Source of the DNA: Altererythrobacter sp. CAU 1644
GTDB taxonomy: Bacteria > Pseudomonadota > Alphaproteobacteria > Sphingomonadales > Sphingomonadaceae
DNA length: 64,000 bases
Assembly (NCBI RefSeq): GCF_029623755.1
Contig: NZ_CP121106.1
Span: 248,001 to 312,000, forward strand
Direction of reading: 5' to 3'
The notes under the pieces were generated by a model. That model saw only the letters and a program-made list of their open reading frames with translations. It did no database searches and was not told the origin of the DNA. Numbering within the stretch: the stretch's first letter is position 1; every line of letters starts with the position of its first letter. Shown in pieces: positions 1-64,000 of this stretch. A program made the position numbers and the translations under genes.

Positions 1-1
1 C

Positions 2-238
2 ATCACCTGGAAGAACCTCGATGCCGCTCCGCATACTGCGACAGCAAGAGGCAAGCCTGGAAGTGTTGCTGCCTGGAAAAACCTCGCCGCTGCGCCGCTC
101 GCTGCAATAGGCCAGGCTTGGGATTCGGGAAAGCTGAACCGCAATCAGAGTTGGAGCCTGAAGATAACGGGCAAGGGAACCGTCGAGTATATCTGCGCCT
201 ACCACCCCGGGATGAAAGGCAAGATCGTCGTCAAATGA
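2..238 (+). CDS. Cupredoxin-like protein, C-terminal part (5' end outside the window)
   Basis: The frame is open from the left edge to a TGA at 236-238. The end reads YICAYHPGMKGKIVVK, the type-1 copper loop of plastocyanin/amicyanin-like cupredoxins, with Cys, His and Met ligands; an upstream APHTA supplies the expected N-terminal His ligand. Between them the WKNL-x-AAP block occurs twice, 66 nt (22 codons) apart, and the second copy has Leu in place of the ligand His. This looks like a degenerate internal duplication. The expected job is periplasmic electron transfer or copper handling. The outer-membrane protein downstream starts 69 nt after the stop and may be co-transcribed. Confidence 0.75.
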   Translation: MTWKNLDAAPHTATARGKPGSVAAWKNLAAAPLAAIGQAWDSGKLNRNQSWSLKITGKGTVEYICAYHPGMKGKIVVK

Positions 239-306
239 GGGGGTAACGGGTCGCAGCCCCCCCCGACGTCCGCTACATCAATTGCCGACAGAGAGTCGAA
301 ATCAAC

Positions 307-1341
307 ATGAAAATCTCATCGAGTACGGCCGCATTTGCCGCGGCGATTGCTCTGTGGTGTGCCAGTAGTGGCGCGGCCATGGCACACCATGTGGTCGCGT
401 CCGGACCGTCGAATACGGCGGGGCCGATCAACACGATCAGCCCCGATACGCTTGCAAAGGGCGAGCTTGCACTCAGCGCTGATATCTATGCCGAAAACTA
501 TGACGCCTTTCGCGATAATGAGCTGGGCGAATTCGCCGAAGACGGGCTGGAGGGAGTGCACAATACCGATGCGGCCTACCTCACAACGCTCAGCCTGGAA
601 TATGGCGTAACGGACCGGCTGAGCCTCAGCCTTTCGCTGCCGTTCGTTCTTCGCTCAGGCATACGCGAAACCGAACACCATGAAGGTGGGCACGGGCACG
701 CGGCCCACCCCGAGATCGAGCAACTTGGCAGCTCTGAAGGCATTGGCGACCTTCAACTTGGTGTGAGGTATGCCCTGCTCGATCGCACATCCGACGGATT
801 CGGTTTGGCGCTTATGGCAGGACTGAGCGTCCCAACCGGAGAAACGCGCGAGCGGACTAACGAAGGGGGCCGGTTCGAAACAGAATTCCAGCCCGGATCA
901 GGATCGTGGGATCCGCGCGGTGGCTTTGCCTTGGGGAAGAGCTTCGGCCCGCTTTCGGCGGACGCAAGCCTGCTCTACACCCTTCGAACCAAGGGATCGC
1001 AGGACACCAATCGCGGGGATCATCTGGCTTTCAATGCCGGCCTCAGTTGGCGGATCGGGCAAGGCGCGCATACGCACGACGATGGCACTTTCGAGCGGCA
1101 TGAGGCGCTCGATCTTATCGTCGAAATCAACGGTGAATGGGAAGAGCGTGAACGCGTCGGCACCTTGCGCGACCCGCATAGCGGCGGCACGCAGATCTTC
1201 CTGTCGCCCGGTTTTCGCTATAGCTCGGCCAATGGCTGGGCAATCTACAGCTCCGTTGGAATCCCGGTCCATGAAGACCTGCGAGGCATACAGAATGAAA
1301 CCGATATTCGCTTCAAGCTCGGGGTTGGGCTAGTCCTCTGA
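307..1341 (+). CDS. Outer-membrane beta-barrel, transporter-like (MetA-pathway/phenol-degradation type)
   Basis: A 344-residue protein with a clear signal peptide ending ...GAAMAHH, followed by alternating amphipathic beta-strands (for example LSLEYGVTDRLSLSLSLPF) and a C-terminal strand ending LGVGLVL, typical of outer-membrane barrels. It is His-rich around residues 120-135 and again near 250. That and the cupredoxin upstream make a metal-related role possible, but this is inference. The start ATG at 307 has a weak GAGAG at 291-295. The family is usually annotated only as 'transporter' or 'MetA-pathway of phenol degradation'; the substrate is unknown. Confidence 0.65.
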   Translation: MKISSSTAAFAAAIALWCASSGAAMAHHVVASGPSNTAGPINTISPDTLAKGELALSADIYAENYDAFRDNELGEFAEDGLEGVHNTDAAYLTTLSLEYGVTDRLSLSLSLPFVLRSGIRETEHHEGGHGHAAHPEIEQLGSSEGIGDLQLGVRYALLDRTSDGFGLALMAGLSVPTGETRERTNEGGRFETEFQPGSGSWDPRGGFALGKSFGPLSADASLLYTLRTKGSQDTNRGDHLAFNAGLSWRIGQGAHTHDDGTFERHEALDLIVEINGEWEERERVGTLRDPHSGGTQIFLSPGFRYSSANGWAIYSSVGIPVHEDLRGIQNETDIRFKLGVGLVL

Positions 1342-1383
1342 CCATGCTTGACGACAATCAACACGTCTCGAACGGAGCGCCCA

Positions 1384-2310
1384 ATGAACGTCCTTGACGA
1401 TATACTGAGCACGCTCAACCTCAAGGGGGCGCTCTATTTCCGGACCGACCTGTCAGCGCCATGGGCGGTAACAGTTCCCGACCTTGAGCAGGCAGCGCGC
1501 TTTCACTTGTGCGTGCAGGGAACGTGCCTGGTTGGATTTGAAGATGGGAGAAGTGCCGAGCTCAAGCCGGGAGACTTGATCCTCATCCCACGCGGTCGCT
1601 CGCACACGCTTTCCTGCACACCTGTCGAGGAGGCCCCGCCGCTCGAAACGGTTCTGGCCGATGCCGGTTATGACGGAGAAGGCGTGCTGGTTGTCGGGGA
1701 AGGCGATCCCAATGCCTCGACCCAGTTGATCTGTGGCCATTTCACATTTCGCGATGGCGCCGACCATCCCCTGCTCCGCGCATTGCCGGACTATCTGATG
1801 ACCTGTTCGGCGGTTCGCGCCCGCGAGGTCTGGCTCGACGAGGTGCTGCGTCTGCTGACGCAAAAGATGTTCCACGAGGGTGCCGTGGGCAACGCGACGG
1901 TGACCCGCCTGTCAGAAGTGTTCTTCATCGAGCTGCTGCGGCTCGGCGTGGGCCGGACACCAGAGATGGAATCGATCCTTACCGCACTCACTGATCGCCA
2001 GATCGGCAGAGCCTTGCAACTGATGCACCGCCACGCGGACCAGCATTGGACCGTCGGAAGTCTTGCGAGTGAAGTGGGCATGTCGCGTAGTAGCTTTGCC
2101 GACCGATTCAGCGAGTTGATGGGCATGGGCCCGATGAGTTATCTGTCCGAATGGCGGTTGCAAAAGGCGCTTTCCCTGCTTGAGGACACCGGCTGCTCGG
2201 TGCAGCAGGCAGCGGCGGGGACCGGCTACCAATCGCCGGCCGCTTTTACCCGCGCCTTCACTTCGAGGTTTGGATACTCGCCACGTGAGCTCAAGCGAAA
2301 AGCGGGTTAG
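1384..2310 (+). CDS. AraC-family transcriptional regulator (cupin-type sensor domain)
   Basis: A 308-residue protein. Residues 1-180 form a cupin-like ligand domain (ALYFRTDLSAPWAV near the start, LKPGDLILIPRGRSH in the middle). The last ~100 residues carry the two helix-turn-helix units of AraC proteins (WTVGSLASEVGMSRSSFADRF and GYQSPAAFTRAFTSRFGYSPREL). The ATG at 1384 is chosen over an in-frame TTG at 1348 because GGAG at 1374-1377 lies 6 nt before it and the cupin_6-type N-terminus begins here. It may control the outer-membrane gene just upstream or act elsewhere. Confidence 0.85.
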   Translation: MNVLDDILSTLNLKGALYFRTDLSAPWAVTVPDLEQAARFHLCVQGTCLVGFEDGRSAELKPGDLILIPRGRSHTLSCTPVEEAPPLETVLADAGYDGEGVLVVGEGDPNASTQLICGHFTFRDGADHPLLRALPDYLMTCSAVRAREVWLDEVLRLLTQKMFHEGAVGNATVTRLSEVFFIELLRLGVGRTPEMESILTALTDRQIGRALQLMHRHADQHWTVGSLASEVGMSRSSFADRFSELMGMGPMSYLSEWRLQKALSLLEDTGCSVQQAAAGTGYQSPAAFTRAFTSRFGYSPRELKRKAG

Positions 2311-2389
2311 AACTCCCGCGACGTCTTATCCAGATGTCTGGTCGGCCAGATTTTTCCGAACGGAGGGGGCCAAGAAACCTGCTCACGTT

Positions 2390-3406
2390 TCAAGTTTTCT
2401 CACCCATCTTTCTCAGGAGGACTTCCACCGCTGCAATGTCCTGGACGCCCAATCCGCTTAGCGTCGCGACTGTAATCTCGCTTTCTGATTGGCGTCCCAT
2501 TTTCCGCCCTGCGAGGACCTCACCCAATTCGCCTGCAAGCAGGTCCGCTCGATACTGCCCTCGAGCGATCGCGGCATGGACATCGCCCGTTTCCGTAGCA
2601 AGCTTGATTTCGTCGACCAACACCCTTGAGCGCTGCAATGTAGTAGCATCAAGCTCACACTTGGTCGCATCGTCTGCCCCGATAGCTGTGATATGCTGAC
2701 CCTCATGTAGCCAATCGCCTCTCACGATCGGTTCCCGCGCCCCGGTCGCAGTGATTATCACGTCTGATTGCCTAACAGCCGTTTCCGCTCCGACATATTG
2801 GATCGTCAGGTGCGGTAGGCGCTGGCTAATCCGTCCGCCTAGCCGACGAGCTTTTCGCTCATCACGAGCCCAGATGTAAAGGCGGTCGAATGGCCGCTCG
2901 CGATGCAAGGCCATTGTTTGCCAATAGGCCTGGGTCCCCGAGCCAAGAACTGCTGCGCTTTCAACTGTTGCTGGCGCCAGCACCCGCGCAGCCAGTGCTC
3001 CAGCGGCCGCGGTTCGCAAGTCCGATATCCTGTGCTGATCATCGATTAGCGCGATGGTATGACCGGTGAGCGCGTTGAAGGCGGCAACCAATCCGCCTTG
3101 TGGCTTACCATCGGCCACATTCGCGGCGAACCAAGGCGCGACCTTCACAACGAATACCGTGCTTCCCTCAAGCGTCGCAGCCTTGACAAGTACATCGCCC
3201 GCCGTTCGGTCTCTGAGGGGATGCAGGCTAATCATCTCGTTGTGCGCGCGTCCGCAACTGTAGGCTTGGAACGCTCGGGAGACTGGTTCAATTAGATCCT
3301 CCAAGCCAAGCGCCGCTTCGACTTCGCTTGGCGTGACGAATCTCGGGGAAGTCGAATTCCGCGCCGCTCGATTCGAATTGTCACGCACCTCCAGCATCGC
3401 CCTCAT
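2390..3406 (-). CDS. Ornithine cyclodeaminase / mu-crystallin family protein
   Basis: A 338-residue member of the OCD/mu-crystallin family, NAD(P)-dependent enzymes acting on amino or imino acids (ornithine cyclodeaminase, alanine dehydrogenase, pyrroline-2-carboxylate reductase). Visible hallmarks are the substrate Lys region DVLVKAAT, the Rossmann loop AAVLGSGTQA near residue 155 with RTAAAGALAARVLA just before it, and ITAIGADDATKCELD in the second half. Its start overlaps the stop of the PhzF gene by 4 nt (ATGA), so it is the third gene of an ArsR-PhzF-OCD operon. The exact substrate cannot be told from sequence. Confidence 0.85.
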   Translation of the reverse strand: MRAMLEVRDNSNRAARNSTSPRFVTPSEVEAALGLEDLIEPVSRAFQAYSCGRAHNEMISLHPLRDRTAGDVLVKAATLEGSTVFVVKVAPWFAANVADGKPQGGLVAAFNALTGHTIALIDDQHRISDLRTAAAGALAARVLAPATVESAAVLGSGTQAYWQTMALHRERPFDRLYIWARDERKARRLGGRISQRLPHLTIQYVGAETAVRQSDVIITATGAREPIVRGDWLHEGQHITAIGADDATKCELDATTLQRSRVLVDEIKLATETGDVHAAIARGQYRADLLAGELGEVLAGRKMGRQSESEITVATLSGLGVQDIAAVEVLLRKMGEKT

Positions 3407-4278
3407 GGGATGACCTCGAGTTCTCCAGAGCCAACAAAGGCCACATGCCCCTCGATCTCGACCTTCTCGACCGCGCCAGCGCTACCTGTCGGTCTCAGGT
3501 TTAGCGTGCTGGGGCGGCCGACAAATCGCCCCTGGCTCAGCCTGAAGAACTTGCCCGCCTCAACCAAGCCATGATGCAAGGCATATGCCGCGATCGTGCC
3601 CGCGGCGCTCCCTGTGGCAGAATCTTCAAGACTGCCGTCATTGGTCCAATGGCGGATCTCGTCCAAATTTTCGCTCAAAATGACCGCGTATTCGGCACCG
3701 CACTTCGCGACTAGTGGAGAAATGTCTCGCGCTATCGATGCACGAGCAAGCGCCTCCTGCCTAACCGGAACGACCAGGTAGCGGAGGCCAGTGCTAATCA
3801 CCTGGATCGGAAGTGCTTCGGCGAGGTCTTGAGGCTCAAGACGAAATGATGCTGCGATCTCATGCCTGTCATCGACCAGCGAACCGATCACGGGGCGCCC
3901 CTGATCCATCAGGCCTGAATAGCTATTGGGTCCGAAGCACCGCGTGCTTACCTCCACTTCCCTTCTTCCCAGAAGAAATTTCCACCTGGCTTCTGGAATT
4001 GAACCGACCTGCCGATGCAGTGTTGCGGCAGCACCCACCAATGGATGTCCGGCGAATGGGAGTTCTTCCACAAGATCGAAAACCCGCGTTCTGAAGCAAT
4101 ACGGATCGTCGGTTGGCTCGAGAAAGATGCTTTCAAAATGCCTCATCTCTTGCGTAATCTGGAGCATCTGCATGCCATTTAGCCCGACGGCATTCGGAAA
4201 GACGGCTAGGCTGTTTCCGCCGTATGGACGGTCAGAGAATACGTCGAGATGGACATACCGGATTGCAGTAGTGGTCAA
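3403..4278 (-). CDS. PhzF-family isomerase/epimerase
   Basis: A 291-residue PhzF-family protein (diaminopimelate-epimerase-like fold). It has the N-terminal YGGNSLAVFPNA motif, the region of the PhzF catalytic Glu (HFESIFLEP), LPFAGHPLVGAA, and the C-terminal DSATGSAAGTIAAY loop. The start is a TTG at 4278 that overlaps the ArsR stop (TTGA); the stop overlaps the OCD start. Such proteins often act on small amino-acid-derived molecules, which fits its OCD neighbour. True phenazine biosynthesis is not suggested because no other phz genes are present. Confidence 0.85.
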   Translation of the reverse strand: MTTTAIRYVHLDVFSDRPYGGNSLAVFPNAVGLNGMQMLQITQEMRHFESIFLEPTDDPYCFRTRVFDLVEELPFAGHPLVGAAATLHRQVGSIPEARWKFLLGRREVEVSTRCFGPNSYSGLMDQGRPVIGSLVDDRHEIAASFRLEPQDLAEALPIQVISTGLRYLVVPVRQEALARASIARDISPLVAKCGAEYAVILSENLDEIRHWTNDGSLEDSATGSAAGTIAAYALHHGLVEAGKFFRLSQGRFVGRPSTLNLRPTGSAGAVEKVEIEGHVAFVGSGELEVIP

Positions 4279-4592
4279 AGCGCTACCGCCAGTGCTCGAA
4301 CGAATTCCGCGATTGCCTGCTCATCCCTGCGATAGAAGGTCCAACCCTTCCTACGCGTTGCGACCAAGAGCCCCGCGTCCGTCAGAATCGTAAGATGACG
4401 CGATACCGTTGCAGCGGCCAGCCCGGTCCTTTCACGGATGAAGTCCGCGCAGATCCCGTCTTGCTCTCGATCGCCGTCGAGCTGCGGAGGAAATTCGAGA
4501 GGCCTCTTCAACGCGTCCATTACGGCAAGACGCACGGAGCTGGAAACGGCCTTCAGGCCCAATGTCAGCCGTTCTGATTCGTCATTTCGCAT
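4275..4592 (-). CDS. ArsR-family winged-helix regulator
   Basis: A 105-residue protein with an ArsR-type winged helix (VRLAVMDALKRP, then the recognition region AATVSRHLTILTDAGLLVATRRKGWTFYR). No metal-binding ELCVCDL box is seen, so a metal-independent ArsR is likely. It is the first gene of the ArsR-PhzF-OCD operon. The ATG at 4592 falls at about the predicted transcription start, with an inverted repeat directly in front, which suggests a leaderless, autoregulated transcript. Confidence 0.8.
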   Translation of the reverse strand: MRNDESERLTLGLKAVSSSVRLAVMDALKRPLEFPPQLDGDREQDGICADFIRERTGLAAATVSRHLTILTDAGLLVATRRKGWTFYRRDEQAIAEFVRALAVAL

Positions 4593-4626
4593 ATTTGCTA
4601 AATAGCGAATTTGCGGCCTCTGGCAA
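4593..4626 (-). promoter_or_regulatory. Predicted promoter and ArsR operator for the arsR-phzF-ocd operon
   Basis: On the minus strand a -35 TTGCCA (4626-4621) is followed after 16 nt by a -10 TATTTA (4604-4599). The -10 lies inside an inverted repeat, ATTTGCTA-AA-TAGCGAAT (4593-4610, one mismatch between arms), a typical size and composition for ArsR operators. The predicted start site is within a nucleotide or two of the ATG at 4592. Confidence 0.5.
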
Positions 4627-5199
4627 GTCTAGAATGGGTGCTGTTAGTCTGACGCCAGCTCGCCTCCGCAGTGCAAGGTGATCCTTACCCGACCCGCGCT
4701 TCAAGCCATGAGTAATTGCCACTCTTCCAGGTTTGCAGATGGGCGGGTCTTGTAGGTCTTCGGCCGATGGGATGGCGTTCGGCGTTGAGTAGGTTGGAGT
4801 TAAAGGCGTGCAATGAAGCAAATTTCTGCGACGATTGTTTTGGCCTTACCTTTTCGCTTCAGCTCCTTCTACATGAACGCCAAAGCCGCGGATTTTTCCC
4901 GCTTTCTCGAAGTGAGATTCGAGAGAACTTCTCCCTCGTGATCTACGGCACGTAAGAGATGGGCAGTCTCGCCAAGCAACTGGACGCCAATCTCATCGAG
5001 GTGCCGGCGCCAAAGGCGAACGCTTCGCATCCGACTTCCTCTATGACTGCGAACGTCGGCAGCGAACATAGGACCAAATTCATCCTACCAGTGCCGAACG
5101 GCCTCGTGGCAAATCCGGATACCGCGCCCTACCCCCAGAACCCTATCCGCTAATCAGGAGCAAGTAATCTGACAGTGCCGTCACGATCCTCGAGCGGTC
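4627..5199. other. Intergenic stretch, no recognised gene
   Basis: About 570 bp between the ArsR operon promoter and the Rieske gene. Short open frames exist on both strands, but none has a good ribosome-binding site, a recognisable domain or a consistent length. It may be decayed sequence. Confidence 0.5.
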
Positions 5200-6231
5200 C
5201 TAGTTGATGAAAGGGGCGGAGGGGTGACTTCGGGGATAGTCCTTCACGAACTTTAGATAGCGACTCAACGTCGTGTCGCCTCGTGTCAGAGCGCCAGGAC
5301 GATAGTGAATGGTATTTAGGATTTCTGAGTCCTCGCCGAGTGTGCGTTCCATCAACATTTGCGCAATATCAAATCGTTCGGAATTGATTGCCTGATCGCC
5401 GGAATCTTCCAGTGCCATCACCGCGAACGGCTGATGCTTACCGACTTCCGGCAACCCGAAGCCTACCATGCCCCCCATCCAAAAGTCCCCATAGGGTCCC
5501 TCTTGCCAGAACAGGCTGGTACCAAGGATACCTAACGTCCACTCGATCGGAACATTGTTCTGGTGGCCAGCGATCAATTTGTAACGGAAACCCCAATCAC
5601 TCCAATCAACATCTGCATGCGGGTCTTCGCTTGAAAACTGTATTTGATGGACTGCCTTGAAGTGCTGCATGTCCGGCGTATTCGCCGCAAACACCCACGG
5701 GTCGCAGGCGAAGTGGCTGGGCATCCGGTATGTTCGATAGACAATCTTGTCGTCCGGAACCTGGAACGTCGGGATATCCCAATGGGGCGTGTTGCCATTG
5801 AATACCCAAACTACACCGTAGGCTTCCTGAGTCGGGAATTTGAACAGGCGTGCGCGTTTCGGCGCAGGATCGCCAATGAAAGTCTTTGCACACCCGCCAT
5901 CCGTGTCAAATTGCCAGCGATGGAATGCACACTCAATGTGATTGCCTTCTACCGTGCCAATGGAAAGATCAGCGCCAAGGTGCGGGCAGTAAGCGCTCAT
6001 CGCCCGCACGATTCCGTCCTCGCCACGGAAGATAACGATCTTGCCGTCCAGAAAATTCTCGCCGCGAATCTCACCAGGGCCAACTTCCGATGAAAGGCAC
6101 ACAGGAAACCAGCTTTCCGAGAAAAGACCCTTTTCACCCTCAGCTGGCATCAGCTCACCGAGCCGTTCGACTGGATTGTTTTCTGGCAATTCGACCCTTG
6201 AGCGAGCGGGCGTGTGTAATGTCTTTTCCAT
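5200..6231 (-). CDS. Rieske-type aromatic-ring-hydroxylating oxygenase, alpha subunit
   Basis: A 343-residue Rieske non-heme iron oxygenase. The N-terminal Rieske domain has C82-x-H84 and C101-x2-H104 for the [2Fe-2S] cluster. The catalytic domain has N184, D187, H190 and H195 in the N-x2-D-x2-H-x4-H arrangement that bridges to and binds the mononuclear iron. It resembles the KshA/VanA-like monooxygenase group in length. No ferredoxin or reductase gene is nearby, so electrons must come from elsewhere. AGGA lies 8 nt before the ATG. It follows the TonB receptor gene on the same strand after 129 nt and could share its transcript. Confidence 0.85.
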   Translation of the reverse strand: MEKTLHTPARSRVELPENNPVERLGELMPAEGEKGLFSESWFPVCLSSEVGPGEIRGENFLDGKIVIFRGEDGIVRAMSAYCPHLGADLSIGTVEGNHIECAFHRWQFDTDGGCAKTFIGDPAPKRARLFKFPTQEAYGVVWVFNGNTPHWDIPTFQVPDDKIVYRTYRMPSHFACDPWVFAANTPDMQHFKAVHQIQFSSEDPHADVDWSDWGFRYKLIAGHQNNVPIEWTLGILGTSLFWQEGPYGDFWMGGMVGFGLPEVGKHQPFAVMALEDSGDQAINSERFDIAQMLMERTLGEDSEILNTIHYRPGALTRGDTTLSRYLKFVKDYPRSHPSAPFIN

Positions 6232-6360
6232 GAGCGGTCCTGTCTAAGATTTAAGGCTCGGGGCAATGCTACTCAGCTCACCACCCAGTTGCGTGGCGAT
6301 AGTGAGTGGTCTGCTGCGTCCATTCGACGGCGTGGACAGCAGGTGTTGATCTCAGCTTCA

Positions 6361-8688
6361 TCAGAAGCGCGCATCGATTGCGACGCCCCACTCACGTGGA
6401 CGCCCATAAGATACGTCTGTTGTTCCCAGCGTGTCGCGCTGGGTCAGTCCATTGGCTATGTACAGCTTGTCAGTGAGATTGGTGCCGAACACCGACAGCT
6501 CCCAATCGCTTCCTGTTGGAGCTACGGCAAGCCTGAGATTGAGCAGGCCATATCCCGGCTGTTCAAGCAACGGGTCATTCGAGGAAACGTGTTGGACCGT
6601 CGAACGGTAGGCATAATCGGCGCGAAACTTGGCCTCCCAATTGCTTGAGATTTCGGTCCCAAACTCCGCCCCGACAGAAAAGCTCCACTTGGGCGTCTTG
6701 ACCAACTTATCGGTCAAAGTGATCGTTGTAATGCCCGGATCCAGCTCGCGATATTCAGCGTCAAGATATCCAACAGCCGCATCGAACTGCACCCTATCAA
6801 TTGGCTTGGCGAGGAGTTCGAGCTCGAAGCCACGAATTCTGGCTTTACCGGCGTTCTCAATGATTGCCACAATACCGCCTTGCGGATCTGATGTGACGTT
6901 GAGAAGCTGGAGATTCGTGTAGTCACTATGGAATGCAGCGCCATTCAGCCTCAGTCGCCTGTCGGCTGTGCGCGCATGAAAGCCGAATTCATAGGTCCAC
7001 ACATACTCCGGTGCAAAGGGGGTTTGGGCAACGAAAGCGTTTGTCGGCCGGCCGTTGAAACCACCCGACTTGAAGCCTCGCGCCGCAGAGGCATATGTCA
7101 TCAAGTCGTCGCTCCAATCGAACTCGACACTGGCCTTGGGTGTCCACGCAGTCCACTTGTCCGAAACAGCAAGATCATGCGTTGTGACGCCCGCCGCGAG
7201 GCGATCGATCCGAGAACCGAAGTCCTTCTTGTCCGAAGTGTATCGTAGTCCGCCCGAAACACTCAACCGGTCGGTCAAATCGACGCTGACATGGCCGTAA
7301 CCCGAGTAGCTATCATTGTTGATTTGCGCTGATACCAGCGCCTCGAAATCGAGCGCGGGATGAATGGGGTTCCCTGCACCTCCCAGCCCTGGAATGATTC
7401 CGGGCGGGAACGCCTCGAGCGCGTCAAACAGACCGGGCGCGAAGGCAATATCGTATAGATCGAAGCCCTTTTCATGAAAGTACATAGTCCCGAAGACCCA
7501 GTTCAAACGACCGCCAAGGCTCTCGCCGGAGATCTGAAACTCCTGGGAGAACTGCTCCTGCTCATCAGTGACTGATTGCTCGAAATATCTGATCGGTGAA
7601 TGATCAGAGTCTGCTCCAAAAACGGCGTCCTGTTCGCGAAAGGCCGTGATCGATTTAATCGTTGCAGCACCCAGGTGAATCGTGGCGGTTCCCGATATCC
7701 CCCAAAGGTCGAGATCACTTCGATTGAACCCCGTCCCGAAACTCTTGAATGGATCGTCAGAGATATAACGATCATCGTAGAAGTCGCCCGTCGCTGGAGC
7801 TACGAGGGCATTGTAAAGGCCAATGAGGCTGCCAGACGGATCAACTTCGATCAACGTATTGGCAATGCTGTTCTCGCGCTTACGCGTATAGTCGGCCGCT
7901 ACCAGGAGATCGAAGTTTGGCGAAGCATTCCAAAGCAGCTGACCACGTACGCCACTTGAATTGATGTCTCCGAGCGTCGAGCCGTCGTTAATGCGTTTGA
8001 CGTATCCGTCTGCATCTTTTGTCGAAGCAGCGATACTGGCGAGCAGCACCCCATCGTGAATCGGGATATCTACCGCGCCCGTCACTTCGAGCCGATTGAA
8101 GCTGCCATAACTTGCTCTCACACGTCCGGAGAATTCGTCACCAGGTCGGCGCGTCGTGATGTTGATTGCCCCACCAACGCTATTCTTTCCGAACAACGTG
8201 CCCTGTGGTCCTCGAAGAATCTCCACTCTCTCAAGATCGATCAGATCCATCACAGAGCCGATCGACCTCGGATAGTAGATTCCGTCTACATAGATACCGA
8301 CGCCGGGCTCAGTCGTGAAAAGGAAGTCGGCCTGCCCGATTCCTCGGATGAATACTTGGGACGTCGTGCTGCCACCGGTATTTCCCGTCCCCTGATCGAA
8401 AACGAGATTTGGTGTGAAATCGCCTACACCAGACAGGTCGGTTACTCCGCGCGCCAGCAGGGCGTCTGCGTCAAACGCCGTGATAGATAACGGTGTTTCC
8501 TGTAAAGTTTCCGTCCGCCTCCGAGCGGTAACGAGGATCTCGCCAGCCTCCGCCTGGCTTTCCATTGCGGCAGGCTGGCTGTCACTCGATTGAGCCGACA
8601 CTGGCATTGAATAGGATGCGCCACAGGCGGCGAGCGCCGTGAGGCATGCTGTCCGACTTAGGCGTGACTTATGTTGATCCCAGCGCAT
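6361..8688 (-). CDS. TonB-dependent outer-membrane receptor
   Basis: A 775-residue receptor. A signal peptide (…LAACGASYSMPVSAQ) is followed by the plug entry GEILVTARRRTETLQETPLSITAF, a plug domain containing ERVEILRGPQGTLFGKNSVGG, and a 22-strand-type barrel ending in RPREWGVAIDARF with a terminal aromatic residue. This is the sphingomonad style of receptor used for substrates other than classical siderophores. A strong GGGAGGG ribosome-binding site precedes the ATG. Co-directional with the Rieske oxygenase downstream, it may import that enzyme's substrate. Confidence 0.92.
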   Translation of the reverse strand: MRWDQHKSRLSRTACLTALAACGASYSMPVSAQSSDSQPAAMESQAEAGEILVTARRRTETLQETPLSITAFDADALLARGVTDLSGVGDFTPNLVFDQGTGNTGGSTTSQVFIRGIGQADFLFTTEPGVGIYVDGIYYPRSIGSVMDLIDLERVEILRGPQGTLFGKNSVGGAINITTRRPGDEFSGRVRASYGSFNRLEVTGAVDIPIHDGVLLASIAASTKDADGYVKRINDGSTLGDINSSGVRGQLLWNASPNFDLLVAADYTRKRENSIANTLIEVDPSGSLIGLYNALVAPATGDFYDDRYISDDPFKSFGTGFNRSDLDLWGISGTATIHLGAATIKSITAFREQDAVFGADSDHSPIRYFEQSVTDEQEQFSQEFQISGESLGGRLNWVFGTMYFHEKGFDLYDIAFAPGLFDALEAFPPGIIPGLGGAGNPIHPALDFEALVSAQINNDSYSGYGHVSVDLTDRLSVSGGLRYTSDKKDFGSRIDRLAAGVTTHDLAVSDKWTAWTPKASVEFDWSDDLMTYASAARGFKSGGFNGRPTNAFVAQTPFAPEYVWTYEFGFHARTADRRLRLNGAAFHSDYTNLQLLNVTSDPQGGIVAIIENAGKARIRGFELELLAKPIDRVQFDAAVGYLDAEYRELDPGITTITLTDKLVKTPKWSFSVGAEFGTEISSNWEAKFRADYAYRSTVQHVSSNDPLLEQPGYGLLNLRLAVAPTGSDWELSVFGTNLTDKLYIANGLTQRDTLGTTDVSYGRPREWGVAIDARF

Positions 8689-8724
8689 CGAGAAACCCTC
8701 CCGTTTTCTTGAATACTGGAACCC

Positions 8725-8752
8725 ATATTATAATTTTAGAATGTCCTGTCAA
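8725..8752 (-). promoter_or_regulatory. Sigma-70-like promoter of the TonB receptor gene
   Basis: Minus strand: TTGACA at 8752-8747, 16-nt spacer, TAATAT at 8730-8725. The predicted start gives a leader of about 30 nt that contains the GGGAGGG before the ATG at 8688. The surroundings are strongly AT-rich compared with the window. Confidence 0.6.
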
Positions 8753-8830
8753 TTTTTATATTTTTCTTACCGGAAGACGCAAGGGTTTGCGCCCTGGAGA
8801 GGCGAGAGGAAGGCGGGCTGTTCTCGAAAG

Positions 8831-9484
8831 CTATCGGCTGTTGGTAACTGGCTGCCCCATGAGAAAGAGCGTCCTCAATCTCCGGTGAAGGTCCACAATC
8901 ATCCTTTCGTATGGCATCTTGCCATTTGACCGGATGAATTCGTTGAAATGCGCGAGCAGGAAATGAAACAAGATGAACTTTGCATCATCAATGTTCACCG
9001 ATTCCCTGATCCTGCGCGATGCAACCAGTTTGTTGAGCAGTTCTTCAAACTGCGAGTAGATGAATACCTCAAACTCATTGCGAATGGCGTCGATCGCCGG
9101 ATCCCCTTCTACCGATGAAGGGCCCAGATTCCCTGAACGAAATGCATCCCATAGTTTCAATTCTCGCCATTCGTCGGAGAAGCGGCAAGCTTCGTACATC
9201 GCGGCGATGGCATCGACGGGATCTTCGGGGGGGTCAGCTGCGATACGGGACGTCTTGACCTGCATTTCGCTGATCATCGATTGAACCAGCGCAAGGAATA
9301 TTCCGCCCTTGGAGCCGAAGTAGCTGTAGATCGTCCCTATGCTGACCTCTGCCTCTGCAGCAATGTCGTCGATCGTGGTCTTCGTGTAACCACGCTCCCG
9401 GAAGAGGCTCCGCGAGCTAGTCAGAATTGTCTCACGCCGCCGTTTCTTCGACTTTTCACGCAGCCCTGCCAATCCTGCCCCCAC
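8831..9484 (-). CDS. TetR/AcrR-family regulator
   Basis: A 217-residue regulator. The N-terminal helix-turn-helix (residues about 17-62) reads RRETILTSSRSLFRERGYTKTTIDDIAAEAEVSIGTIY, followed by a helical ligand domain. The start taken is GTG 9484, with GGAAG a few nt before; a TTG four codons inside is an alternative. It is divergent from the RidA operon and lies just upstream of the TonB receptor, so either or both could be its targets. Confidence 0.85.
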   Translation of the reverse strand: MGAGLAGLREKSKKRRRETILTSSRSLFRERGYTKTTIDDIAAEAEVSIGTIYSYFGSKGGIFLALVQSMISEMQVKTSRIAADPPEDPVDAIAAMYEACRFSDEWRELKLWDAFRSGNLGPSSVEGDPAIDAIRNEFEVFIYSQFEELLNKLVASRRIRESVNIDDAKFILFHFLLAHFNEFIRSNGKMPYERMIVDLHRRLRTLFLMGQPVTNSR

Positions 9485-9543
9485 TCAGCTTCCAGCCTAT
9501 ATTTGATGCCCTGAGAACCTAAAGCCCTTTCGGCCCCGGCACA

Positions 9544-9566
9544 AGAATCTTACATTATTAGAATCT
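9544..9566. promoter_or_regulatory. Direct AGAATCT repeat before the RidA operon
   Basis: AGAATCT occurs at 9544-9550 and 9560-9566 in an AT-rich stretch between the divergent TetR and RidA starts. A related block, TTTTAGAATGTCC, overlaps the TonB receptor promoter. These could be binding sites for the TetR protein; the evidence is only the shared motif and position. Confidence 0.25.
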
Positions 9567-9624
9567 GATTGCGTTTCTTTTATTTTTGACATACCCGGCT
9601 CGATGTTATGTCGGGAGAAAAGCT

Positions 9625-10020
9625 ATGAATCGAATTTTTCGCTCAGAAGACACCGAGAAGGCGATGGGATTCGCTTCCGCGGTACAAACGGGTCAGTTCC
9701 TTTGGGTGTCAGGCGTCGTCTCTTGGGACGCAACAATGTCCCCCATCCATGTTGGCGATACTCGCGCGCAGCTGGGCGAGGTCTATTCGCAGCTTGCTGA
9801 ACTGCTGGCAGCCAACGGGTCTAACATGGCCCACATCGTGAAAGAGACGATCTACACAACCGACGTTGATGGCGTCACAGCGGCACTCGAGGAGCGCCGA
9901 AGGTTCTTTGGCGAAGGCGCGGTCCCTGCCTCAACATTGATTGGTGTCTCGCGTCTCATTCATCCTGATCTGCGCATTGAAGTAGAGGTTGTCGCAATGA
10001 TTGCGGATGGCGCGCAATGA
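9625..10020 (+). CDS. RidA/YjgF-family protein
   Basis: A 131-residue RidA-family protein. Family members hydrolyse reactive enamines/imines from PLP enzymes, or act as deaminases in catabolic operons. Family features are FLWVSGVVSWDA, the stretch VKETIYTTDVDG, and the C-terminal PASTLIGVSRLIHPDLRIEVEVVA containing the usual Arg (here SRL) and Glu. ATG 9625 is preferred over an upstream TTG because GGGAGA at 9613-9618 precedes it at the right distance. Its stop overlaps the start of the fused E1 gene (ATGA). Confidence 0.85.
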   Translation: MNRIFRSEDTEKAMGFASAVQTGQFLWVSGVVSWDATMSPIHVGDTRAQLGEVYSQLAELLAANGSNMAHIVKETIYTTDVDGVTAALEERRRFFGEGAVPASTLIGVSRLIHPDLRIEVEVVAMIADGAQ

Positions 10021-12083
10021 ACATCTCACCTGAAGTTTTCAGCGAGACGGGTTCCTTCGATACCAGGCTGGATAGTGAGACGGCAATCGGCATCTATCAA
10101 ATTATGCGAAGAATTGCAGAGACCGATCAGTCGATACAGCGGCAGCTCGCCGCGGGTGAATTACAATTCCAATACTATCCCTGTGGCGGGCAGGAGGCGA
10201 TCCCGGCGGCGATTGCCCCACTGCTTTCGCCAGATGATCGGGCAGTTATCACATATCGATGCATCCATGACATTGTAGCCAAGGGCACCCCCATCAAATC
10301 GATCGTGGCTGAAATGTTCGGCAAGGCGACGGGGACTTGCGGCGGCAAAGGCGGCCCGATGCACCTATCCGATCCTGCAAATGGCCTGATGGCCACGACC
10401 GGTATCGTTGGTGCCGGCGCTCCGATAGCCAACGGCATTGCCCTAGCCAAGCAACTGGCCGGCAGCGGTCAGATTGTGATCTGCTCTTTTGGAGATGGAG
10501 CCGCCAATATTGGCGCTGTCCACGAAGCGCTCAATCTTGCCGGGTTGTGGAACCTGCCAGTTGTGTTTGTGTGTCAGAATAACCTCTATGCCGAATACAC
10601 CTCGTTCGAAGAATCGACTGCGGCCAGGACGATCGCAGAGCGAGGCCCATCTTATGGTATTGTCGGCCACAGAGTGGACGGTACGTCGCCTGAAGAAATC
10701 TACGAGGCAGCGCAGACGGCGATCACGCGTGCCCGCGCCGGTGAAGGGCCGACATTGCTCGAATGCGTCGCTCCACGTTTGCAGGGCCACGCTTTTGGAT
10801 CCGATGAAGCGCATATGGATGCCGAGATGTTGGCCGCTGGCCGTGCCGATCCGCCGATAGCAAAGTACCGTCGACAACTGATCGATTCATTCGGTGTTGA
10901 TCCAACGTTGCTTGACGCAATTGATGCAGAGGCCAAGACCGAGGTGCAGGACGCGCTCGAATTTGCAAAAGCCGCTCCTTTCCCGACCGAAGAGCAGCTG
11001 ATCCGCGATGTTTTCGCCCCTGGAGAAAAGCCGGTCATCGAATCTTTGCCGAGCAGGCCAATTGAAGTCGGCTGCGACGCGGCATTTACATCGATGCCCT
11101 ATGCCGGTGCAATCAACGCCGCTCTCGATCATGCTCTGACGCATGACGACAAGGTCGTCGTTCTTGGGGAAGATATCGCCGATCCCGCAGGCGGAGTAGC
11201 GAAGGCCACGATCGGCCTTTCCACCAAGCATGGTGCGGAACGTGTGCGCAACACGCCGATCTCAGAACAAGCAATTGTGGGGGCAGCGATCGGTGCCGCA
11301 ATGGAGGGATTGAGGCCCGTTGCCGAGATCATGCTGGCCGATTTCGCGATGGTTTGCATGGATCAGATCGCCAACCATGCGGCAAAACTGCGCTACATGT
11401 CAGGGGGGAAGACCACAGTTCCGCTGACAATCAGGATGTTAACAGCCGGCAATATCGGCAGTTTTGGCGCTCAGCACAGTCAGAGCCTTGAGGCTTGGTT
11501 TGCACACATTCCCGGTCTGAAAATTGCACTTCCCGCTACGCCTGCAGATGCAAAAGGTCTGTTGCTATCGGCAATTAACGATCCGGATCCCTGCATCGTG
11601 ATAGAATCCATGCGATGCTATTTCACGCCCGGCGATGTTCCGGACGGCGATTATCGTGTGCCGCTAGGGGTAGCGAAAGTTGTGCGTGAAGGTACAGATG
11701 CCACCGTTATCTCATACGGTTGGGCCCTTCACGAAGTTCTTGCTGCGGCAGGCGAATTGGCAGACGCAGGGATAGAGATTGAGGTGGTCGACCTGAGATC
11801 GATTGTTCCACTCGACATGGCTACTGTTTCAGCTTCCGTCGCAAAAACCGGTCGTGCGATGATAGTTCACGGGGCGGTCGAGTTTGGCGGAATAGGAGCC
11901 GAGATCGCTGCACGCCTCGCTGAGAACCACGGGGCGGAACTGAAAGCTCCTGTCGCCAGACTGGGGTCCGCATATACACCGGTACCCTTTGCCCAAAACC
12001 TCGAGGCGGCTCATTTTCCCGATCCATCTTCAATTGTCGAACGGCTCAAATCGCTGATCGGAGGTGCAGATGGCGAAAGTTAA
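10017..12083 (+). CDS. Fused alpha-beta E1 component of a 2-oxoacid (acetoin/branched-chain type) dehydrogenase
   Basis: A 688-residue thiamine-diphosphate enzyme. Residues 1-330 are the E1-alpha domain, with the TPP motif GDG (159-161) to NN (188-189). From about residue 345 the chain is E1-beta (YAGAINAALDHALTHDD, then VRNTPISEQAIVGAAIGAAMEGLRPVAEI and SYGWALHEVLAAAGEL). The subunits are separate proteins in many acetoin and branched-chain complexes; here they are one chain. It decarboxylates a 2-oxoacid or similar substrate and passes the acyl group to a lipoyl carrier, evidently the small protein encoded next. No E2 acyltransferase or E3 is in this operon. Confidence 0.88.
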   Translation: MNISPEVFSETGSFDTRLDSETAIGIYQIMRRIAETDQSIQRQLAAGELQFQYYPCGGQEAIPAAIAPLLSPDDRAVITYRCIHDIVAKGTPIKSIVAEMFGKATGTCGGKGGPMHLSDPANGLMATTGIVGAGAPIANGIALAKQLAGSGQIVICSFGDGAANIGAVHEALNLAGLWNLPVVFVCQNNLYAEYTSFEESTAARTIAERGPSYGIVGHRVDGTSPEEIYEAAQTAITRARAGEGPTLLECVAPRLQGHAFGSDEAHMDAEMLAAGRADPPIAKYRRQLIDSFGVDPTLLDAIDAEAKTEVQDALEFAKAAPFPTEEQLIRDVFAPGEKPVIESLPSRPIEVGCDAAFTSMPYAGAINAALDHALTHDDKVVVLGEDIADPAGGVAKATIGLSTKHGAERVRNTPISEQAIVGAAIGAAMEGLRPVAEIMLADFAMVCMDQIANHAAKLRYMSGGKTTVPLTIRMLTAGNIGSFGAQHSQSLEAWFAHIPGLKIALPATPADAKGLLLSAINDPDPCIVIESMRCYFTPGDVPDGDYRVPLGVAKVVREGTDATVISYGWALHEVLAAAGELADAGIEIEVVDLRSIVPLDMATVSASVAKTGRAMIVHGAVEFGGIGAEIAARLAENHGAELKAPVARLGSAYTPVPFAQNLEAAHFPDPSSIVERLKSLIGGADGES

Positions 12084-12321
12084 GTTGAAGCTGCCTAAGC
12101 TCGCCGTCTCGATGCAGAGCGGGACTATTGCCGCATGGCATGTGAACGACGGCGAGAGCGTCTCTGAAGGACAGAAACTCTACGACGTAGAGGGAGACAA
12201 GACCACCTTTGAAGTTGAGAGCCCAATAGCCGGGGTCGTGACTCGGCTGCGTATGGTGGGAGACGAGATCCCGGTCGGAACAGAGGTTATCGAAATCGAC
12301 ATGCTCCCAACGAGCGCATGA
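12070..12321 (+). CDS. Free-standing lipoyl-domain protein
   Basis: An 83-residue protein that is only a lipoyl/biotinyl domain: LPKLAVSMQSGTIAAWHVNDGESVSEGQ, then the modification site VEGDKTTFEVESPIAG with K44 as the expected lipoylation site. ATG 12070 follows GGAGGT (12060-12065) and overlaps the E1 gene by 14 nt. Such a domain is normally the N-terminus of an E2 acyltransferase, but here the frame stops after it. It probably serves the fused E1, with E2 and E3 supplied by genes elsewhere or not needed. Confidence 0.85.
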   Translation: MAKVKLKLPKLAVSMQSGTIAAWHVNDGESVSEGQKLYDVEGDKTTFEVESPIAGVVTRLRMVGDEIPVGTEVIEIDMLPTSA

Positions 12322-12323
12322 TC

Positions 12324-12340
12324 GATAGCCGCCGGCTATC
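12324..12340 (+). other. Hairpin directly after the lipoyl gene
   Basis: GATAGCC-GCC-GGCTATC, a perfect 7-bp stem 2 nt after the stop codon. There is no following T-run, so it may stabilise the mRNA end rather than terminate transcription. From here to 12599 I see no gene. Confidence 0.3.
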
Positions 12341-12599
12341 TGGGTCTAAGACTAGCTCGCTTCCACGCCTTACTTTGTCCGTCAATCAAGTGGGTTTGCT
12401 CTGACAGGCCACTTGCGGAAAGTTCACACCCACGCATCCAATCGGATGTTGAAAGCATGGGGCAGTCTCATGGCATTCCGTCCAAGAGAAGTGCCGGCGT
12501 ATCCATCTGAACTCTTCTGATGGCTTGCCAGGGAGTAGAGCCGACATAACCACGGCCTGCTGAGAAGCTTTGAAACACGCGAAATATCAATAAGATAGG

Positions 12600-12690
12600 T
12601 GGCGGAGCAGGAGGGATTCGAACCCTCGATACGGGGTTACCGTATACACACTTTCCAGGCGTGCGCCTTCGACCACTCGGCCACTGCTCC
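12600..12690 (-). tRNA. tRNA-Ser (anticodon GGA)
   Basis: On the minus strand the gene begins GGAGCAG and ends CTGCTCC-G-CCA, with the CCA encoded (12602-12600). The anticodon loop CTGGAAA (anticodon at 12656-12654) reads serine UCC/UCU codons. A long variable arm (TATACGGTAACCCCGTAT) typical of tRNA-Ser and the T-arm GGTTCGAATCC are present. The length of 91 nt fits a class II tRNA. Confidence 0.97.
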
Positions 12691-12919
12691 GCACTATGTC
12701 CGCGCTATTGCTTCGCTGCTTGAGCGCGTTCCCGTCTGCCCTATCGCTTCTCCACATGAGTGCAAGGGATCGGTGATCACCCCTTGGACTTCAAGTAGCG
12801 GGAGGCGCGGTTGGCCAGCAAGAAGGCGCGCCTTTAACGACAGCATGCAGCAAGCGCAAGGCGAAGCGCCTTTCTCCCATGCCACCTTCTCACATTCTGT
12901 GATATACCGACTCGGGTAA

Positions 12920-13005
12920 GCGGTGCTGCGCGGTTAGGCATACCCTGGCGAACACCGCTTTCGAGGCCCCTTTCCGCCCTCAAAAACGCGTGGAAAGGGG
13001 CTTTT
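12920..13005 (+). ncRNA. Candidate structured leader or small RNA ending in a terminator
   Basis: A region with paired arms GCGGTG (12920-12925) and CACCGC (12953-12958) enclosing a smaller GGT/ACC helix, followed 7 nt later by a strong terminator hairpin. It lies between the tRNA-Ser gene (opposite strand) and the cyclophilin start codon 31 nt downstream. It could be an independent small RNA or a 5' leader with an attenuator for the cyclophilin gene. I do not recognise a known RNA family. Confidence 0.35.
12966..13005 (+). terminator. Rho-independent terminator upstream of the cyclophilin gene
   Basis: Perfect 10-bp stem GCCCCTTTCC (12966-12975) with GGAAAGGGGC (12992-13001), a 16-nt loop and TTTT (13002-13005). 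The T-run is on the plus-strand side only, so it stops rightward transcription just before the cyclophilin gene. Confidence 0.7.
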
Positions 13006-13036
13006 GATTGGCGCGCGCCGATGGCACACCGCTGCC

Positions 13037-14044
13037 ATGAAGAATCTCCTCATGGCCGCCGCAGCGACGATCTCCCTCGCCTCTCCCATCCACGCGCAAG
13101 ACGAAGCCGCTGAGGCATTCCTTTCACCCGGCGAGATCGTCGAACAGGCTGCGCCCGAGGAATGGGTCGCAATCCCGGCCGAAGAACTGCTGGTGATGGA
13201 TCTGACGCCCGATCGCGAGGGCAATGCGCGCCGCGTGATCATCCAACTGATGCCCGCCCCGTTCTCGCAAGGCTGGGTCGAGAACATCAAAACACTCACC
13301 CGTAGCGGATGGTTCGACGGGACAGCGGTGATCCGGGTGCAGGACAATTACGTTGTCCAATGGGGCGATCCTGCTGCTGACGAGGAAGGCGCCAAGCCCT
13401 TGCCCGAAGGGCTAAAGGTGATGGAGGAGAGCGAATACTCGGCCTCGACACATATTCGCACGATCGGGTCGCCTGCGCCTGTAACCTACGAATCGCTTCG
13501 CAAGCGAGACGAACTTCGGTTAGAGCAGTGGCTTCCCTCCGACCCCTATTCACGGGCTCCATTCCAAGGCGTGAAGTTCCATGCCGGGTGGCCAGTTGCA
13601 ATTGATGAGACGCAGGCCTGGCCCGTCCATTGCTACGGCATGGTCGGGGTCGGGCGCGGCATGTCGCCCAACACGGGTGACGGTAGCTCACTCTATACCG
13701 TGATCGGACACGCACCGCGGCATCTCGACCGCAATATCGCGCTGGTCGGGCGGATCGTCGAGGGAATGGAGCACCTCTCCTCGCTGCCGCGCGGCCACGG
13801 TCCGCTCGGCTTCTATGCCGATGACGAACTCGACAAGCGCACCGAGATCGTTGCGGTGCGAATGGGCAACGAACTGGAGGAATTCCCGCAGCCGCAATTC
13901 GAATATCTTTCGACCGAAAGCGAGAGCTTCGCCAAATATGCCGAGGCGCGCGCCAACCGGCGCGACCCGTTCTTCATCATCCCGGCGGGCGGCGCGGATA
14001 TCTGCAATATTCCTGTGCCCATTCGCGCCGTGCCGACCGAATGA
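13037..14044 (+). CDS. Periplasmic peptidyl-prolyl cis-trans isomerase, cyclophilin type
   Basis: A 335-residue protein with signal peptide MKNLLMAAAATISLASPIHAQ. The cyclophilin core is seen in VIIQLMPAPFSQGWVENIKTLTRSGWFDGTAVIRVQDNYVVQWGDP and in GRGMSPNTGDGSSLYTVIG. It is longer than minimal cyclophilins (about 165 residues) because of insertions and a C-terminal tail. It assists proline isomerisation in the envelope. ATG 13037 is chosen because the signal peptide starts there. Its stop overlaps the next start (ATGA). Confidence 0.85.
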   Translation: MKNLLMAAAATISLASPIHAQDEAAEAFLSPGEIVEQAAPEEWVAIPAEELLVMDLTPDREGNARRVIIQLMPAPFSQGWVENIKTLTRSGWFDGTAVIRVQDNYVVQWGDPAADEEGAKPLPEGLKVMEESEYSASTHIRTIGSPAPVTYESLRKRDELRLEQWLPSDPYSRAPFQGVKFHAGWPVAIDETQAWPVHCYGMVGVGRGMSPNTGDGSSLYTVIGHAPRHLDRNIALVGRIVEGMEHLSSLPRGHGPLGFYADDELDKRTEIVAVRMGNELEEFPQPQFEYLSTESESFAKYAEARANRRDPFFIIPAGGADICNIPVPIRAVPTE

Positions 14045-14358
14045 CGCTCGAGCGCGTCATTCACACCACGCCCCTCCAGCGGTGGGAGGGTGATCGCGGC
14101 ACATATTACCATGTCGTGATCGGTAACCAGGCGGCAGAAGCCATCACCATGCATGAGCGCATCCGGCGGCTCGAACTCGGCTCGCGACGCGGCTTCGGCT
14201 CGGTCAAGGTCATGGCGCGCATCGGCGATACGCAGTGGAAGACGTCGGTCTTTCCGAGCAAGACGGGCGAGTGGTGGTTGTTGGTCAGCCGAAAGGTGAT
14301 CCGCGCAGAGGATCTGGCGCTCGGCGAGATGCTGTCGGTGGAACTGGAACTGCTCTAG
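14041..14358 (+). CDS. DUF1905-domain protein
   Basis: A 105-residue protein matching the DUF1905 beta-barrel pattern: a GTYYHVVI strand, RRGFGSVKVMARIGDTQWKTSVFPSKTGEWWLLVSRKVIRAEDL and a final GEMLSVELEL strand. The function of the family is not known. It overlaps the cyclophilin stop by 4 nt and so is probably co-translated; its 3' end overlaps the convergent VOC gene by 4 nt. Confidence 0.7.
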   Translation: MTLERVIHTTPLQRWEGDRGTYYHVVIGNQAAEAITMHERIRRLELGSRRGFGSVKVMARIGDTQWKTSVFPSKTGEWWLLVSRKVIRAEDLALGEMLSVELELL

Positions 14359-14761
14359 CGCTCCGTCTGCTCGGCTTCCTCGGCGCTCTCGGAAACGAGC
14401 TCGACCTTCTGCATCAATTCGATCCTGTTGCCGAAGGGATCAGCGACATCGCCGCGCTTGTAGCCATCGAGCGGCTTGCCCGGCGTGAAGGGAATACCGT
14501 TTTCTTCCAGCCTGGTGACAAGGGAAGGAAGGTCGTCGACGAGCAGCGCCGGATGCGCGCGCTGCGCCGGCAGGAAGTCCTGCTCGACCCCGCAGTGGAT
14601 ATGCGCGCTGCCTGCCGTGAACCAGCAGCCGCCGCTGATCGCAAGATGCGCCGGCTTGGGCACTTCCGTCATGCCGAGGATGTCGACGAAGAACTCACGC
14701 GCCTCGTATTCGCCGCCATGAGGGATGGCGAGTTGGATATGGTCAATGCCGAGAACTGCCA

Positions 14762-14762
<1 letters not shown>
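14355..14762 (-). CDS. VOC (glyoxalase-fold) family protein
   Basis: A 135-residue single-module vicinal-oxygen-chelate protein: GIDHIQLAIPHGGE at the start gives the first metal-ligand position, HIHCGVE the middle strand, and VADPFGNRIELMQ the end with a ligand Glu. Proteins of this type include bleomycin/fosfomycin-resistance-like and dioxygenase-like members; no specific substrate is evident. It touches the RelA/SpoT gene by one nucleotide on the same strand. Confidence 0.8.
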
Positions 14763-16852
<2,090 letters not shown>

Positions 16853-16914
16853 GCTGAGCCAAATGTGCGGTGCGGCACGTTTTATTGCAACGCAAAAAGC
16901 GGGATTTCCGGTTT

Positions 16915-18792
16915 CTAGCCGCCCTTGGCGAAAAGCTTGTCGACCTCGCCCTGGGTAAATGAGTGATAGCGGCCACGGGTCTTGGCATAGAGGGGCTGCG
17001 CGATCGCCATACCCCAGGCGCCTTCGTCAACAAGCGTCTGGAACAACGGCCTGATGAATTTGGCGCGGCCAATTCGGCCCATGAATTCCTCCGCCAATGG
17101 GACTGCAGGCTGGTAGCGGTTGTCGAGCGCCAGCTTGAGCCAGAGGAAGCGCAATTCGTTGTTGCCAGTCTTCGACAAGCCGAGTTCACGGTCGAGCTTC
17201 GCCAGCGCCTCGCCGGTTTGCTCGGCTGGGAGGTTGCGCAGGAACCGCTGCTGTTCGGCCGCAGTCCAGCCCTTCCATGCTGCAGCCGGGATCGCTGCGT
17301 CTGAGGAATAGGCTGCAACTGCCGCATCGACTTCGGCGAAGGCCTTGGGGTCGGGGCGCGCGACGTTGCTCGGCAGACCGGGTTCGTAGATCCATTCGCG
17401 CAGCATCAGCGCCTCGGCTTCGGCCTCGTCCTTGGCGAGATTGGTCTTGAGGTCCTCGTAGATCATCGCCGAAGTCGCGGGTTGGAAAGCATGCTTGTCG
17501 AACCACTGGCGCAGCCACGCATCGAAGCGCTCGCGCCCGACTTGGCGCTCGAGCGTCCGCAGGAAGAACGAGCCCTTGTCATAAGCGATACCGCTGCCGA
17601 GTTCGTAATCGCCGACCTTCTGGTGCAGTGCTGTCCCGGGGTCAGTAGCGCCTTTCTCTTCCAGCGCGTCTTCGATTTCCTGGAAGCTCAATGCCGCTTC
17701 CTGTTCGGCGCGTTCCTTGCCGTAAATCTCTTCTACGATGCGGTTCTCGAAATAGGAGGTGACCCCTTCATTGAGCCAGCTGTCGCCCCACACTGCATTG
17801 GTGACGAGATTGCCCGACCAGCTATGCGCCAGTTCATGCGCGATGAGGCCGGTCAGGCTCCGGTCGCCGGCAATGAAGGTCGGTGTGAGGAAGGTCATCA
17901 CCGGGTTTTCCATCCCGCCGTATGGGAAGGCCGGCGGCAGGACGATCATGTCGTAGCGGCCCCAACGGTAGGGGCCGTAGAGCTTCTCGGCCGCATCGAT
18001 CATCTTCTCGGTGTCCTGGAGCTCGGCAACCGCCGCTTCGATGATCGACGGTTCCGCCCAGACACCGCTGCGTTCGCCCAGATCGCGATGGACGATGTCA
18101 CCCGCGGCGATAGCGATCAGGTAAGGTGCGACCGGCTTGTCCATTTCGAACGCGAAGCTCCGCCGCCCATCTCCTGCGTCTTCAGGCTCGCCCTGCGACA
18201 GTCCGGACATCACCACGGTAAGTTCCACGGGCGCGGTGATTCTGGCGCTCCAGGTCTGGCGGATGCCGGGGCTGTCCTGCGTCGGGATCCAGGTCCGATT
18301 GAGGATTTCCTGCCCCTGGCTGAACACGAAGGGGTGCTTGCCGCCCGCAGTCTGTTCGGGCGTCAGCCACTGGAGCGAATCCGCATCCTTGGCCGAATAG
18401 GCAATCGTGAGCTCGCGTGTTTCGCCAATCTGCACCGTTAACGGCGCGCCCTTCTCACCATCCTCTTCACCGAGTTCCCATTCGAGCGGGCGTCCTTCGC
18501 CGTCGGTGATCGATTCAATCTCGAGCCCCTTGCTGTCGAGCACGACCTCTTGCGCATCTTCCTGCGCGATAAGATCGAGCATTACCGTCCCCGCAACCAA
18601 CTGCTGGTCGAAATCGAGATCGAGCTCCAGATCGACATGCACCACGCGCGCTTCTTGCGGACGAGCATAGGTCTTGCCGTCGACCGCGTCCGCTCCGGTC
18701 AGGATCGGAGCCACTTTCGGCGCGCTGGTGTCGCCGCCCGACGGGCTGCAGGCAGCGAGAAAAAGGGCGGTGGCGGCAACAACAAGGCGCAT
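16915..18792 (-). CDS. M1-family zinc aminopeptidase, lipoprotein
   Basis: A 625-residue gluzincin. The exopeptidase motif GGMEN is at residues 292-296, the zinc site HELAH at 319-323, and the third ligand Glu at 342, exactly 18 residues on. The N-terminus MRLVVAATALFLAACSPSGG carries a lipobox (LAAC), so it is probably membrane-anchored in the periplasm. ATG 18792 is preferred to an upstream in-frame start because of the lipobox and a GGAG 9 nt before it. It trims N-terminal residues from peptides. Confidence 0.92.
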   Translation of the reverse strand: MRLVVAATALFLAACSPSGGDTSAPKVAPILTGADAVDGKTYARPQEARVVHVDLELDLDFDQQLVAGTVMLDLIAQEDAQEVVLDSKGLEIESITDGEGRPLEWELGEEDGEKGAPLTVQIGETRELTIAYSAKDADSLQWLTPEQTAGGKHPFVFSQGQEILNRTWIPTQDSPGIRQTWSARITAPVELTVVMSGLSQGEPEDAGDGRRSFAFEMDKPVAPYLIAIAAGDIVHRDLGERSGVWAEPSIIEAAVAELQDTEKMIDAAEKLYGPYRWGRYDMIVLPPAFPYGGMENPVMTFLTPTFIAGDRSLTGLIAHELAHSWSGNLVTNAVWGDSWLNEGVTSYFENRIVEEIYGKERAEQEAALSFQEIEDALEEKGATDPGTALHQKVGDYELGSGIAYDKGSFFLRTLERQVGRERFDAWLRQWFDKHAFQPATSAMIYEDLKTNLAKDEAEAEALMLREWIYEPGLPSNVARPDPKAFAEVDAAVAAYSSDAAIPAAAWKGWTAAEQQRFLRNLPAEQTGEALAKLDRELGLSKTGNNELRFLWLKLALDNRYQPAVPLAEEFMGRIGRAKFIRPLFQTLVDEGAWGMAIAQPLYAKTRGRYHSFTQGEVDKLFAKGG

Positions 18793-18958
18793 TCGAGAAA
18801 CTCCGCAGATCGGGTGCCGGCACTGGGTCCGGAGGATTGAACTTGGCCCTATATCGTACCCTGCGGCTTGCGCCAGCCTGAAGCGATGCATTCGTTTGCC
18901 GTCTGGCGCAGTAAGTGCGGCATTGATATGTGAACGTTATCAATAAAAGGAGATGGTC

Positions 18959-19858
18959 ATGAACTGGCTTGCAAATGCACTGGCACTCGCAGTCGCGCTT
19001 ACAGTGACAGCTCCGCTCAGCGCGTCCGATGATGTCCGCGAGGCTGCGGATGCAAGTTCGCCCGAGCGCGAGTTGATATTCGCGGAAGAGTTCAATGCAA
19101 TGGCCCTCGATCGGGACAACTGGGTCGTCATCGGTGCCGATTTCTGGGTCAACAACGAGCAACAGGCCTATATCGATGATCCCGCCGTGATCGGATTCAT
19201 CGACGATGTCGAAGGGGCCGACGGCGGCGTCCTGATGCTGAGGCCACTCTACAAGCCGGGCGTCGATCCTCACCCTGAACGCAAGGCCGATTTCGTTTCT
19301 GGGCGTATCGAGAGCAAGGGCAAGTTCGACTTCACCTATGGTCGCGCCGAAGCCCGCATCCGCATGCCCGACGCAGTTGGCGTCTGGCCCGCCTGGTGGC
19401 TGCTCGGCAACGGCAAGTGGCCTGACACCGGCGAAATCGACATCATGGAGTATGTCGGCGAGAAGGATTGGATCGGCGTTGCACTGCACGGCCCGGGCTA
19501 TTCGGGCGAGACCCCGCTGGTGAACAAGTTTTTCTTCCCGCAGGGCTCCGATGTGACTCAGTGGCACACCTATGCGGTCGAATGGACCGAGGACCAGCTG
19601 CTGTTCGAGGTCGACGGCCACCTGATCTATCGCGTGACCCGCCCGATGGTCGAGAATTACGGGAAATGGCGCTTCGACAACCCGAAGCACCTGATCCTCA
19701 ACTTCGCGCTGGGCGGGGCCTACCCGTTCAAGACCAATGGCATCAAACAGCCTTACAACGGCGTCCCGGCCGCAACGGTCGAGAAGATCAAGACCGGCAA
19801 GGTTGCCATGCTGGTCGACTGGGTTCGCATCTACGCGCCGGCAGAAACGAGCGAGTAG
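18959..19858 (+). CDS. Secreted glycoside hydrolase family 16 protein
   Basis: A 299-residue protein with a signal peptide (MNWLANALALAVALTVTAPLSAS). The GH16 catalytic signature GEIDIMEYVG contains both catalytic Glu residues and the central Asp. The flanking VWPAWWLLGNGKWPDT and HTYAVEWTEDQLLFEVDG are typical of laminarinase/beta-glucanase-like GH16. ATG 18959 is chosen over an ATG at 18953 because GGAG ends at 18952, immediately before the latter. The stop codon abuts hemF, which runs towards it. Confidence 0.9.
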   Translation: MNWLANALALAVALTVTAPLSASDDVREAADASSPERELIFAEEFNAMALDRDNWVVIGADFWVNNEQQAYIDDPAVIGFIDDVEGADGGVLMLRPLYKPGVDPHPERKADFVSGRIESKGKFDFTYGRAEARIRMPDAVGVWPAWWLLGNGKWPDTGEIDIMEYVGEKDWIGVALHGPGYSGETPLVNKFFFPQGSDVTQWHTYAVEWTEDQLLFEVDGHLIYRVTRPMVENYGKWRFDNPKHLILNFALGGAYPFKTNGIKQPYNGVPAATVEKIKTGKVAMLVDWVRIYAPAETSE

Positions 19859-20716
19859 TCAGCTCCAGGTCGCTTCGGGCGGCAGGCTCATCAGGATCGC
19901 GTCGACATTGCCGCCAGTCTTGAGCCCAAACAGCGTGCCCCTGTCGTAAACCAGGTTGAACTCGGCATAGCGCCCGCGCCATTCGAGCTGCTGGCGCTTG
20001 TCAGCCTCGCTCCATTCGGTGTCCATGCGGCGGCGCACCAGCTTGGGGAAGATGCCCAGAAACGCTTCGCCCACGTCGCGGGTGAACTGGAAGTTCCGCC
20101 CGAACGCTTGCGGGTCGGCGCACTCCATGTGATCGTAGAAAATCCCGCCAACCCCGCGGTGCACGCCGCGATGAGGGATGTAGAAATAGTCGTCGGCCCA
20201 CTTCTTGAAGCGGTCGTAATAGGTCGGATTGTGGAGCGCACAGGCAGCGCGAAAGGCTGCGTGGAAGTCTGCCGTGTCCTCGTCATAGGGAAGCGGCGGG
20301 TTGAGGTCTGCCCCGCCCCCGAACCATGCCGCCTGCGTCGTGAGGAAGCGGGTGTTCATATGGACCGCCGGGACATGCGGGTTCGCCATATGCGCGACCA
20401 GGCTGATGCCGGTGGCGGTGAAGCCGGGACTCTCAGCCGAGGCACCGTTGATGGTCGCGGCGAACTCGGGTGCGAAGCTGCCCTTCACGGTCGAAACATT
20501 GACGCCGACCTTCTCGAATACCTTGCCCTTCATCAGGCCCTGGACGCCGCCGCCAGGATCGGTGTTGCCCTCTTCCTCGCGCTGCCATGGCCGGAACTCG
20601 AAGGCGGCATCCGATCCCGCCTCGCGCTCGATTGCCTCGAACTCGTTGCAGATGCGGGTACGCAGGCTTTCGAACCATTCTTTCGCGCGGGCGGTCTGGG
20701 ATGTCCAATCAGTCAT
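19859..20716 (-). CDS. hemF: Oxygen-dependent coproporphyrinogen III oxidase
   Basis: A 285-residue HemF: GGGVQGLMKGKVFEKVGVNVSTVKG near the start, HMNTRFL, WFGGGADLNPPLPY, HRGVHRGVGGIFYDHM and WRGRYAEFNLVYDRGTLFGLKTGGNVDAILMSLPP at the end are all characteristic. It converts coproporphyrinogen III to protoporphyrinogen IX in heme synthesis. ATG 20716 gives the family's normal N-terminus; a longer in-frame start has no HemF homology. It is divergent from pdeM with 44 nt between starts. Confidence 0.96.
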   Translation of the reverse strand: MTDWTSQTARAKEWFESLRTRICNEFEAIEREAGSDAAFEFRPWQREEEGNTDPGGGVQGLMKGKVFEKVGVNVSTVKGSFAPEFAATINGASAESPGFTATGISLVAHMANPHVPAVHMNTRFLTTQAAWFGGGADLNPPLPYDEDTADFHAAFRAACALHNPTYYDRFKKWADDYFYIPHRGVHRGVGGIFYDHMECADPQAFGRNFQFTRDVGEAFLGIFPKLVRRRMDTEWSEADKRQQLEWRGRYAEFNLVYDRGTLFGLKTGGNVDAILMSLPPEATWS

Positions 20717-20760
20717 GTGCGCCCCTTGCCAAAGCCAATGAGTCGCGGCAAGGGAGGGTA

Positions 20761-21453
20761 ATGGTTCCCCTTTCGTTCGCTGGCGAAGAATTGGTCCTGA
20801 CAGAGGGCCGCGCGCTTTATTGGCCGCGCGAGCGTGCCTTGCTGCTTGCCGACCTGCACCTTGAAAAGGCGAGCTTTTTTGCTCAGCACGGGCAGATGCT
20901 GCCGCCCTATGACAGCCGCGAAACGCTTGAGCGGGTCGCCGATGCGGTAAAGCAGACCGGCGCACAGCGAGTCATCACTCTGGGTGACAACTTCCACGAC
21001 GAGGGCGGCACCAACCGGCTCGAACCCTATGCGGCAGGCATGCTCGAGGCGCTGACGCGTTCGCTCGACTGGGTCTGGATTACCGGCAATCACGACGAAG
21101 TGATGCATCGTTCTTTCGGCGGCACCGTAGTCGCGGAACTTGAACTGGGCGGTATCGTCCTGCGGCACATCGCTAAACGCGGTGAGTCCCGCGCGGAGCT
21201 GTCGGGGCATTTCCATCCCAAGGTTCGCGTCAAGATCCGCGACCGCCATATCTCGCGGCCCTGCGGCGTGGTGAGCCGGGGTGCAGATGGCGCGGATCGC
21301 ATGATCCTCCCGGCCTTCGGTGCACTAACCGGCGGGATGGACGCGAAGGCACCCGAAATCCTGCGCGCGCTCCAGCCTGCGAGCCGGATTGACGCTGTGC
21401 TTCCGGCCAAGGGGATGCTGGTCCAGTTGCCGCTTTGGCGCGAGGCGGCGTAA
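20761..21453 (+). CDS. pdeM: PdeM-type metallophosphoesterase (ligase-associated DNA-damage-response family)
   Basis: A 230-residue calcineurin-like phosphoesterase: ALLLADLHLEKASFF (metal ligands D and H), TLGDNFHDEGG, WITGNHDE and LSGHFHPKVRV form the five-motif dinuclear centre. The short FAGEELVLTEGRALYWP N-terminus and overall length fit PdeM, usually found with Lhr helicase, ligase and exonuclease genes, none of which is in this window. GGGAGG lies 4-5 nt before the ATG. Confidence 0.82.
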   Translation: MVPLSFAGEELVLTEGRALYWPRERALLLADLHLEKASFFAQHGQMLPPYDSRETLERVADAVKQTGAQRVITLGDNFHDEGGTNRLEPYAAGMLEALTRSLDWVWITGNHDEVMHRSFGGTVVAELELGGIVLRHIAKRGESRAELSGHFHPKVRVKIRDRHISRPCGVVSRGADGADRMILPAFGALTGGMDAKAPEILRALQPASRIDAVLPAKGMLVQLPLWREAA

Positions 21454-21523
21454 CCCCTAGCCTTCCCCTGCATTACCCCCTACATAGCGCCCTTCAGAAT
21501 CACGGCTACACAGGAGACTACAC

Positions 21524-22066
21524 ATAGCCCGTCCACCCCGGCGTTCGATGGCCCCGCCAGTCAAAAGCGGCCCTCGCTATGACGAATTCATTCAATCCGA
21601 CAAGGTTCGCGTAATCGATCACGAAGGCGAAAACCTTGGCGTGATGTACACCCGCGAAGCGATGGAACAGGCCAACGAACTCGGCCTCAACCTGGTCGAA
21701 GTCTCTCCCAATGCCGATCCGCCGGTGGCCAAGTTTCTCGACGTGGGCAAGTACCGCTACGAGGCGCAGAAGAAGGCCAACGCCGCACGCAAGACCCAGA
21801 AGACGCAGGAGATCAAGGAGATCAAGATGCGTCCCAACATCGACACGCATGATTACGACGTGAAGATGCGCAATGTCTTCAAGTTCATCGAGCATGGCGA
21901 CAAGGTCAAGATCACGCTGCGCTTCCGCGGCCGCGAAATGGCGCACCAGGACCTGGGCATGAACCTGCTCAAGCGGGTGCAGGACGATGTCGAGGAAGTG
22001 GCGAAGGTGGAAGCTTTCCCGCGGCTTGAAGGTCGCCAGATGCTGATGGTGCTGGCACCGAAGTAA
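21524..22066 (+). CDS. infC: Translation initiation factor IF-3, likely ATA start
   Basis: A 180-residue IF-3. The N-domain ([28 protein letters not shown]), Lys-rich linker ([20 protein letters not shown]) and C-domain ([31 protein letters not shown]) are complete. I place the start at ATA 21524, which has AGGAG at 21512-21516 and a 7-nt spacer, and adds the usual IARPPRRS leader. The first ATG (21548) has no ribosome-binding site. A non-AUG start is the classic means by which IF-3 limits its own synthesis in E. coli; the same is inferred here. Confidence 0.93.
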
Positions 22067-22096
22067 GCGCGACCGACCAAGGTCCGGCTGCGATTT

Positions 22097-22122
22097 GGGC
22101 GTCCCTCACCGGACGCCCTTTT
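22097..22122 (+). terminator. Rho-independent terminator of infC
   Basis: GGGCGTCC (22097-22104), loop CTCACC, GGACGCCC (22111-22118), then TTTTCGTTT. Perfect 8-bp GC-rich stem 31 nt after the infC stop. Confidence 0.85.
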
Positions 22123-22133
22123 CGTTTCACGCC

Positions 22134-22775
22134 TCAGTCGATCCGGAAATCGAGCACTGTGAATCGAGCGGGGCCGGTGGCGTAGACGCCATGTCCGCGT
22201 CCGCCCTGCGATCCGAACACGAAACCAACCCGCTGCGCGTCAGCCAACGCCGCTTCGAACTCGCGCGGATAGGCGCGGTTGTCACCGCCCATCATCGCGA
22301 TCCACGGTTCGTCGAATGAAATGCTCACCGTGTGCGTACCCCGCTTGAGCGGCATGGTCCGTGCGGTCGGCGCATACCAGCGATGGCGCGGCTGCTTGGC
22401 CGTCCAGCGATCGCCCGCACGCTGGAAATAGAGCGACATGGTCGCCTGGAGCTGCGGGCTCTCCTGCGCAATGAAGCGCACGTCCCGGTCGGCATCGATG
22501 CGATAGGTCATGGTAATGCCGCGCGCACCCTCGAGCGAGCGGACCGGAACGGTCACGTAATGAACGTGGCCATCGGCCTTGGAGGAATGCGGAAATTCGA
22601 AGGCCGGGCCTTCGCGCGTCTCGTAGAGGGTACGCGGCATGTTGACCGAATAGTTGCGGCCCTTGATCACGGGGCCGATGTCCCACTGCGCCGCCGCAGG
22701 GCCGTCACCCGCGATCAGGGGAACGGCAGTAAGGCTGCCAGCCAATGCTGCGATTGCCAAAGCGATTCTGTTCAT
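22134..22775 (-). CDS. Exported protein of unknown function
   Basis: A 213-residue protein with a signal peptide (MNRIALAIAALAGSLTAVPLIAG). The mature part is rich in predicted beta-strands (HVHYVTVPVRSLEGARGITMTYRID, HTVSISFDEPWIAMMG, YATGPARFTVLDFRI) in the manner of a jelly-roll or carbohydrate-binding fold. I do not recognise a family. ATG 22775 is used instead of an upstream TTG because the signal peptide begins there. Confidence 0.6.
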   Translation of the reverse strand: MNRIALAIAALAGSLTAVPLIAGDGPAAAQWDIGPVIKGRNYSVNMPRTLYETREGPAFEFPHSSKADGHVHYVTVPVRSLEGARGITMTYRIDADRDVRFIAQESPQLQATMSLYFQRAGDRWTAKQPRHRWYAPTARTMPLKRGTHTVSISFDEPWIAMMGGDNRAYPREFEAALADAQRVGFVFGSQGGRGHGVYATGPARFTVLDFRID

Positions 22776-22906
22776 GCCAATCGGGTACAAGATGAACGAT
22801 TTCTCCCGAGTGAACCGCTTGTCGTCGTAATTGCGGGCAAATCGTCTTTCGTCCCAGTTGCTACCGCACGCACTCGCGCTAGTCTGCGCATCCCGGGGGA
22901 GAGGCG

Positions 22907-24334
22907 ATGACTGCTAAGCAAACAGGTTTGATCGTCGGAGCCCTGGGCCTTGCGATCACGGCATTGACCGCACCCCCTGCCGGGATGTCGGCGCAGGCCT
23001 GGATCGTCGCCGGACTCGTGGTGATCATGGCCGCCTGGTGGATTACCGAGGCGGTGCCGCTCGCCGTCACGGCTCTCCTCCCCTTTCTCGTGCTGCCGCT
23101 TGCGGGAGTGATGGACGCCAAGAAGACGGCCAGCGCCTACTACTCCGACATTATCTTCCTGCTGCTCGGCGGCGCTTTCCTGGCGCTCGCGATCGAGCGG
23201 ACCGGACTGCACCGGCGGTTGGCGATCTTCCTGCTGAGCACGCTAGCGCGCGGAGGCGGCCAGTTCCGGCTCCTGCTTGCATTCATGGCGGCGGCGGCGA
23301 TCCTGTCGATGGCGATTTCCAATACCTCGACCGCGCTCATCATGATGCCGGTGGCGCTGGCCGTACTTGCCGGGGGCGAACATCCCGCTCCCGATGATCC
23401 CGACTGGATGAAGCGAGGTATGCTGGGCGCTCTCCCAATGGGGATTGCCTTTGCCGCCAGCATTGGCGGGCTCGGCACGCTGGTCGGGTCGCCCACCAAC
23501 GCCATTGCCGTCGGCCTGATCGACGAGATCCTGGGCGTGCGGATCAGCTTCGCCGAATGGACCGCCTTCGGGCTGCCGATCGTTCTGGTGGGCGTTCCGC
23601 TCGCCGCATGGCTGATCGCCCGCGTCCAGCGCATCGCCGACCACCCCTTCGACGTCGCAGCCGCCCGTGCGGCAGTAGAGTCGCATGACGTCTGGACCAC
23701 GCCAGAGCGGCGGCTGGTCCCGATCATCGCGATCACCTTTCTCCTATGGATGACGCAGGCCTTGCTCGAACCGTTCCTGCCCGACGGAGCGCTGACCGAA
23801 GGCACTGTGGCGGTAGCCGCAGCCCTCGCCCTGTTCCTAATTCCGGACGGGACCGGGCGACCCTTGCTGCAATGGGACGAGGCCGATCGCGCGCCCTGGG
23901 GCGTCCTCCTGATGTTTGGCGGCGGCTTGGCGCTCGCTGCCGGGATGAGCGCTTCGGGCTTCGCGGACTGGGTGGGCCAGCAATTGCTCCCGCTCGAGGT
24001 ACTGCCGCTGATCGTCATCGCCGCGGTGGCCGTCGCGCTGGTGATCGTCGTTACCGAGTTCGCCAGCAACGTCGCCACTGCCTCGGGTATCATGCCGGTG
24101 ATCGCCGCGCTGACGGTGGGCCTCGGGGCCGATCCCCTGCTCCTCGCCATGCCCGCGGCACTGGCAGCAAGCTGGGGCTTTATCCTGCCGGCAGGAACAG
24201 GACCCAATGCCATTGCATGGTCGACCGGGCGGCTGCGGATCGAAAAGCTGGTCAGCGCGGGCCTCGCGCTCGACATTGTCGGCATATTCCTGATCGTCGG
24301 CGCGGTGTGGGCGGTCGCTGGCATCTCCGGGTAA
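22907..24334 (+). CDS. DASS/SLC13-family sodium-coupled anion transporter
   Basis: A 475-residue membrane protein with about 11-12 hydrophobic segments. Both family SNT-type motifs are present: SNTSTALIMMP in the first half and SNVATASGIMP in the second, each with the nearby loops (GSPTNAIAVG) that coordinate sodium and the carboxylate or sulfate substrate. It probably imports a dicarboxylate or sulfate. The next gene is an enzyme of sulfur amino acids, which makes sulfate possible, but the motif alone does not decide. Confidence 0.9.
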   Translation: MTAKQTGLIVGALGLAITALTAPPAGMSAQAWIVAGLVVIMAAWWITEAVPLAVTALLPFLVLPLAGVMDAKKTASAYYSDIIFLLLGGAFLALAIERTGLHRRLAIFLLSTLARGGGQFRLLLAFMAAAAILSMAISNTSTALIMMPVALAVLAGGEHPAPDDPDWMKRGMLGALPMGIAFAASIGGLGTLVGSPTNAIAVGLIDEILGVRISFAEWTAFGLPIVLVGVPLAAWLIARVQRIADHPFDVAAARAAVESHDVWTTPERRLVPIIAITFLLWMTQALLEPFLPDGALTEGTVAVAAALALFLIPDGTGRPLLQWDEADRAPWGVLLMFGGGLALAAGMSASGFADWVGQQLLPLEVLPLIVIAAVAVALVIVVTEFASNVATASGIMPVIAALTVGLGADPLLLAMPAALAASWGFILPAGTGPNAIAWSTGRLRIEKLVSAGLALDIVGIFLIVGAVWAVAGISG

Positions 24335-24341
24335 TTTCACT

Positions 24342-24355
24342 TGCAACCGGTTGCA
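24342..24355. promoter_or_regulatory. Perfect 14-bp palindrome resembling a LacI-family operator
   Basis: TGCAACCGGTTGCA, a perfect palindrome with the central ACCGGT typical of LacI/GalR-family operators. It lies 8 nt after the DASS stop and about 140 nt before the PLP-enzyme gene. No LacI-family gene is in the window. Confidence 0.4.
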
Positions 24356-24412
24356 GTCGGCTCGCCGCGCGAGTAATCGGCTGGGGTCAATTCGGGCTGT
24401 CGGCGGAGAGGC

Positions 24413-24489
24413 GTTCCTGCGGAGGTTAGGAACGGGTGCCCCGGAGGCCCCATCGGCTCCTGCCTTCCTGGGAGCGTGCTTTAGGAAGG
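24413..24489 (+). promoter_or_regulatory. Structured leader with a predicted pseudoknot masking the ribosome-binding site
   Basis: First hairpin: GTTCCT (24413-24418) with AGGAAC (24428-24433). Second hairpin: GCTCC (24456-24460) with GGAGC (24471-24475); its 10-nt loop contains CCTTCCT (24463-24469), perfectly complementary to the ribosome-binding site AGGAAGG (24483-24489). This H-type pseudoknot design resembles SAM-II and SAM/SAH riboswitches, and the gene it controls belongs to methionine/cystathionine metabolism. I cannot match a specific riboswitch consensus. Confidence 0.45.
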
Positions 24490-24498
24490 ATCGCCCGC

Positions 24499-25827
24499 AT
24501 GACGGACGCCCCAGCTACACCCGATTCCGCACCCGACACCCCGACCCCGCGCCGCAACCCCAAGCCGGAAAAGACCACCATCAACGGGCGCGAGCTTACT
24601 CCCACCACACTAATGATGGGCCACGGCTATGACCCGGTCCTGTCGGAAGGCTCGCTCAAGCCCCCGATCTTCCTCACCTCGACCTTCGCCTTCCCCAGCG
24701 CGGCCGACGGCAAGCGCCATTTCGAAGGGATCACCGGCAAGCGCGCGGGCGGTGCCGAGGGCCTCGTCTATTCACGCTTCAACGGTCCCAACCAGGAAAT
24801 CCTCGAAGACCGCCTCAGCATCTGGGACGGTGCCGAGGATGCGCTGACCTTCTCCAGCGGCATGACCGCCATCTGCATTCTGATGATGGCCTTCGTCAGC
24901 CAAGGCGACGTAATCGTCCACTCGGGCCCGCTCTATGCCGCATCCGAAGGCTTCGTTGCCAAGGTGCTGTCGAAATTCGGCGTCACCTATCTCGACTTCC
25001 CCGCCGGCGCCACGCGCGAGGAAATGGAAGCCGTGCTCGAGAAGGCGAAAGACCAGGCGGCGAACAACGGCGGCAAGGTCGCGATGGTCTATCTCGAAAG
25101 CCCAGCCAACCCGACCAACGCGCTGGTCGATATCGAGGCGATGAAGGCGGCGCGTGACGCGGTCCTGACACCCGACTGCCCGATCGCGATCGACAACACT
25201 TTCCTCGGTCCGCTGTGGCAGCGCCCGCTGAAGCACGGCGCGGACATCGTGGTCTATTCGCTGACAAAATATGTCGGTGGCCATTCGGACCTCGTCGCGG
25301 GAGGCATCTCTGGCGCAAAGCGGTGGATGGACCCGGTCCGTGCGCTGCGCAACACGATGGGCGGGATCGTCGATCCCAACACCGCGTGGATGCTGCTGCG
25401 CTCGCTCGAGACGGTCGAACTGCGCATGCAGCGCGCGGGCGAGAACGCCGCCAAGGTCTGCGCTTTCCTGCGCAACCATCCCAAGGTCGACGGGCTCGGC
25501 TACCTCGGCTTCATCAAGGACCCGCGCCAGCAGGACATCTTTGACCGCCATTGCAGCGGCGCGGGCAGCACTTTTTCGCTGTTCGTGAAGGGCGGCGAAG
25601 CGGAAAGCTTCCGTTTCCTCGACAATCTCACCATCGCCAAGCTGGCAGTGAGCCTCGGCGGGACCGAAACGCTTGCCAGCCACCCGGCAGCGATGACGCA
25701 TCTGTCGGTCCCCGATGAGCGCAAGGCTGCGCTCGGCATCACCGACAACCTCGTCCGTATCTCGATCGGTATCGAGGATCCGGACGATCTGATCGCCGAC
25801 TTCGACCAGGCTCTGGCCAAGGTCTGA
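24499..25827 (+). CDS. Cystathionine gamma-synthase / methionine gamma-lyase family PLP enzyme
   Basis: A 442-residue Cys/Met-metabolism PLP enzyme. It has YSRFNGPNQ (PLP phosphate contact), FSSGMTAI, IDNTFLGPLWQRPLKHGADIVVYSLTKYVGGHSD with the PLP Lys, and the C-terminal LAVSLGGTETLASHPA with substrate Arg further on in VRISIGIED. It acts in transsulfuration, direct sulfhydrylation or gamma-elimination; sequence alone does not separate these. The N-terminus has a Pro-rich extension of about 30 residues. ATG 24499 follows AGGAAGG at 24483-24489. The leader probably controls translation. Confidence 0.88.
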   Translation: MTDAPATPDSAPDTPTPRRNPKPEKTTINGRELTPTTLMMGHGYDPVLSEGSLKPPIFLTSTFAFPSAADGKRHFEGITGKRAGGAEGLVYSRFNGPNQEILEDRLSIWDGAEDALTFSSGMTAICILMMAFVSQGDVIVHSGPLYAASEGFVAKVLSKFGVTYLDFPAGATREEMEAVLEKAKDQAANNGGKVAMVYLESPANPTNALVDIEAMKAARDAVLTPDCPIAIDNTFLGPLWQRPLKHGADIVVYSLTKYVGGHSDLVAGGISGAKRWMDPVRALRNTMGGIVDPNTAWMLLRSLETVELRMQRAGENAAKVCAFLRNHPKVDGLGYLGFIKDPRQQDIFDRHCSGAGSTFSLFVKGGEAESFRFLDNLTIAKLAVSLGGTETLASHPAAMTHLSVPDERKAALGITDNLVRISIGIEDPDDLIADFDQALAKV

Positions 25828-25871
25828 CCCCGCGCCTAGTCTGCGCTCTTACGCTACTGGGAGAGCGCAGC

Positions 25872-26690
25872 ATGGCACAGGACAAACCCGTATTCCTGGT
25901 GATCGGAGCGGGCGCGGGAATCGGCGGCCACGCCGCCGCCCGCTTTGCCGCGGGTGGCTATCACGCCGTGCTCGCCCGGCGTAGCGACCAGGACGGGCTG
26001 GAGCGGCTCGTCAGGCAGATCGAGGACGCGGGCGGTTCGGCGAGCGGCACGCTGCTCGATGCGGCGGCTGACCGCTCGATGGAGGAACTGGTCGAACGGA
26101 TCGAGCGCGACATCGGCCCGATCGGATGCGCACTCTACAATCTCGGCGCACAGATCGGCAACCGCGCGCTCGAGAACACGCCGCACAAGACCTTCGAACT
26201 GGGCTGGCGCCTCGGCTGTTTTGGCGTCTTCCGCCTCGCCTATGCGATGTTTCCGGCGATGGTCGAACGCGGCAAGGGTACGCTGCTGGTGACTTCGGCC
26301 ACCGCCGCGATGCGCGGCAACGCCGGGCAACACAGCCACGCTGCGGCGATGGGCGGGCGGCGCATGCTGTGCCAGACGCTCAATGCCGAATTTGCTCCCA
26401 AGGGCGTGCATGTCGCGCATGTGGTGGTCGATGGCTCGGTCAATGCTCCCGATACTTTGGGCAAGCTGCTGGGTGACAAGTGGGAGGACTACAAGGCCAT
26501 GAAGGGGCCGGACGGGATGATCGACCCGGCCGCGCTGGCTGAGACCTATTGGCACCTCGCGCAGCAGCCGCGCAATTGCTGGAGCCACGAGGTCGATGTG
26601 CGACCGCATGACGACGTGCCGTGGTGGAACGACAACCCGAACCCGCAAATCGATTCCACCGGCAAGGGGTTTGCCGGGCCAAAGACCTGA
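25872..26690 (+). CDS. Short-chain dehydrogenase/reductase-like protein with altered active site
   Basis: A 272-residue Rossmann-fold SDR homologue: cofactor loop VIGAGAGIGGHAAARFAAGGY (TGxxxGxG-like), LYNLGAQIGN in place of NNAG, and the strand LLVTSATAAMRGNAGQHSHAAAMGGRRM. At the catalytic site the usual Tyr-x3-Lys reads His-x3-Met, so normal SDR chemistry is doubtful. GGGAGAGC lies before the ATG. It may bind NAD(P) without classical catalysis. It follows the PLP-enzyme gene by 44 nt. Confidence 0.75.
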   Translation: MAQDKPVFLVIGAGAGIGGHAAARFAAGGYHAVLARRSDQDGLERLVRQIEDAGGSASGTLLDAAADRSMEELVERIERDIGPIGCALYNLGAQIGNRALENTPHKTFELGWRLGCFGVFRLAYAMFPAMVERGKGTLLVTSATAAMRGNAGQHSHAAAMGGRRMLCQTLNAEFAPKGVHVAHVVVDGSVNAPDTLGKLLGDKWEDYKAMKGPDGMIDPAALAETYWHLAQQPRNCWSHEVDVRPHDDVPWWNDNPNPQIDSTGKGFAGPKT

Positions 26691-26768
26691 CCGCTCAGGG
26701 GCGCCGAGGTGCCCAATTCCAACAGGATGGAACACATGGAACACGGTCCAGGGGCGAAAAGCGTCATT

Positions 26769-26900
26769 GTGTGAACTTACGACGCAAAAGCGTGACTGTA
26801 GGGCCTGACGTGTGACTTTCACCGAGCCAAGTGTGACCCTTGAGCGCCGAAGTGTGACGCGCGCAGGCGCAAGGTGTCACTCTATGGATCACAAGTGTCA
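26769..26900. repeat. Seven-unit array of GTGTGA/GTGTCA with 21-bp period
   Basis: GTGTGA or a one-to-two base variant starts at 26769, 26790, 26810, 26831, 26852, 26874 and 26895; spacings are 21, 20, 21, 21, 22 and 21 bp. Each unit is usually preceded by A/C-AA or GAA and most continue with AC. The DNA between the hexamers is not conserved. The regular two-helical-turn spacing suggests a multi-site protein-binding array. Flanking sequence 26691-26768 shows nothing else. Confidence 0.7.
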
Positions 26901-27024
26901 TGGGGCACGCGGAACTTCGCGAGACAAGCGAAAGAGACCAGACGGCGAGAAAGAGCGATGCATCTTATGTCTCCGCCGCGTCGAGTAGGAAACACGGCCG
27001 AAGAAGATCGCGACCTCACTCCAC

Positions 27025-27127
27025 TCGTCATCCCCGTGAAAACGGGGATCCAGATTGGCCTTGGTGCTACGCCACCCTCGGTTCCCGCGTTGACCTTCGG
27101 TCTGCTTCGCGTCCGAGGGAATGACGA
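27025..27127. repeat. Palindromic repeat element (MITE-like)
   Basis: About 100 bp bounded by TCGTCATCCC (27025-27034) and its near-complement GGGAATGACGA (27117-27127). Near the left end is the hairpin ATCCCCGT-GAAA-ACGGGGAT (27030-27049). The GTCATCCCCG...CGGGGATCCAG form is like dispersed palindromic repeats seen in many bacteria. It is non-coding. Confidence 0.6.
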
Positions 27128-27224
27128 ATTGGAAATAACCGATAATGGGTGGAAAGCAGTCAAAGCGAGACTGCTCTCAGAGAGTTTACGCTTTGTTGGA
27201 GCGGGGTGACTAAATAGTCTCGTT

Positions 27225-27854
27225 ATGCATCGGAAGTTTCACGATATTCTGCGCAATTCGGACCAACCGCCGTTGTGGTGGCATCAAGGGATTCCCCGTT
27301 TTGAGTCGTTCGACCCAGGATTGGTGGCATCTTCGGAGGTCGCACTGGTCCACACCGAATGTCAGGATTGCGGGACGATATATATTGTCGCTGTTAGCTC
27401 ACAAGGGCCGCTCTTCCATAGCTTGCGCGATATCATCGCGTACACAAATTCCCTTGAAGTTGGGGACCCACCATTTGCTTGTGAGGCGCTAGGGGCAAAG
27501 AGGTGTTCGGCTGGGTATTGCATGTCGTCCTTGGAAATTGAAATCTTGCAGTTCTGGCAGCGTAGGGACGTTCGATCTCCTTGGCAGCGAGAAACCAACC
27601 TAGAGAAGCCGCTAGTTGACTGCAGCGGCGACGCTCCTCGCGAGCAACCGGTCCACCTGCGGATACACCAGTCCGACAAACGCAATCAATGGATGGGGGC
27701 GAGAGAAAAAGGGGAGCTTTTCGTAATGAAGGGCTTGCTCACAGAATTTGGATGCGAGAGGCCCGCGGAGGTTGCAAGGATGCTCGAAATCGACCGACGC
27801 TACCACCTCTTTAGGAACGAAATCGAAGAAATCCGCCGAAGACCATTGGACTAA
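27225..27854 (+). CDS. Hypothetical protein with Cys clusters
   Basis: A 209-residue soluble protein I do not recognise. It has CQDCG near residue 47 and a second cluster CEALGAKRCSAGYC near residue 85, which could form a zinc site, and a charged helical C-terminus (ARMLEIDRRYHLFRNEIEEIRRR). No strong ribosome-binding site precedes ATG 27225. Length and uninterrupted frame support a real gene; its base composition is less GC-rich than its neighbours, which suits this accessory junction. Confidence 0.55.
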   Translation: MHRKFHDILRNSDQPPLWWHQGIPRFESFDPGLVASSEVALVHTECQDCGTIYIVAVSSQGPLFHSLRDIIAYTNSLEVGDPPFACEALGAKRCSAGYCMSSLEIEILQFWQRRDVRSPWQRETNLEKPLVDCSGDAPREQPVHLRIHQSDKRNQWMGAREKGELFVMKGLLTEFGCERPAEVARMLEIDRRYHLFRNEIEEIRRRPLD

Positions 27855-28018
27855 ATTCCCCAGAGGCAGATTGTCACTTGAGAAGCCGAAATTCCATCGC
27901 CTGCAATCGGGTCGCTAGCAAGCCCTACCCCCGCCACTCGCGCCGCACCTTGGCGACCGTGAGCCCTTAATGGGTGAGCTGGAGCCTCTGGCACGCGCCG
28001 TGCGCGGCGAGCGATGCC

Positions 28019-28546
28019 TTACTTCCTGGGCAAGCGATAGACGAAGACCTCCCTATCGCATGTCGGATCGAGGCTGCGTCGATCGAATTCAAGGCCGATC
28101 TTCTTCATGATGCTGGTGGATGCACCATTGCCGACCTGACAGATGCTGACAATTTCCTCGATATCTGGGGATTCGATTGCGAAGGCCAGCGCGGCGGTTG
28201 CGGCCTCGGTTGCATATCCCTTGCCCCAGTGTGCCTTGCCGAGGCGCCATCCGATTTCCACCGAGGGAAGCAATTCCGGCATGAAGTCGGGATCGGACAG
28301 GCCAGCAAAGCCAAGAAACTCGTTCGTCTCGCGCAATTCAATCGCGAACAAGCCATAATTCCTAGCTTCCCAGAAGCGTTCCAGCTTCGCCACGAGGCTC
28401 ACCGTCTCTCCGGCGGTGCGGGTGGAGCCGTCGCCGATGAACTCCATCACATCCGGATCCGCACAGATCGCAGCAAATGGTGCAACATCCTCACTTCGCC
28501 AACGACGGAGAATGAGACGCTCAGTTTCGAGATAGTGTTGTGTCAT
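28019..28546 (-). CDS. GNAT-family N-acetyltransferase (RimJ/RimL-like)
   Basis: A 175-residue GNAT protein of the ribosomal-protein-acetyltransferase subgroup: TERLILRRWRSEDVAPFAAICADPDVMEFIG at the start, VEIGWRLGKAHWGKGYATEAATAALAFA holding the acetyl-CoA loop, and NGASTSIMKKIGLEF near the end. The substrate is unknown; many relatives acetylate protein N-termini or small molecules. Confidence 0.88.
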   Translation of the reverse strand: MTQHYLETERLILRRWRSEDVAPFAAICADPDVMEFIGDGSTRTAGETVSLVAKLERFWEARNYGLFAIELRETNEFLGFAGLSDPDFMPELLPSVEIGWRLGKAHWGKGYATEAATAALAFAIESPDIEEIVSICQVGNGASTSIMKKIGLEFDRRSLDPTCDREVFVYRLPRK

Positions 28547-28682
28547 ATGGGGGGCCTGAGAACCGTCAGTCTAAGAAGCATGCGATCCGACGACAACATC
28601 CCGATTGCACACTTGCAAGACTACTGAATGGGCCTTGGCGACGCTCGTCCGAGTTGGGGTCGCTAGCTGTCTCTGGAAAGCC

Positions 28683-28868
28683 CTAGCCGTGCCATTCCCT
28701 CCGCTTTTCGGCGGCCTTGAGCACTTCATAGGCGAGTTGCAGCTTCTGGAACTCGGCGGCCGCCACGCCCTGCACATCGGCAAGCTCGTCAGGGAGGAAA
28801 ACCGAAAAACCGGACTTCCTGAGAAGTCCTACAGGTAGAGAATTGTCGATGCGATAAATGGCGGTGCT
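28683..28868 (-). pseudogene. C-terminal gene fragment of unknown family
   Basis: A minus-strand open frame of 61 codons without a usable start codon, ending in VLKAAEKRREWHG and TAG. The sense-like part reads LPDELADVQGVAAAEFQKLQLAYEVL, which looks like genuine coding sequence. The AYEVL..AEKRR ending is faintly similar to the last helices of a J-domain, but this is not enough for a call. Confidence 0.3.
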
Positions 28869-29016
28869 TTAAGTCCGAATCTAACTCGTCTCCGCTTGGA
28901 GAAGAGTGCTCGACCAACGCTTCGCGCCGGTTTCTTAGAAACTGTAGATCAACAGGAAAGAGGGTAATGGAATTCGCCTTAGGCGGACCCAATTCCAGGC
29001 AACATACCTTAGGGCT

Positions 29017-29330
29017 CTAACTCGAGAGGAAGAACGCCGAGCCGTCTCTGGCTTTACTCCGCATGTTGCGCTCAAAATGGGCCGGGACGATCCTGGTCCA
29101 CGCACGTTTGAACCCGGGATCGGCCATTACCGAATGTTGAAGGCTCCAGATCGTGACCAGCCCAATATTGGCGAGATAGCCGTCGCCCCTTCGAACTGGG
29201 GCGACAAGGGTGAAGGGGCATTGATCGTCCAAGGCAGATAGAGATCGCCCACGAAAAGGATCAATCCGGCCAGGGACGCAACACCGAATAGATAGCAACC
29301 CAAGCTGTACGAGATGTCGAGTAGCTTCAA
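29017..29330 (-). pseudogene. Broken NnrU/isoprenylcysteine methyltransferase-like gene (MddA type)
   Basis: Two frames on the minus strand together give a membrane methyltransferase N-terminus: MKLLDISYSLGCYLFGVASL then LILFVGDLYLPWTI in the first frame, and NIGLVTIWSLQHSVMADPGF then KRAWTRIVPAHFERN in the second. The HSVMA-PGFKR-WTR-VP-HFER block is characteristic of methanethiol S-methyltransferase/NnrU-family proteins. A frameshift separates the parts, and the sequence ends right after HFER, where intact proteins continue with several more membrane helices. Confidence 0.65.
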
Positions 29331-29741
29331 AAAATCCTCCTATCGAGTGAGGACTTGCAATTGCGCCTCACGCACCGAGGATCATGAAATCTGCGAGCCG
29401 CCTGCTTGGCGAGAACCTAGATAGTTCCTGTTTTCTCGAGTTCTCTTGCGGCACCTGAGCCTAAATGCTTTCACACTGTCTTGGGCCGTAATCGGACTAC
29501 GCCAACTTGGGCTTGAAGGAGACTGTCTGCATTTTGGCAACCTCCTTCCGGTCGCAGTCACCACAACCCAGAATGAGCGATGGGCGCATCGATACGTGCT
29601 GCCGGCTGCAGATCATCATTCACCGTTCAAGGTGTGGTCTATCCAATCGCATGCCGATGCAATCCGCAGGCGCTACGTCGCCTGACAGCTTGCCTTGTCC
29701 AATCATCACCGGGGGCAAAGGAAACGACGGCTGGTGCGCTG

Positions 29742-29936
29742 CTAAAGCGGGCCCAACCTATTCGACCTTAACCGTACAGCCTCGATCAAAGATTCGATCC
29801 CGCCTTCCACAAGCAAGTCTTCCACGTTCCGCAAGCTATGCGGAAACCCAACGTAGAGCATCACAACCAATCGGACGACCTCTGGCGATGAGTTGAAGCG
29901 CTTGAACGGGCTGTCGGGCTTGCAGCGCCTAGGCAT
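29742..29936 (-). mobile_element. IS6-family transposase remnant (N-terminal fragment)
   Basis: Minus-strand reading from ATG 29936: MPRRCKPDSPFKRFNSSPEV followed by VRLVVMLYVGFPHSLRNVED, closely following the start of IS6/IS26-family transposases (PFKxFxxSPEVIxLxVxxYxRFxLSLRDVEELL...). It then degenerates and stops at RLGPL, before the catalytic DDE core. No terminal inverted repeats were identified. It is an inactive relic. Confidence 0.7.
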
Positions 29937-30017
29937 GAAAACGGCCTGCCCACGCCGCCTCAATTCGAAAGAGGTGCAGTTGGTCTGACGGTGCTCTAGA
30001 AAACTTCGAGACATCAC

Positions 30018-30046
30018 TTGTCACAAATATCGATTTCGATATAAAT
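30018..30046 (+). promoter_or_regulatory. Island operator 1 within the promoter of the amidohydrolase-P450 operon
   Basis: Operator ATATCGATTTCGATAT at 30027-30042, two 7-bp arms around TT. A -35 TTGTCA (30018-30023) and -10 TATAAA (30040-30045, 16-nt spacer) straddle it, so a bound repressor would block RNA polymerase. The ATG of the first gene is at 30066. Confidence 0.7.
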
Positions 30047-30065
30047 GATCTGAGGGATAGGGGTT

Positions 30066-31409
30066 ATGGAAGCCAAGAACCAGTCCACGCTCATCGAGAA
30101 CGGTCTCGTCTTCGACGCTACCGGCGCGGCCGCCAGTGTGCAGCCGATTGCCTTTGACGGCGAAATCGCCGCCACTGGTCAGGCCGCGCTAGACTGGGCC
30201 GAGGGGCGCAACGATGTGAACCGCATCGACGCCAGCGGCTGCACCGTGATGCCCGGCCTGATCGACGCGCATTGCCACATCAGCTTCGACGAACCGCATT
30301 CGAACGACGAATTATTCTTCCACCGGCGAGAGGGACTCTCGGCGCTGGTCGCGGCGCATAATGTCCAGAAAGTGCTCCGCTCGGGCGTCACCAGCCTATT
30401 CGATGCCGACACGATATTCAGCGTCTCATTGGACCTGCGCGACGCGATCGAGGGCGGCGTGTGCGAAGGACCGCGCATGACCTGCGGCGGCAACGCGCTG
30501 TTCACTTCGGTGGGTGGCACGGCGGGCATGCTGGTGCCGGACGAAGGCGCGATCGGCTATCTCAAGGTAACGCGCACCAAGGACGAGATCGTCACCGAAA
30601 TCCGCAACCAGGCGAAGCGCGGGGTCGACTGGATCAAGATCCATGTCACCGGCCTCATCCCGCGCCAGCGCGGCGAAGGCGAAATCCAGGTCTGGAATTA
30701 CGACGAGCTCAAGCTGGCGGTCGATACCGCACACGAGCTTGGTCTCCCGGTGACCGGGCACTGCCGCAATGCCAGCTCGACCCGCGATGCGGCGCGCGCC
30801 GGTTTCGACATGATCCTCCACGCCACCTATATGGATGAGGAAGCGCTCGAGACGGTGATCGAGCACAAGACGCCGATCGTGCCGACGCTGACCTTCCAGG
30901 CGGTGCTGGCCGACCATGGCGACAAGATCGGATCGAGCGCCTTCCTGAAAGACCTGTTCGCCAAGGAGATCGAGGAAAGCTGCGTCCAGCTCAAGCGCGC
31001 CTATGACGCCGGTGTCCCGATGATGTGCGGTACCGAGAGCGGTTTCTCGATCACGCCCTATGGCGAATGGCACTGGCGCGAGCTCCAGGTCTTTGTCGAG
31101 AACATGGGGCTGACCCACGAACAGGCGCTGATCTGCGCCACGCGCGAGGGCGCGCGGGCGCTCAAGATGCAGGACCGGCTCGGCACGCTCGAGGAAAGTC
31201 GCATCGCCGATGTCATCGTGGTCGAAGGCGACGTGACCAAGGATGTCACACTGCTTGGGCGGCCGGGCGGCATGAAGCACATCTTCAAGGGAGGCCGGCG
31301 CATCGACACCGAGACGCCGCTGCCCACCCGCACGCCGCTGCCATCGTGGAGGGTCTCGAACTACTCGACCCTGCCCGCAACCCGCGCAACGACTCTAGGC
31401 TGGAAGTAA
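30066..31409 (+). CDS. Metal-dependent amidohydrolase, first gene of the P450 operon
   Basis: A 447-residue amidohydrolase-superfamily protein (imidazolonepropionase/prolidase-like type). HxH is H69/H71 in GLIDAHCHISF, followed by K191 (DWIKIHVTG), H232 (TGHCRN) and H252 (ILHATYM). The position usually filled by the catalytic Asp is E324 (CGTESG instead of CGTDSG). It would hydrolyse an amide, lactam, lactone or similar bond in the island pathway. The stop overlaps the P450 start by one nucleotide (TAATG). Confidence 0.82.
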   Translation: MEAKNQSTLIENGLVFDATGAAASVQPIAFDGEIAATGQAALDWAEGRNDVNRIDASGCTVMPGLIDAHCHISFDEPHSNDELFFHRREGLSALVAAHNVQKVLRSGVTSLFDADTIFSVSLDLRDAIEGGVCEGPRMTCGGNALFTSVGGTAGMLVPDEGAIGYLKVTRTKDEIVTEIRNQAKRGVDWIKIHVTGLIPRQRGEGEIQVWNYDELKLAVDTAHELGLPVTGHCRNASSTRDAARAGFDMILHATYMDEEALETVIEHKTPIVPTLTFQAVLADHGDKIGSSAFLKDLFAKEIEESCVQLKRAYDAGVPMMCGTESGFSITPYGEWHWRELQVFVENMGLTHEQALICATREGARALKMQDRLGTLEESRIADVIVVEGDVTKDVTLLGRPGGMKHIFKGGRRIDTETPLPTRTPLPSWRVSNYSTLPATRATTLGWK

Positions 31410-32629
31410 TGTCCGGGCACGAAGTCTCTACCTATGACGGCTGCGTCCATGCGCTGAAGCAGCCCGACCTGCGTCAATCGCTCTATGACGCGGCGGCGCT
31501 GATGATGAGCGATGTGCTGGTCAATCTGCATGGCAAGGAGCACCGCGCTCGGCGGCTGGTCGAAGGGACGATCTTCCGCAAGGATGTGTTCCTCCATTAC
31601 GAGAAGAACTTCCTGCCTCGCACGCTCGACGAAACGATCCGGCCCTTCCTCGAGGCGGGGCGCGGCGATCTGGTCGACATCGGCTATCGGGTGATGATGA
31701 ACCTGACGGTCGATTTCGCCGGGATTGATCGCCCCGAACGCAGCCATGAGGAAACCAGCGAGCTGCTGCGCCTGCTTAAGGAATTCAGCCTCGCGCCAGC
31801 GCTTGGGCAATCGCTCGAAGACGATATCGAGCCCAAGAAAGCCCGCATCCGCAAGGCGATGGGTGAATTCGAAGAGCGCTTCCTTACGCCCTCACGCCGC
31901 CGCCGCGAAGCTCTGCTGGCCGAAGTCGAGGCGGGCCGCATGGAGAAGGACGAACTGCCCGACGATGTGTTGATGGCGCTGATCCTGGGCCAGGAAAAGC
32001 TCCAGATGACCGACGAGCAGTTCCTGCAGGAAGGCATCTTCTACATGCTCGCAGGGGCGCATACGACGATCCATTCGCTCGCCCATGCGATGCACGAACT
32101 GTTCGAATGGCTCGATGCGAACCCTCAGGATATCGCGCTGCTCAAAGACGATCCCTTCTTTATCCAGCGCTGCGTGTTCGAAAGCCTGCGGCTGCACCCG
32201 TCGAGCCCCGTCGCCAAGCGCCGCGCGCTCTGCCCGGTGACGCTGGCCGAGGGCGAGGAAGTGCCCGAAGGCGAGGAGGTCGTGGTCAACATGCGCCAGG
32301 CCAATCGCAATCCCGAATTGTTTGGCGAGGATCCCGACCGTTACAATCCGCATCGCGAAGTGTCTGGCGGCAAGACGCCCTATGGCCTCTCGATGGGCTA
32401 CGGCATGCACGCCTGCATCGGGCGCAATCTCGCGATCGGAGTCGAATCGCGACCCAACTCCACCGCCGAAGACCATCAATACGGCACCGTCCCGCTGATC
32501 GTCGAAGCGCTGCTGCGCTTTGGCGTGCAGCGCGATCCGGATGGCGAGCCGAGGAAGGACGAGACCATCACCCGCATCACTTGGTCCGAATATCCCGTCG
32601 TGTTCAAGCCCGAAGAGGCGCTGATCTGA
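31409..32629 (+). CDS. Cytochrome P450 (first of a tandem pair)
   Basis: A 406-residue soluble bacterial P450. I-helix AGAHT (215-219), E258-x2-R261 and the heme loop GYGMHACIG with Cys336 are all present. It inserts oxygen into a hydrophobic substrate. ATG 31409 overlaps the amidohydrolase stop; the end overlaps the second P450. The loop after the heme Cys carries an insertion (VESRPNSTAEDHQYG) also seen in modified form in the neighbour. No ferredoxin or reductase gene lies in the island, so redox partners must come from elsewhere. Confidence 0.9.
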   Translation: MSGHEVSTYDGCVHALKQPDLRQSLYDAAALMMSDVLVNLHGKEHRARRLVEGTIFRKDVFLHYEKNFLPRTLDETIRPFLEAGRGDLVDIGYRVMMNLTVDFAGIDRPERSHEETSELLRLLKEFSLAPALGQSLEDDIEPKKARIRKAMGEFEERFLTPSRRRREALLAEVEAGRMEKDELPDDVLMALILGQEKLQMTDEQFLQEGIFYMLAGAHTTIHSLAHAMHELFEWLDANPQDIALLKDDPFFIQRCVFESLRLHPSSPVAKRRALCPVTLAEGEEVPEGEEVVVNMRQANRNPELFGEDPDRYNPHREVSGGKTPYGLSMGYGMHACIGRNLAIGVESRPNSTAEDHQYGTVPLIVEALLRFGVQRDPDGEPRKDETITRITWSEYPVVFKPEEALI

Positions 32630-33837
32630 TGGAGGTGCATCGGCTGACTGATTATCGCGAGTGCGAGGCAGCTCTGCGCAATCCGGATCTGCGGCAGGCG
32701 ATGTATGATGCAGGTGCGGTTATCACCGAGGGCACCTTGCTGATGCTGCACGGCAAGCCGCACCTCAAACGGCGCGAGATCGAATCGCGCGTATTCCGGC
32801 GCAACTTCTTCAAATATTACGAGAAAGAGGTCTTCCCGGCGACGCTTGAGCACACGCTGGCGCCATTTGTCGCTGCCGGTGGCGGTGACCTGATCGAGCT
32901 TGGCTATCGCCTTACAGTCAATCTCACGGCCGATTTTGCCGGAGTGGACCGGCCGCTGAAAACGGTCGAGGAGACCGAGCAGTTAATCAGGCTCACCAAG
33001 AAATTTTCCGAAGCGGCGACGATGGTTCATTCGACCCGTGACAAGACCGAGCTGGAAGCCGAAGTTCGCGAAGCGATCGCAGAGTTCGACACAGTGTTCC
33101 TGACACCCTCGATAACCAGACGCGAAGACTTGCTGGCACAGTTTCAGGCTGGCGGAATCGAAGAGGACGATCTGCCGCGCGACGTGCTGACCGTCATCCT
33201 GCGCGGGCAAGACGAACTGCAGTTCGATCATTCGCAGCGCATCCGCGAGATCGGGTTCTACATGCAGGCCGGATCGCATTCGACCGCCAATTCGGTCGTC
33301 CACGCGATCGAGGAAATCCTCGCTTGGGCGGGCGATGACGAGGCGCGTTGGGAGCGGCTGGAAGACCCGGTCTTCGTCCAGCACTGCGTCCATGAAAGCC
33401 TGCGCCTCCATCCGGCCAGCCCGGAAGCCTGGCGTGCACCGACTTGCCCGATGCATATCGAGGGTGCGGGCGACCTTGAAGTCGAGGAGCTGATCATTCT
33501 CGATTTTTTCAATGCCAATCGGGATCCGGAATTGTTCGGCGAGGATGCCGACATTTTCGAACCGGACAGACCGGCACCCAGAGGCGCGATGAAGACCGGG
33601 CTCAGTTTCGGATTCGGGACACATCACTGCCTGGGCCGCGAATTGGACGGGGGCGTATTGGTCAAGCCAGGAACGCCGCCAGAGAAAGCGCAGTTCGGCA
33701 TCGTCCCGCTTATCGTGATCAAGCTGCTCTCGCTTGGTGCGCGCAAGGTCGCCGATGATCCGCCGACGCCCGACACCAAGACGGTCCGGCCCAATTGGGG
33801 CCGCTATCCCATCCAGTTCGCCAGGGAGATGACATGA
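32629..33837 (+). CDS. Cytochrome P450 (second of a tandem pair)
   Basis: A 402-residue P450 paralogous to the previous gene along its whole length (shared LHGK.H..RR, VNLTADFAG versus VNLTVDFAG, AGSHST, ESLRLHP, heme loop FGFGTHHCLG with Cys334). Glu256 and Arg259 form the ExxR pair. The two were probably produced by tandem duplication and then diverged; they could act on successive intermediates or form a heterodimer. Starts in TGATG overlap with the first P450 and overlaps the SDR start (ATGA). Confidence 0.9.
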   Translation: MEVHRLTDYRECEAALRNPDLRQAMYDAGAVITEGTLLMLHGKPHLKRREIESRVFRRNFFKYYEKEVFPATLEHTLAPFVAAGGGDLIELGYRLTVNLTADFAGVDRPLKTVEETEQLIRLTKKFSEAATMVHSTRDKTELEAEVREAIAEFDTVFLTPSITRREDLLAQFQAGGIEEDDLPRDVLTVILRGQDELQFDHSQRIREIGFYMQAGSHSTANSVVHAIEEILAWAGDDEARWERLEDPVFVQHCVHESLRLHPASPEAWRAPTCPMHIEGAGDLEVEELIILDFFNANRDPELFGEDADIFEPDRPAPRGAMKTGLSFGFGTHHCLGRELDGGVLVKPGTPPEKAQFGIVPLIVIKLLSLGARKVADDPPTPDTKTVRPNWGRYPIQFAREMT

Positions 33838-34577
33838 GCCGCAGCGCCATCGTTACCGGCAGCGCCAATGGCATCGGCGCGACTATCGCCACTTTGCTCG
33901 CCGCCAAGGGCTATCGCGTCGGCATTCTCGACCGCGATGAAGCGGCGGTTGCGCAACGCTGTGGCGAGGTCGTCGGGGCGTTCGCCCTGCCCTGCGACGT
34001 GCGCGATCCTGCCTCTGTCGAGCGCGCCTTCGACGCCTTTGGCGATGCGCCCGATCTGCTGGTGAACAATGCCGGGATCGTGCGCTTCGGCCAGCTTGCC
34101 GAGCAGAGCGACGACGATATTCGCGCGGTGATCGAAGTGAACCTGATGGGCGTGTTCTGGGCGACCCGTTCCGCCGTGCGCCGCATGGCCGGGCGTGGCA
34201 GCGGGCATGTGATCTCGCTCACCTCGATCAATGCCTATTCGCCCGGCCCCGGATCGGGTGCCTATCCCGCGAGCAAGGCCGGGGTGAAGCAGCTGATGAA
34301 GCAGTTCGCGCTCGAATATGGCGAGAACGGCATTCGCTTCAATTCGATCGCTCCGGGCTTCATCGACGGCGGCATGTCGACCCCAATTTACGCCGATCCC
34401 AAGGTGCGCGCCGCGCGCAGCAAAGGCGTTCCGCTCGGTCGTCTAGGTACGCCAGAAGACATAGCCAACGCCGTCGCATTCCTCGATTCGCACGAGGGCG
34501 CTTACATCAATGGGCACGATCTCATCGTCGATGGCGGGGTGACGCATGCGGTGCTCAAGAATCTGCCGCGCGAATAG
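33834..34577 (+). CDS. SDR-family oxidoreductase
   Basis: A 247-residue classical SDR: TGSANGIG cofactor loop, LLVNNAGIV, SLTSINAYSPGPGSGAYPASK with the catalytic Ser, Tyr and Lys, and IDGG..DLIVDGGVTHAV at the end. An Asp (GILDRDE) after the second strand favours NAD(H). It probably oxidises a hydroxyl made by the P450s. Overlaps both neighbours by 1-4 nt, so it is translationally coupled. Confidence 0.88.
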   Translation: MSRSAIVTGSANGIGATIATLLAAKGYRVGILDRDEAAVAQRCGEVVGAFALPCDVRDPASVERAFDAFGDAPDLLVNNAGIVRFGQLAEQSDDDIRAVIEVNLMGVFWATRSAVRRMAGRGSGHVISLTSINAYSPGPGSGAYPASKAGVKQLMKQFALEYGENGIRFNSIAPGFIDGGMSTPIYADPKVRAARSKGVPLGRLGTPEDIANAVAFLDSHEGAYINGHDLIVDGGVTHAVLKNLPRE

Positions 34578-35266
34578 TGTCGCGGGCGGCGATCCTGCTT
34601 AGTGGAGGCTATTCGCACCCCTTCCACGATTCCTCCCCTGCCCTGGCAGAGCTGATCGCCGAAGCCGGCTGGTCACCGCAGATCGAAATCGACATCGACA
34701 CGGCGGTGTCGCAACTGGCCGAACGGCCGGCACTGCTTGCGGTCAATGCTCTTCACTGGTCGATGATGCAGCATGAGAAGTATGCGCCGGACCGCGCCGA
34801 GTATGCCTACGCCCTACCCTATCAGCACATGGACGCGATCGAGACCTATGTCGCAGGCGGGGGACGTCTATATGTCCAGCATGTCGGCACCATTTGCTTC
34901 GACACTCAACCACGGTGGTGCAAGGTCATGGGAGGCGGCTGGAGCTGGGGGCGCTCTCACCACCCGCCGATGGGGCGGATCACCGTGCGACTGACCGATG
35001 CGGGCACAAAGCTCTCATCGGGCCCGGCAGAGTTCGAACTGCTCGACGAAGCCTACCACAATCTCGACCCGCAAGAGGATTGCACAGTGCTTGCCACTTG
35101 CGCGATCGATGAAGGTCCGCAGCCGATTGCGTGGGTCAGGCATTTCCGAACAGGTCGTGTGGCGGTCGATGCGCTCGGCCACGATGCGCGATCGATCAAC
35201 GCGGCTGGGCACCGCGAGCTGATTGCGGGCCAACTCGAATGGTTGAAGGGAACGGGTGATGCGTGA
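34577..35266 (+). CDS. ThuA-like domain protein
   Basis: A 229-residue protein with the glutamine-amidotransferase-like fold of ThuA proteins: AAILLSGGYSHPFHDSSPAL at the start, YVAGGGRLYVQHVGTICF in the centre and PIAWVRHFRTGRVAVDALGHD near the end. ThuA proteins are linked to sugar 3-keto metabolism in some bacteria; the role in this operon is unknown. Start is GTG 34577 overlapping the SDR stop (TAGTG). Confidence 0.7.
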   Translation: MSRAAILLSGGYSHPFHDSSPALAELIAEAGWSPQIEIDIDTAVSQLAERPALLAVNALHWSMMQHEKYAPDRAEYAYALPYQHMDAIETYVAGGGRLYVQHVGTICFDTQPRWCKVMGGGWSWGRSHHPPMGRITVRLTDAGTKLSSGPAEFELLDEAYHNLDPQEDCTVLATCAIDEGPQPIAWVRHFRTGRVAVDALGHDARSINAAGHRELIAGQLEWLKGTGDA

Positions 35267-36020
35267 GATTGCAGGTCAAGGCGTGCTGATCACCGGAGGC
35301 GGATCGGGCCTCGGCGAAGCAACCGCGCGCTACCTGACCGAACGCGAAGCAAAGGTCACGATCACTGGCCGCCGCGCCGACCGGATCGCGGAAAAGGCCG
35401 CGGAAATTGGCTGCAACGGCATCGCGGGCGATGTGACCAGCGCCGAAGATCGCGCTGCCATGGTCGAGGCTGCCGTCGACAACGCGGGCGGGCGGCTCGA
35501 CTGCCTGTTCAACAATGCCGGCAATATGGTGCGCGGGCCGGTGGAGGAGCTGGATGAGCAGGAGCTGCTCGCCATCTTTCATGCCAATGTCGTCGGCGCG
35601 ATGATGCTGACCGGGCTGGCCACGCCTCACCTCGCGGCGACCAAGGGCCTCGTGCTCTTCGTCGGCTCGGTCCATACCCAGCGCGCCTTTCCCGGCGCGT
35701 CGCCCTATGCCGCGACCAAGGCGGCGGTGGAAACGCTGGCGAAGGTCTATGCCGCCGAGCTGGGCGATCGCGGCATTCGCGTGAATTGCGTGATCCCGGG
35801 CAGTGTACTCACCGAAATCAACGTGCGCGCAGGGTTGGTGAGCGAAGAAGAGGCCAAGGCGCGCTACGAGACGCTCAACATGATCCAAACCATCGACCGG
35901 CTAGGTCAGGGCGAGGATATCGCGCAGGCGGTCGCCTATTTCATGGAGAGCGACTTCACTACAGGTACCAGCCTAACCGTCGATGGTGGCATGGGCCTCG
36001 GCGTCACGCGCGGAATCTGA
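35259..36020 (+). CDS. SDR-family oxidoreductase
   Basis: A 253-residue classical SDR: TGGGSGLG loop, LFNNAGNM, FVGSVHTQRAFPGASPYAATK with Ser, Tyr and Lys, and LTVDGGMGLG. An Arg pair after strand two (TGRRADR) suggests NADP(H). It is the last gene of the amidohydrolase operon, and its stop abuts that of a convergent paralogue (36021-36800) with no gap. ATG 35259 lies inside the ThuA gene's last codons. Confidence 0.87.
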   Translation: MREIAGQGVLITGGGSGLGEATARYLTEREAKVTITGRRADRIAEKAAEIGCNGIAGDVTSAEDRAAMVEAAVDNAGGRLDCLFNNAGNMVRGPVEELDEQELLAIFHANVVGAMMLTGLATPHLAATKGLVLFVGSVHTQRAFPGASPYAATKAAVETLAKVYAAELGDRGIRVNCVIPGSVLTEINVRAGLVSEEEAKARYETLNMIQTIDRLGQGEDIAQAVAYFMESDFTTGTSLTVDGGMGLGVTRGI

Positions 36021-36800
36021 TCACTTAGGCTTGGTCGCGACCCCGGCAGAGGCGCCCAGCCCGATCCCGCCGTCCACTTCGAGCGCGACCCCGGTCACCC
36101 ATTCGGCGCGGATGAGATATTCGATTGCTTCGGCAATCTCGCGCGCCGTGCCGATCCGCCCCAGCACATGCTCGCGCGCGATCGCAACATAGCGCTCTTC
36201 GATATCTTCCGGCCTCATCACCCCGGCGCTGGTATTGAGTTCGGTGATCACAGCACCGGGCAGCACGCAATTGACGCGAATCTGGCGCGGCCCAAGCTCC
36301 GCCGCCATGACCCGCGTCAGCCCCTCGACCGCGGCCTTGGCGGTCGCATAGGGGCTCGCCCCGGCAAAGGCGCGCCGCGTGTGGGTAGAGCCGATGAAGG
36401 TGATCGAGCCTTCCCGTTCAGCCAGATGCGGCACCGCCATGCTCGAAAGCATCATCCCCGAGATGACATTGGTGTCGAAGGCCTGCCGCAGATGCTCTTC
36501 GGTGTAGCCATCGACCGGCTGGCGGAACATCGCCCCGGCATTGTTGACCAGCGCCTCCAGCCCACCGCCATGGTCGAGCGCCGCCGCCATCATCGCTTCG
36601 CGGTCCGACTGGACAGTGACGTCTCCCGCCATTACCCGGCAGTTGGGGCCGATCTCTTCGGCGAGTGCGTCGAGGCGGTCCTGCCGCCGCGCGGTCGCGG
36701 TCACCCTTGCCCCCTGCGAAGCGAGATAGCGCGCGGTCTCCTCGCCAATGCCCGAACTCGCGCCGGTCACCAGCACCGACATGCCCTCGATCGCGCGCAT
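36021..36800 (-). CDS. SDR-family oxidoreductase, paralogue of its convergent neighbour
   Basis: A 259-residue classical SDR: TGASSGIG, LVNNAGAMF, FIGSTHTRRAFAGASPYATAK and LEVDGGIGLG. These stretches match the gene at 35259-36020 closely, so the two are paralogues placed tail to tail. It is the last gene of the five-gene leftward operon that starts at 40092, 4 nt after the flavin monooxygenase gene. Confidence 0.87.
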   Translation of the reverse strand: MRAIEGMSVLVTGASSGIGEETARYLASQGARVTATARRQDRLDALAEEIGPNCRVMAGDVTVQSDREAMMAAALDHGGGLEALVNNAGAMFRQPVDGYTEEHLRQAFDTNVISGMMLSSMAVPHLAEREGSITFIGSTHTRRAFAGASPYATAKAAVEGLTRVMAAELGPRQIRVNCVLPGAVITELNTSAGVMRPEDIEERYVAIAREHVLGRIGTAREIAEAIEYLIRAEWVTGVALEVDGGIGLGASAGVATKPK

Positions 36801-36804
36801 CGCG

Positions 36805-37917
36805 CTACTCCCTCAGGCCCGCCTGCCGCATCAACGGCAGTATCTCGCTTTCGAGCTGCGCAAGGCCGGCATCATAGTCGATCCAGCTGAGCGTCAGCCC
36901 GTCGAGCCCAGCATCGGCGAACTTGACAAGCCCTTCGACCACCTGCTCCTTGGTGCCCACCAAAGGGATCGCCCCGTAACCGGCGATGAGATTGGCGGCC
37001 ATCGCTTCCCACCCGTCACCCAGCGCGCTCTTCGAATTGGGGATCAGGACGTCGAGCAAATTTCGCACACCTTCCCAGTCGCCGCGCTTCTCCACCGCCT
37101 CGCGGATATAGTCCTGCGCTTCCTTCTCGGTCTCGCGGCAGACTACATAGGCCTGGCCGAAGACCTGCATCTTTCGTCCGAACTTGTCCTTCGCCAGCGC
37201 CCGCCCGCGCGCCGCGATCTCGCCCGCCTTGGCGATATTCTGCGCGACGACGAAATTGACGTCGGTGTGCTGTGCCGCGAATTCCTGCCCGCGCGCGCTG
37301 TTGCCTGCGCTCATCAGCGCCGGCCAAGGGCGCTGCACCGGCTTGGGCTGCGAATAGAGCTGCGGCGATTGCAAGAAGGGCCCGTCGTAATCGAATGGCT
37401 CCTCGCGCGTCCACAGCGCCTTGCACATCTCGATCCAGTCGTCCGAATAATCGTAGCGCTCGTCATGTTCGCGCTGCTCCAGCCCGAACATCGCGATTTC
37501 CTTGTAATTCCACCCTGCGACGATGTTGAGGCCGAACCGCCCGCCTGAGATGTGGTCGATGGTCGCCACTTCCTTCGCCGCGCGGACGGGGTGAACCGTC
37601 GGCACATGGAAGGTCGCGAAGATCGAGGAATATTCGGTCACCGCCGATAGCCCCGCCGCCCAGGTGAAGGTCTCGAAATTGCGGTGGTTGAAATTGACCT
37701 TGCCGCCCATACCCTTCCACCGCGCGACCGGGATGATCGCCTCGAATCCTAGCCGGTCGGCGGTCTGCGCGATGCGCTTGCTCTCGTCCCATGTGACATT
37801 GAGCGTCGCCGGATCTTCGACCATCGAACAGCCGTTCGAGACATTGAGCCCGAACAGGCCGAGCTTCAGGCGGTTGCTGCTCGACAGGATCGGGTTGCTC
37901 GTGCGGTGTTCGTCCAT
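36805..37917 (-). CDS. LLM-class (luciferase-like) flavin-dependent monooxygenase
   Basis: A 370-residue luciferase-like monooxygenase: FGLNVSNGCSM at the N-terminus, HISGGRFGLNIVAGWNYKEIAMFG in the centre, YDYSDDWIEMCKALWTREEPFDYDG, and ALMSAGNSARGQEFAA. These resemble the SfnG/RutA-like group that uses reduced FMN and oxygen to cleave C-S, C-N or C-C bonds or insert oxygen. No flavin reductase gene is in the island, so reduced flavin must be supplied elsewhere. It lies in the leftward operon between two oxidoreductase/hydrolase steps. Confidence 0.87.
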   Translation of the reverse strand: MDEHRTSNPILSSSNRLKLGLFGLNVSNGCSMVEDPATLNVTWDESKRIAQTADRLGFEAIIPVARWKGMGGKVNFNHRNFETFTWAAGLSAVTEYSSIFATFHVPTVHPVRAAKEVATIDHISGGRFGLNIVAGWNYKEIAMFGLEQREHDERYDYSDDWIEMCKALWTREEPFDYDGPFLQSPQLYSQPKPVQRPWPALMSAGNSARGQEFAAQHTDVNFVVAQNIAKAGEIAARGRALAKDKFGRKMQVFGQAYVVCRETEKEAQDYIREAVEKRGDWEGVRNLLDVLIPNSKSALGDGWEAMAANLIAGYGAIPLVGTKEQVVEGLVKFADAGLDGLTLSWIDYDAGLAQLESEILPLMRQAGLRE

Positions 37918-37920
37918 GAC

Positions 37921-38910
37921 CTATCCCCTCAGCAGTCTCCGCGCGTTGTCGGCGAGCGGTACGTCCATCGTCGGTACGCGGAATGTCTCGGGCGCATCCC
38001 ACCCGGCGAAATTGGTGCCGTAGACGAGGCGGTCCGTCCCGACCCGCTCGACCAGCAGCTCAACCGCGCGATCGTCATGCATGTGGATGTCGTACCACAG
38101 CCTTCCGAGTTGTTCGGCAAAGGCGCCGTCGCGCTGCAGATGATCGGGCGCCCAGGCGCGCTTGTGCGCCGCATGCTCGAGCCGCCCCCACACCAGCGCC
38201 AGCGCACCGCCTCCATGGCTGATGCAGATATTGAGGGTGGGATGGCGATGCAGCACTCCGCCGAACAGCAGCGTCGCTACCGCGATCGATTCCTGCATGG
38301 TGAAGCCGAGCATGATGTCGAGTTCGTACTTCGCCAGCGCGGGGCTGGCGGCGGGGCCATCGATCCCGGCGGGCGCGGGATGGATGAAGAGCGGGACATC
38401 CAGTTCGCAGACGGTCTCGTAGAATGCGTCCATGCAAGGGTCGTCGAACCCGTGCGGCATGTCGGTGCCGATGTAGCCGGCCTTGAGGCCCAACTCGGTC
38501 ACCGCGCGGCGCAGTTCAGCAGTGGCCGCGGGCACATCCTGCATCGGAAGTGCCGCCGCGCCTCCGAAACGATCCGAGCGAGCCGCCACCAACGCAGCCA
38601 TGGTGTCATTGTGCCGACGGCAGAAATCGGCCGCCTCGACGGGCGGGATGAAATGGAAATAGGTCAGCGGATTGGGCGAGAGCAGCTGCCAGTCGATCCC
38701 TGCGCGGTCCATCGCCGCAACCCGCACTTCGGGGTCCATGAAGGCGCTGCCGCGGTACTTTACGCCGCGCAACTTGTAGCTGCCGATGCGGAAGACGGGC
38801 ACGCCATCTTCTTCGGTCAGCTCGGGGCCGAATGTGCCCGCCGTGCCGAAGGTCTCCTCCAGCACCGCATGGGCGTGGATGTCGATCACTTTTGCGTCAG
38901 CGAGGCTCAT
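37921..38910 (-). CDS. ACMSD-like amidohydrolase (decarboxylase/hydratase type)
   Basis: A 329-residue amidohydrolase of the ACMSD / 'amidohydrolase 2' family: H12 and H14 (IDIHAHAV), H177 (LFIHPAP), H232 (ISHGGG). The last metal ligand, usually Asp in GTD/GSD, is Asn300 here (YGTNFAGWD). The family decarboxylates or hydrates carboxylated ring or ring-cleavage products. Start ATG 38910 overlaps the SDR stop (ATGA); the longer in-frame start adds a non-conserved basic tail. Confidence 0.82.
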   Translation of the reverse strand: MSLADAKVIDIHAHAVLEETFGTAGTFGPELTEEDGVPVFRIGSYKLRGVKYRGSAFMDPEVRVAAMDRAGIDWQLLSPNPLTYFHFIPPVEAADFCRRHNDTMAALVAARSDRFGGAAALPMQDVPAATAELRRAVTELGLKAGYIGTDMPHGFDDPCMDAFYETVCELDVPLFIHPAPAGIDGPAASPALAKYELDIMLGFTMQESIAVATLLFGGVLHRHPTLNICISHGGGALALVWGRLEHAAHKRAWAPDHLQRDGAFAEQLGRLWYDIHMHDDRAVELLVERVGTDRLVYGTNFAGWDAPETFRVPTMDVPLADNARRLLRG

Positions 38911-39683
38911 GCGTAGCCCTGCGCCGCGCCGCCGTCGACGGCGATCGCGGTCCCGGTGATATAGCTCGCCGCCTCTGAGCCGAGGAAGACGACGCAATTG
39001 GCGATGTCCTCCGCTTCGCCCGCGCGCCGCAGCGGGATATTCTGCACGAGGCCCGCCTCGATCTCTGCCTCAGTCTTGCCGGTCTGCGCCGACTGCTGCG
39101 CGAAGAGCTTTTCGACCCGCGCGGTGCGGGTCCAGCCGGGGCAGACGGTATTGACGGTGATCCCGTCCGGGCCGACCTGGTTGGCGAGCGTCTTGGCCCA
39201 GCCGAGCACCGCCATGCGGATGCTGTTCGACAGCGTGAGATTGGGCACCGGCTGCTTCACGCCAAAGCTAGAGACATTGAGGATCCGCCCCCAGCCGCGC
39301 TCCTTCATGCCGGGCAGGACCGCACGCGTCGCCCGGATGGCGGACATCAGCGTCAGTTCGACCGCCCTCGCCCAGTCGTCATCACCCAGCTCGGCAAAGG
39401 AGCCGGGCGGCGGCCCGCCCGCATTGTTGACGAGGATATCGACCGCACCGAACTGCTCCTTCGTCGCGGCGACGAAGGCATCGATATCGGCCTCGCTGGT
39501 GACATCGGCGGTCATGGCGAGGCAGCCGGGCATGCTGGCGGCAGCCTCGTCCAGCGGCCCCTGCGAACGCGCGCAGATCGCCACATTGGCGCCCGCCGCG
39601 TGGAACCCCTGCGCCGAAGCGAGCCCGATCCCCTGGCTTCCCGCCATCACCAGCGCGGTGCGCCCTTCAAGGCCCAGTTTCAT
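38907..39683 (-). CDS. SDR-family protein with Ser/Arg replacing Tyr/Lys
   Basis: A 258-residue SDR: MAGSQGIG in place of TGxxxGIG, LVNNAGGPPPGSF, then NVSSFGVKQPVPNLTLSNSIRMAVLGWAKTLA. The position of Tyr-x3-Lys reads Ser-x3-Arg, a pattern found in a known SDR side-branch. End: ITGTAIAVDGGAAQGYA. ATG 39683 gives the family's N-terminus. Fourth from last in the leftward operon, after the epoxide-hydrolase-like gene. Confidence 0.8.
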   Translation of the reverse strand: MKLGLEGRTALVMAGSQGIGLASAQGFHAAGANVAICARSQGPLDEAAASMPGCLAMTADVTSEADIDAFVAATKEQFGAVDILVNNAGGPPPGSFAELGDDDWARAVELTLMSAIRATRAVLPGMKERGWGRILNVSSFGVKQPVPNLTLSNSIRMAVLGWAKTLANQVGPDGITVNTVCPGWTRTARVEKLFAQQSAQTGKTEAEIEAGLVQNIPLRRAGEAEDIANCVVFLGSEAASYITGTAIAVDGGAAQGYA

Positions 39684-39699
39684 CGCAATCTCACTCCCT

Positions 39700-40092
39700 T
39701 CAACCCATCTGGGCACGATACATGGCGAGGTCGAAATAGTCGCGCCATTCGCGGATCAACCCGCCCGATACCCGAAAAATGCCCATCAGCGGCAGCGCGA
39801 TCCGCTTGCCGCCAACCAACATCCTGTCGACCCGCTCGGTGAGGACATGCTCGCCCACCGCGGCAATGTGCAGCAATTCCCAGTCGCTTTCCTCGAACGG
39901 CCCGGCTGCACGAAGATAGCCCTCCACCGACGGTTTGCCTGTCAGCGGCTCCATCGGAATGTTGTGATAGGCAATGTCCTCGCCCAGCAGCGCGCAGACG
40001 CGGTCGAGATCGGGACCACGCCAGGCGTCGACAAAGGCGCGCACCACAGCTTCCGGTGTCTGATCCTGCGTCACGCCCGCTATTCCTCCCAT
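39700..40092 (-). CDS. Limonene-1,2-epoxide-hydrolase-like protein
   Basis: A 130-residue NTF2-fold protein with the active-site layout of limonene-1,2-epoxide hydrolase: Tyr42 and Asn44 (AYHNIPM), Arg87 and Asp89 (LTERVDRM) and Asp118 (WRDYFDL). In that family the Asp-Arg-Asp group activates water to open an epoxide to a diol. It is the first gene of the leftward operon, directly after operator 2. ATG 40092 is used; a GTG at 40074 with GGGAGG upstream is an alternative. With P450s nearby, an epoxide intermediate is plausible. Confidence 0.75.
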   Translation of the reverse strand: MGGIAGVTQDQTPEAVVRAFVDAWRGPDLDRVCALLGEDIAYHNIPMEPLTGKPSVEGYLRAAGPFEESDWELLHIAAVGEHVLTERVDRMLVGGKRIALPLMGIFRVSGGLIREWRDYFDLAMYRAQMG

Positions 40093-40104
40093 GTCCCCTG
40101 CTTA

Positions 40105-40146
40105 TTGACATCAAACGTTCCGGGGGTGAAGTATCGATTTCGATAC
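40105..40146. promoter_or_regulatory. Island operator 2 between two divergent operons
   Basis: GTATCGATTTCGATAC at 40131-40146, a perfect 7-bp inverted repeat around TT. It sits 38 nt from the leftward start (40092) and 14 nt from the rightward TTG start (40161). A TTGACA (40105-40110) on the plus strand could be the -35 of the rightward promoter, in which case the operator covers -10 to about +5. Confidence 0.68.
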
Positions 40147-40160
40147 AATGGGAGAGGGAC

Positions 40161-40697
40161 TTGCGACCGCCGTCGAGCACGCCTGAGCGTCAGCACTTCG
40201 TGCAAGTCGCCTACCACGTCGCGGATATCGACGAGGCGATGCCGCGTTTCGCGCGAATGATGGGGATCGGACCCTTCCTCGTGCGGCGTCACATCGGGCT
40301 CGAGCCGGTGAGCTATCGCGGAGAGCCCAGCGCGCTCGATATCAGCGCGGCGCATGCCCAGGCTGGTCCGCTTCAGATCGAGCTGGTCATGCAGCATTGC
40401 AGCAACCGCTCGGCATTTCGCGATATGTATGCGGCCAGCGAGGAAGGGCTTCACCACCTCGCGCTGTTCCCCGAAAACTACGACGCGATGATCGCGCATT
40501 ATCGCGCGCAGGGTCACGAGGTCGCGACCGAGCTGGTGACGCCCGAGAAGCGCGGCGCAGCCCATATCGATACCACCGCCGCACTCGGCCACATGGTCGA
40601 GGTCTACCGCGTCAACGAAACGCTCTACGATTTCTATCGAGCCGTCGCCGATGCCGCGCGCGATTGGGAAGGCGAAACCATCGCGATCGAGGTTTGA
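40161..40697 (+). CDS. VOC-family protein (glyoxalase_4 type)
   Basis: A 178-residue two-module VOC protein. Possible metal ligands are His in QVAYHVADID, Glu in LQIELVMQH, His in GLHHLALF and Glu in HMVEVYRV, spaced as in methylmalonyl-CoA epimerase/glyoxalase relatives. The start is TTG 40161 with GGAGAGGG at 40151-40158; ATG 40148 is out of frame. It is the first gene of a five-gene rightward operon. It could isomerise or open a pathway intermediate. Confidence 0.75.
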   Translation: MRPPSSTPERQHFVQVAYHVADIDEAMPRFARMMGIGPFLVRRHIGLEPVSYRGEPSALDISAAHAQAGPLQIELVMQHCSNRSAFRDMYAASEEGLHHLALFPENYDAMIAHYRAQGHEVATELVTPEKRGAAHIDTTAALGHMVEVYRVNETLYDFYRAVADAARDWEGETIAIEV

Positions 40698-40701
40698 CCT
40701 C

Positions 40702-41487
40702 ATGGATAGCAACGCCGACACTATCGCCGACAAGCTGTTCGTGGCCTGGCGCGACCGGCAAGCGATCGACTGCGAGCCCGAACTTGCCGCATCGCGCGAC
40801 GTCGACCGGGGGCGCGCGATCCAGGCCGCGCTTAACGCGCTGTTCGTAAAGGCCGGACGCAAGCCGATCGGCTGGAAGCTCGGCCTTACGTCACAGACCG
40901 CGCTCGACATGTTCGGCGCGAGCGAGCCGATGATCGGGGTAATCTATGCCGACACCATGCTGGAAGATGGCGCGAGCCTGCCCCCCGGCGCCGTGATCAG
41001 CCCCCGGATCGAGGGCGAGATACTGCTCGAACTCGCATCCGTGCCACAAGCCGGGGCAAGCAATGCCGAGCTTGTCGCCTCGCTCGCTTCGGTCAGCGCG
41101 GCCTATGAAATCGCGGATTCACGTTTCCTCGGCTGGCCGCGCGCGATCGGCGGGGCGACGGCGGACAATGCCTGCTGCGGTTGGCTGATGCGTGCGCCGC
41201 AATCGGTCGCTCCAGCGGACGCCGATTTCGAAAATACGACCATGGTGATCACCGCGAATGGCGCGACGATCAGCGAAGGACGCGCCTCGGCCTGTCTTGG
41301 CAGCGTGCTCCAAGTCTATCGCTGGTTCGTCGTGGACTCGCACCGGCGCGGGCGGCAACTGCAGGCGGGCGACATCATTCTGACCGGCGCGATGGGTCCG
41401 GCGATCGCGATGGAAGCTTCCGCGACCTATCACCTCGAATGTCCGGGCCTGGGCGAGGCAAGGCTCGAGTTCGGAGGCGCTGCTTGA
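40702..41487 (+). CDS. 2-keto-4-pentenoate hydratase / oxalocrotonate decarboxylase family enzyme
   Basis: A 261-residue member of the hydratase/decarboxylase family of meta-cleavage pathways: GRKPIGWKLGLTSQTALDMFG, SPRIEGEILLEL with the metal-binding Glu pair, AAYEIADSRF and the C-terminal GDIILTGAMGPAI. The family adds water to, or decarboxylates, a 2-hydroxy-dienoate. Its presence points to a ring-opened dienoate intermediate even though no classic ring-cleaving dioxygenase is in the island. Stop overlaps the MFS start (TTGA). Confidence 0.87.
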   Translation: MDSNADTIADKLFVAWRDRQAIDCEPELAASRDVDRGRAIQAALNALFVKAGRKPIGWKLGLTSQTALDMFGASEPMIGVIYADTMLEDGASLPPGAVISPRIEGEILLELASVPQAGASNAELVASLASVSAAYEIADSRFLGWPRAIGGATADNACCGWLMRAPQSVAPADADFENTTMVITANGATISEGRASACLGSVLQVYRWFVVDSHRRGRQLQAGDIILTGAMGPAIAMEASATYHLECPGLGEARLEFGGAA

Positions 41488-42728
41488 GCGGCGCCGCTGG
41501 CTGGCAGGAGCTGAGGGGCGGATGGACGCTGCTGGTCGCCTGCGCGGTCGGCGTGGGCCTGAGCGCCATCGCCCTCCCCTTCTACGCCATCGGACCGCTA
41601 ACCCGCCCGATCGAAGCGGACCTTGGCTGGGCTCGGGCGGATATCCAGCTCGCCATCCTGTTCAGCTCGGGCCTCGGTGCGCTCACCGCGCCGGTCACCG
41701 GCTGGATGATCGACAGTTTCGGCGCGCGCGTTGTCGCGCTGCCATCGATCATCGGCGTGTCGCTCGGCCTGCTGATCGCTTCTTCCGCTACGACGCTGAC
41801 CATATTCTATCTCGGCTTCGCCGCCAGCGCGATCCTGGGAGCAGGCACCAATCCGGTGCTGTGGTCGCGCGTTGTCTCGGGCAGTTTCGAGAAAGCGCGC
41901 GGCGCCGCGCTCGGCCTCGCGCTCGTCGGCACGGCGCTGGTTGCGCTGCTGCTCCCCAGCTTCATCGTCGTGCTGGTCGAATATGGCGGCTGGCGCTTTG
42001 CGCTTCGGGGTGCCGCCCTCCTGCCGGTCGCCCTAGCCCTCCCGCTGGTGTGGCTCTGGTTGCGTACCGACCCGAACAATGCCGCAGGGGGCGATTCAGC
42101 GCGCAATCTCACCGGACTTTCCCTCGGCGAAGCGCTGCGCAGCTACCGGTTCTGGGTACTATCGCTCTCGATCCTGCTAGGTTACCTGGCGATCTCCGGT
42201 ACGCTGACCAACCTCGTCCCCGCGCTGATCGATCGCGGTATCGAGGCGCAGGCCGCCGCAGCCTTTGCCGGGGCGATCGGCATCGCCATGATCCCCGGGC
42301 GCATCCTCGTAGGTTTCGTGGTCGACCGGATATGGGCTCCGGGTGTCGCGACGGTCGTCCTGCTTCTTCCCGCTGCCGCCAGCTACATCTTGCGCGATGC
42401 GACCGATCCGACCACGCTGCTCATTGCCTGTGCTCTGCTCGGCCTCGCTGCGGGCGCCGAACTTGACTTGCTCGCGTTCCTCACCGCCCGCTATTTCGGC
42501 CTGGCCCACTACTCGAAGATTTATGCGCTCGCCTATGCCGCGTTGGCGACCGGCAGCGCGACCGCGCCATTCCTGTTTGCGACGGTCCACGATCGCACGG
42601 GAAGCTACGACGCCAGCTTCATGGTCGCCGCGGGATTCTTTGCTATCGCGGCATTGTTAATGCCCCTACTGGGGCGCTATCCGAAATTCGAGCAAGACAC
42701 AGAAGGCCCTGTGGGGGGAACCCGATGA
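41484..42728 (+). CDS. MFS transporter
   Basis: A 414-residue protein with 12 predicted membrane helices and MFS features (GWARADIQLAI, GWMIDSFGARVVALP between helices 2 and 3, WRFALRGAA, GFVVDRIWAPGVA). It resembles the oxalate/formate-antiporter-like MFS group often found in aromatic-acid pathways. TTG 41484 is taken as start because GGAGG (41473-41477) precedes it by 6 nt and it couples to the hydratase stop. It probably imports the substrate or exports an acid. Confidence 0.85.
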   Translation: MSGAAGWQELRGGWTLLVACAVGVGLSAIALPFYAIGPLTRPIEADLGWARADIQLAILFSSGLGALTAPVTGWMIDSFGARVVALPSIIGVSLGLLIASSATTLTIFYLGFAASAILGAGTNPVLWSRVVSGSFEKARGAALGLALVGTALVALLLPSFIVVLVEYGGWRFALRGAALLPVALALPLVWLWLRTDPNNAAGGDSARNLTGLSLGEALRSYRFWVLSLSILLGYLAISGTLTNLVPALIDRGIEAQAAAAFAGAIGIAMIPGRILVGFVVDRIWAPGVATVVLLLPAAASYILRDATDPTTLLIACALLGLAAGAELDLLAFLTARYFGLAHYSKIYALAYAALATGSATAPFLFATVHDRTGSYDASFMVAAGFFAIAALLMPLLGRYPKFEQDTEGPVGGTR

Positions 42729-43195
42729 GCGGAACCGATACCAAAATAGCATTGCCGCCGCTGATGGAGCGTGTCTCGTTCCTCACGCACCGATTGAATG
42801 CGCAAATGGCGCGGGTCTGCAACCCCTACTTCCAGACCTGGGGCGTCGACCTGGTGATGTCGCGCATGATGGTTGTCGTGCTGGAACACGGCCCTCTGCC
42901 GGCCGGAGAAATCGTGCGGTTCATGGCCCTGCCCCAATCGACGATCTCGCATCAGATCAAGCGGCTCGAAAAGCTCGGTTATGTCGAGCGCGAACAGGGC
43001 AAGCAGGATTCACGCGTGCGCATGGTTTCGCTCACCAGCAACGGGCGTGAGGTTGCCTTGCAGGCGAACAAGCTCAGCGAGCAGGTTGTCGGCCTGCTGA
43101 TGGAATCGATCGGAGAAGAAAATATCGAAACCGTCCGTGCCGCGCTCAAGCGGGCCGATCTCGCCTTGCAAAGCTTCAAATTGAAGGAAGATTGA
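42725..43195 (+). CDS. MarR-family regulator, probable controller of the island
   Basis: A 156-residue MarR protein: dimerisation helices at both ends and a winged helix from about residue 57 (LPAGEIVRFMALPQSTISHQIKRLEKLGYVEREQGKQDSRVRMVSLT). It is the only regulator within 30-55 kb and lies in the operon behind operator 2. MarR dimers bind palindromes of about 16-20 bp, matching the five NTATCGAWWTCGATAN sites. It is therefore the best candidate repressor, relieved by a pathway compound; binding itself is not shown. Overlaps the MFS gene by 4 nt. Confidence 0.9.
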   Translation: MSGTDTKIALPPLMERVSFLTHRLNAQMARVCNPYFQTWGVDLVMSRMMVVVLEHGPLPAGEIVRFMALPQSTISHQIKRLEKLGYVEREQGKQDSRVRMVSLTSNGREVALQANKLSEQVVGLLMESIGEENIETVRAALKRADLALQSFKLKED

Positions 43196-43207
43196 GGGGG
43201 GGCCGGA

Positions 43208-43615
43208 TTGTCGCGTCACCAGGAGAACATTGCTCTCGCCCAGAGCGTCTATGATTGCGGGTTCGCGAGCGACTGGGCGAAACTGGAAACGCTGCTCTGC
43301 GACGATTTCGAGATCGTCGAACCGGCGGGGCTCTCCTTCGGTGGTGCCTATCGCGGCAAAGATGCGCTTGAGAGAGTGTTCGGCTCGGTGCTTGGGGCGC
43401 TGCAGCCGCGCGATGTCCAGCTCAAGTCGATGACAGCCAATGAAAGCCAAGTGGTCTCACTGCTCGACCTCGTGTTCGACAGCGATGATGGGGACTTCAT
43501 CATGCCGGTCGCCGAACTTTTCGAAATCGAGGGTGGCAAGATCAAACGGATGCTGCCCTATTTCTACGACACCGCTGTGCTCGATCGCTTTCTCAGGGAT
43601 CGCGCGAAGGACTGA
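43208..43615 (+). CDS. SnoaL/NTF2-like small protein
   Basis: A 135-residue alpha+beta-barrel protein: NIALAQSVYDCGFASDWAKLETLLCDDFEIVEPAGLSFGGAYRGKDAL is the usual SnoaL-like opening and FIMPVAELFEIEGGKIKRMLPYFYD the end. It may be an isomerase, hydrolase or binding protein for a pathway intermediate. TTG 43208 follows an AGGGGGGG stretch. Its last 23 nt overlap the convergent xdhC gene. Confidence 0.72.
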   Translation: MSRHQENIALAQSVYDCGFASDWAKLETLLCDDFEIVEPAGLSFGGAYRGKDALERVFGSVLGALQPRDVQLKSMTANESQVVSLLDLVFDSDDGDFIMPVAELFEIEGGKIKRMLPYFYDTAVLDRFLRDRAKD

Positions 43616-44549
43616 ATTGCGCGCCGATCACCGCGTTGTAACGGTCGACCACCTGCACCAGCACCGAGAGCGCCAGCGTTTCCGGATCGCGCGAGGAGGG
43701 GATGAGCCCGATCGGCGCGACGATGCGATCGATCGCGCTTTCCGCGGCGCCTGCATCTCGCAGCAGCCCGATCCTGCTTTCATGCGTGGCGTGGCTTCCC
43801 ATCGCGCCCACGTAAAACACGGGCGAGGCGAGCGCCTCTGCCATCAACGCGGTTTCCCAGTCGTGATCGTGAAAGAAGAACGCGGCAGCGGTCCACTGGT
43901 CGAGCGCAAAGCCGAGCGGCTCGCCCAGCCGCCCCAGCAGCTGCGTTTGAGCGTCACCAGAGGCCAGGGCCTCCACGATCAGTGGGTCGGGACTTGCAAC
44001 ACAGCATTCGATGTCGAGCGCGGCTGCCTGCCTGACCAGTGTCTCCACCGTGCCGCCGTGGCCCGCGATCACCAGCCGCAGCGGCGGATGATGGCGCACG
44101 AGGAAATGTTCGCCATCCCAGCCGGTCTCGCCGCTTTCGCGCAGTTGCGCCGGCTCCGTTCCGGTCGGCAGCGCAAGCAGAGCCGCTTCGCGCGCGTCCA
44201 GGCGCTCGAGCAATTCCTCGACGATCGCGGGGTCGCACAGAGGAGTGAACAGCAGGTCGACCCGCCCGCCACACGGCAGGCGGATGTCGATGATCGGTGT
44301 GCCAGCGCCATATGCGATCCGGTGCGGCATCCCGGCCTCGATCGCCTTGAGCGCCTCGCCCACCACCGCCTGCTCGATACAGCCGCCCGACAGCGAGCCC
44401 GAGAACCTCCCGTCCTCTACCACCGCCATATGCGCGCCCGGATTGCGCACCGATGCGCCGGTGACGTCGGTCACGGTGACGAGGCAGGCGCGCTGCCCCC
44501 GTGTCAGCGAGTCCCTGAGGAAGGAGAGGATGCGCGGCGCGTCGAACAC
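43593..44549 (-). CDS. xdhC: XdhC-family molybdenum-cofactor insertion/sulfuration factor
   Basis: A 318-residue XdhC/CoxI-family protein: CLVTVTDVTGASVRNPGAHMAVVEDGRFSGSLSGGCIE at the start, LVIAGHGGTVETLVRQAA as the Rossmann part, and FYVGAMGSHATHESRIGLLRDAG at the end. It protects and sulfurates molybdenum cofactor for xanthine-oxidase-family enzymes, here surely the CoxSML-like enzyme of the same operon. Last gene of the leftward Mo-hydroxylase operon. Confidence 0.88.
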   Translation of the reverse strand: MFDAPRILSFLRDSLTRGQRACLVTVTDVTGASVRNPGAHMAVVEDGRFSGSLSGGCIEQAVVGEALKAIEAGMPHRIAYGAGTPIIDIRLPCGGRVDLLFTPLCDPAIVEELLERLDAREAALLALPTGTEPAQLRESGETGWDGEHFLVRHHPPLRLVIAGHGGTVETLVRQAAALDIECCVASPDPLIVEALASGDAQTQLLGRLGEPLGFALDQWTAAAFFFHDHDWETALMAEALASPVFYVGAMGSHATHESRIGLLRDAGAAESAIDRIVAPIGLIPSSRDPETLALSVLVQVVDRYNAVIGAQFSPSRDP

Positions 44550-44562
44550 GGGCGCGCTTGTG

Positions 44563-45150
44563 TCACGTCAGCCAGTAGATGGCCAGCAGCGCGACCAGGA
44601 GCGCGACAAGCGCAAGCCAGATACGGCCAGAACCCGAAGCCGCCGGCTCGGGCATTGGTTCGGCAGGCGCTTCCTTAGCAAGTGGCGCCGCTTCAACTGC
44701 CGCGCTCTGATCACCGCCAAGCGCGGCAGAGAACTTGCCGAAGAAATCCTCGGCCATCGAGCGTGCAGTGCCTTCGACCAAACGCGCGCCCATTTGCGCC
44801 AGCTTGCCGCCGATCTTGGCGTCGGCGAGATAGGACAGCTGCGTCCCGCCATCGACCGCGTCGAGCGACACATCGGCCTGTCCCTTGGCGAAACCGGCGA
44901 CCCCGCCCTGCCCTTCAAACACCATGGTGCAGCCGTGCGGCGCATTGACCTCGGTCTGTGTGAGCGAGCCACTGAATCGTGCGTTGACCGGGCCGACCTT
45001 GGCTTGGACCGTGCCCTCGAACCGGTCGTCGGCGGTCTTCTCCAGCCGCTCGCAACCCTTCAGGCATGATTTGAGCAATTCGGGATCGTTGAGCGCTTCC
45101 CAGGCGCGCTGCGGTTCGCAGGGCAGGTGATAGGAACCCTTGATTTCCAT
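44563..45150 (-). CDS. coxG: CoxG-like protein (SRPBCC fold, membrane-anchored)
   Basis: A 195-residue protein: MEIKGSYHLPCEPQRAWEALNDPELLKSCLKGCERLE is the standard CoxG opening, VGPVNARFSGSLTQTEV and GGKLAQMGARLVEGTARSMAEDFFGKF follow, then a Pro/Ala linker and a C-terminal membrane helix (IWLALVALLVALLAIYWLT). CoxG anchors CO-dehydrogenase-like enzymes to the membrane, so this Mo-hydroxylase may deliver electrons directly to the respiratory chain. Confidence 0.88.
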   Translation of the reverse strand: MEIKGSYHLPCEPQRAWEALNDPELLKSCLKGCERLEKTADDRFEGTVQAKVGPVNARFSGSLTQTEVNAPHGCTMVFEGQGGVAGFAKGQADVSLDAVDGGTQLSYLADAKIGGKLAQMGARLVEGTARSMAEDFFGKFSAALGGDQSAAVEAAPLAKEAPAEPMPEPAASGSGRIWLALVALLVALLAIYWLT

Positions 45151-45168
45151 TGGTGTGCAATATCCTTG

Positions 45169-45951
45169 TCAGCCGATTGCGGCGAGCGCGCGCTGCGCCA
45201 TTACCCGGGTGAGATGCATGCGATATGCGGTGCTGGCGTGGAGATCGCCGGTGAAATGCGCCTCGTCGAGCGAAGCAGTGGCGAGATCGCCGCCCTGGTC
45301 CGCCGCCCCTTCGCCGCCCTGCCAGCGGAATACGCCCGTGCCGCCACCCGTCACGGCAAGCCGGGTCTGGCCACCCAGCCGCGCGGCGAAGACCGCGATC
45401 AGCGCGAAGCGCGAGGCGGGATTGGGGAACTTCTCGTAATGCGCCTCGCGGCAGGCGGGGAAGCTCACCGCCGTGACGATCTCGCCCTGCTCGAGCGCAG
45501 TTTCGAACATGGAGGTGAAGAAATCGCGCGCCGCAATCGTGCGCCGGTCGGTGCGAATTTCGGCATCGAGCGCAAGGCAGGCACTGGGATAACAGGCCGC
45601 CGGATCGTTATTGGCGACCGATCCGCCGATTGTGCCGCGATGGCGCACCTGCGGATCGCCGATCCCGCCAGCGAGTGCGGCTAGTGCCGGACAATGCTCA
45701 TGCACCAACGGATTGCTCGCTACTTCCGCATGGGTGGTCGCACCAAGGATGACGATGCGCTCGCCCTCCATGCTCACGCTCTTGAGCTCGTCGAGCCGGG
45801 TCAGGTCGACGAGCATGCTAGGCATGGCGAGGCGAGCGCGCAGCACCGGCATCAGCGTCTGTCCGCCCGACAGCGCCTGTCCGTCCTCCTCGGCAATCAG
45901 CCTCTTGGCCTCATCGAGCGAACTGGGGCGGCGATAGGTAAACTCGTACAT
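45169..45951 (-). CDS. Molybdenum hydroxylase, FAD-binding medium subunit (CoxM-like)
   Basis: A 260-residue FAD subunit: YEFTYRRPSSLDEAKRLI, ALSGGQTLMPVLRARLAMPS (FAD pyrophosphate loop), GATTHAEVASNPLV, and IGDPQVRHRGTIGGSVANNDPAACYP (second FAD loop). It carries electrons from the iron-sulfur subunit to the acceptor. Its start overlaps the stop of the large subunit (TGATG). Confidence 0.9.
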   Translation of the reverse strand: MYEFTYRRPSSLDEAKRLIAEEDGQALSGGQTLMPVLRARLAMPSMLVDLTRLDELKSVSMEGERIVILGATTHAEVASNPLVHEHCPALAALAGGIGDPQVRHRGTIGGSVANNDPAACYPSACLALDAEIRTDRRTIAARDFFTSMFETALEQGEIVTAVSFPACREAHYEKFPNPASRFALIAVFAARLGGQTRLAVTGGGTGVFRWQGGEGAADQGGDLATASLDEAHFTGDLHASTAYRMHLTRVMAQRALAAIG

Positions 45952-48317
45952 CAGCCCTGCTCCCCCTGTTGGCACAGCCGCCAGATCTTCTCCGGCGTCG
46001 CTGGCATATCGACATGACGCACGTCCAGCGCATTGCAGACCGCATTGATGATCGCGGGCGGCGAACCAATCGCGCCAGCCTCGCCGCAGCCTTTCATGCC
46101 CAGCGGATTGCTCGGCGATGGCGTGCCACTGAAGACGAGCTTGTATTCGGGGACGCCGCCCGCACGCGGCATGCCGTAGTCCATGAAACTCGCCGACATC
46201 AGCTGGCCGGTGTCGGGATCGTAGAGCGCGTTCTCCCACAGCGCCTGTCCGATGCCCTGTGTCACCCCGCCGTGGACCTGGCCTTCGACGATCATCGGGT
46301 TGGCGACATTGCCGAAATCGTCGGCAGCGCAGAAGCTCGCGACCTCGACCGTTCCGGTGTCGGGATCTATCTCTACTTCGCACACATAGACGCCCGCCGG
46401 ATAGGTGAACTCGGGCGGATCGAAGAAGCTGGTCGCGACGAGGCCGGGCTCGATCTCGTCGGTCGGGAAGCCCGATGCGGCATGCGCGGCGAAGGCCATT
46501 TCGGCAAAGGCGATGGTGACATTGCTGTCCTTGCTCGAGAAAATGCCGTCCTCGAACTCGACCGCGTCGTAATCGACCTCCATCAGATGCGCGGCGATCT
46601 TCTTGCCCTTCTCGATGATCTGGTTGCAGGCGCGCAGCGTCGCAGACATGCCGACCGAAGCGCGCGAGCCATAGGTGCCGGTGCCCGCCTGGATGCGCGC
46701 TGTATCGCCCTGGATGACAGAGACATTCTCGATCGGGACACCGAAGCGGTCGGACACGATCTGCGCGAAAGTCGTCGCATGGCCCTGACCATGCGAATGC
46801 GCGCCGGTGAGCACTTCGACCGTACCGACGGGATGCACGCGTACCTCGGCCGATTCCCACATGCCCGCGCCGCCGCCGAGCTTCGCTAGCTTGCCCGAGG
46901 GGCCGATGCCGCAGGCCTCGACATAGGCGGCGAGCCCGAGCCCGCGCAGCTTGCCGCGCGCCTCGCTCTCGGCCTTGCGGCCGGCAAACCCGCGGTAATC
47001 GGCGAGTTCGAGCGCCGCATCGAGCGTCTTCTCATAGTCGCCCGAGTCATACTCGTAGACGACCGGAGTCTGGTACGGGAACTGGCGGATGAAATTGCGC
47101 CGCCGGATTTCGGCCGGATCGATTCCGAGCTCGCGCGCGGCGACATCGACGATCCGTTCGATCACATAGGCCGCCTCGGGTCGCCCGGCGCCGCGATAGG
47201 CGTCGACCGGGCAGGTGTTGGTATAGATCGCACGCACCCGCGCATGGATAGCCGGGATCGCATACTGGCCCGAAAGCATGGTCGCATACATGTAGGTCGG
47301 CACCAGCGAGCCAGAGCTCGACAGATAGCCGCCGACATTGGCCTGCGTATCGACCCTGAGCGCAAGAAAGCGGCCCTTGGCATCGAGCGCAAGTTCGACA
47401 TCGGTCAGGTGATCGCGGCCATGTGCATCGGTTAGGAATGCCTCGCTGCGATCGGCGGTCCATTTGACCGGCCCTTCGACCAGCTTGGATGCGAATGTCA
47501 CCGCGACTTCCTCGGGATAGTTGTGCGCCTTCGACCCGAAACCGCCGCCCACATCGGGCGAAACCATCCGCAGCTTGTGCTCCGATGCCAGTCCGAAGGC
47601 GGCAGCATAGAACATGCGCATGCCGATCGGATTCTGATGCGTCATGTAGACGGTGAGCTCTTCGCTTCCCGCATCCCATTGCGCGTTGATTGCGCGCGGC
47701 TCTATCGCATTGGGGACGAGCCGGTTGTTCCGCAGCGTGAGCGCGACGCGATGCGCAGCTCCGGCGAAACCGGATTCGGTCGCGGCTGCATCGCCCAGTT
47801 CCCAATCGAAGGCGCAGTTTCCGGCTATCTCGTCATGGATCAGTGTCGCGTCATCTGCCGTTGCATCGAGCACGTCGACCAGGGCAGGCATGTCATCGTA
47901 ATCGACCATGACGGCTTCAGCCGCATCGCGCGCCTGCGCCTGCGTCTCGGCGATGACCAGAGCAACCGGCTCGCCGACATAGCGGACGCGGTCGACCGCC
48001 AGCGCATTGCGCACGCCGACCTTCATTGGCACTCCATCGCGCGAGGTGATCGCCCAGCCGCAAGGCAGCGCGGGCAGGCCCGCGTCGACCAGTTCCTGGC
48101 CGGTCAGGATGCGGCGGACCCCAGGCATTCCTGAGGCACCTTCGATATCCAGCCCGGTGATCCGCGCATGCGCCATCGGCGAGCGCACGAAGGCGGCATA
48201 GAGCTGTCCCGGCAGGATCATGTCGTCGACATATTTGCCCTTGCCGCGCAGGAAGCGGCCGTCTTCCTGCCGCTTGACCGACTGGCCGAATTTCACGCTG
48301 GTAGCCGCAATATTCAT
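45951..48317 (-). CDS. Molybdenum hydroxylase, large catalytic subunit (CoxL-like, AYRGAGR type)
   Basis: A 788-residue xanthine-oxidase-family catalytic subunit: KRQEDGRFLRGKGKYVDD, PDVGGGFGSKAHNYPEE, AYRGAGR (373-379) and the catalytic Glu loop GMKGCGEAGAIGSP near the C-terminus. True CO dehydrogenases (form I) have AYxCSFR with the Cu-binding Cys; here AYRGAGR means a form II-like hydroxylase of aldehydes, purines or N-heterocycles. Overlaps the small-subunit gene by 4 nt. Confidence 0.92.
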   Translation of the reverse strand: MNIAATSVKFGQSVKRQEDGRFLRGKGKYVDDMILPGQLYAAFVRSPMAHARITGLDIEGASGMPGVRRILTGQELVDAGLPALPCGWAITSRDGVPMKVGVRNALAVDRVRYVGEPVALVIAETQAQARDAAEAVMVDYDDMPALVDVLDATADDATLIHDEIAGNCAFDWELGDAAATESGFAGAAHRVALTLRNNRLVPNAIEPRAINAQWDAGSEELTVYMTHQNPIGMRMFYAAAFGLASEHKLRMVSPDVGGGFGSKAHNYPEEVAVTFASKLVEGPVKWTADRSEAFLTDAHGRDHLTDVELALDAKGRFLALRVDTQANVGGYLSSSGSLVPTYMYATMLSGQYAIPAIHARVRAIYTNTCPVDAYRGAGRPEAAYVIERIVDVAARELGIDPAEIRRRNFIRQFPYQTPVVYEYDSGDYEKTLDAALELADYRGFAGRKAESEARGKLRGLGLAAYVEACGIGPSGKLAKLGGGAGMWESAEVRVHPVGTVEVLTGAHSHGQGHATTFAQIVSDRFGVPIENVSVIQGDTARIQAGTGTYGSRASVGMSATLRACNQIIEKGKKIAAHLMEVDYDAVEFEDGIFSSKDSNVTIAFAEMAFAAHAASGFPTDEIEPGLVATSFFDPPEFTYPAGVYVCEVEIDPDTGTVEVASFCAADDFGNVANPMIVEGQVHGGVTQGIGQALWENALYDPDTGQLMSASFMDYGMPRAGGVPEYKLVFSGTPSPSNPLGMKGCGEAGAIGSPPAIINAVCNALDVRHVDMPATPEKIWRLCQQGEQG

Positions 48318-48790
48318 GGCCGGCCCTCCATCTTACTCGCCCCTTCGACGATAGAGGCGATGATGTTCTGGTAGCCTGTGCAGCGGCAGAGATTGCCTTC
48401 AAGTTCCTCGCGTACAGTTGCCGGATCGGGTTTGCCGTGGCGCCGCGCGATATCGAGTCCGACCATCACCATGCCAGGCGTGCAGAAGCCGCATTGCAAC
48501 CCGTGATTGTCATGGAAGGCCTGCTGCATCGGATGGAGCGGTTCGCCCTCTTTCGCCAGCCCTTCGATGGTGGTGACGCTGCACCCGTCGGCCTGGACCG
48601 CGAGCATGGCGCAGCTCTTCACCGCCTTGCCGTCGACATGGACGGTGCAAGCACCGCACTGGCTTGTGTCGCAGCCCAAGTGCGCGCCTGTCAGCCGCAA
48701 ATGATCGCGCAAAGCATGAATGAGCAGCGTGTTGTCGGGCAGATCGAGCTTTGTCGGCCTGCCGTTCACCTCCAGCGAAATTTCGGTCAT
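48314..48790 (-). CDS. Molybdenum hydroxylase, 2[2Fe-2S] small subunit (CoxS-like)
   Basis: A 158-residue subunit with the plant-ferredoxin-type cluster ligands C40, C45, C48 and C60 and the second, helical-domain cluster C100, C103, C135 and C137. It conveys electrons from the Mo centre to the FAD. First gene of the leftward operon small-large-medium-CoxG-XdhC, 71 nt from operator 3. Confidence 0.93.
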
Positions 48791-48851
48791 GGCGCTTGGC
48801 TCTCCTTCTCCACCCTCGTCTTACACCCAAACCTATGGCATGTCGGCAGTA

Positions 48852-48880
48852 ATGCCAATACCTATCGATATCGATATAAA
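48852..48880. promoter_or_regulatory. Island operator 3 between the Mo-hydroxylase operon and the MocA-like gene
   Basis: CTATCGATATCGATAT at 48862-48877, whose core TATCGATATCGATA is fully palindromic. On the plus strand -35 ATGCCA (48852-48857) and -10 TATAAA (48875-48880) flank it with 17-nt spacing, the same geometry as at operator 1. It could control both directions. Confidence 0.65.
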
Positions 48881-48904
48881 CCCGCTCGCGACAGGAGTGG
48901 CTCG

Positions 48905-49477
48905 ATGACCGGCGTGGGCCACGTGGGATTGGTGCTCCTCGCCGCCGGTCGATCGCGGCGGTTCGGACCGCAGGACAAGCTGGCGCAGGACTGGCGCGGC
49001 AAGCCGCTCGCTCGCCATGCCGCCGATACGCTCGCTGCCCTGCCCTTCGCTGCGCATATCGCCGTGGTCGGCGAGGACAGCCGCTTGCAGCTGCCCGAGC
49101 AATTCGAAACCGTCACCAATCCCGATCCGGCGCTGGGTTTGTCGCACTCGATCGCGCTGGGGGTCGAGGCGCTGCTGCCGCGCCATCTCGATGCCTGCCT
49201 CATTGCGCTGGCCGACATGCCACTGGTGCCTGAGGCCCATTTCCTAGCGCTACTCGATGGCGTTGCTCGCAGCGATGGCGACATCGTCGCCACCGCCAAT
49301 GGCGATCGGGCCCAGGTTCCAGCGGTGTTCGGCAAAGAGCATTTTGCAGCGCTGATCGCTTTGACCGGCGATCAAGGCGCGCGCGAATTGCTGCGGACGG
49401 CCCGCACCATCCCTTGCGACGCGGAGCTTCTGGCCGATTTCGACCGCCCGGAAGACTTCGCCCGTAACGCCGACTGA
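48905..49477 (+). CDS. MocA-like molybdopterin cytidylyltransferase
   Basis: A 190-residue nucleotidyltransferase: VLLAAGRSRRFGPQDKL is the NTP-binding loop, ALADMPLVPEAHFLALL contains the metal Asp, and AQVPAVFGKEHFAALIALTGDQGARELL is typical of MocA/MobA relatives. Xanthine-oxidase-family enzymes in bacteria need the cytosine form of the cofactor, which MocA makes, so this gene belongs functionally to the divergent Mo-hydroxylase operon. AGGAG (48893-48897) precedes ATG 48905. Confidence 0.85.
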   Translation: MTGVGHVGLVLLAAGRSRRFGPQDKLAQDWRGKPLARHAADTLAALPFAAHIAVVGEDSRLQLPEQFETVTNPDPALGLSHSIALGVEALLPRHLDACLIALADMPLVPEAHFLALLDGVARSDGDIVATANGDRAQVPAVFGKEHFAALIALTGDQGARELLRTARTIPCDAELLADFDRPEDFARNAD

Positions 49478-51376
49478 TCAGCGCTTGGGCGCGAATACCA
49501 GCAGCACATTCCCGGCCTCGTGCTGGTAGAGGCCGTAGCCGGAATTGATCACGAGATGGCCGTCGCCGACCGCTGCGCCCGGCCCGGACATGCTCCCGCC
49601 GCGCCCCTTCATGCCATTGACCGTTTCGAACGGTCTGGCGCTGTTGAACTCCCACAAGCGCTTGCCGGACTTACGATCGTAGGCCCTGATCCAGCCGTCC
49701 ATGTGTCCGGCGACCACTGCTCCGGGAATCGCCGTCACCGCAGCCGACACGCCCGGATCGCAGAAAGGTCGACCTTCGCCGCAGACGTTCTTCTGTACCT
49801 GGCTCCACAGCTTCGTGCCCGTGCGCGCGTCGACCGCATGCATTCCCGGACGAGCCGCTTTCGGATCGAGCGGATCGCCATTGCGCGTGTTGTTCATGTC
49901 GTTGATCGGGACATAGACCGTGGTGCCCTCGGCCGCCATGCCCCAGTGCACGCCGCCCTGGATACTGCCGCGACCGATCTTGGTCTCCCACAGAACCTTG
50001 CCCTTGGCGTCGGGATCGAGCCCATAAACCATGCCGTTTTTGTGGCCGACCGCAAGCACCTGCTTGCCGCCACCCACATCGATCAGCAGCGGCGAAGAGG
50101 AATGGTCGAAGTCCGGCCCGCGTTCGGGCGGGCAGTTGGGATTGTCCTCCATCATGCAGGCGACGTTCCACGCGTCGCCCGAGATCGTCTGGCGGTGCCA
50201 CACGCGCCGCCCGGTGTTAAGGTCGATTGCGAAGATCGAGTCGCTGTTCCCGTCAGCGGGCGAGGAATAGTTCTCGCCGGTCCCGGCATAGAGCACGCCG
50301 CGCTTGGGATCCACGGTCGGGCTGGTCCACATCGGCGCGCCCGACGGGGCGTAGCTGGCCTTGCCGTTTTTCTCGCTACGCTTGGGCTCTTCGGGAATGG
50401 CCCAGAACTGCCACTTCACTTCGCCGCTCTTGGCATCGATTGCGTCGAGATGGCCGCGGAAGGTACAGCATTCGTAATTCGGATCTGCCGCCGGGACGAC
50501 CTCGAGCGAGGATACCGGTACATATAGCGTGCCGTCATGGAACGCCGGCGTGCCCGTCAGCGTGGCGCTGGGGTGGTCGTCCATTCGCCGCGACCACTGC
50601 TGCTCGCCGGTCAGGGCATCGACGGCGTAGAGCTTGCTGGTGAGATCCCCGAAATAGACCATCGGCGTAGCACCATCGACCAGCACGATGCCCGTGCGGA
50701 CTTCTGCGGAAGCCTTGAAAGTCCAACGCGCACAGCCCGTCTCAAGGTCGAAGGCATAGACCGTACCGTCGTCGCTGCCCACGTAGGCTGCGCCATAGCC
50801 GATCGCAGGCTGCGAGCGTGCCTTGGTCGCATTGGGGAATGCATAGGACCATTTGAGCTCAAGTTCGCCCAGATCGCCACCCTCGAGGCCGCCGAGCGCC
50901 GAAGAAACGAACCGGCGCGTATCGTGGCCCCAGCCGGCCTGGACGGCGGGCTTGGCGCGATCGAACCGGGCTGCCGAACCTTTACACTTGGCGGCATAAT
51001 TCACGTCAGGCAGTCCGTCCGAAAGGTCCACCCGGGTGATATATTCGGCCACGCGTAGCTTCTCATCTTCGGAGAGCATCGCGCCCTGTTCGGCCATCAC
51101 GCCTCCGCTCAGCGCGGCGACAATCGAGGCGGGCGACATCATTTCAAGCCACTGGAAGTGCGGCGCTTTCGGTACGCTCCCGTCATGGCAAGAGGCGCAA
51201 TTCTCGGCATAGAGCTTTGCACCTGGCAGGCTGTCGCGATCAGCGATCAGCCCTTCGCCCGTCGCAAATTCGTCGGTTGATCCCAGCGTTTCTCCGCCGA
51301 CCAAGTCGGCCGTGTCACCACAGGAAACGAGCAACAAGGCGATCGCAAAAGCGGCGAGAGCACGTGCCTGAGTCAT
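49478..51376 (-). CDS. Cytochrome-c/PQQ quinoprotein dehydrogenase, PVA-dehydrogenase-like lipoprotein
   Basis: A 632-residue protein. Lipobox cysteine at 19 (LLVSC), a cytochrome c domain with C60-A-S-C63-H64, then a beta-propeller with repeated GxLYAVDALTG, IFAIDLNTGRRVW and VYGLDPDAKGKVLW blade endings. Adjacent cysteines C303-C304 resemble the vicinal disulfide near PQQ in quinoprotein alcohol dehydrogenases. It fits the polyvinyl-alcohol-dehydrogenase-like group, which oxidises alcohols in the periplasm and passes electrons to heme. Divergent from the TonB receptor across operator 4; its stop abuts the MocA-like gene. Confidence 0.85.
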   Translation of the reverse strand: MTQARALAAFAIALLLVSCGDTADLVGGETLGSTDEFATGEGLIADRDSLPGAKLYAENCASCHDGSVPKAPHFQWLEMMSPASIVAALSGGVMAEQGAMLSEDEKLRVAEYITRVDLSDGLPDVNYAAKCKGSAARFDRAKPAVQAGWGHDTRRFVSSALGGLEGGDLGELELKWSYAFPNATKARSQPAIGYGAAYVGSDDGTVYAFDLETGCARWTFKASAEVRTGIVLVDGATPMVYFGDLTSKLYAVDALTGEQQWSRRMDDHPSATLTGTPAFHDGTLYVPVSSLEVVPAADPNYECCTFRGHLDAIDAKSGEVKWQFWAIPEEPKRSEKNGKASYAPSGAPMWTSPTVDPKRGVLYAGTGENYSSPADGNSDSIFAIDLNTGRRVWHRQTISGDAWNVACMMEDNPNCPPERGPDFDHSSSPLLIDVGGGKQVLAVGHKNGMVYGLDPDAKGKVLWETKIGRGSIQGGVHWGMAAEGTTVYVPINDMNNTRNGDPLDPKAARPGMHAVDARTGTKLWSQVQKNVCGEGRPFCDPGVSAAVTAIPGAVVAGHMDGWIRAYDRKSGKRLWEFNSARPFETVNGMKGRGGSMSGPGAAVGDGHLVINSGYGLYQHEAGNVLLVFAPKR

Positions 51377-51447
51377 TGGATTTTCTCCTCTCCCCGGCTG
51401 GCCCTATCCATCTTGATAGCGTGTGTAGAAAAGCCGAACCGCCGCAA

Positions 51448-51473
51448 TTGACTTATATCGAAATCGATATATG
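51448..51473. promoter_or_regulatory. Island operator 4 between quinoprotein and TonB receptor genes
   Basis: ATATCGAAATCGATAT at 51455-51470, the reverse complement of operator 1. On the plus strand it begins 2 nt after a -35 TTGACT (51448-51453) and runs into the AT-rich -10 region (TATATG, 51468-51473). Repressor binding would cover the receptor promoter and probably also the divergent one. Confidence 0.68.
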
Positions 51474-51511
51474 TCTTGTACTTATCGAAAGGTCAATTGG
51501 GGAGGATTGAC

Positions 51512-53878
51512 GTGAAGCTCCGCGCATTTCCATATACTATGGCATCGGTCAGCGCGCTCGCGCTGCTCGCAACGGCTGCGCCTGCATGGGCGCAGGATGA
51601 CAGTGAGGCAGAGGCTGCCGAAGCCCAGGAAGGCGGCTTCGGTCAGATCATCGTCACGGCCAACCGCCGCGCCGAAGACGTGCAGGACGTCGCCATCGCT
51701 GTCACCGCGCTCAACGAGGAGCTGATAGAACAGAAGTTCAGCCGCGACTTGCTCGACCTCGGCAGCATCGCGCCAAACCTTGTGGTCGACCCGATCCTCG
51801 GCAACGGAACCGCGGCGATCTCGATCCGCGGTATCCAGCTCAACGATGTCGAGAAAAGCTTCGATCCGCCGGTCGGCGTGTTCCTCGATGGCGTATACCT
51901 GGCATCGACCACTGGCGCGCTACTCAATGTCTTCGATGCCGAGACCATCGAAGTCTTGCGCGGACCGCAAGGTACACTGTTCGGGCGCAACACCATCGGC
52001 GGCCTGATGCATGTCCGTCGTAATCGGCCAACCGGCGAGATGGGGGGCAAGCTCAGCGTCACTTACGGTCGCTTCGACCAGTTCGACATCAAGGGCGTGC
52101 TCAACCTCCCCTCATTCGCCAATGGCGCGATCAAGGCCAAGGTTGCGGCGGTGCGGCTCGATGGCGGCGGTTACTTCAAGAATATCACTCGCGGTGTGGA
52201 CGAGGGCGACAACGACCTGCTGATGATCAGTCCGATGGTCGAGTTCGAGCTTGGCAATCGCGGCGAGCTAACGCTGGTCTATGATTACATCCGCGATCGG
52301 ACGCCGACCCGGCCTGTTACCTCGCTGACCGATGTCAACCAGTTGTTCGGCTTCCCGCCGGGCAGCCCCGGCCTGGGCGCGCCAGCGAGCGATGCCAGCT
52401 TCCACCGGCGCACGACCACATCGCTGGAGCAGGATGCCAGGCTCGACACCCATTCGATCACGGCGAACGGACGCTACGAGTTTGCCGACGGCCACGAATT
52501 CCACGCGGTGTTCAATTATCGCGACACGGACGAGAATGCGATCCAGGAATTCGACGCCGTGGCGGCGACCCTGTTCAACACGATCAGGCCACAGCAGATC
52601 GATCAGCTTTCTGCCGAATTGCGCTATCACGGCGATCTGGGTGCGGCACAGCTGGTTGCCGGGCTCTACTACTTCGAGAGCGATTACAATATCAATCAGC
52701 AGACCTTCTTCTTCGGCGGAGAGGTCGGCGGGACCGACTACCAGCAAAGTGCCAAGAGCTATGCGGCCTTCGCCCAGCTGGACTGGGAGATTCTCGATGG
52801 TCTGACGCTGACGCTGGGCGGCCGTTACCTGGTCGACAAGAAATCCGCCTGCGGCGGACTCGGCCAAGGTCCTCGCAACAATCGTACGTTTCTGGTCTCC
52901 TACGGCGATTGCAGCGCCGAACGGCGCGCCGACCCCTCGTTCGACAACGCCATTCCTGGCGGGGGCACCGCCACAGGGCGGGAAACCTGGAAAAAATTCA
53001 CTCCCAAGATCGGCCTCAGCTACGACTTTGGCGATCAACTGATTTACGCGTCCTATTCGGAAGGCTTCCGTTCGGGCGGTTTCAACGGCCGCGGCAACAA
53101 CATCCTGACGCTCGGGCCGTACAACCCCGAAACGGTCGAGAACTGGGAAGTCGGCTTCAAGAGCGAATGGCTCGACAACCGCCTGATCGTGAACGGTGCG
53201 TACTTCAATACCAAATACAAGGACAAGCAGGAGGACGTCGTCTTCCCCGACCCGCGCGGGGCAACCGTCACAATCGTGCAGAACGCTGCAGCGGCGTCGT
53301 TGAGCGGCTTCGAACTCGAAACCCGGATCATGCCGACCGACGGCCTGACCTTCGGCTTGTCAGTGGGTCATCTCAGTGCAAGCTACGACGAATGGTTCGA
53401 CCAGGCGCCGCTGTTGGCAGGGCCCAATGCAGGCGATCTCGCCTTGATCGACAAGTCCGATTTCGAACTGCGTCGTTCGCCCGATTGGACGGTTCAGGCA
53501 GACGTCAATTACGAGTACGTCCTGGGCAATGGCGACTCCTTGGTCTTTGCCGCCGATTACGCGCTGAAGGACGACTACTACATCGTCGCCAATACCATCA
53601 ACACGCACACGGCTCTGCCCGGTGGCAGCAATCCCGGGCTGATCGACAGCTTCGGGCTTCTCAACGGGTCGGTTTCGTACAAGGCGGAGAACTTCAAGGT
53701 CTCGATCTTCGGGCGGAACCTGACCGGCGCCGACTACTTCCAGCACGTGCTGGATGTCGGCACCACCTTCGGAGTCTTGCCGGGCAGCACGGAACCCATT
53801 CCGACCTTCGCGCTCTGGAGCTTCGGCACGATCAACGCGCCAACCACCTACGGTGCGGAGGTGACGATCGAGTTCTGA
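51512..53878 (+). CDS. TonB-dependent outer-membrane receptor of the catabolic island
   Basis: A 788-residue receptor with signal peptide VKLRAFPYTMASVSALALLA (ending PAWAQ), plug entry FGQIIVTANRRAEDVQDVAIAVTALN, IEVLRGPQGTLFGRNTIGG, and a barrel ending TTYGAEVTIEF with the terminal Phe. The start is GTG 51512 behind GGGGAGG (51499-51505). By operator and neighbourhood it should import the substrate of the island or a complex of it. A strong terminator follows the gene. Confidence 0.92.
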   Translation: MKLRAFPYTMASVSALALLATAAPAWAQDDSEAEAAEAQEGGFGQIIVTANRRAEDVQDVAIAVTALNEELIEQKFSRDLLDLGSIAPNLVVDPILGNGTAAISIRGIQLNDVEKSFDPPVGVFLDGVYLASTTGALLNVFDAETIEVLRGPQGTLFGRNTIGGLMHVRRNRPTGEMGGKLSVTYGRFDQFDIKGVLNLPSFANGAIKAKVAAVRLDGGGYFKNITRGVDEGDNDLLMISPMVEFELGNRGELTLVYDYIRDRTPTRPVTSLTDVNQLFGFPPGSPGLGAPASDASFHRRTTTSLEQDARLDTHSITANGRYEFADGHEFHAVFNYRDTDENAIQEFDAVAATLFNTIRPQQIDQLSAELRYHGDLGAAQLVAGLYYFESDYNINQQTFFFGGEVGGTDYQQSAKSYAAFAQLDWEILDGLTLTLGGRYLVDKKSACGGLGQGPRNNRTFLVSYGDCSAERRADPSFDNAIPGGGTATGRETWKKFTPKIGLSYDFGDQLIYASYSEGFRSGGFNGRGNNILTLGPYNPETVENWEVGFKSEWLDNRLIVNGAYFNTKYKDKQEDVVFPDPRGATVTIVQNAAAASLSGFELETRIMPTDGLTFGLSVGHLSASYDEWFDQAPLLAGPNAGDLALIDKSDFELRRSPDWTVQADVNYEYVLGNGDSLVFAADYALKDDYYIVANTINTHTALPGGSNPGLIDSFGLLNGSVSYKAENFKVSIFGRNLTGADYFQHVLDVGTTFGVLPGSTEPIPTFALWSFGTINAPTTYGAEVTIEF

Positions 53879-53951
53879 TCGGGGACGGAGCAACGCTCTC
53901 GCTCCAAACTTGATCGCCGCTCTTCACTTTTGGGGGGTGAAGGGCAACCAG

Positions 53952-53979
53952 GGGCCCGGCTGAACGCCGGGCCCTTTTT
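53952..53979 (+). terminator. Rho-independent terminator after the island TonB receptor
   Basis: GGGCCCGGC (53952-53960), loop TGAAC, GCCGGGCCC (53966-53974), then TTTTT (53975-53979). Perfect 9-bp stem 73 nt past the stop codon. Confidence 0.92.
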
Positions 53980-54086
53980 GGTTGCCCGGCGCGACATCCG
54001 ATGGGTGCGTTGCAGGCCCGGTCCTGGAGTTTGGCAGGAAGCGCGGCGCGCGAAAGCGGCGCAGATCTCGCCGCGAGTGTTCGCGC

Positions 54087-54116
54087 TTGCCCAATTCCTA
54101 TCGATTTCGATGTATC
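54087..54116 (+). promoter_or_regulatory. Island operator 5 before the last SDR gene
   Basis: CTATCGATTTCGATGT at 54098-54113 (one mismatch in the right arm). A possible -35 TTGCCC (54087-54092) and a weak -10 (GATGTA/TGTATC, 54109-54116) straddle it as at operator 1. The SDR start is at 54176. Confidence 0.6.
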
Positions 54117-54175
54117 TCGATTTTGCCGGGTCTGCTAGAAATCCTCTCGTTAATTGCCTGACCGGAGGGGGCGGA

Positions 54176-54955
54176 ATGACGATTGGGTTGGACGGTGTGG
54201 TTTGCGTGGTGACCGGGGCCAATGGTGGCATCGGCAGCGCGATTGCCAAGGCAATAAAGGCTGCCGGGGCGCAGGTCGTGGGGACAGACCTGGGCGAGCG
54301 CGGCGATCATCTGGAATGCGACCATTTCCTGCGCCACGACGTGACCGACAGTGCTGGTTGGGAGGCGGTGCGCGACCTTGTCTCGAAAGAATACGGGCAG
54401 CTCGATGCGCTGGTGAACAATGCCGGCATTTCGATCGTCACCAAGTTCGAGGAAACCCCGCTTGAGCAGTTCCATGCCGTCAACGCGGTCAATGTCGACA
54501 GCGTCATCCTGGGTACACAGGCGCTGATGCCGCTGCTGCACGAGGGGGCGAAGGCGCGCGCGAGCGGTGCCTCGATCGTCAATATCTCGAGCATTGGCGG
54601 TTTGCGCGGAGCTGCTTTCAATGCGGCCTATTGCACCAGCAAGGCGGCTGTCGCGATGCTGACCAAGTGCATGGGTGCGGAATTCGCAGCGCTCGGATAC
54701 GGGATACGCGTCAATAGCGTTCACCCGGGCGGGGTCGATACCGGCCTGCTCAATTCGATCTTCGAGCGCTATGTCGAGCTGGGTTTTGCGCCTGATGCGG
54801 CAACCGCTGCGGCCGGATCGAGCCAGCGCCATGCGATGGGCCGCATGGGCAAGCCCGAGGAGATCGCTGGGGGCGTGGTGTTCCTGTGCTCGGATGCAGC
54901 AAGCTTCATGACCTGCGACGAACTGGTCATCGACGGCGGCTACGTCTCGGTCTGA
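54176..54955 (+). CDS. SDR-family oxidoreductase (single-gene unit of the island)
   Basis: A 259-residue classical SDR: TGANGGIG loop, VGTDLGERGD with an Asp favouring NAD(H), LVNNAGIS, NISSIGGLRGAAFNAAYCTSK with Ser, Tyr and Lys, and ELVIDGGYVSV at the end. ATG 54176 follows GGAGGGGG. It resembles 3-alpha/3-beta-hydroxysteroid and cyclohexanol dehydrogenase-type SDRs in general layout, but a substrate is not assigned. The last gene of the island. Confidence 0.87.
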   Translation: MTIGLDGVVCVVTGANGGIGSAIAKAIKAAGAQVVGTDLGERGDHLECDHFLRHDVTDSAGWEAVRDLVSKEYGQLDALVNNAGISIVTKFEETPLEQFHAVNAVNVDSVILGTQALMPLLHEGAKARASGASIVNISSIGGLRGAAFNAAYCTSKAAVAMLTKCMGAEFAALGYGIRVNSVHPGGVDTGLLNSIFERYVELGFAPDAATAAAGSSQRHAMGRMGKPEEIAGGVVFLCSDAASFMTCDELVIDGGYVSV

Positions 54956-55067
54956 ACCGAGGTGGCGTTGGGGGCACCGACGCTTGTCAGTAATAATTGG
55001 GACTGTGCCAAACCGCCCAAATCAGGTGAGAAGGCTTAATCCTGAAGGCGGTGTCCGTCGGTCACAC

Positions 55068-55472
55068 CTAGCCTTCCTGGGTGTACATGAGCTCGGTCAC
55101 GCTGCCGTTGGGCAGCGTCTTGCAGGACCAGGGAGCCTCTGCACCCTCGATCATGAGGAAATGGGTCGGCCCGGTCTCGTCGACTTCCACGCGCTGGATG
55201 GATATCCTCGCTTTGGGCTGGTTCGCCGTCGACGCCAGTTCTTCGATGCAATTGGTGCCCGCAATATCAGGCGCATCGGGATCGCCGACGGGATTGGTTT
55301 CGACCGCGTGAGGAGCGCCAGCCTTACCGGAAGCGCCCGTGGCCGACCCATCGGTAGCCGGGGCCTGCACGCGCTCGCTGTCCGGAGCGGGTGTCTCGTT
55401 CGAGCCGCATCCAGCCAAGAAAGATGCGAATAGGGCAGATGCGGCGCCCGCCGCGATGAGTTTGCTGTTCAT
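55068..55472 (-). CDS. Small lipoprotein of unknown function
   Basis: A 134-residue lipoprotein: MNSKLIAAGAASALFASFLAGC has a signal peptide and lipobox LAGC, followed by a Pro/Ser/Gly-rich linker and a folded C-terminal part with two Cys (NCIEELA, APWSCKTL) that could form a disulfide. ATG 55472 is preferred because the signal peptide begins there; longer in-frame starts have no support. The family is not recognised. Confidence 0.6.
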   Translation of the reverse strand: MNSKLIAAGAASALFASFLAGCGSNETPAPDSERVQAPATDGSATGASGKAGAPHAVETNPVGDPDAPDIAGTNCIEELASTANQPKARISIQRVEVDETGPTHFLMIEGAEAPWSCKTLPNGSVTELMYTQEG

Positions 55473-55682
55473 GAGGGCAGAACTGAGCTTCGTCGCCCGA
55501 GTTCCACCACTATCGCCCTCTATCTCGTTTGCCGAGGAAGTGATGGCGGTGCTGTCAGTCTGACCGTTACTCGTCTCCATATCAGCGTCCGCTTTGCGCC
55601 CCAATGTAAGACGTAGCACTTCGAGATATTAGTTCCCGAAAGCGGACATTCCCCACGGCCATGTCGATCCAGGAGAAGAACG

Positions 55683-55931
55683 ATGACTTGCTATTATTCG
55701 ACCCGGCGGCGCTTCAGGTCCTTGTCTCGTATGGAATACTGGAGGCATTTTATGAGTGACGTCGCAGTCTGGGAAATGGAACGTAATTTTTGGATTGAAG
55801 GTGTCGAGGGCCACACGCTGTCCATGGACAACGCTTGTCATAAGGCTTTTCCATCGATTGGCATCATGTCGGGCGCCTAGGTGCAACAGAGCTTGGCAAA
55901 TGCCAAGCGCTGGGCTGAAATTGAGCGATGG
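55683..55931 (+). pseudogene. DUF4440/SnoaL-like gene interrupted by a stop codon
   Basis: AGGAG (55671-55675) precedes ATG 55683. The sequence VAVWEMERNFWIEGVEGHTL and the following SMDNACHKAFPSIGIM resemble the opening of DUF4440/NTF2-like proteins. A TAG at 55878-55880 cuts it after 65 codons, yet the same frame continues with VQQSLANAKRWAEIERW, which again fits the family. It is most simply a nonsense-mutated gene that lost its 3' half; translation of a 65-residue product cannot be excluded. Confidence 0.45.
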
Positions 55932-55932
55932 G

Positions 55933-55982
55933 GGGCGCCGCCGCTCCTGAAGCAGACCCATCCGTCAGCTGCGGCGCCCTTT
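55933..55982 (+). terminator. Terminator-like hairpin
   Basis: GGGCGCCGC (55933-55941) pairs perfectly with GCGGCGCCC (55971-55979), followed by TTT. The 29-nt loop and short T-run make it a moderate candidate; it would end transcription of the broken NTF2-like gene. Confidence 0.4.
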
Positions 55983-56057
55983 CATGCTTAAAAATGGGTG
56001 GAGCTGCGGCCTTGCATGAGCGGATCTAGCCCGTCGCGTTGGCAATCTATTGCTGCT

Positions 56058-57086
56058 TCAATTCCCAATCGATTCCCGAAAATCCGCGTTCCTGGCCGTC
56101 AGTTCGGCACGAAAGCCCTTCGCAGTCGGCCTGGCGTCGTGCTCTGCTTGCGCCTGGCTCGCAAATGCCGTCATCAGTTTTGAGCCCAGGCCCCCGGCGC
56201 CATCCTTGATGGCAGCCTCACCCACACCGTCGTCTTCTACGGACAAGTGCCAATGAGCGCCATCGACGTTGAAATACACACCGATCGCGCCCGCAGTGCC
56301 GGAGGGAAAGGCGTATTTGAGCGCGTTGGAAATCGCCTCGTTGAGGTAAAGCCCTATCGCAGCCGCTGTATCGCGGGGAACGATTAGATTCTCGATTTCG
56401 CGGAATAGGCTAACGTTCTTCGGGATCGCTGCACGTTCTATTCGATCGAGCAGTAGCTCGAGGTATGGCTTCATGGCCACCGTCGTTTCCTCGGCATGTT
56501 CCAGGTCGAGATTGCTGTAAGCATCGGCGAAGGTCCGAACACGACCGACTGCGTCGTCGAGCGGACCATGCAGGGCTTCGTCCGTGAGCCTCCCCTTCTG
56601 GATTTCGAGCATGCTTGCGACAAGCGCGAAATTGTTCTTGGTCCGATGTTCGAGCTCGGCGAGCAACATCAGTCTGCGATCGGCTGATTCGCGGATCTGT
56701 TCAACCGTGATGCTGGCCGCTTTGCGAAAACCCTCGGCGAAGATGATCACCACGAGGCAGCACAAGGCATTTAGAATCACGCGCTGTGGATCGGTCGGAT
56801 CGACAAATGCCAACGACCCTGTGGCGGGCAAAATGAAATACCACGCCCAAAAAAACGAGACGATCATCGCCGTGATGCCCGCGCGCCAATGACCATAGAG
56901 CGTTGCAAGCAGTAAGGTCGGATAAACCAGCGCAAATGGTCCCGAGGTCGGAGCCCAGATGTCGAATAGCGTTCGCAAGCCGATCATGGCAGCTGCACAA
57001 AATCCGCCGAACATGATCTGCGAGGTGATCTTGGCCGGTCGTGAAATGAATTGTCGACTGACGTCGAATTGCGCGAGGCGTTGCAT
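56058..57086 (-). CDS. Membrane sensor histidine kinase, HisKA_2/HWE type (DUF4118 input)
   Basis: A 342-residue kinase. Residues about 25-115 hold four membrane helices in a DUF4118-like arrangement, as in KdpD. The phospho-acceptor box is ELEHRTKNNFALVASM with His147. The ATPase part has NEAISNALKYAFP and VEDDGVG. Such kinases often feed the alphaproteobacterial general stress response. ATG 57086 is chosen with GAAAGGG upstream. It is divergent from a small ORF and a single-domain response regulator, its probable partner. Confidence 0.85.
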   Translation of the reverse strand: MQRLAQFDVSRQFISRPAKITSQIMFGGFCAAAMIGLRTLFDIWAPTSGPFALVYPTLLLATLYGHWRAGITAMIVSFFWAWYFILPATGSLAFVDPTDPQRVILNALCCLVVIIFAEGFRKAASITVEQIRESADRRLMLLAELEHRTKNNFALVASMLEIQKGRLTDEALHGPLDDAVGRVRTFADAYSNLDLEHAEETTVAMKPYLELLLDRIERAAIPKNVSLFREIENLIVPRDTAAAIGLYLNEAISNALKYAFPSGTAGAIGVYFNVDGAHWHLSVEDDGVGEAAIKDGAGGLGSKLMTAFASQAQAEHDARPTAKGFRAELTARNADFRESIGN

Positions 57087-57193
57087 TGAGACCCTTTCGA
57101 GCGGGACAAATGTCACCGGATCGATGGTTCAATCCGGTCAGCCGATACGGTCCCGCTCATTCGGCCATGTGAACTTACTCCTCTTCAGATAGG

Positions 57194-57382
57194 ATGTCGA
57201 ATGAACCACCAGAGCACGACAATTGGGAAGCTACGATTAGTTCGAATGTGCTCATTTGCAGAGATAATTCCTTATGTGTCGATTTTGCAACATGCTGCGT
57301 CATTCTTGAATGGGACGGAACCAGACCGCTTATCGGGCGATTCTATGACGAATCGGGCGCAATGAATACGGGTATGAAATGA
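57194..57382 (+). CDS. Small hypothetical protein coupled to the response regulator
   Basis: A 62-codon frame with no recognised domain. Its stop overlaps the response-regulator start by 4 nt (ATGA), which is the main reason to keep it. There is no clear ribosome-binding site. It may simply be a leader ORF. Confidence 0.35.
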   Translation: MSNEPPEHDNWEATISSNVLICRDNSLCVDFATCCVILEWDGTRPLIGRFYDESGAMNTGMK

Positions 57383-57744
57383 CGGGCCCACCGCACATAC
57401 TGATCGTGGAGGACGAACCGCTCATCCGGATCGCCCTGCAAGACACGCTCGAAACCGCAGGTTATGCAGTCGAGACAGCCTCAAATGCATCTTCAGCAAA
57501 CAATCTGATCAATCAGCTGGGAGCCAAGCTTGGCGCTCTCATCACCGATATACGGCTGGGCGAAGGTGCCGATGGGTGGAGTGTAGCCCGCCACGCCCGT
57601 TCGATACTGGAAAAGCTACCGGTCATCTATATGACTGGGGACAGCCAAGCCGATTGGGAAACAGAAGGGGTCGAGCACAGCGTGCTGATGGAGAAGCCAG
57701 TTCTCGATTCTGCTCTTCTGCGCGAACTTAGTAGCCGCCTTTAG
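57379..57744 (+). CDS. Single-domain response regulator (CheY-like receiver)
   Basis: A 121-residue receiver: acidic pair E11-D12, phospho-acceptor D57 in LITDIRLG, Thr/Ser in IYMTGDS and Lys in LMEKPV. No output domain. The position beside a HWE/HisKA_2 kinase suggests it takes phosphate from that kinase and passes it on or competes in a stress phosphorelay. Confidence 0.88.
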   Translation: MTGPPHILIVEDEPLIRIALQDTLETAGYAVETASNASSANNLINQLGAKLGALITDIRLGEGADGWSVARHARSILEKLPVIYMTGDSQADWETEGVEHSVLMEKPVLDSALLRELSSRL

Positions 57745-58109
57745 CCAATACTTTTCGATTCTTTTTGGCATACGCGAAATCGACTAGCGCGCATTGAAAC
57801 TGAATCCTTGGCACTCATGATCGTTCCTCCGCCCCGTTTTCGCACTCGAGGAAAACATAGCAGAATCATCCCTTTGTTGGATTTTCGCATTGATCCCAGA
57901 ATCGCTTCACCGGTTTCCATTTTCAAGCATTGGTTCCACGCGCGAACTCTGCGGGCTCCTTGTTCCGATTCGCGATCACTTCTCGATCATGCTATAAGCA
58001 GTTAGCTACCTGATTGAGCCTGTTGGTGGAGAATCCCGAACGACATGTTTTGAGGCTCAAGGTCATAGATTTTTTCTCGCCGCCAATTTCCGGTCTCTGG
58101 GAACAAGAC
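57745..58109. other. Intergenic, no gene seen
   Basis: About 365 bp, AT-richer than the rest of the window. No open frame with a ribosome-binding site or recognisable domain. Confidence 0.5.
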
Positions 58110-58343
58110 ATGCCGAAGCATCCAGGAGGATGCAGGAGCACCACTATCCCCACCTATACCCTCATATTCGAAGACGACGATTTCGGTCCGGCACGACGCA
58201 TGGAATTCGATGCGATCAGCAGCTTTGCCGCGCTAAATGTGCTGCAAAATGAACCCAAGGGCAGAAAAGCAATTCTCCATGAGGATGATAAGCGTCTGGC
58301 AGAGCTGACCCGTCTCGGGGATGATTTTTGGGCAATCCAATGA
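58110..58343 (+). CDS. Small hypothetical protein
   Basis: A 77-residue protein from ATG 58110: YTLIFEDDDFGPARRMEFDA and LHEDDKRLAELTRLGDDFWAIQ are acidic and look like folded coding sequence. The upstream in-frame extension to 58014 is less convincing. No family recognised. It lies with other small genes of the stress-related region. Confidence 0.45.
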   Translation: MPKHPGGCRSTTIPTYTLIFEDDDFGPARRMEFDAISSFAALNVLQNEPKGRKAILHEDDKRLAELTRLGDDFWAIQ

Positions 58344-58595
58344 GACGCGGCTACCAACTCATCATGATAGGCTTTGCTATACTGATCGCGATAATGTTGG
58401 TCATTCAGATGCGCTGAATTGATTTCGAATTTGGTGCACCACCGATTTGCCTCCCCTCCAATCCAAGTGCGCCCTGAGCGCTCGCGCCATTTGAAGTCTT
58501 CGAAGGCGGGATTGCGCAATTATTGCGCGGTAGTACGTTCAGCTTGAAGGACGGATCGATCCGAGGCGCAGTCATTCTATGCTATGCTAATGAGC

Positions 58596-58778
58596 ATGCA
58601 TTTGAATGAACTATTTTCTCTCCACCAGCGCACACTCATCGACGCTTCCGCCGCAGAGCATGCGCGTGACCGAGATGAACTTAATGCCAAGGCCGATGAA
58701 ATCGCACAAAAGATAACATTCCTGCAGGCCGCCAAGGGCGCGAACGCAGTCGCGCTCTTGCCCGCAGAATCGATTTAG
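58596..58778 (+). CDS. Small helical hypothetical protein
   Basis: A 60-residue protein, predicted to be helical (LHQRTLIDASAAEHARDRDE then LNAKADEIAQKITFLQAAKG). Two further in-frame ATGs lie just upstream (58584, 58590 region); none has a good ribosome-binding site. Function unknown. Confidence 0.4.
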   Translation: MHLNELFSLHQRTLIDASAAEHARDRDELNAKADEIAQKITFLQAAKGANAVALLPAESI

Positions 58779-58853
58779 TCGTCGCCGGACGACCGAGGGA
58801 TTGGTTTCGAAAAAGCAATTCGGTCGCGCCGTTCAAAGCGCAGAAGGCAAGCA

Positions 58854-59081
58854 TTGAAGAAGACCATCACCACAAGTCGAAGAATGAAAGCTCCTGACGG
58901 AGCCGTTCATACCGTCCAGGAAACCCAGCAATATATACGGGCTCAGGCTCTGGGAGGCGTTCACTGGATTTCCGGAGAACGGAGCTACCAGCTTATTGAC
59001 GGAACGCCAGTCGCAGCTGACGACGATGGTGGACTTGCCGTGTTGCCTAACGGGCCCAAGCTTCAACCATTGAGTGAGTAA
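58854..59081 (+). CDS. Small hypothetical protein
   Basis: A 75-residue protein: TTSRRMKAPDGAVHTVQETQ, then HWISGERSYQLIDGTPV and a C-terminal GPKLQPL. TTG 58854 has GAAGG in front; an internal ATG (codon 11) is the alternative. The composition looks like a genuine small beta-rich protein. No function known. Confidence 0.4.
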   Translation: MKKTITTSRRMKAPDGAVHTVQETQQYIRAQALGGVHWISGERSYQLIDGTPVAADDDGGLAVLPNGPKLQPLSE

Positions 59082-59352
59082 TGATCGCCTTTCGTAGTTT
59101 TGATCTGGAAGGCGAGGGTTGCTGACAGAAATGGAAATGCAGTATGTTCGGCTGTAACGGCCGGATCGATCGAACTGCCCGCGCACTCGCTGGATGAGTT
59201 GGCCAAAATAATCGGTATTAACAACACTCGCCGCAAAAGTGCGACTTTGGGGCGGCATAGTCCTTCCCGCTTGAACACCACTCATCGATCGCTTAGCTGT
59301 CAAAATGCGACCCGAAAGGCCCGAGCATTTGTTTTGGCCTTCAACTTGGCAA

Positions 59353-59388
59353 CCCCGCCCCTGGCAAGGCTTGAGGCGGGGCATTTTT
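59353..59388 (+). terminator. Rho-independent terminator
   Basis: CCCCGCC (59353-59359) with GGCGGGG (59375-59381), then CA-TTTTT (59384-59388). It would end rightward transcription from the small-gene cluster. Between 59082 and this hairpin I see no gene; the transcript there may be non-coding. Confidence 0.65.
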
Positions 59389-59542
59389 CTGAAGACTGAC
59401 TATGAAGGGCAGAAGCTTGTCCGGCGGTTCGCCGCGTTAACTTGGCGCCACACTCCATCATTCAAGATGATCCGTGTGCCGTCCGTCGATCAAGCTGACA
59501 GGAGCACCTCGGTAGCGGCAGTGGGATAGTAGGCGCGCCCGC

Positions 59543-59791
59543 TCAATATCCGCCAGGCGGATCGCTCGCGGGAAAACTTTCATCTAGGTCTTGATCAGTT
59601 TCGGTCCACTCTCGGTCGGTCGGATCACGCATAGCTTGTGGCCCTGCATCACGCACGTCTCTATGACTAAACTGAGGTTGATGGTCGGCATACGCCGCGT
59701 TTCTTGGCTGCCTACGCTTCCACCAAATCAAATAGCCGAGAAGACCGACGGTGCCGCTGCTGAGTAATTTGAGCATCATTGTTTTGGTCAT
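59543..59791 (-). CDS. Small membrane protein with DESFPASDPP tail
   Basis: An 82-residue protein with an N-terminal membrane helix (MLKLLSSGTVGLLGYLIWWKRR) and the C-terminal motif DESFPASDPPGGY, a tail shared by many small alphaproteobacterial proteins of unknown function. ATG 59791 directly follows GGAG, so an internal ATG at 59779 or 59776 may be the real start. Confidence 0.65.
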   Translation of the reverse strand: MTKTMMLKLLSSGTVGLLGYLIWWKRRQPRNAAYADHQPQFSHRDVRDAGPQAMRDPTDREWTETDQDLDESFPASDPPGGY

Positions 59792-59912
59792 CTCCGTGTT
59801 CGATTAGATTAAGGAGCACTCGCTGTCTGTCACCGCTTGGCGCAGAGGGCTGGGCGCCGAAGATGCGCTACTCTACGCGACTTCTCTCCATAAGAAGAAT
59901 AAGCTCCATCGT

Positions 59913-60341
59913 TCAGTAAGCCAGTCCCCAGTGCGTGAAGACGTACTGCCCGTAGGCGCTGCTCCAATTGGGTTCTTCGTTCCCTTCGAGATAGGGACTT
60001 GACTCGAGAACATCGTCTTCCGCGGAGACAACAAAGCCCCCCAGATCCTTGCTGTAGACGAGCGCTTCCCAAGGAACTGGTCTTAACTCGGCACCGATGC
60101 CCAAGAACCCTCCAAAGCTGATCAATACGTATTGAACTTGACCGCTGTACTTTCCAATCATCACGCGATCGACACGGCCGATCTTGGTGCCATTCGGTCG
60201 ATAGACCGCAGTCCCTGTCACATGTGTCGATGAAACCAGGTCCGGGCCTTGTTCTCTTGCAAAACACGGGTCCTCTCCAGCTCTTTCGCGCAGGGACAGC
60301 ATCACATGTTGCTTCTGCTTTTTCTCAATCGTTTCTGCCAT
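59913..60341 (-). CDS. PRC-barrel domain protein
   Basis: A 142-residue protein. The core GTAVYRPNGTKIGRVDRVMIGKYSGQVQYVLISFGGFLGIGAELRPVPWEALVY is a clear PRC-barrel, a small beta-barrel found in stress-related and photosynthetic proteins. A strong AGGAGGAG precedes ATG 60341. A possible EcfG-type promoter lies about 100 nt upstream, consistent with stress control. Confidence 0.88.
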   Translation of the reverse strand: MAETIEKKQKQHVMLSLRERAGEDPCFAREQGPDLVSSTHVTGTAVYRPNGTKIGRVDRVMIGKYSGQVQYVLISFGGFLGIGAELRPVPWEALVYSKDLGGFVVSAEDDVLESSPYLEGNEEPNWSSAYGQYVFTHWGLAY

Positions 60342-60856
60342 TTACTCCTCCTGGAAGGATCGATGGCGGATGCTCCAAATGGAGAATGTCGGCTTGTCGA
60401 AACTAAGGCGACGGCATCTTGCGCGCCATCGGTGTACCCTATCTACGAGCGAACCGACTTTACTGTTCCGAAATTCGGGGAGAGCGTGATCTACTCGCTT
60501 CTTTTGGCAGCGTCGCGCCAGGCAATCATCAGGCGCGGAAACTATAGTCGGGACTCAGCTCACGCTTCTTTGCTGCAACGCAAAATGATCTCCGCGAACC
60601 TAACAGTGCATCGGTAGAGGAAGCGAACGACCTGCCCACCGTTGGGAGGGTCAGCACGTGAAGACAGGCCGCTCGACGCAGGATGGCCCTGCGTAACAAT
60701 AGAACGGCAGGTGGCCGGGCTTGTTCCGCAATGCTGACGTCAGAAATCGTGGGTCGACGATCATCCGTTATTGCCCCAAAGCCTTCAACGAGTTGACTTT
60801 CAGTGTTCGACCAAAGTAGTCGCCTCTAGTTCCGCGAAGCTGGCGGTCGCCGCGCG
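60342..60856. other. Intergenic between PRC-barrel and otsA genes
   Basis: About 515 bp. It holds the PRC-barrel promoter region and a hairpin ACGCAGG-ATGG-CC-CTGCGT near 60678. A plus-strand frame starting ATG 60363 is not accepted as a gene (see rejected items). Confidence 0.5.
60444..60469 (-). promoter_or_regulatory. Possible EcfG (general stress sigma) promoter
   Basis: Minus strand GGAAC (60469-60465), 17-nt spacer, CGTA (60447-60444). The alphaproteobacterial EcfG consensus is GGAAC-N16/17-cGTT, so the -10 matches three of four positions. It would give a leader of about 95 nt to the PRC-barrel gene. Confidence 0.35.
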
Positions 60857-62242
60857 CTATAAGTTGGCATCACGCAAGTCGCCCAAAAAACTCGCGGTCC
60901 AGCTGGAGATATTCTCGTTGCGGACGCACTCGCTGAGCTTGTTCCAGCGGGTCTTGCGTTCGGCCAGCGGCATTTCGAGCGCGGTGCGGATGGCCGATTC
61001 CAGCTCGTCCGGACTATGCGGGTTGACCAGCAATGCCTCGGTCAATTGCTGAGCTGCCCCAGCGAAGCGAGAGAGGATCAGGACTCCGGGATCGTCTGGG
61101 TCTTGTGCTGCGATATATTCCTTGGCAACGAGGTTCATGCCGTCGCGCAGCGGCGTGACGAAACCGACTTTGGAGGCGCGATATATGCCGAAGAGTTCGG
61201 CCGTCGAATGTCCCCGGTTGACGTAGCGGATCGGCACCAAATCGATCTGAGAATACGCGCCGTTGATCTCGCCGGTCTTCTGCTCAAGCGTCTCACGGAT
61301 GCGCTGGTAGGAACCGATATCTTCCCGGCTGGGCGGCGCAATCTGGATGAAGACAAGGTCGCGCACACGCTCGGGATAGCGCTCGAACAGGCGAGCAAGC
61401 CCTTCCAGTCGTTCGGGAAGGCCTTTCGAATAGTCCAGCCGGTCGACCCCGATCATGGCCGTGCGGTCGCGCGTGCTGGCAATGATGCGCTGTTCGGCCT
61501 GGCCTGCTTCGCGCGAGCGGCCCTCTTCCATGAAATGTTCGTAGTCGATGCCGATTGGATAGGAGCGCGCCGTGGTCGTTCGACCCTCGATGGTAATCTC
61601 GCCGGTCCGTTCATCCACCTGTGCGCCCAGCTCCTTGACGCAATAATGCAGGAAACTTTCGAGCCATTCGGTGCATTGGAAGCCGATCAGGTCATATTTG
61701 AGCAACGCGCGCACCAACCGCTCGTGGTACGGTAGCGACACCAGCAGCCTCGTCGGCGGCCAAGGAATATGGAGGAAGAAACCGAGCTTGTTTTTCAGGC
61801 CCTGGTTCCTCAGCCGTTCGCCCAGCGGAATGAAGTGGTAGTCGTGCACCCACACCAAGTCGTCGGGCTCGATCAGCGGCGCTGCCGCATTGGCGAAGAG
61901 GTCGTTGACCCGCTCATAGCCTTTGCCCGTCTCGCGGCTGTACTCGGTCAGGTCGATCCGGTAGTGGAATAGTGGCCATAGTGTCGAATTGGCATAACCG
62001 TTGTAGTATTCCTCGACGTCCTGCGGGTGCAGATCGATGGTTGCGGTCGTGACCCCGTCATTGGTCTGGATATGAGGCGCGCTCGGTGGATTGTCGTTTT
62101 CGTTTCCCGACCATCCGACCCACAATCCCTCTTGCGGCTTGAGCGCGGCGAGCAATGCGCCTGCCAATCCGCCCTGCGCACCGGCCGCCCCCCGCGCCTT
62201 GGGGACGGCGACCCGGTTCGAGATTACGACAAGACGGCTCAT
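60857..62242 (-). CDS. otsA: Trehalose-6-phosphate synthase
   Basis: A 461-residue GT20 enzyme: MSRLVVISNRVAVPK, ALKPQEGLWVGWSGNE, VWVHDYHFIPLGERLR, FFLHIPWPP, GVDRLDYSKGLPERL (the phosphate-binding Arg and Lys) and VTPLRDGMNLVAKEY. It makes trehalose-6-phosphate from UDP-glucose and glucose-6-phosphate for osmotic and desiccation protection. ATG 62242 gives the canonical N-terminus. It follows the GH15 gene by 7 nt; otsB is expected further along the operon outside the window. Confidence 0.96.
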   Translation of the reverse strand: MSRLVVISNRVAVPKARGAAGAQGGLAGALLAALKPQEGLWVGWSGNENDNPPSAPHIQTNDGVTTATIDLHPQDVEEYYNGYANSTLWPLFHYRIDLTEYSRETGKGYERVNDLFANAAAPLIEPDDLVWVHDYHFIPLGERLRNQGLKNKLGFFLHIPWPPTRLLVSLPYHERLVRALLKYDLIGFQCTEWLESFLHYCVKELGAQVDERTGEITIEGRTTTARSYPIGIDYEHFMEEGRSREAGQAEQRIIASTRDRTAMIGVDRLDYSKGLPERLEGLARLFERYPERVRDLVFIQIAPPSREDIGSYQRIRETLEQKTGEINGAYSQIDLVPIRYVNRGHSTAELFGIYRASKVGFVTPLRDGMNLVAKEYIAAQDPDDPGVLILSRFAGAAQQLTEALLVNPHSPDELESAIRTALEMPLAERKTRWNKLSECVRNENISSWTASFLGDLRDANL

Positions 62243-62249
62243 GAGCAGG

Positions 62250-64000
62250 TCAACGGATCGTATTCCAGTTCTTGGACAGCAGGCCAGCGCAATTGATAAT
62301 ACCCACCAGCGAATAGGTTTGGGGGAAGTTCCCCCACAGCTCGCCGGTTTCAAAGTCGAGATCCTCGCTCAGCAACCCCGATTGCGTGCGATGCGACAGC
62401 ATTGCTTCGAACAGTTTGCGCGCCTCGTCCTTGCGATCGGACATCGCCAGCGCCTCGATCAGCCAGAAGGTGCAGATGTTGAATGCAGTCTCCGGCGCGC
62501 CGAAATCATCCTCCGCAGCATAGCGCAGCATGTGTTCGCCGCGCCGCAGCGCCTTCTCGATTTGCTCGAAGGTGGAAACAAACTTGGGATCGTGCGGATC
62601 GATGAATCTTAGTTCGATCATCTGCAGCAGGCTGGCGTCGAGATAGTCGCTCTCGAAACTGGCCGTAAAATGACTCTCTCCTCCATTCTCGGTCCAGGCA
62701 TTGGCGAGTACCTTTTCGCGAATTGCGTCGGCGCGGTTTTGCCAGAAAGTCCGTCGATCTTCCTTGCCCAGGCGCTCGGCGACATTGGCGAGCCGGTCGC
62801 AGGCCGCCCAGCTCATCACCGCTGAATAGGTGTGCACCTCCTGCCGGGTGCGAAACTCCCACAAGCCAGCATCGGGCTGGTCGTGCATCGCCCAGGCCAT
62901 CTCGCCCACCTGCTCGAGGCTTTCGAAATCAGATTCGTCGGCCATCCGCAGCAGACGCCGGTCGAAAAAACCCTGCACCGTCGGCAAGACGATCTGGCCA
63001 TAGGCATCGTGCTGCACCTGCTTGTAGGCGGCGTTCCCGACCCGCACGGGGCCCATGCCGCGATAGCCCGCGAGCTCTTCCGCGATATTCTCTTCCAGTT
63101 CGGCCACGCCCATCACCGAATAAAGCGGCTGGATCTGCCCACCTGCAGCCTGGTCGACGATATTGCGCAAGTAACCGAGATATTTCTCTAGCACGTCAAG
63201 CGCGCCCAGCCTGTTGAGCGCCTGCACTGTATAATAGGAATCGCGAATCCAGCAGTAGCGGTAATCCCAATTGCGTTCGCTGCCCGGGGCTTCGGGGATC
63301 GAAGTGGTCAGCGCCGCCACGATCGCCCCCGTTTCCTCGTGCTGGCACAGCTTGAGCGTGATCGCGCAGCGGATCACATCGTCCTGCCACTCGAAGGGCG
63401 TGGCGAGGCCCCTTACCCAGTGCTGCCAATATTTGCGCGTGAGCTGCTCCATATGGCGTACTTCTTCGCGCAGATTGCCCACGAATGGCTCGTCCGGGCC
63501 GAGGAAAAAATGCGTATCCTGCTCGATGCGGAAGCTTCTCTCCTCAAGCACATAGCCCACCGGAGCATCGGTCGAGAGGCGGAGCGCCTGGTCACCGACG
63601 AGGTAGCGGATATGGTTCGTACCATTGGTTCCCTTGGCGAGTTTTTCTCCGTAGTCGCGCATCGGCTTGAGCCGCACGGTGATGCGCGGACTACCAGCTA
63701 TCGGCCGCACGATCCGCACGAAAGCAACCGGACGGTACATCCGGCCCGAACGTTCGAAGCGCGGACAGAAATCGAGAATCTCGACCGCGCTGCCGTCTTC
63801 CGCCTCGAGCGTGGTCAACAGGTTGGGAGTATTACGGATATATCCTTGTCGCGCGCTGACCTGCCCTTCGAGCTCGAACTGCCACAGCCCCTGATCGCGC
63901 AAATCTCCGTTGAGCAGCGAACAGAACACCGGATCTCCATCGACGCGCGGTACGCAGCCCCACACGATCGAGCCGGTCGTATCGAGCAGGCCGGAGACCT
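62250..64000 (-). CDS. Glycoside hydrolase family 15 protein (glucoamylase/trehalase-like), 5' end outside the window
   Basis: The frame is open from the right edge to a stop at 62250 (at least 582 codons). It has the GH15 signatures GSERNWDYRYCWIRDSYYTVQALNRLG, LYSVMGVAELEE, QHDAYGQIVLP and the C-terminal ICTFWLIEALAMSDRKDEARKLFEAML. Relatives include glucoamylase-like enzymes and the actinobacterial/archaeal trehalases. Beside otsA a role in trehalose turnover is plausible. The N-terminal beta-sandwich domain begins beyond the window. Confidence 0.9.
   Translation of the reverse strand, partial: VSGLLDTTGSIVWGCVPRVDGDPVFCSLLNGDLRDQGLWQFELEGQVSARQGYIRNTPNLLTTLEAEDGSAVEILDFCPRFERSGRMYRPVAFVRIVRPIAGSPRITVRLKPMRDYGEKLAKGTNGTNHIRYLVGDQALRLSTDAPVGYVLEERSFRIEQDTHFFLGPDEPFVGNLREEVRHMEQLTRKYWQHWVRGLATPFEWQDDVIRCAITLKLCQHEETGAIVAALTTSIPEAPGSERNWDYRYCWIRDSYYTVQALNRLGALDVLEKYLGYLRNIVDQAAGGQIQPLYSVMGVAELEENIAEELAGYRGMGPVRVGNAAYKQVQHDAYGQIVLPTVQGFFDRRLLRMADESDFESLEQVGEMAWAMHDQPDAGLWEFRTRQEVHTYSAVMSWAACDRLANVAERLGKEDRRTFWQNRADAIREKVLANAWTENGGESHFTASFESDYLDASLLQMIELRFIDPHDPKFVSTFEQIEKALRRGEHMLRYAAEDDFGAPETAFNICTFWLIEALAMSDRKDEARKLFEAMLSHRTQSGLLSEDLDFETGELWGNFPQTYSLVGIINCAGLLSKNWNTIR

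Follow-up and report, generated by a model that had tools for sequence, protein, structure and literature searches.

DesR of Sphingobium sp. SYK-6 is, in the excerpted parts of its description (PMC6888825), a MarR-type regulator of vanillate and syringate catabolism that represses its units and its own gene, with pathway compounds as effectors. CouR of Rhodococcus jostii RHA1 appears in a partial text (PMC4737184) as a MarR-type catabolic repressor that is released by a pathway metabolite, and sections of the report on PheR of Sphingobium sp. SHPJ-2 (PMC13273656) describe repression of a sphingomonad degradation operon and release by the substrate. Here we analysed a window (the whole stretch of 64,000 nucleotides) with a catabolic island of 25 genes, marR included, in up to eight transcription units. 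Five near-identical palindromes of the form TATCGA-WW-TCGATA accompany these units and very probably represent the binding sites of one island-encoded MarR-type repressor. Among the matches listed for the cluster, its regulator and the isolates in open-licence literature, none described such a regulon, and the motif letters were met only in unrelated contexts.

Five palindromes in a catabolic island

A first-pass annotation had reported five palindromes in front of the island operons. All of them are present at the given positions and their gene neighbours match that description; the epoxide hydrolase belongs to the LEH family, and the gene called MocA-like encodes a MobA-like NTP transferase.

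30027..30042, operator 1, ATATCGATTTCGATAT, 5' of the amidohydrolase-P450 unit, conserved in four genomes
30066..36020, + strand, unit 1, six genes, amidohydrolase to SDR
30066-31409, + strand, unit 1 amidohydrolase
31406-32629 and 32626-33837, + strand, two unit 1 cytochromes P450
33834-34577, + strand, unit 1 SDR
34577-35266, + strand, unit 1 ThuA-like protein
35256-36020, + strand, second unit 1 SDR
36021..40092, - strand, unit 2a
36021-36800, - strand, second unit 2a SDR
36805-37917, - strand, unit 2a LLM monooxygenase
37921-38910, - strand, unit 2a amidohydrolase-2/decarboxylase-like protein
38907-39689, - strand, unit 2a SDR
39700-40092, - strand, unit 2a LEH-family epoxide hydrolase
40131..40146, operator 2, GTATCGATTTCGATAC, intergenic between divergent units 2a and 2b
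40161..43615, + strand, unit 2b, genes overlapping or at most 13 bp apart
about 40161 (TTG start, by eye) to 40697, + strand, unit 2b VOC protein
40651-41487 (ORF), + strand, unit 2b FAA hydrolase
about 41484-42728, + strand, unit 2b MFS transporter
42725-43195, + strand, unit 2b MarR-family regulator, 156 aa
43208-43615, + strand, unit 2b SnoaL-like protein
43593..48790, - strand, unit 3a
43593-44549, - strand, unit 3a XdhC
44563-45150, - strand, unit 3a CoxG
45169-45954, 45951-48317 and 48314-48790, - strand, medium-FAD, large and small subunits of the unit 3a Mo-hydroxylase
48862..48877, operator 3, CTATCGATATCGATAT, intergenic between the Mo-hydroxylase unit and the MobA-like gene
48905..49477 (ATG about 48905, from sequence), + strand, MobA/MocA-like NTP transferase
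49478..51376, - strand, quinoprotein (PQQ) dehydrogenase with cytochrome c domain
51455..51470, operator 4, ATATCGAAATCGATAT, intergenic between the quinoprotein and TonB-receptor genes
51512..53878, + strand, TonB-dependent outer-membrane receptor
54098..54113, operator 5, CTATCGATTTCGATGT, one core mismatch, 5' of the last SDR
54176..54955 (ATG about 54176, from sequence), + strand, last SDR oxidoreductase (SDR5)

Four sites carry an intact 14-bp core (30028, 40132, 48863 and 51456), and the core at 54099 departs from it by one base. A genome-wide motif scan, proposed earlier with many unrelated copies as the outcome that would speak against a regulon, found four perfect copies of TATCGAWWTCGATA in the 3.24-Mb genome, every one inside the island. 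With up to one mismatch there are eight places in the whole genome (versus one for a reversed control pattern), and three places outside the five operators come as near to the consensus as site 5. That the window holds no other copy proved incorrect: a further one-mismatch copy lies at 12288, inside the last part of a short open frame whose product, judged by eye, resembles a lipoyl domain. At up to three mismatches, the window gave 16 matches, whereas 100 shuffles averaged 4.9 and never exceeded 11. The 25-kb island has five matches with at most one mismatch, versus none in 30 first-order Markov sequences of it. A loosened search (two mismatches, free centre bases) returned 294 genome matches versus 50 for the reversed control, so that weak matches alone carry little meaning.

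The MarR protein

Pfam scans of the 25 genes revealed no second DNA-binding regulator besides the MarR protein, which had been annotated before as the only one in the island. The protein scored 39.2 bits against PF01047 (curated cut-off 24.6), which assigns it a MarR domain. The predicted structure (monomer model, pLDDT 86.5) displays a winged-helix fold with flanking helices. Its best VIA matches were MepR (16.3) and, at 16.5, a DNA complex of FabT, a regulator of fatty-acid synthesis, and the 50 structure matches listed are MarR-type as judged by their titles. All 10 sequences compared, that of the window among them, keep D95 and R97 of the D-x-R wing motif; the recognition helix reads PQSTISHQ in nine of the 10 and PHSTLAHQ in a paralog. 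Named NCBIfam MarR equivalogs (at least 17 families, among them OhrR, TcaR, FabT and HpaR) all stayed below their cut-offs; the best among the listed matches was NF052638, with 40.8 bits versus a cut-off of 200. The arrangement is the one expected of a MarR-controlled regulon: site 2 heads marR's own operon and sites 1 and 3-5 head other units, and it is conserved in other genomes, with exceptions such as G113.

Palindromes in related and distant loci

In related islands, the palindrome stays at operon heads despite gene inversion, loss and reordering. All five sites recur in G292, where the site-5 variant is identical and precedes the same gene, and four recur with at most one mismatch in G092 and G018, neither of which has a close SDR5 next to its TonB gene. 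The island of G765, examined after the model had been formed, is inverted and keeps the site in all four control regions (two perfect, two one-mismatch); MobA and SDR5 were not found in it. L071, L072 and L083 have sites with two mismatches only. G113 (MarR 59%) keeps the island with a single two-mismatch match, and none was found ahead of its VOC-MFS-MarR unit. In G242, a site with one mismatch lies 115 bp ahead of a second marR paralog (43-46%). At distant loci (MarR 37-46% identical), marR is divergent from an amidohydrolase gene, and 11 of the 18 contain a match with at most two mismatches within 330 bp upstream of marR. Seven (L084, L088, L090, L091, L094, L095 and L102) lack such a site ahead of marR, their best matches there having three mismatches in five loci, six in L084 and four in L102. 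The whole L128 locus is without a match at up to three mismatches.

A scan of every 6-base arm with spacers of 0-8 across 13 loci (12 sphingomonad, one Caulobacteraceae; the window and its three nearest loci left out) ranked TATCGA-N2-TCGATA first, tied with a nested variant if one arm difference was allowed. For the distant group with perfect arms required, no arm stood out and TATCGA was outside the top ten. Among 180 arm permutations, TATCGA came first in the upstream regions of three locus groups (16/20, 16/73 and 7/58 regions at up to one mismatch); the remaining permutations averaged at most 0.02, with a maximum of 2. L077, L080 and L081 were considered near copies of L076, G174 and L078 and dropped from the 13-locus group, as were L068, L069, L070, L073, L075 and L079, which duplicate genomes already included. 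L092, considered a near copy of L090, was dropped from the distant group. The look-alike loci L076/L103 and L099/L100 were all retained, so the loci are not fully independent. As far as sequence can tell, many other Alphaproteobacteria show the same pairing of MarR and palindrome.

Co-occurrence of marR and palindrome

In the genus sample, where all candidates were scored, marR was present in three of 100 genomes, and these contain 4, 4 and 2 perfect palindromes. Among the 97 genus genomes without marR, seven have one perfect copy and 90 none (two or more copies against marR presence, Fisher P=6e-6). Across the family, the motif was detected in 8 of 9 marR genomes versus 35 of 289 without marR (P=8e-7), with two or more perfect copies in five of the 289; since at most 12 candidates per genome were scored (at most 10 in a further survey), a marR may have been missed there. 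Long open frames were tried as a test of whether the solitary palindromes in genomes without marR are genic and rejected as non-discriminating, because such frames also cover four of the five sites in the window itself. The presence, rarity and conservation of the sites and their coupling to marR are what the sequences show.

marR accompanies cluster genes at nearly all loci examined, and co-occurrence alone therefore cannot separate MarR from another cluster-linked factor. The palindrome could belong to a regulator encoded elsewhere, with MarR governing its own operon only or something else. AT-rich palindromes of such size are recognised by many families of regulators, and G113 has both marR and island yet hardly any site. 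However, the distant loci differ in gene order, and yet 11 of the 18 have the palindrome in the stretch that separates marR from the divergently oriented amidohydrolase gene; the marR paralog of G242, too, has its upstream one-mismatch site. Given further that no other regulator was detected among the 25 island genes and that 0 of the 97 sampled genus genomes without marR exceed one copy, we regard a foreign regulator as rather unlikely.

Promoter elements and mode of action

At site 1, TTGTCA (30018-30023) and TATAAA (30040-30045) flank or overlap the operator with 16-bp spacing (by eye), and at site 4, TTGACT (51448-51453) ends one base ahead of the operator. At site 3, TGCCAA is conserved and reads TTGGCA on the strand of the Mo-hydroxylase genes; if this is a -35, as it may be, the palindrome lies upstream of it. 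The earlier claim of -35/-10-like hexamers stands in part: the TTG or TTGAC elements close to sites 1, 2 and 4 do not vary among four aligned genomes, but a strict-rule sigma-70 search of all five stretches gave 0 promoter-like matches, so that the repression mode is read from weaker elements.

The absence of strict-rule promoters at every site, together with site 3, where an activator could sit upstream of TTGGCA, would suit a MarR protein that acts mainly as an activator or in opposite directions on different units. In catabolic clusters, however, such proteins usually repress, and the palindromes of sites 1 and 4 closely follow TTG/TTGAC and run into an AT-rich -10-like stretch, which is a repressor position. 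The excerpted DesR report (PMC6888825) likewise has a MarR-type protein repressing catabolic units. Activation is in our view decidedly improbable. A chance product of TCGA-rich sequence, to which the 294 loose matches (versus 50) and the perfect copies that 35 of the 289 marR-less family genomes have might point, is very unlikely given the comparisons, as the perfect copies of this genome are confined to the island, copies recur at the same operon heads elsewhere and the other 179 arm permutations were beaten.

A probable MarR-controlled regulon

We return to the island MarR and put the probability at roughly 84% that the five palindromes are operators of the protein encoded at 42725-43195, whose dimer would repress the units until a pathway compound releases it. 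The link first drawn between palindromes and island MarR is backed by co-occurrence, by the tracking of operon heads and by the 11 distant loci, out of 18, where the palindrome precedes marR, and the comparison strongly supports the predicted binding of all five sites.

In this model, a MarR dimer would sit on each TATCGA-WW-TCGATA, each half-site being contacted by one recognition helix. Placed between or on the promoter-like elements of sites 1 and 4, the dimer would keep the promoter closed, and we assume the same elsewhere. Site 2 would also govern the marR-containing operon, resulting in autoregulation, and up to eight transcription units (25 genes including marR) would be blocked. A pathway substrate or early intermediate would bind the dimer and release it from DNA, as expected from the MarR family. 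Uptake, periplasmic oxidation by the quinoprotein, Mo-hydroxylation, the P450, amidohydrolase and SDR steps and the cofactor maturation genes would then be switched on jointly, with the substrate probably imported by the regulon's own TonB receptor and MFS transporter. Binding, repression, ligand release and substrate are what we infer.

If so, 25 loosely annotated genes become one predicted regulon with a named operator. The operator would flag pathway membership, including that of the TonB receptor, the Mo-hydroxylase maturation genes and the last SDR, and binding of a 16-bp fragment would offer a direct inducer assay and thereby a route to the substrate of a pathway present in many Alphaproteobacteria.

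Candidate substrates

Structure matches were obtained to ACMSD for the decarboxylase-like protein, to prolidase/carboxypeptidase and ochratoxinase types for the amidohydrolase, and to CypX, best for both P450s yet weak (3e-20 and 1e-8). Naming the pathway in this way was rejected, as the matches yield no substrate.

Four of 11 named marR-carrying isolates (S. microcystinivorans, Novosphingobium MD-1, ERN07 and THN1) are known from microcystin work. An unlikely idea is that the island encodes an undescribed pathway with its own MarR sensor, whose inducer and substrate might be a compound of phytoplankton or cyanobacterial blooms, possibly a fragment of cyanotoxin breakdown such as Adda. Its core would comprise the amidohydrolase, the ACMSD-like decarboxylase, two P450s, the SDRs and the ThuA-like protein, conserved from sphingomonads to Rhodobacteraceae. 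Further degradation of Adda is reported, in the excerpted source, to proceed without mlr genes (PMC12474180).

Control of the mlr (microcystin) genes by the same MarR was considered and found unsupported by site and MlrC searches. The 40 kb around the MlrC gene contain zero palindromes at up to two mismatches in MD-1 and ERN07; the 40 kb examined in S. microcystinivorans contain one perfect copy (C2:100196), about 19-20 kb from mlrC. An MlrC_C match is absent from the window's genome, from five of eight other marR genomes and from plasmid pTHN. A close MlrC (89%) occurs in one of 298 family genomes, too few for an association test. Among main-text terms, the THN1 genome paper (PMC6167471) has neither P450 nor MarR, and the THN1 transcriptome paper (PMC6691742) has no amidohydrolase, TonB or MarR.

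Comparison with known systems

FabT of Streptococcus pneumoniae (DNA complex 6jbx) matches the island MarR in structure at 17% identity. Judging from the excerpts cited above, CouR differs in being actinobacterial, with a p-hydroxycinnamate pathway and a known ligand, and PheR in belonging to the IclR family, with the minimal motif GCAACG. In the case of DesR, too, a sphingomonad has a MarR-type regulator that represses several catabolic units together with its own gene by way of similar inverted repeats, whereas here this is predicted. The DesR repeats, in the available part of the report, are 15 bp long (GTTTGTGTCACATAC and two alike) and lie in three places. No GTTTGTGTCACATAC-like repeat was seen at the island operators when these were compared by eye with the printed DesR repeats. 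Here TATCGA-WW-TCGATA lies in five places and, unlike the three places of DesR, would serve up to eight units that include uptake, Mo-hydroxylase and quinoprotein genes. The island would be a new member of a kind already known, the MarR-controlled catabolic regulons.

Results

Five palindromes of the form TATCGA-WW-TCGATA lie where the first-pass annotation had placed them, and we regard them as a genuine, conserved set of predicted operators. Up to eight transcription units, comprising 25 genes in total, begin at these sites:

30027, site 1: amidohydrolase, two P450s, SDR, ThuA-like, SDR
40131, site 2, one side: LEH-family epoxide hydrolase, SDR, amidohydrolase-2, LLM monooxygenase, SDR
40131, site 2, opposite side: VOC, FAA hydrolase, MFS, MarR (42725-43195, plus strand), SnoaL-like
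48862, site 3: Mo-hydroxylase S, L and M with CoxG and XdhC; MobA-like gene divergent
51455, site 4: quinoprotein; TonB receptor divergent
54098, site 5: SDR (SDR5)

As previously stated, the MarR protein is the sole DNA-binding regulator among the 25 genes; outside the island, at 56058-57744, a histidine kinase is encoded together with a response-regulator receiver protein. The LLM monooxygenase and SDR (36021-37917) closing the minus-strand unit were not found at the corresponding place in four compared genomes (G292, G092, G018, G765); they were either acquired here or lost there. Both P450s (31406-33837) match CypX best among solved structures, albeit weakly, and by eye seem to carry some 20 inserted residues directly behind the haem-cysteine motif.

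When the 3,241,744-base genome was scanned for unrelated copies, the core TATCGAWWTCGATA was found four times without mismatch, always inside 21.5 kb of the window and never outside the island stretch. Allowing one mismatch added four places, giving eight in total versus one for the reversed control pattern: site 5, two distant copies and a copy at 12288, which corrects the first-pass annotation, where no other copy in the window had been seen. Judged by eye, the 12288 copy is coding and forms the tail of a short frame that resembles a lipoyl domain, and the distant ones sit inside frames that look like an AlkA-type glycosylase and a LolD-type ABC protein. When two mismatches and any centre bases were permitted, 294 matches were obtained versus 50 for the control; weak matches outside promoters are therefore to be disregarded.

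The sites recur in relatives. All five are present at the same operon heads in G292, and four recur with at most one mismatch in G092 and G018. Promoter-region alignments of sites 1-4 revealed that the palindrome is retained while its flanks largely drift. Island order is changed in G242, G284, G289, G174 and several named loci, with the site retained at many operon heads. In G765, retrieved only after the model had been formed, the island is inverted and MobA and SDR5 were not found, but each of its four control regions still has a site; that of the Mo-hydroxylase now lies between quinoprotein and Mo-hydroxylase.

We then analysed co-occurrence of palindrome and MarR protein. In the family sample, 9 of 298 genomes encode the protein, and a perfect palindrome was present in 8 of these 9 versus 35 of the 289 others (Fisher 8e-7). 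The carriers hold 19 perfect copies, 16 of them near marR. Two or more copies were found in 4/9 carriers versus five of the 289 genomes without marR (p 5e-5); these five (G071, G115, G131, G169, G187) run contrary to the pattern, and the pair in G131 overlaps. Among 100 genomes of the genus sample, three encode the protein, with 4, 4 and 2 perfect copies, while the remaining 97 have at most one copy per genome, present in seven of them. The class sample gave a protein match at 1e-15 in only 2 of 385 genomes, our own counted; no site was found in the other, G481. A second marR paralog in G242 (L056, C4:56881-57243; 43-46% identical), located some 29 kb away from the marR of the cluster, is preceded at a distance of 115 bp by a one-mismatch palindrome of its own.

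Every 6-base arm with spacers of 0-8 was scanned in 13 loci (12 from sphingomonads and one from Caulobacteraceae), excluding the window and its three nearest. TATCGA-N2-TCGATA ranked top, with perfect arms in five loci; at one arm difference it occurred in ten, level with a nested variant. A further 18 distant loci comprised one from Alcaligenaceae and 17 titled Alphaproteobacteria or unplaced proteobacterium; no arm stood out among them when perfect arms were required. At one difference, the nested ATCGAT-N0 led there (10 loci) and TATCGA-N2 was joint second (8). The outer T-A pair is weakly conserved in this group, leaving ATCGA-WW-TCGAT as core, and a palindrome with at most two mismatches lies upstream of marR in 11/18. 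Against 180 arm permutations, TATCGA ranked first in all locus groups, at one and at two mismatches. That one regulator, MarR, governs the whole predicted regulon is well supported by comparative sequence analysis.

Promoter-like hexamers are TTGTCA and TATAAA at site 1 (spaced 16 bp, the palindrome occupying the gap), TTGACT at site 4 (one base before the palindrome) and an invariant TTGACA about 20 bp upstream of site 2, all spacings being read by eye. None of the promoter-like elements at the sites conformed to a strict sigma-70 rule, and geometry at site 3 is ambiguous for the Mo-hydroxylase strand. The element positions at sites 1, 2 and 4 are compatible with steric repression: MarR would block these promoters and, by analogy with its family, would be released by a ligand.

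Discussion

The gene set covers uptake (TonB, MFS) and oxidation in the periplasm as well as Mo-hydroxylation, P450s and hydrolases. The 25 genes include a VOC and an amidohydrolase-2 protein, but we saw no ring-hydroxylating dioxygenase in the set. Behind the core genes of a distant alphaproteobacterium (L094:14546-18894) lie a branched-chain-amino-acid-type ABC transporter and binding protein.

The named isolates with marR are S. microcystinivorans DSM 19791, Novosphingobium MD-1, ERN07, PC22D and THN1, Rhizorhabdus histidinilytica UM2, Sphingomonas Y57, Zhengella mangrovi, Rhodobacteraceae CCMM004 and two Pararhodobacter. Four of these 11 originate from microcystin work: MD-1 (L076), ERN07 (L077), S. 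microcystinivorans (L070) and THN1 (L103), whose cluster lies on pTHN, a 1.16-Mb plasmid typed conjugative. Microcystin degradation is described for the species S. microcystinivorans (strain B-9) and for MD-1 and THN1, and a MlrB is listed for ERN07 (PMC9505733, PMC11070527, PMC7082461). MlrC_C had no match in the window's genome, and the operator is absent from mlr neighbourhoods save one perfect copy in S. microcystinivorans (L067:10197, C2:100196), which lies about 440 bp past a frame (7542-9755) resembling a TonB receptor, with mlrC at a distance of 19-20 kb; this copy may be due to chance, since it lies inside a listed 380-aa open frame. Given these two absences, we treat it only as a lead that the cluster's substrate may be another bloom-derived compound. 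Farther from the cluster core on pTHN, a one-mismatch palindrome (L103:32882) possibly marks another regulon member.

The predicted regulon is useful because it gives a direct handle on an uncharacterised pathway. In kind it is ordinary, namely MarR-controlled catabolism. The same holds for DesR; the island regulon is larger than that example.
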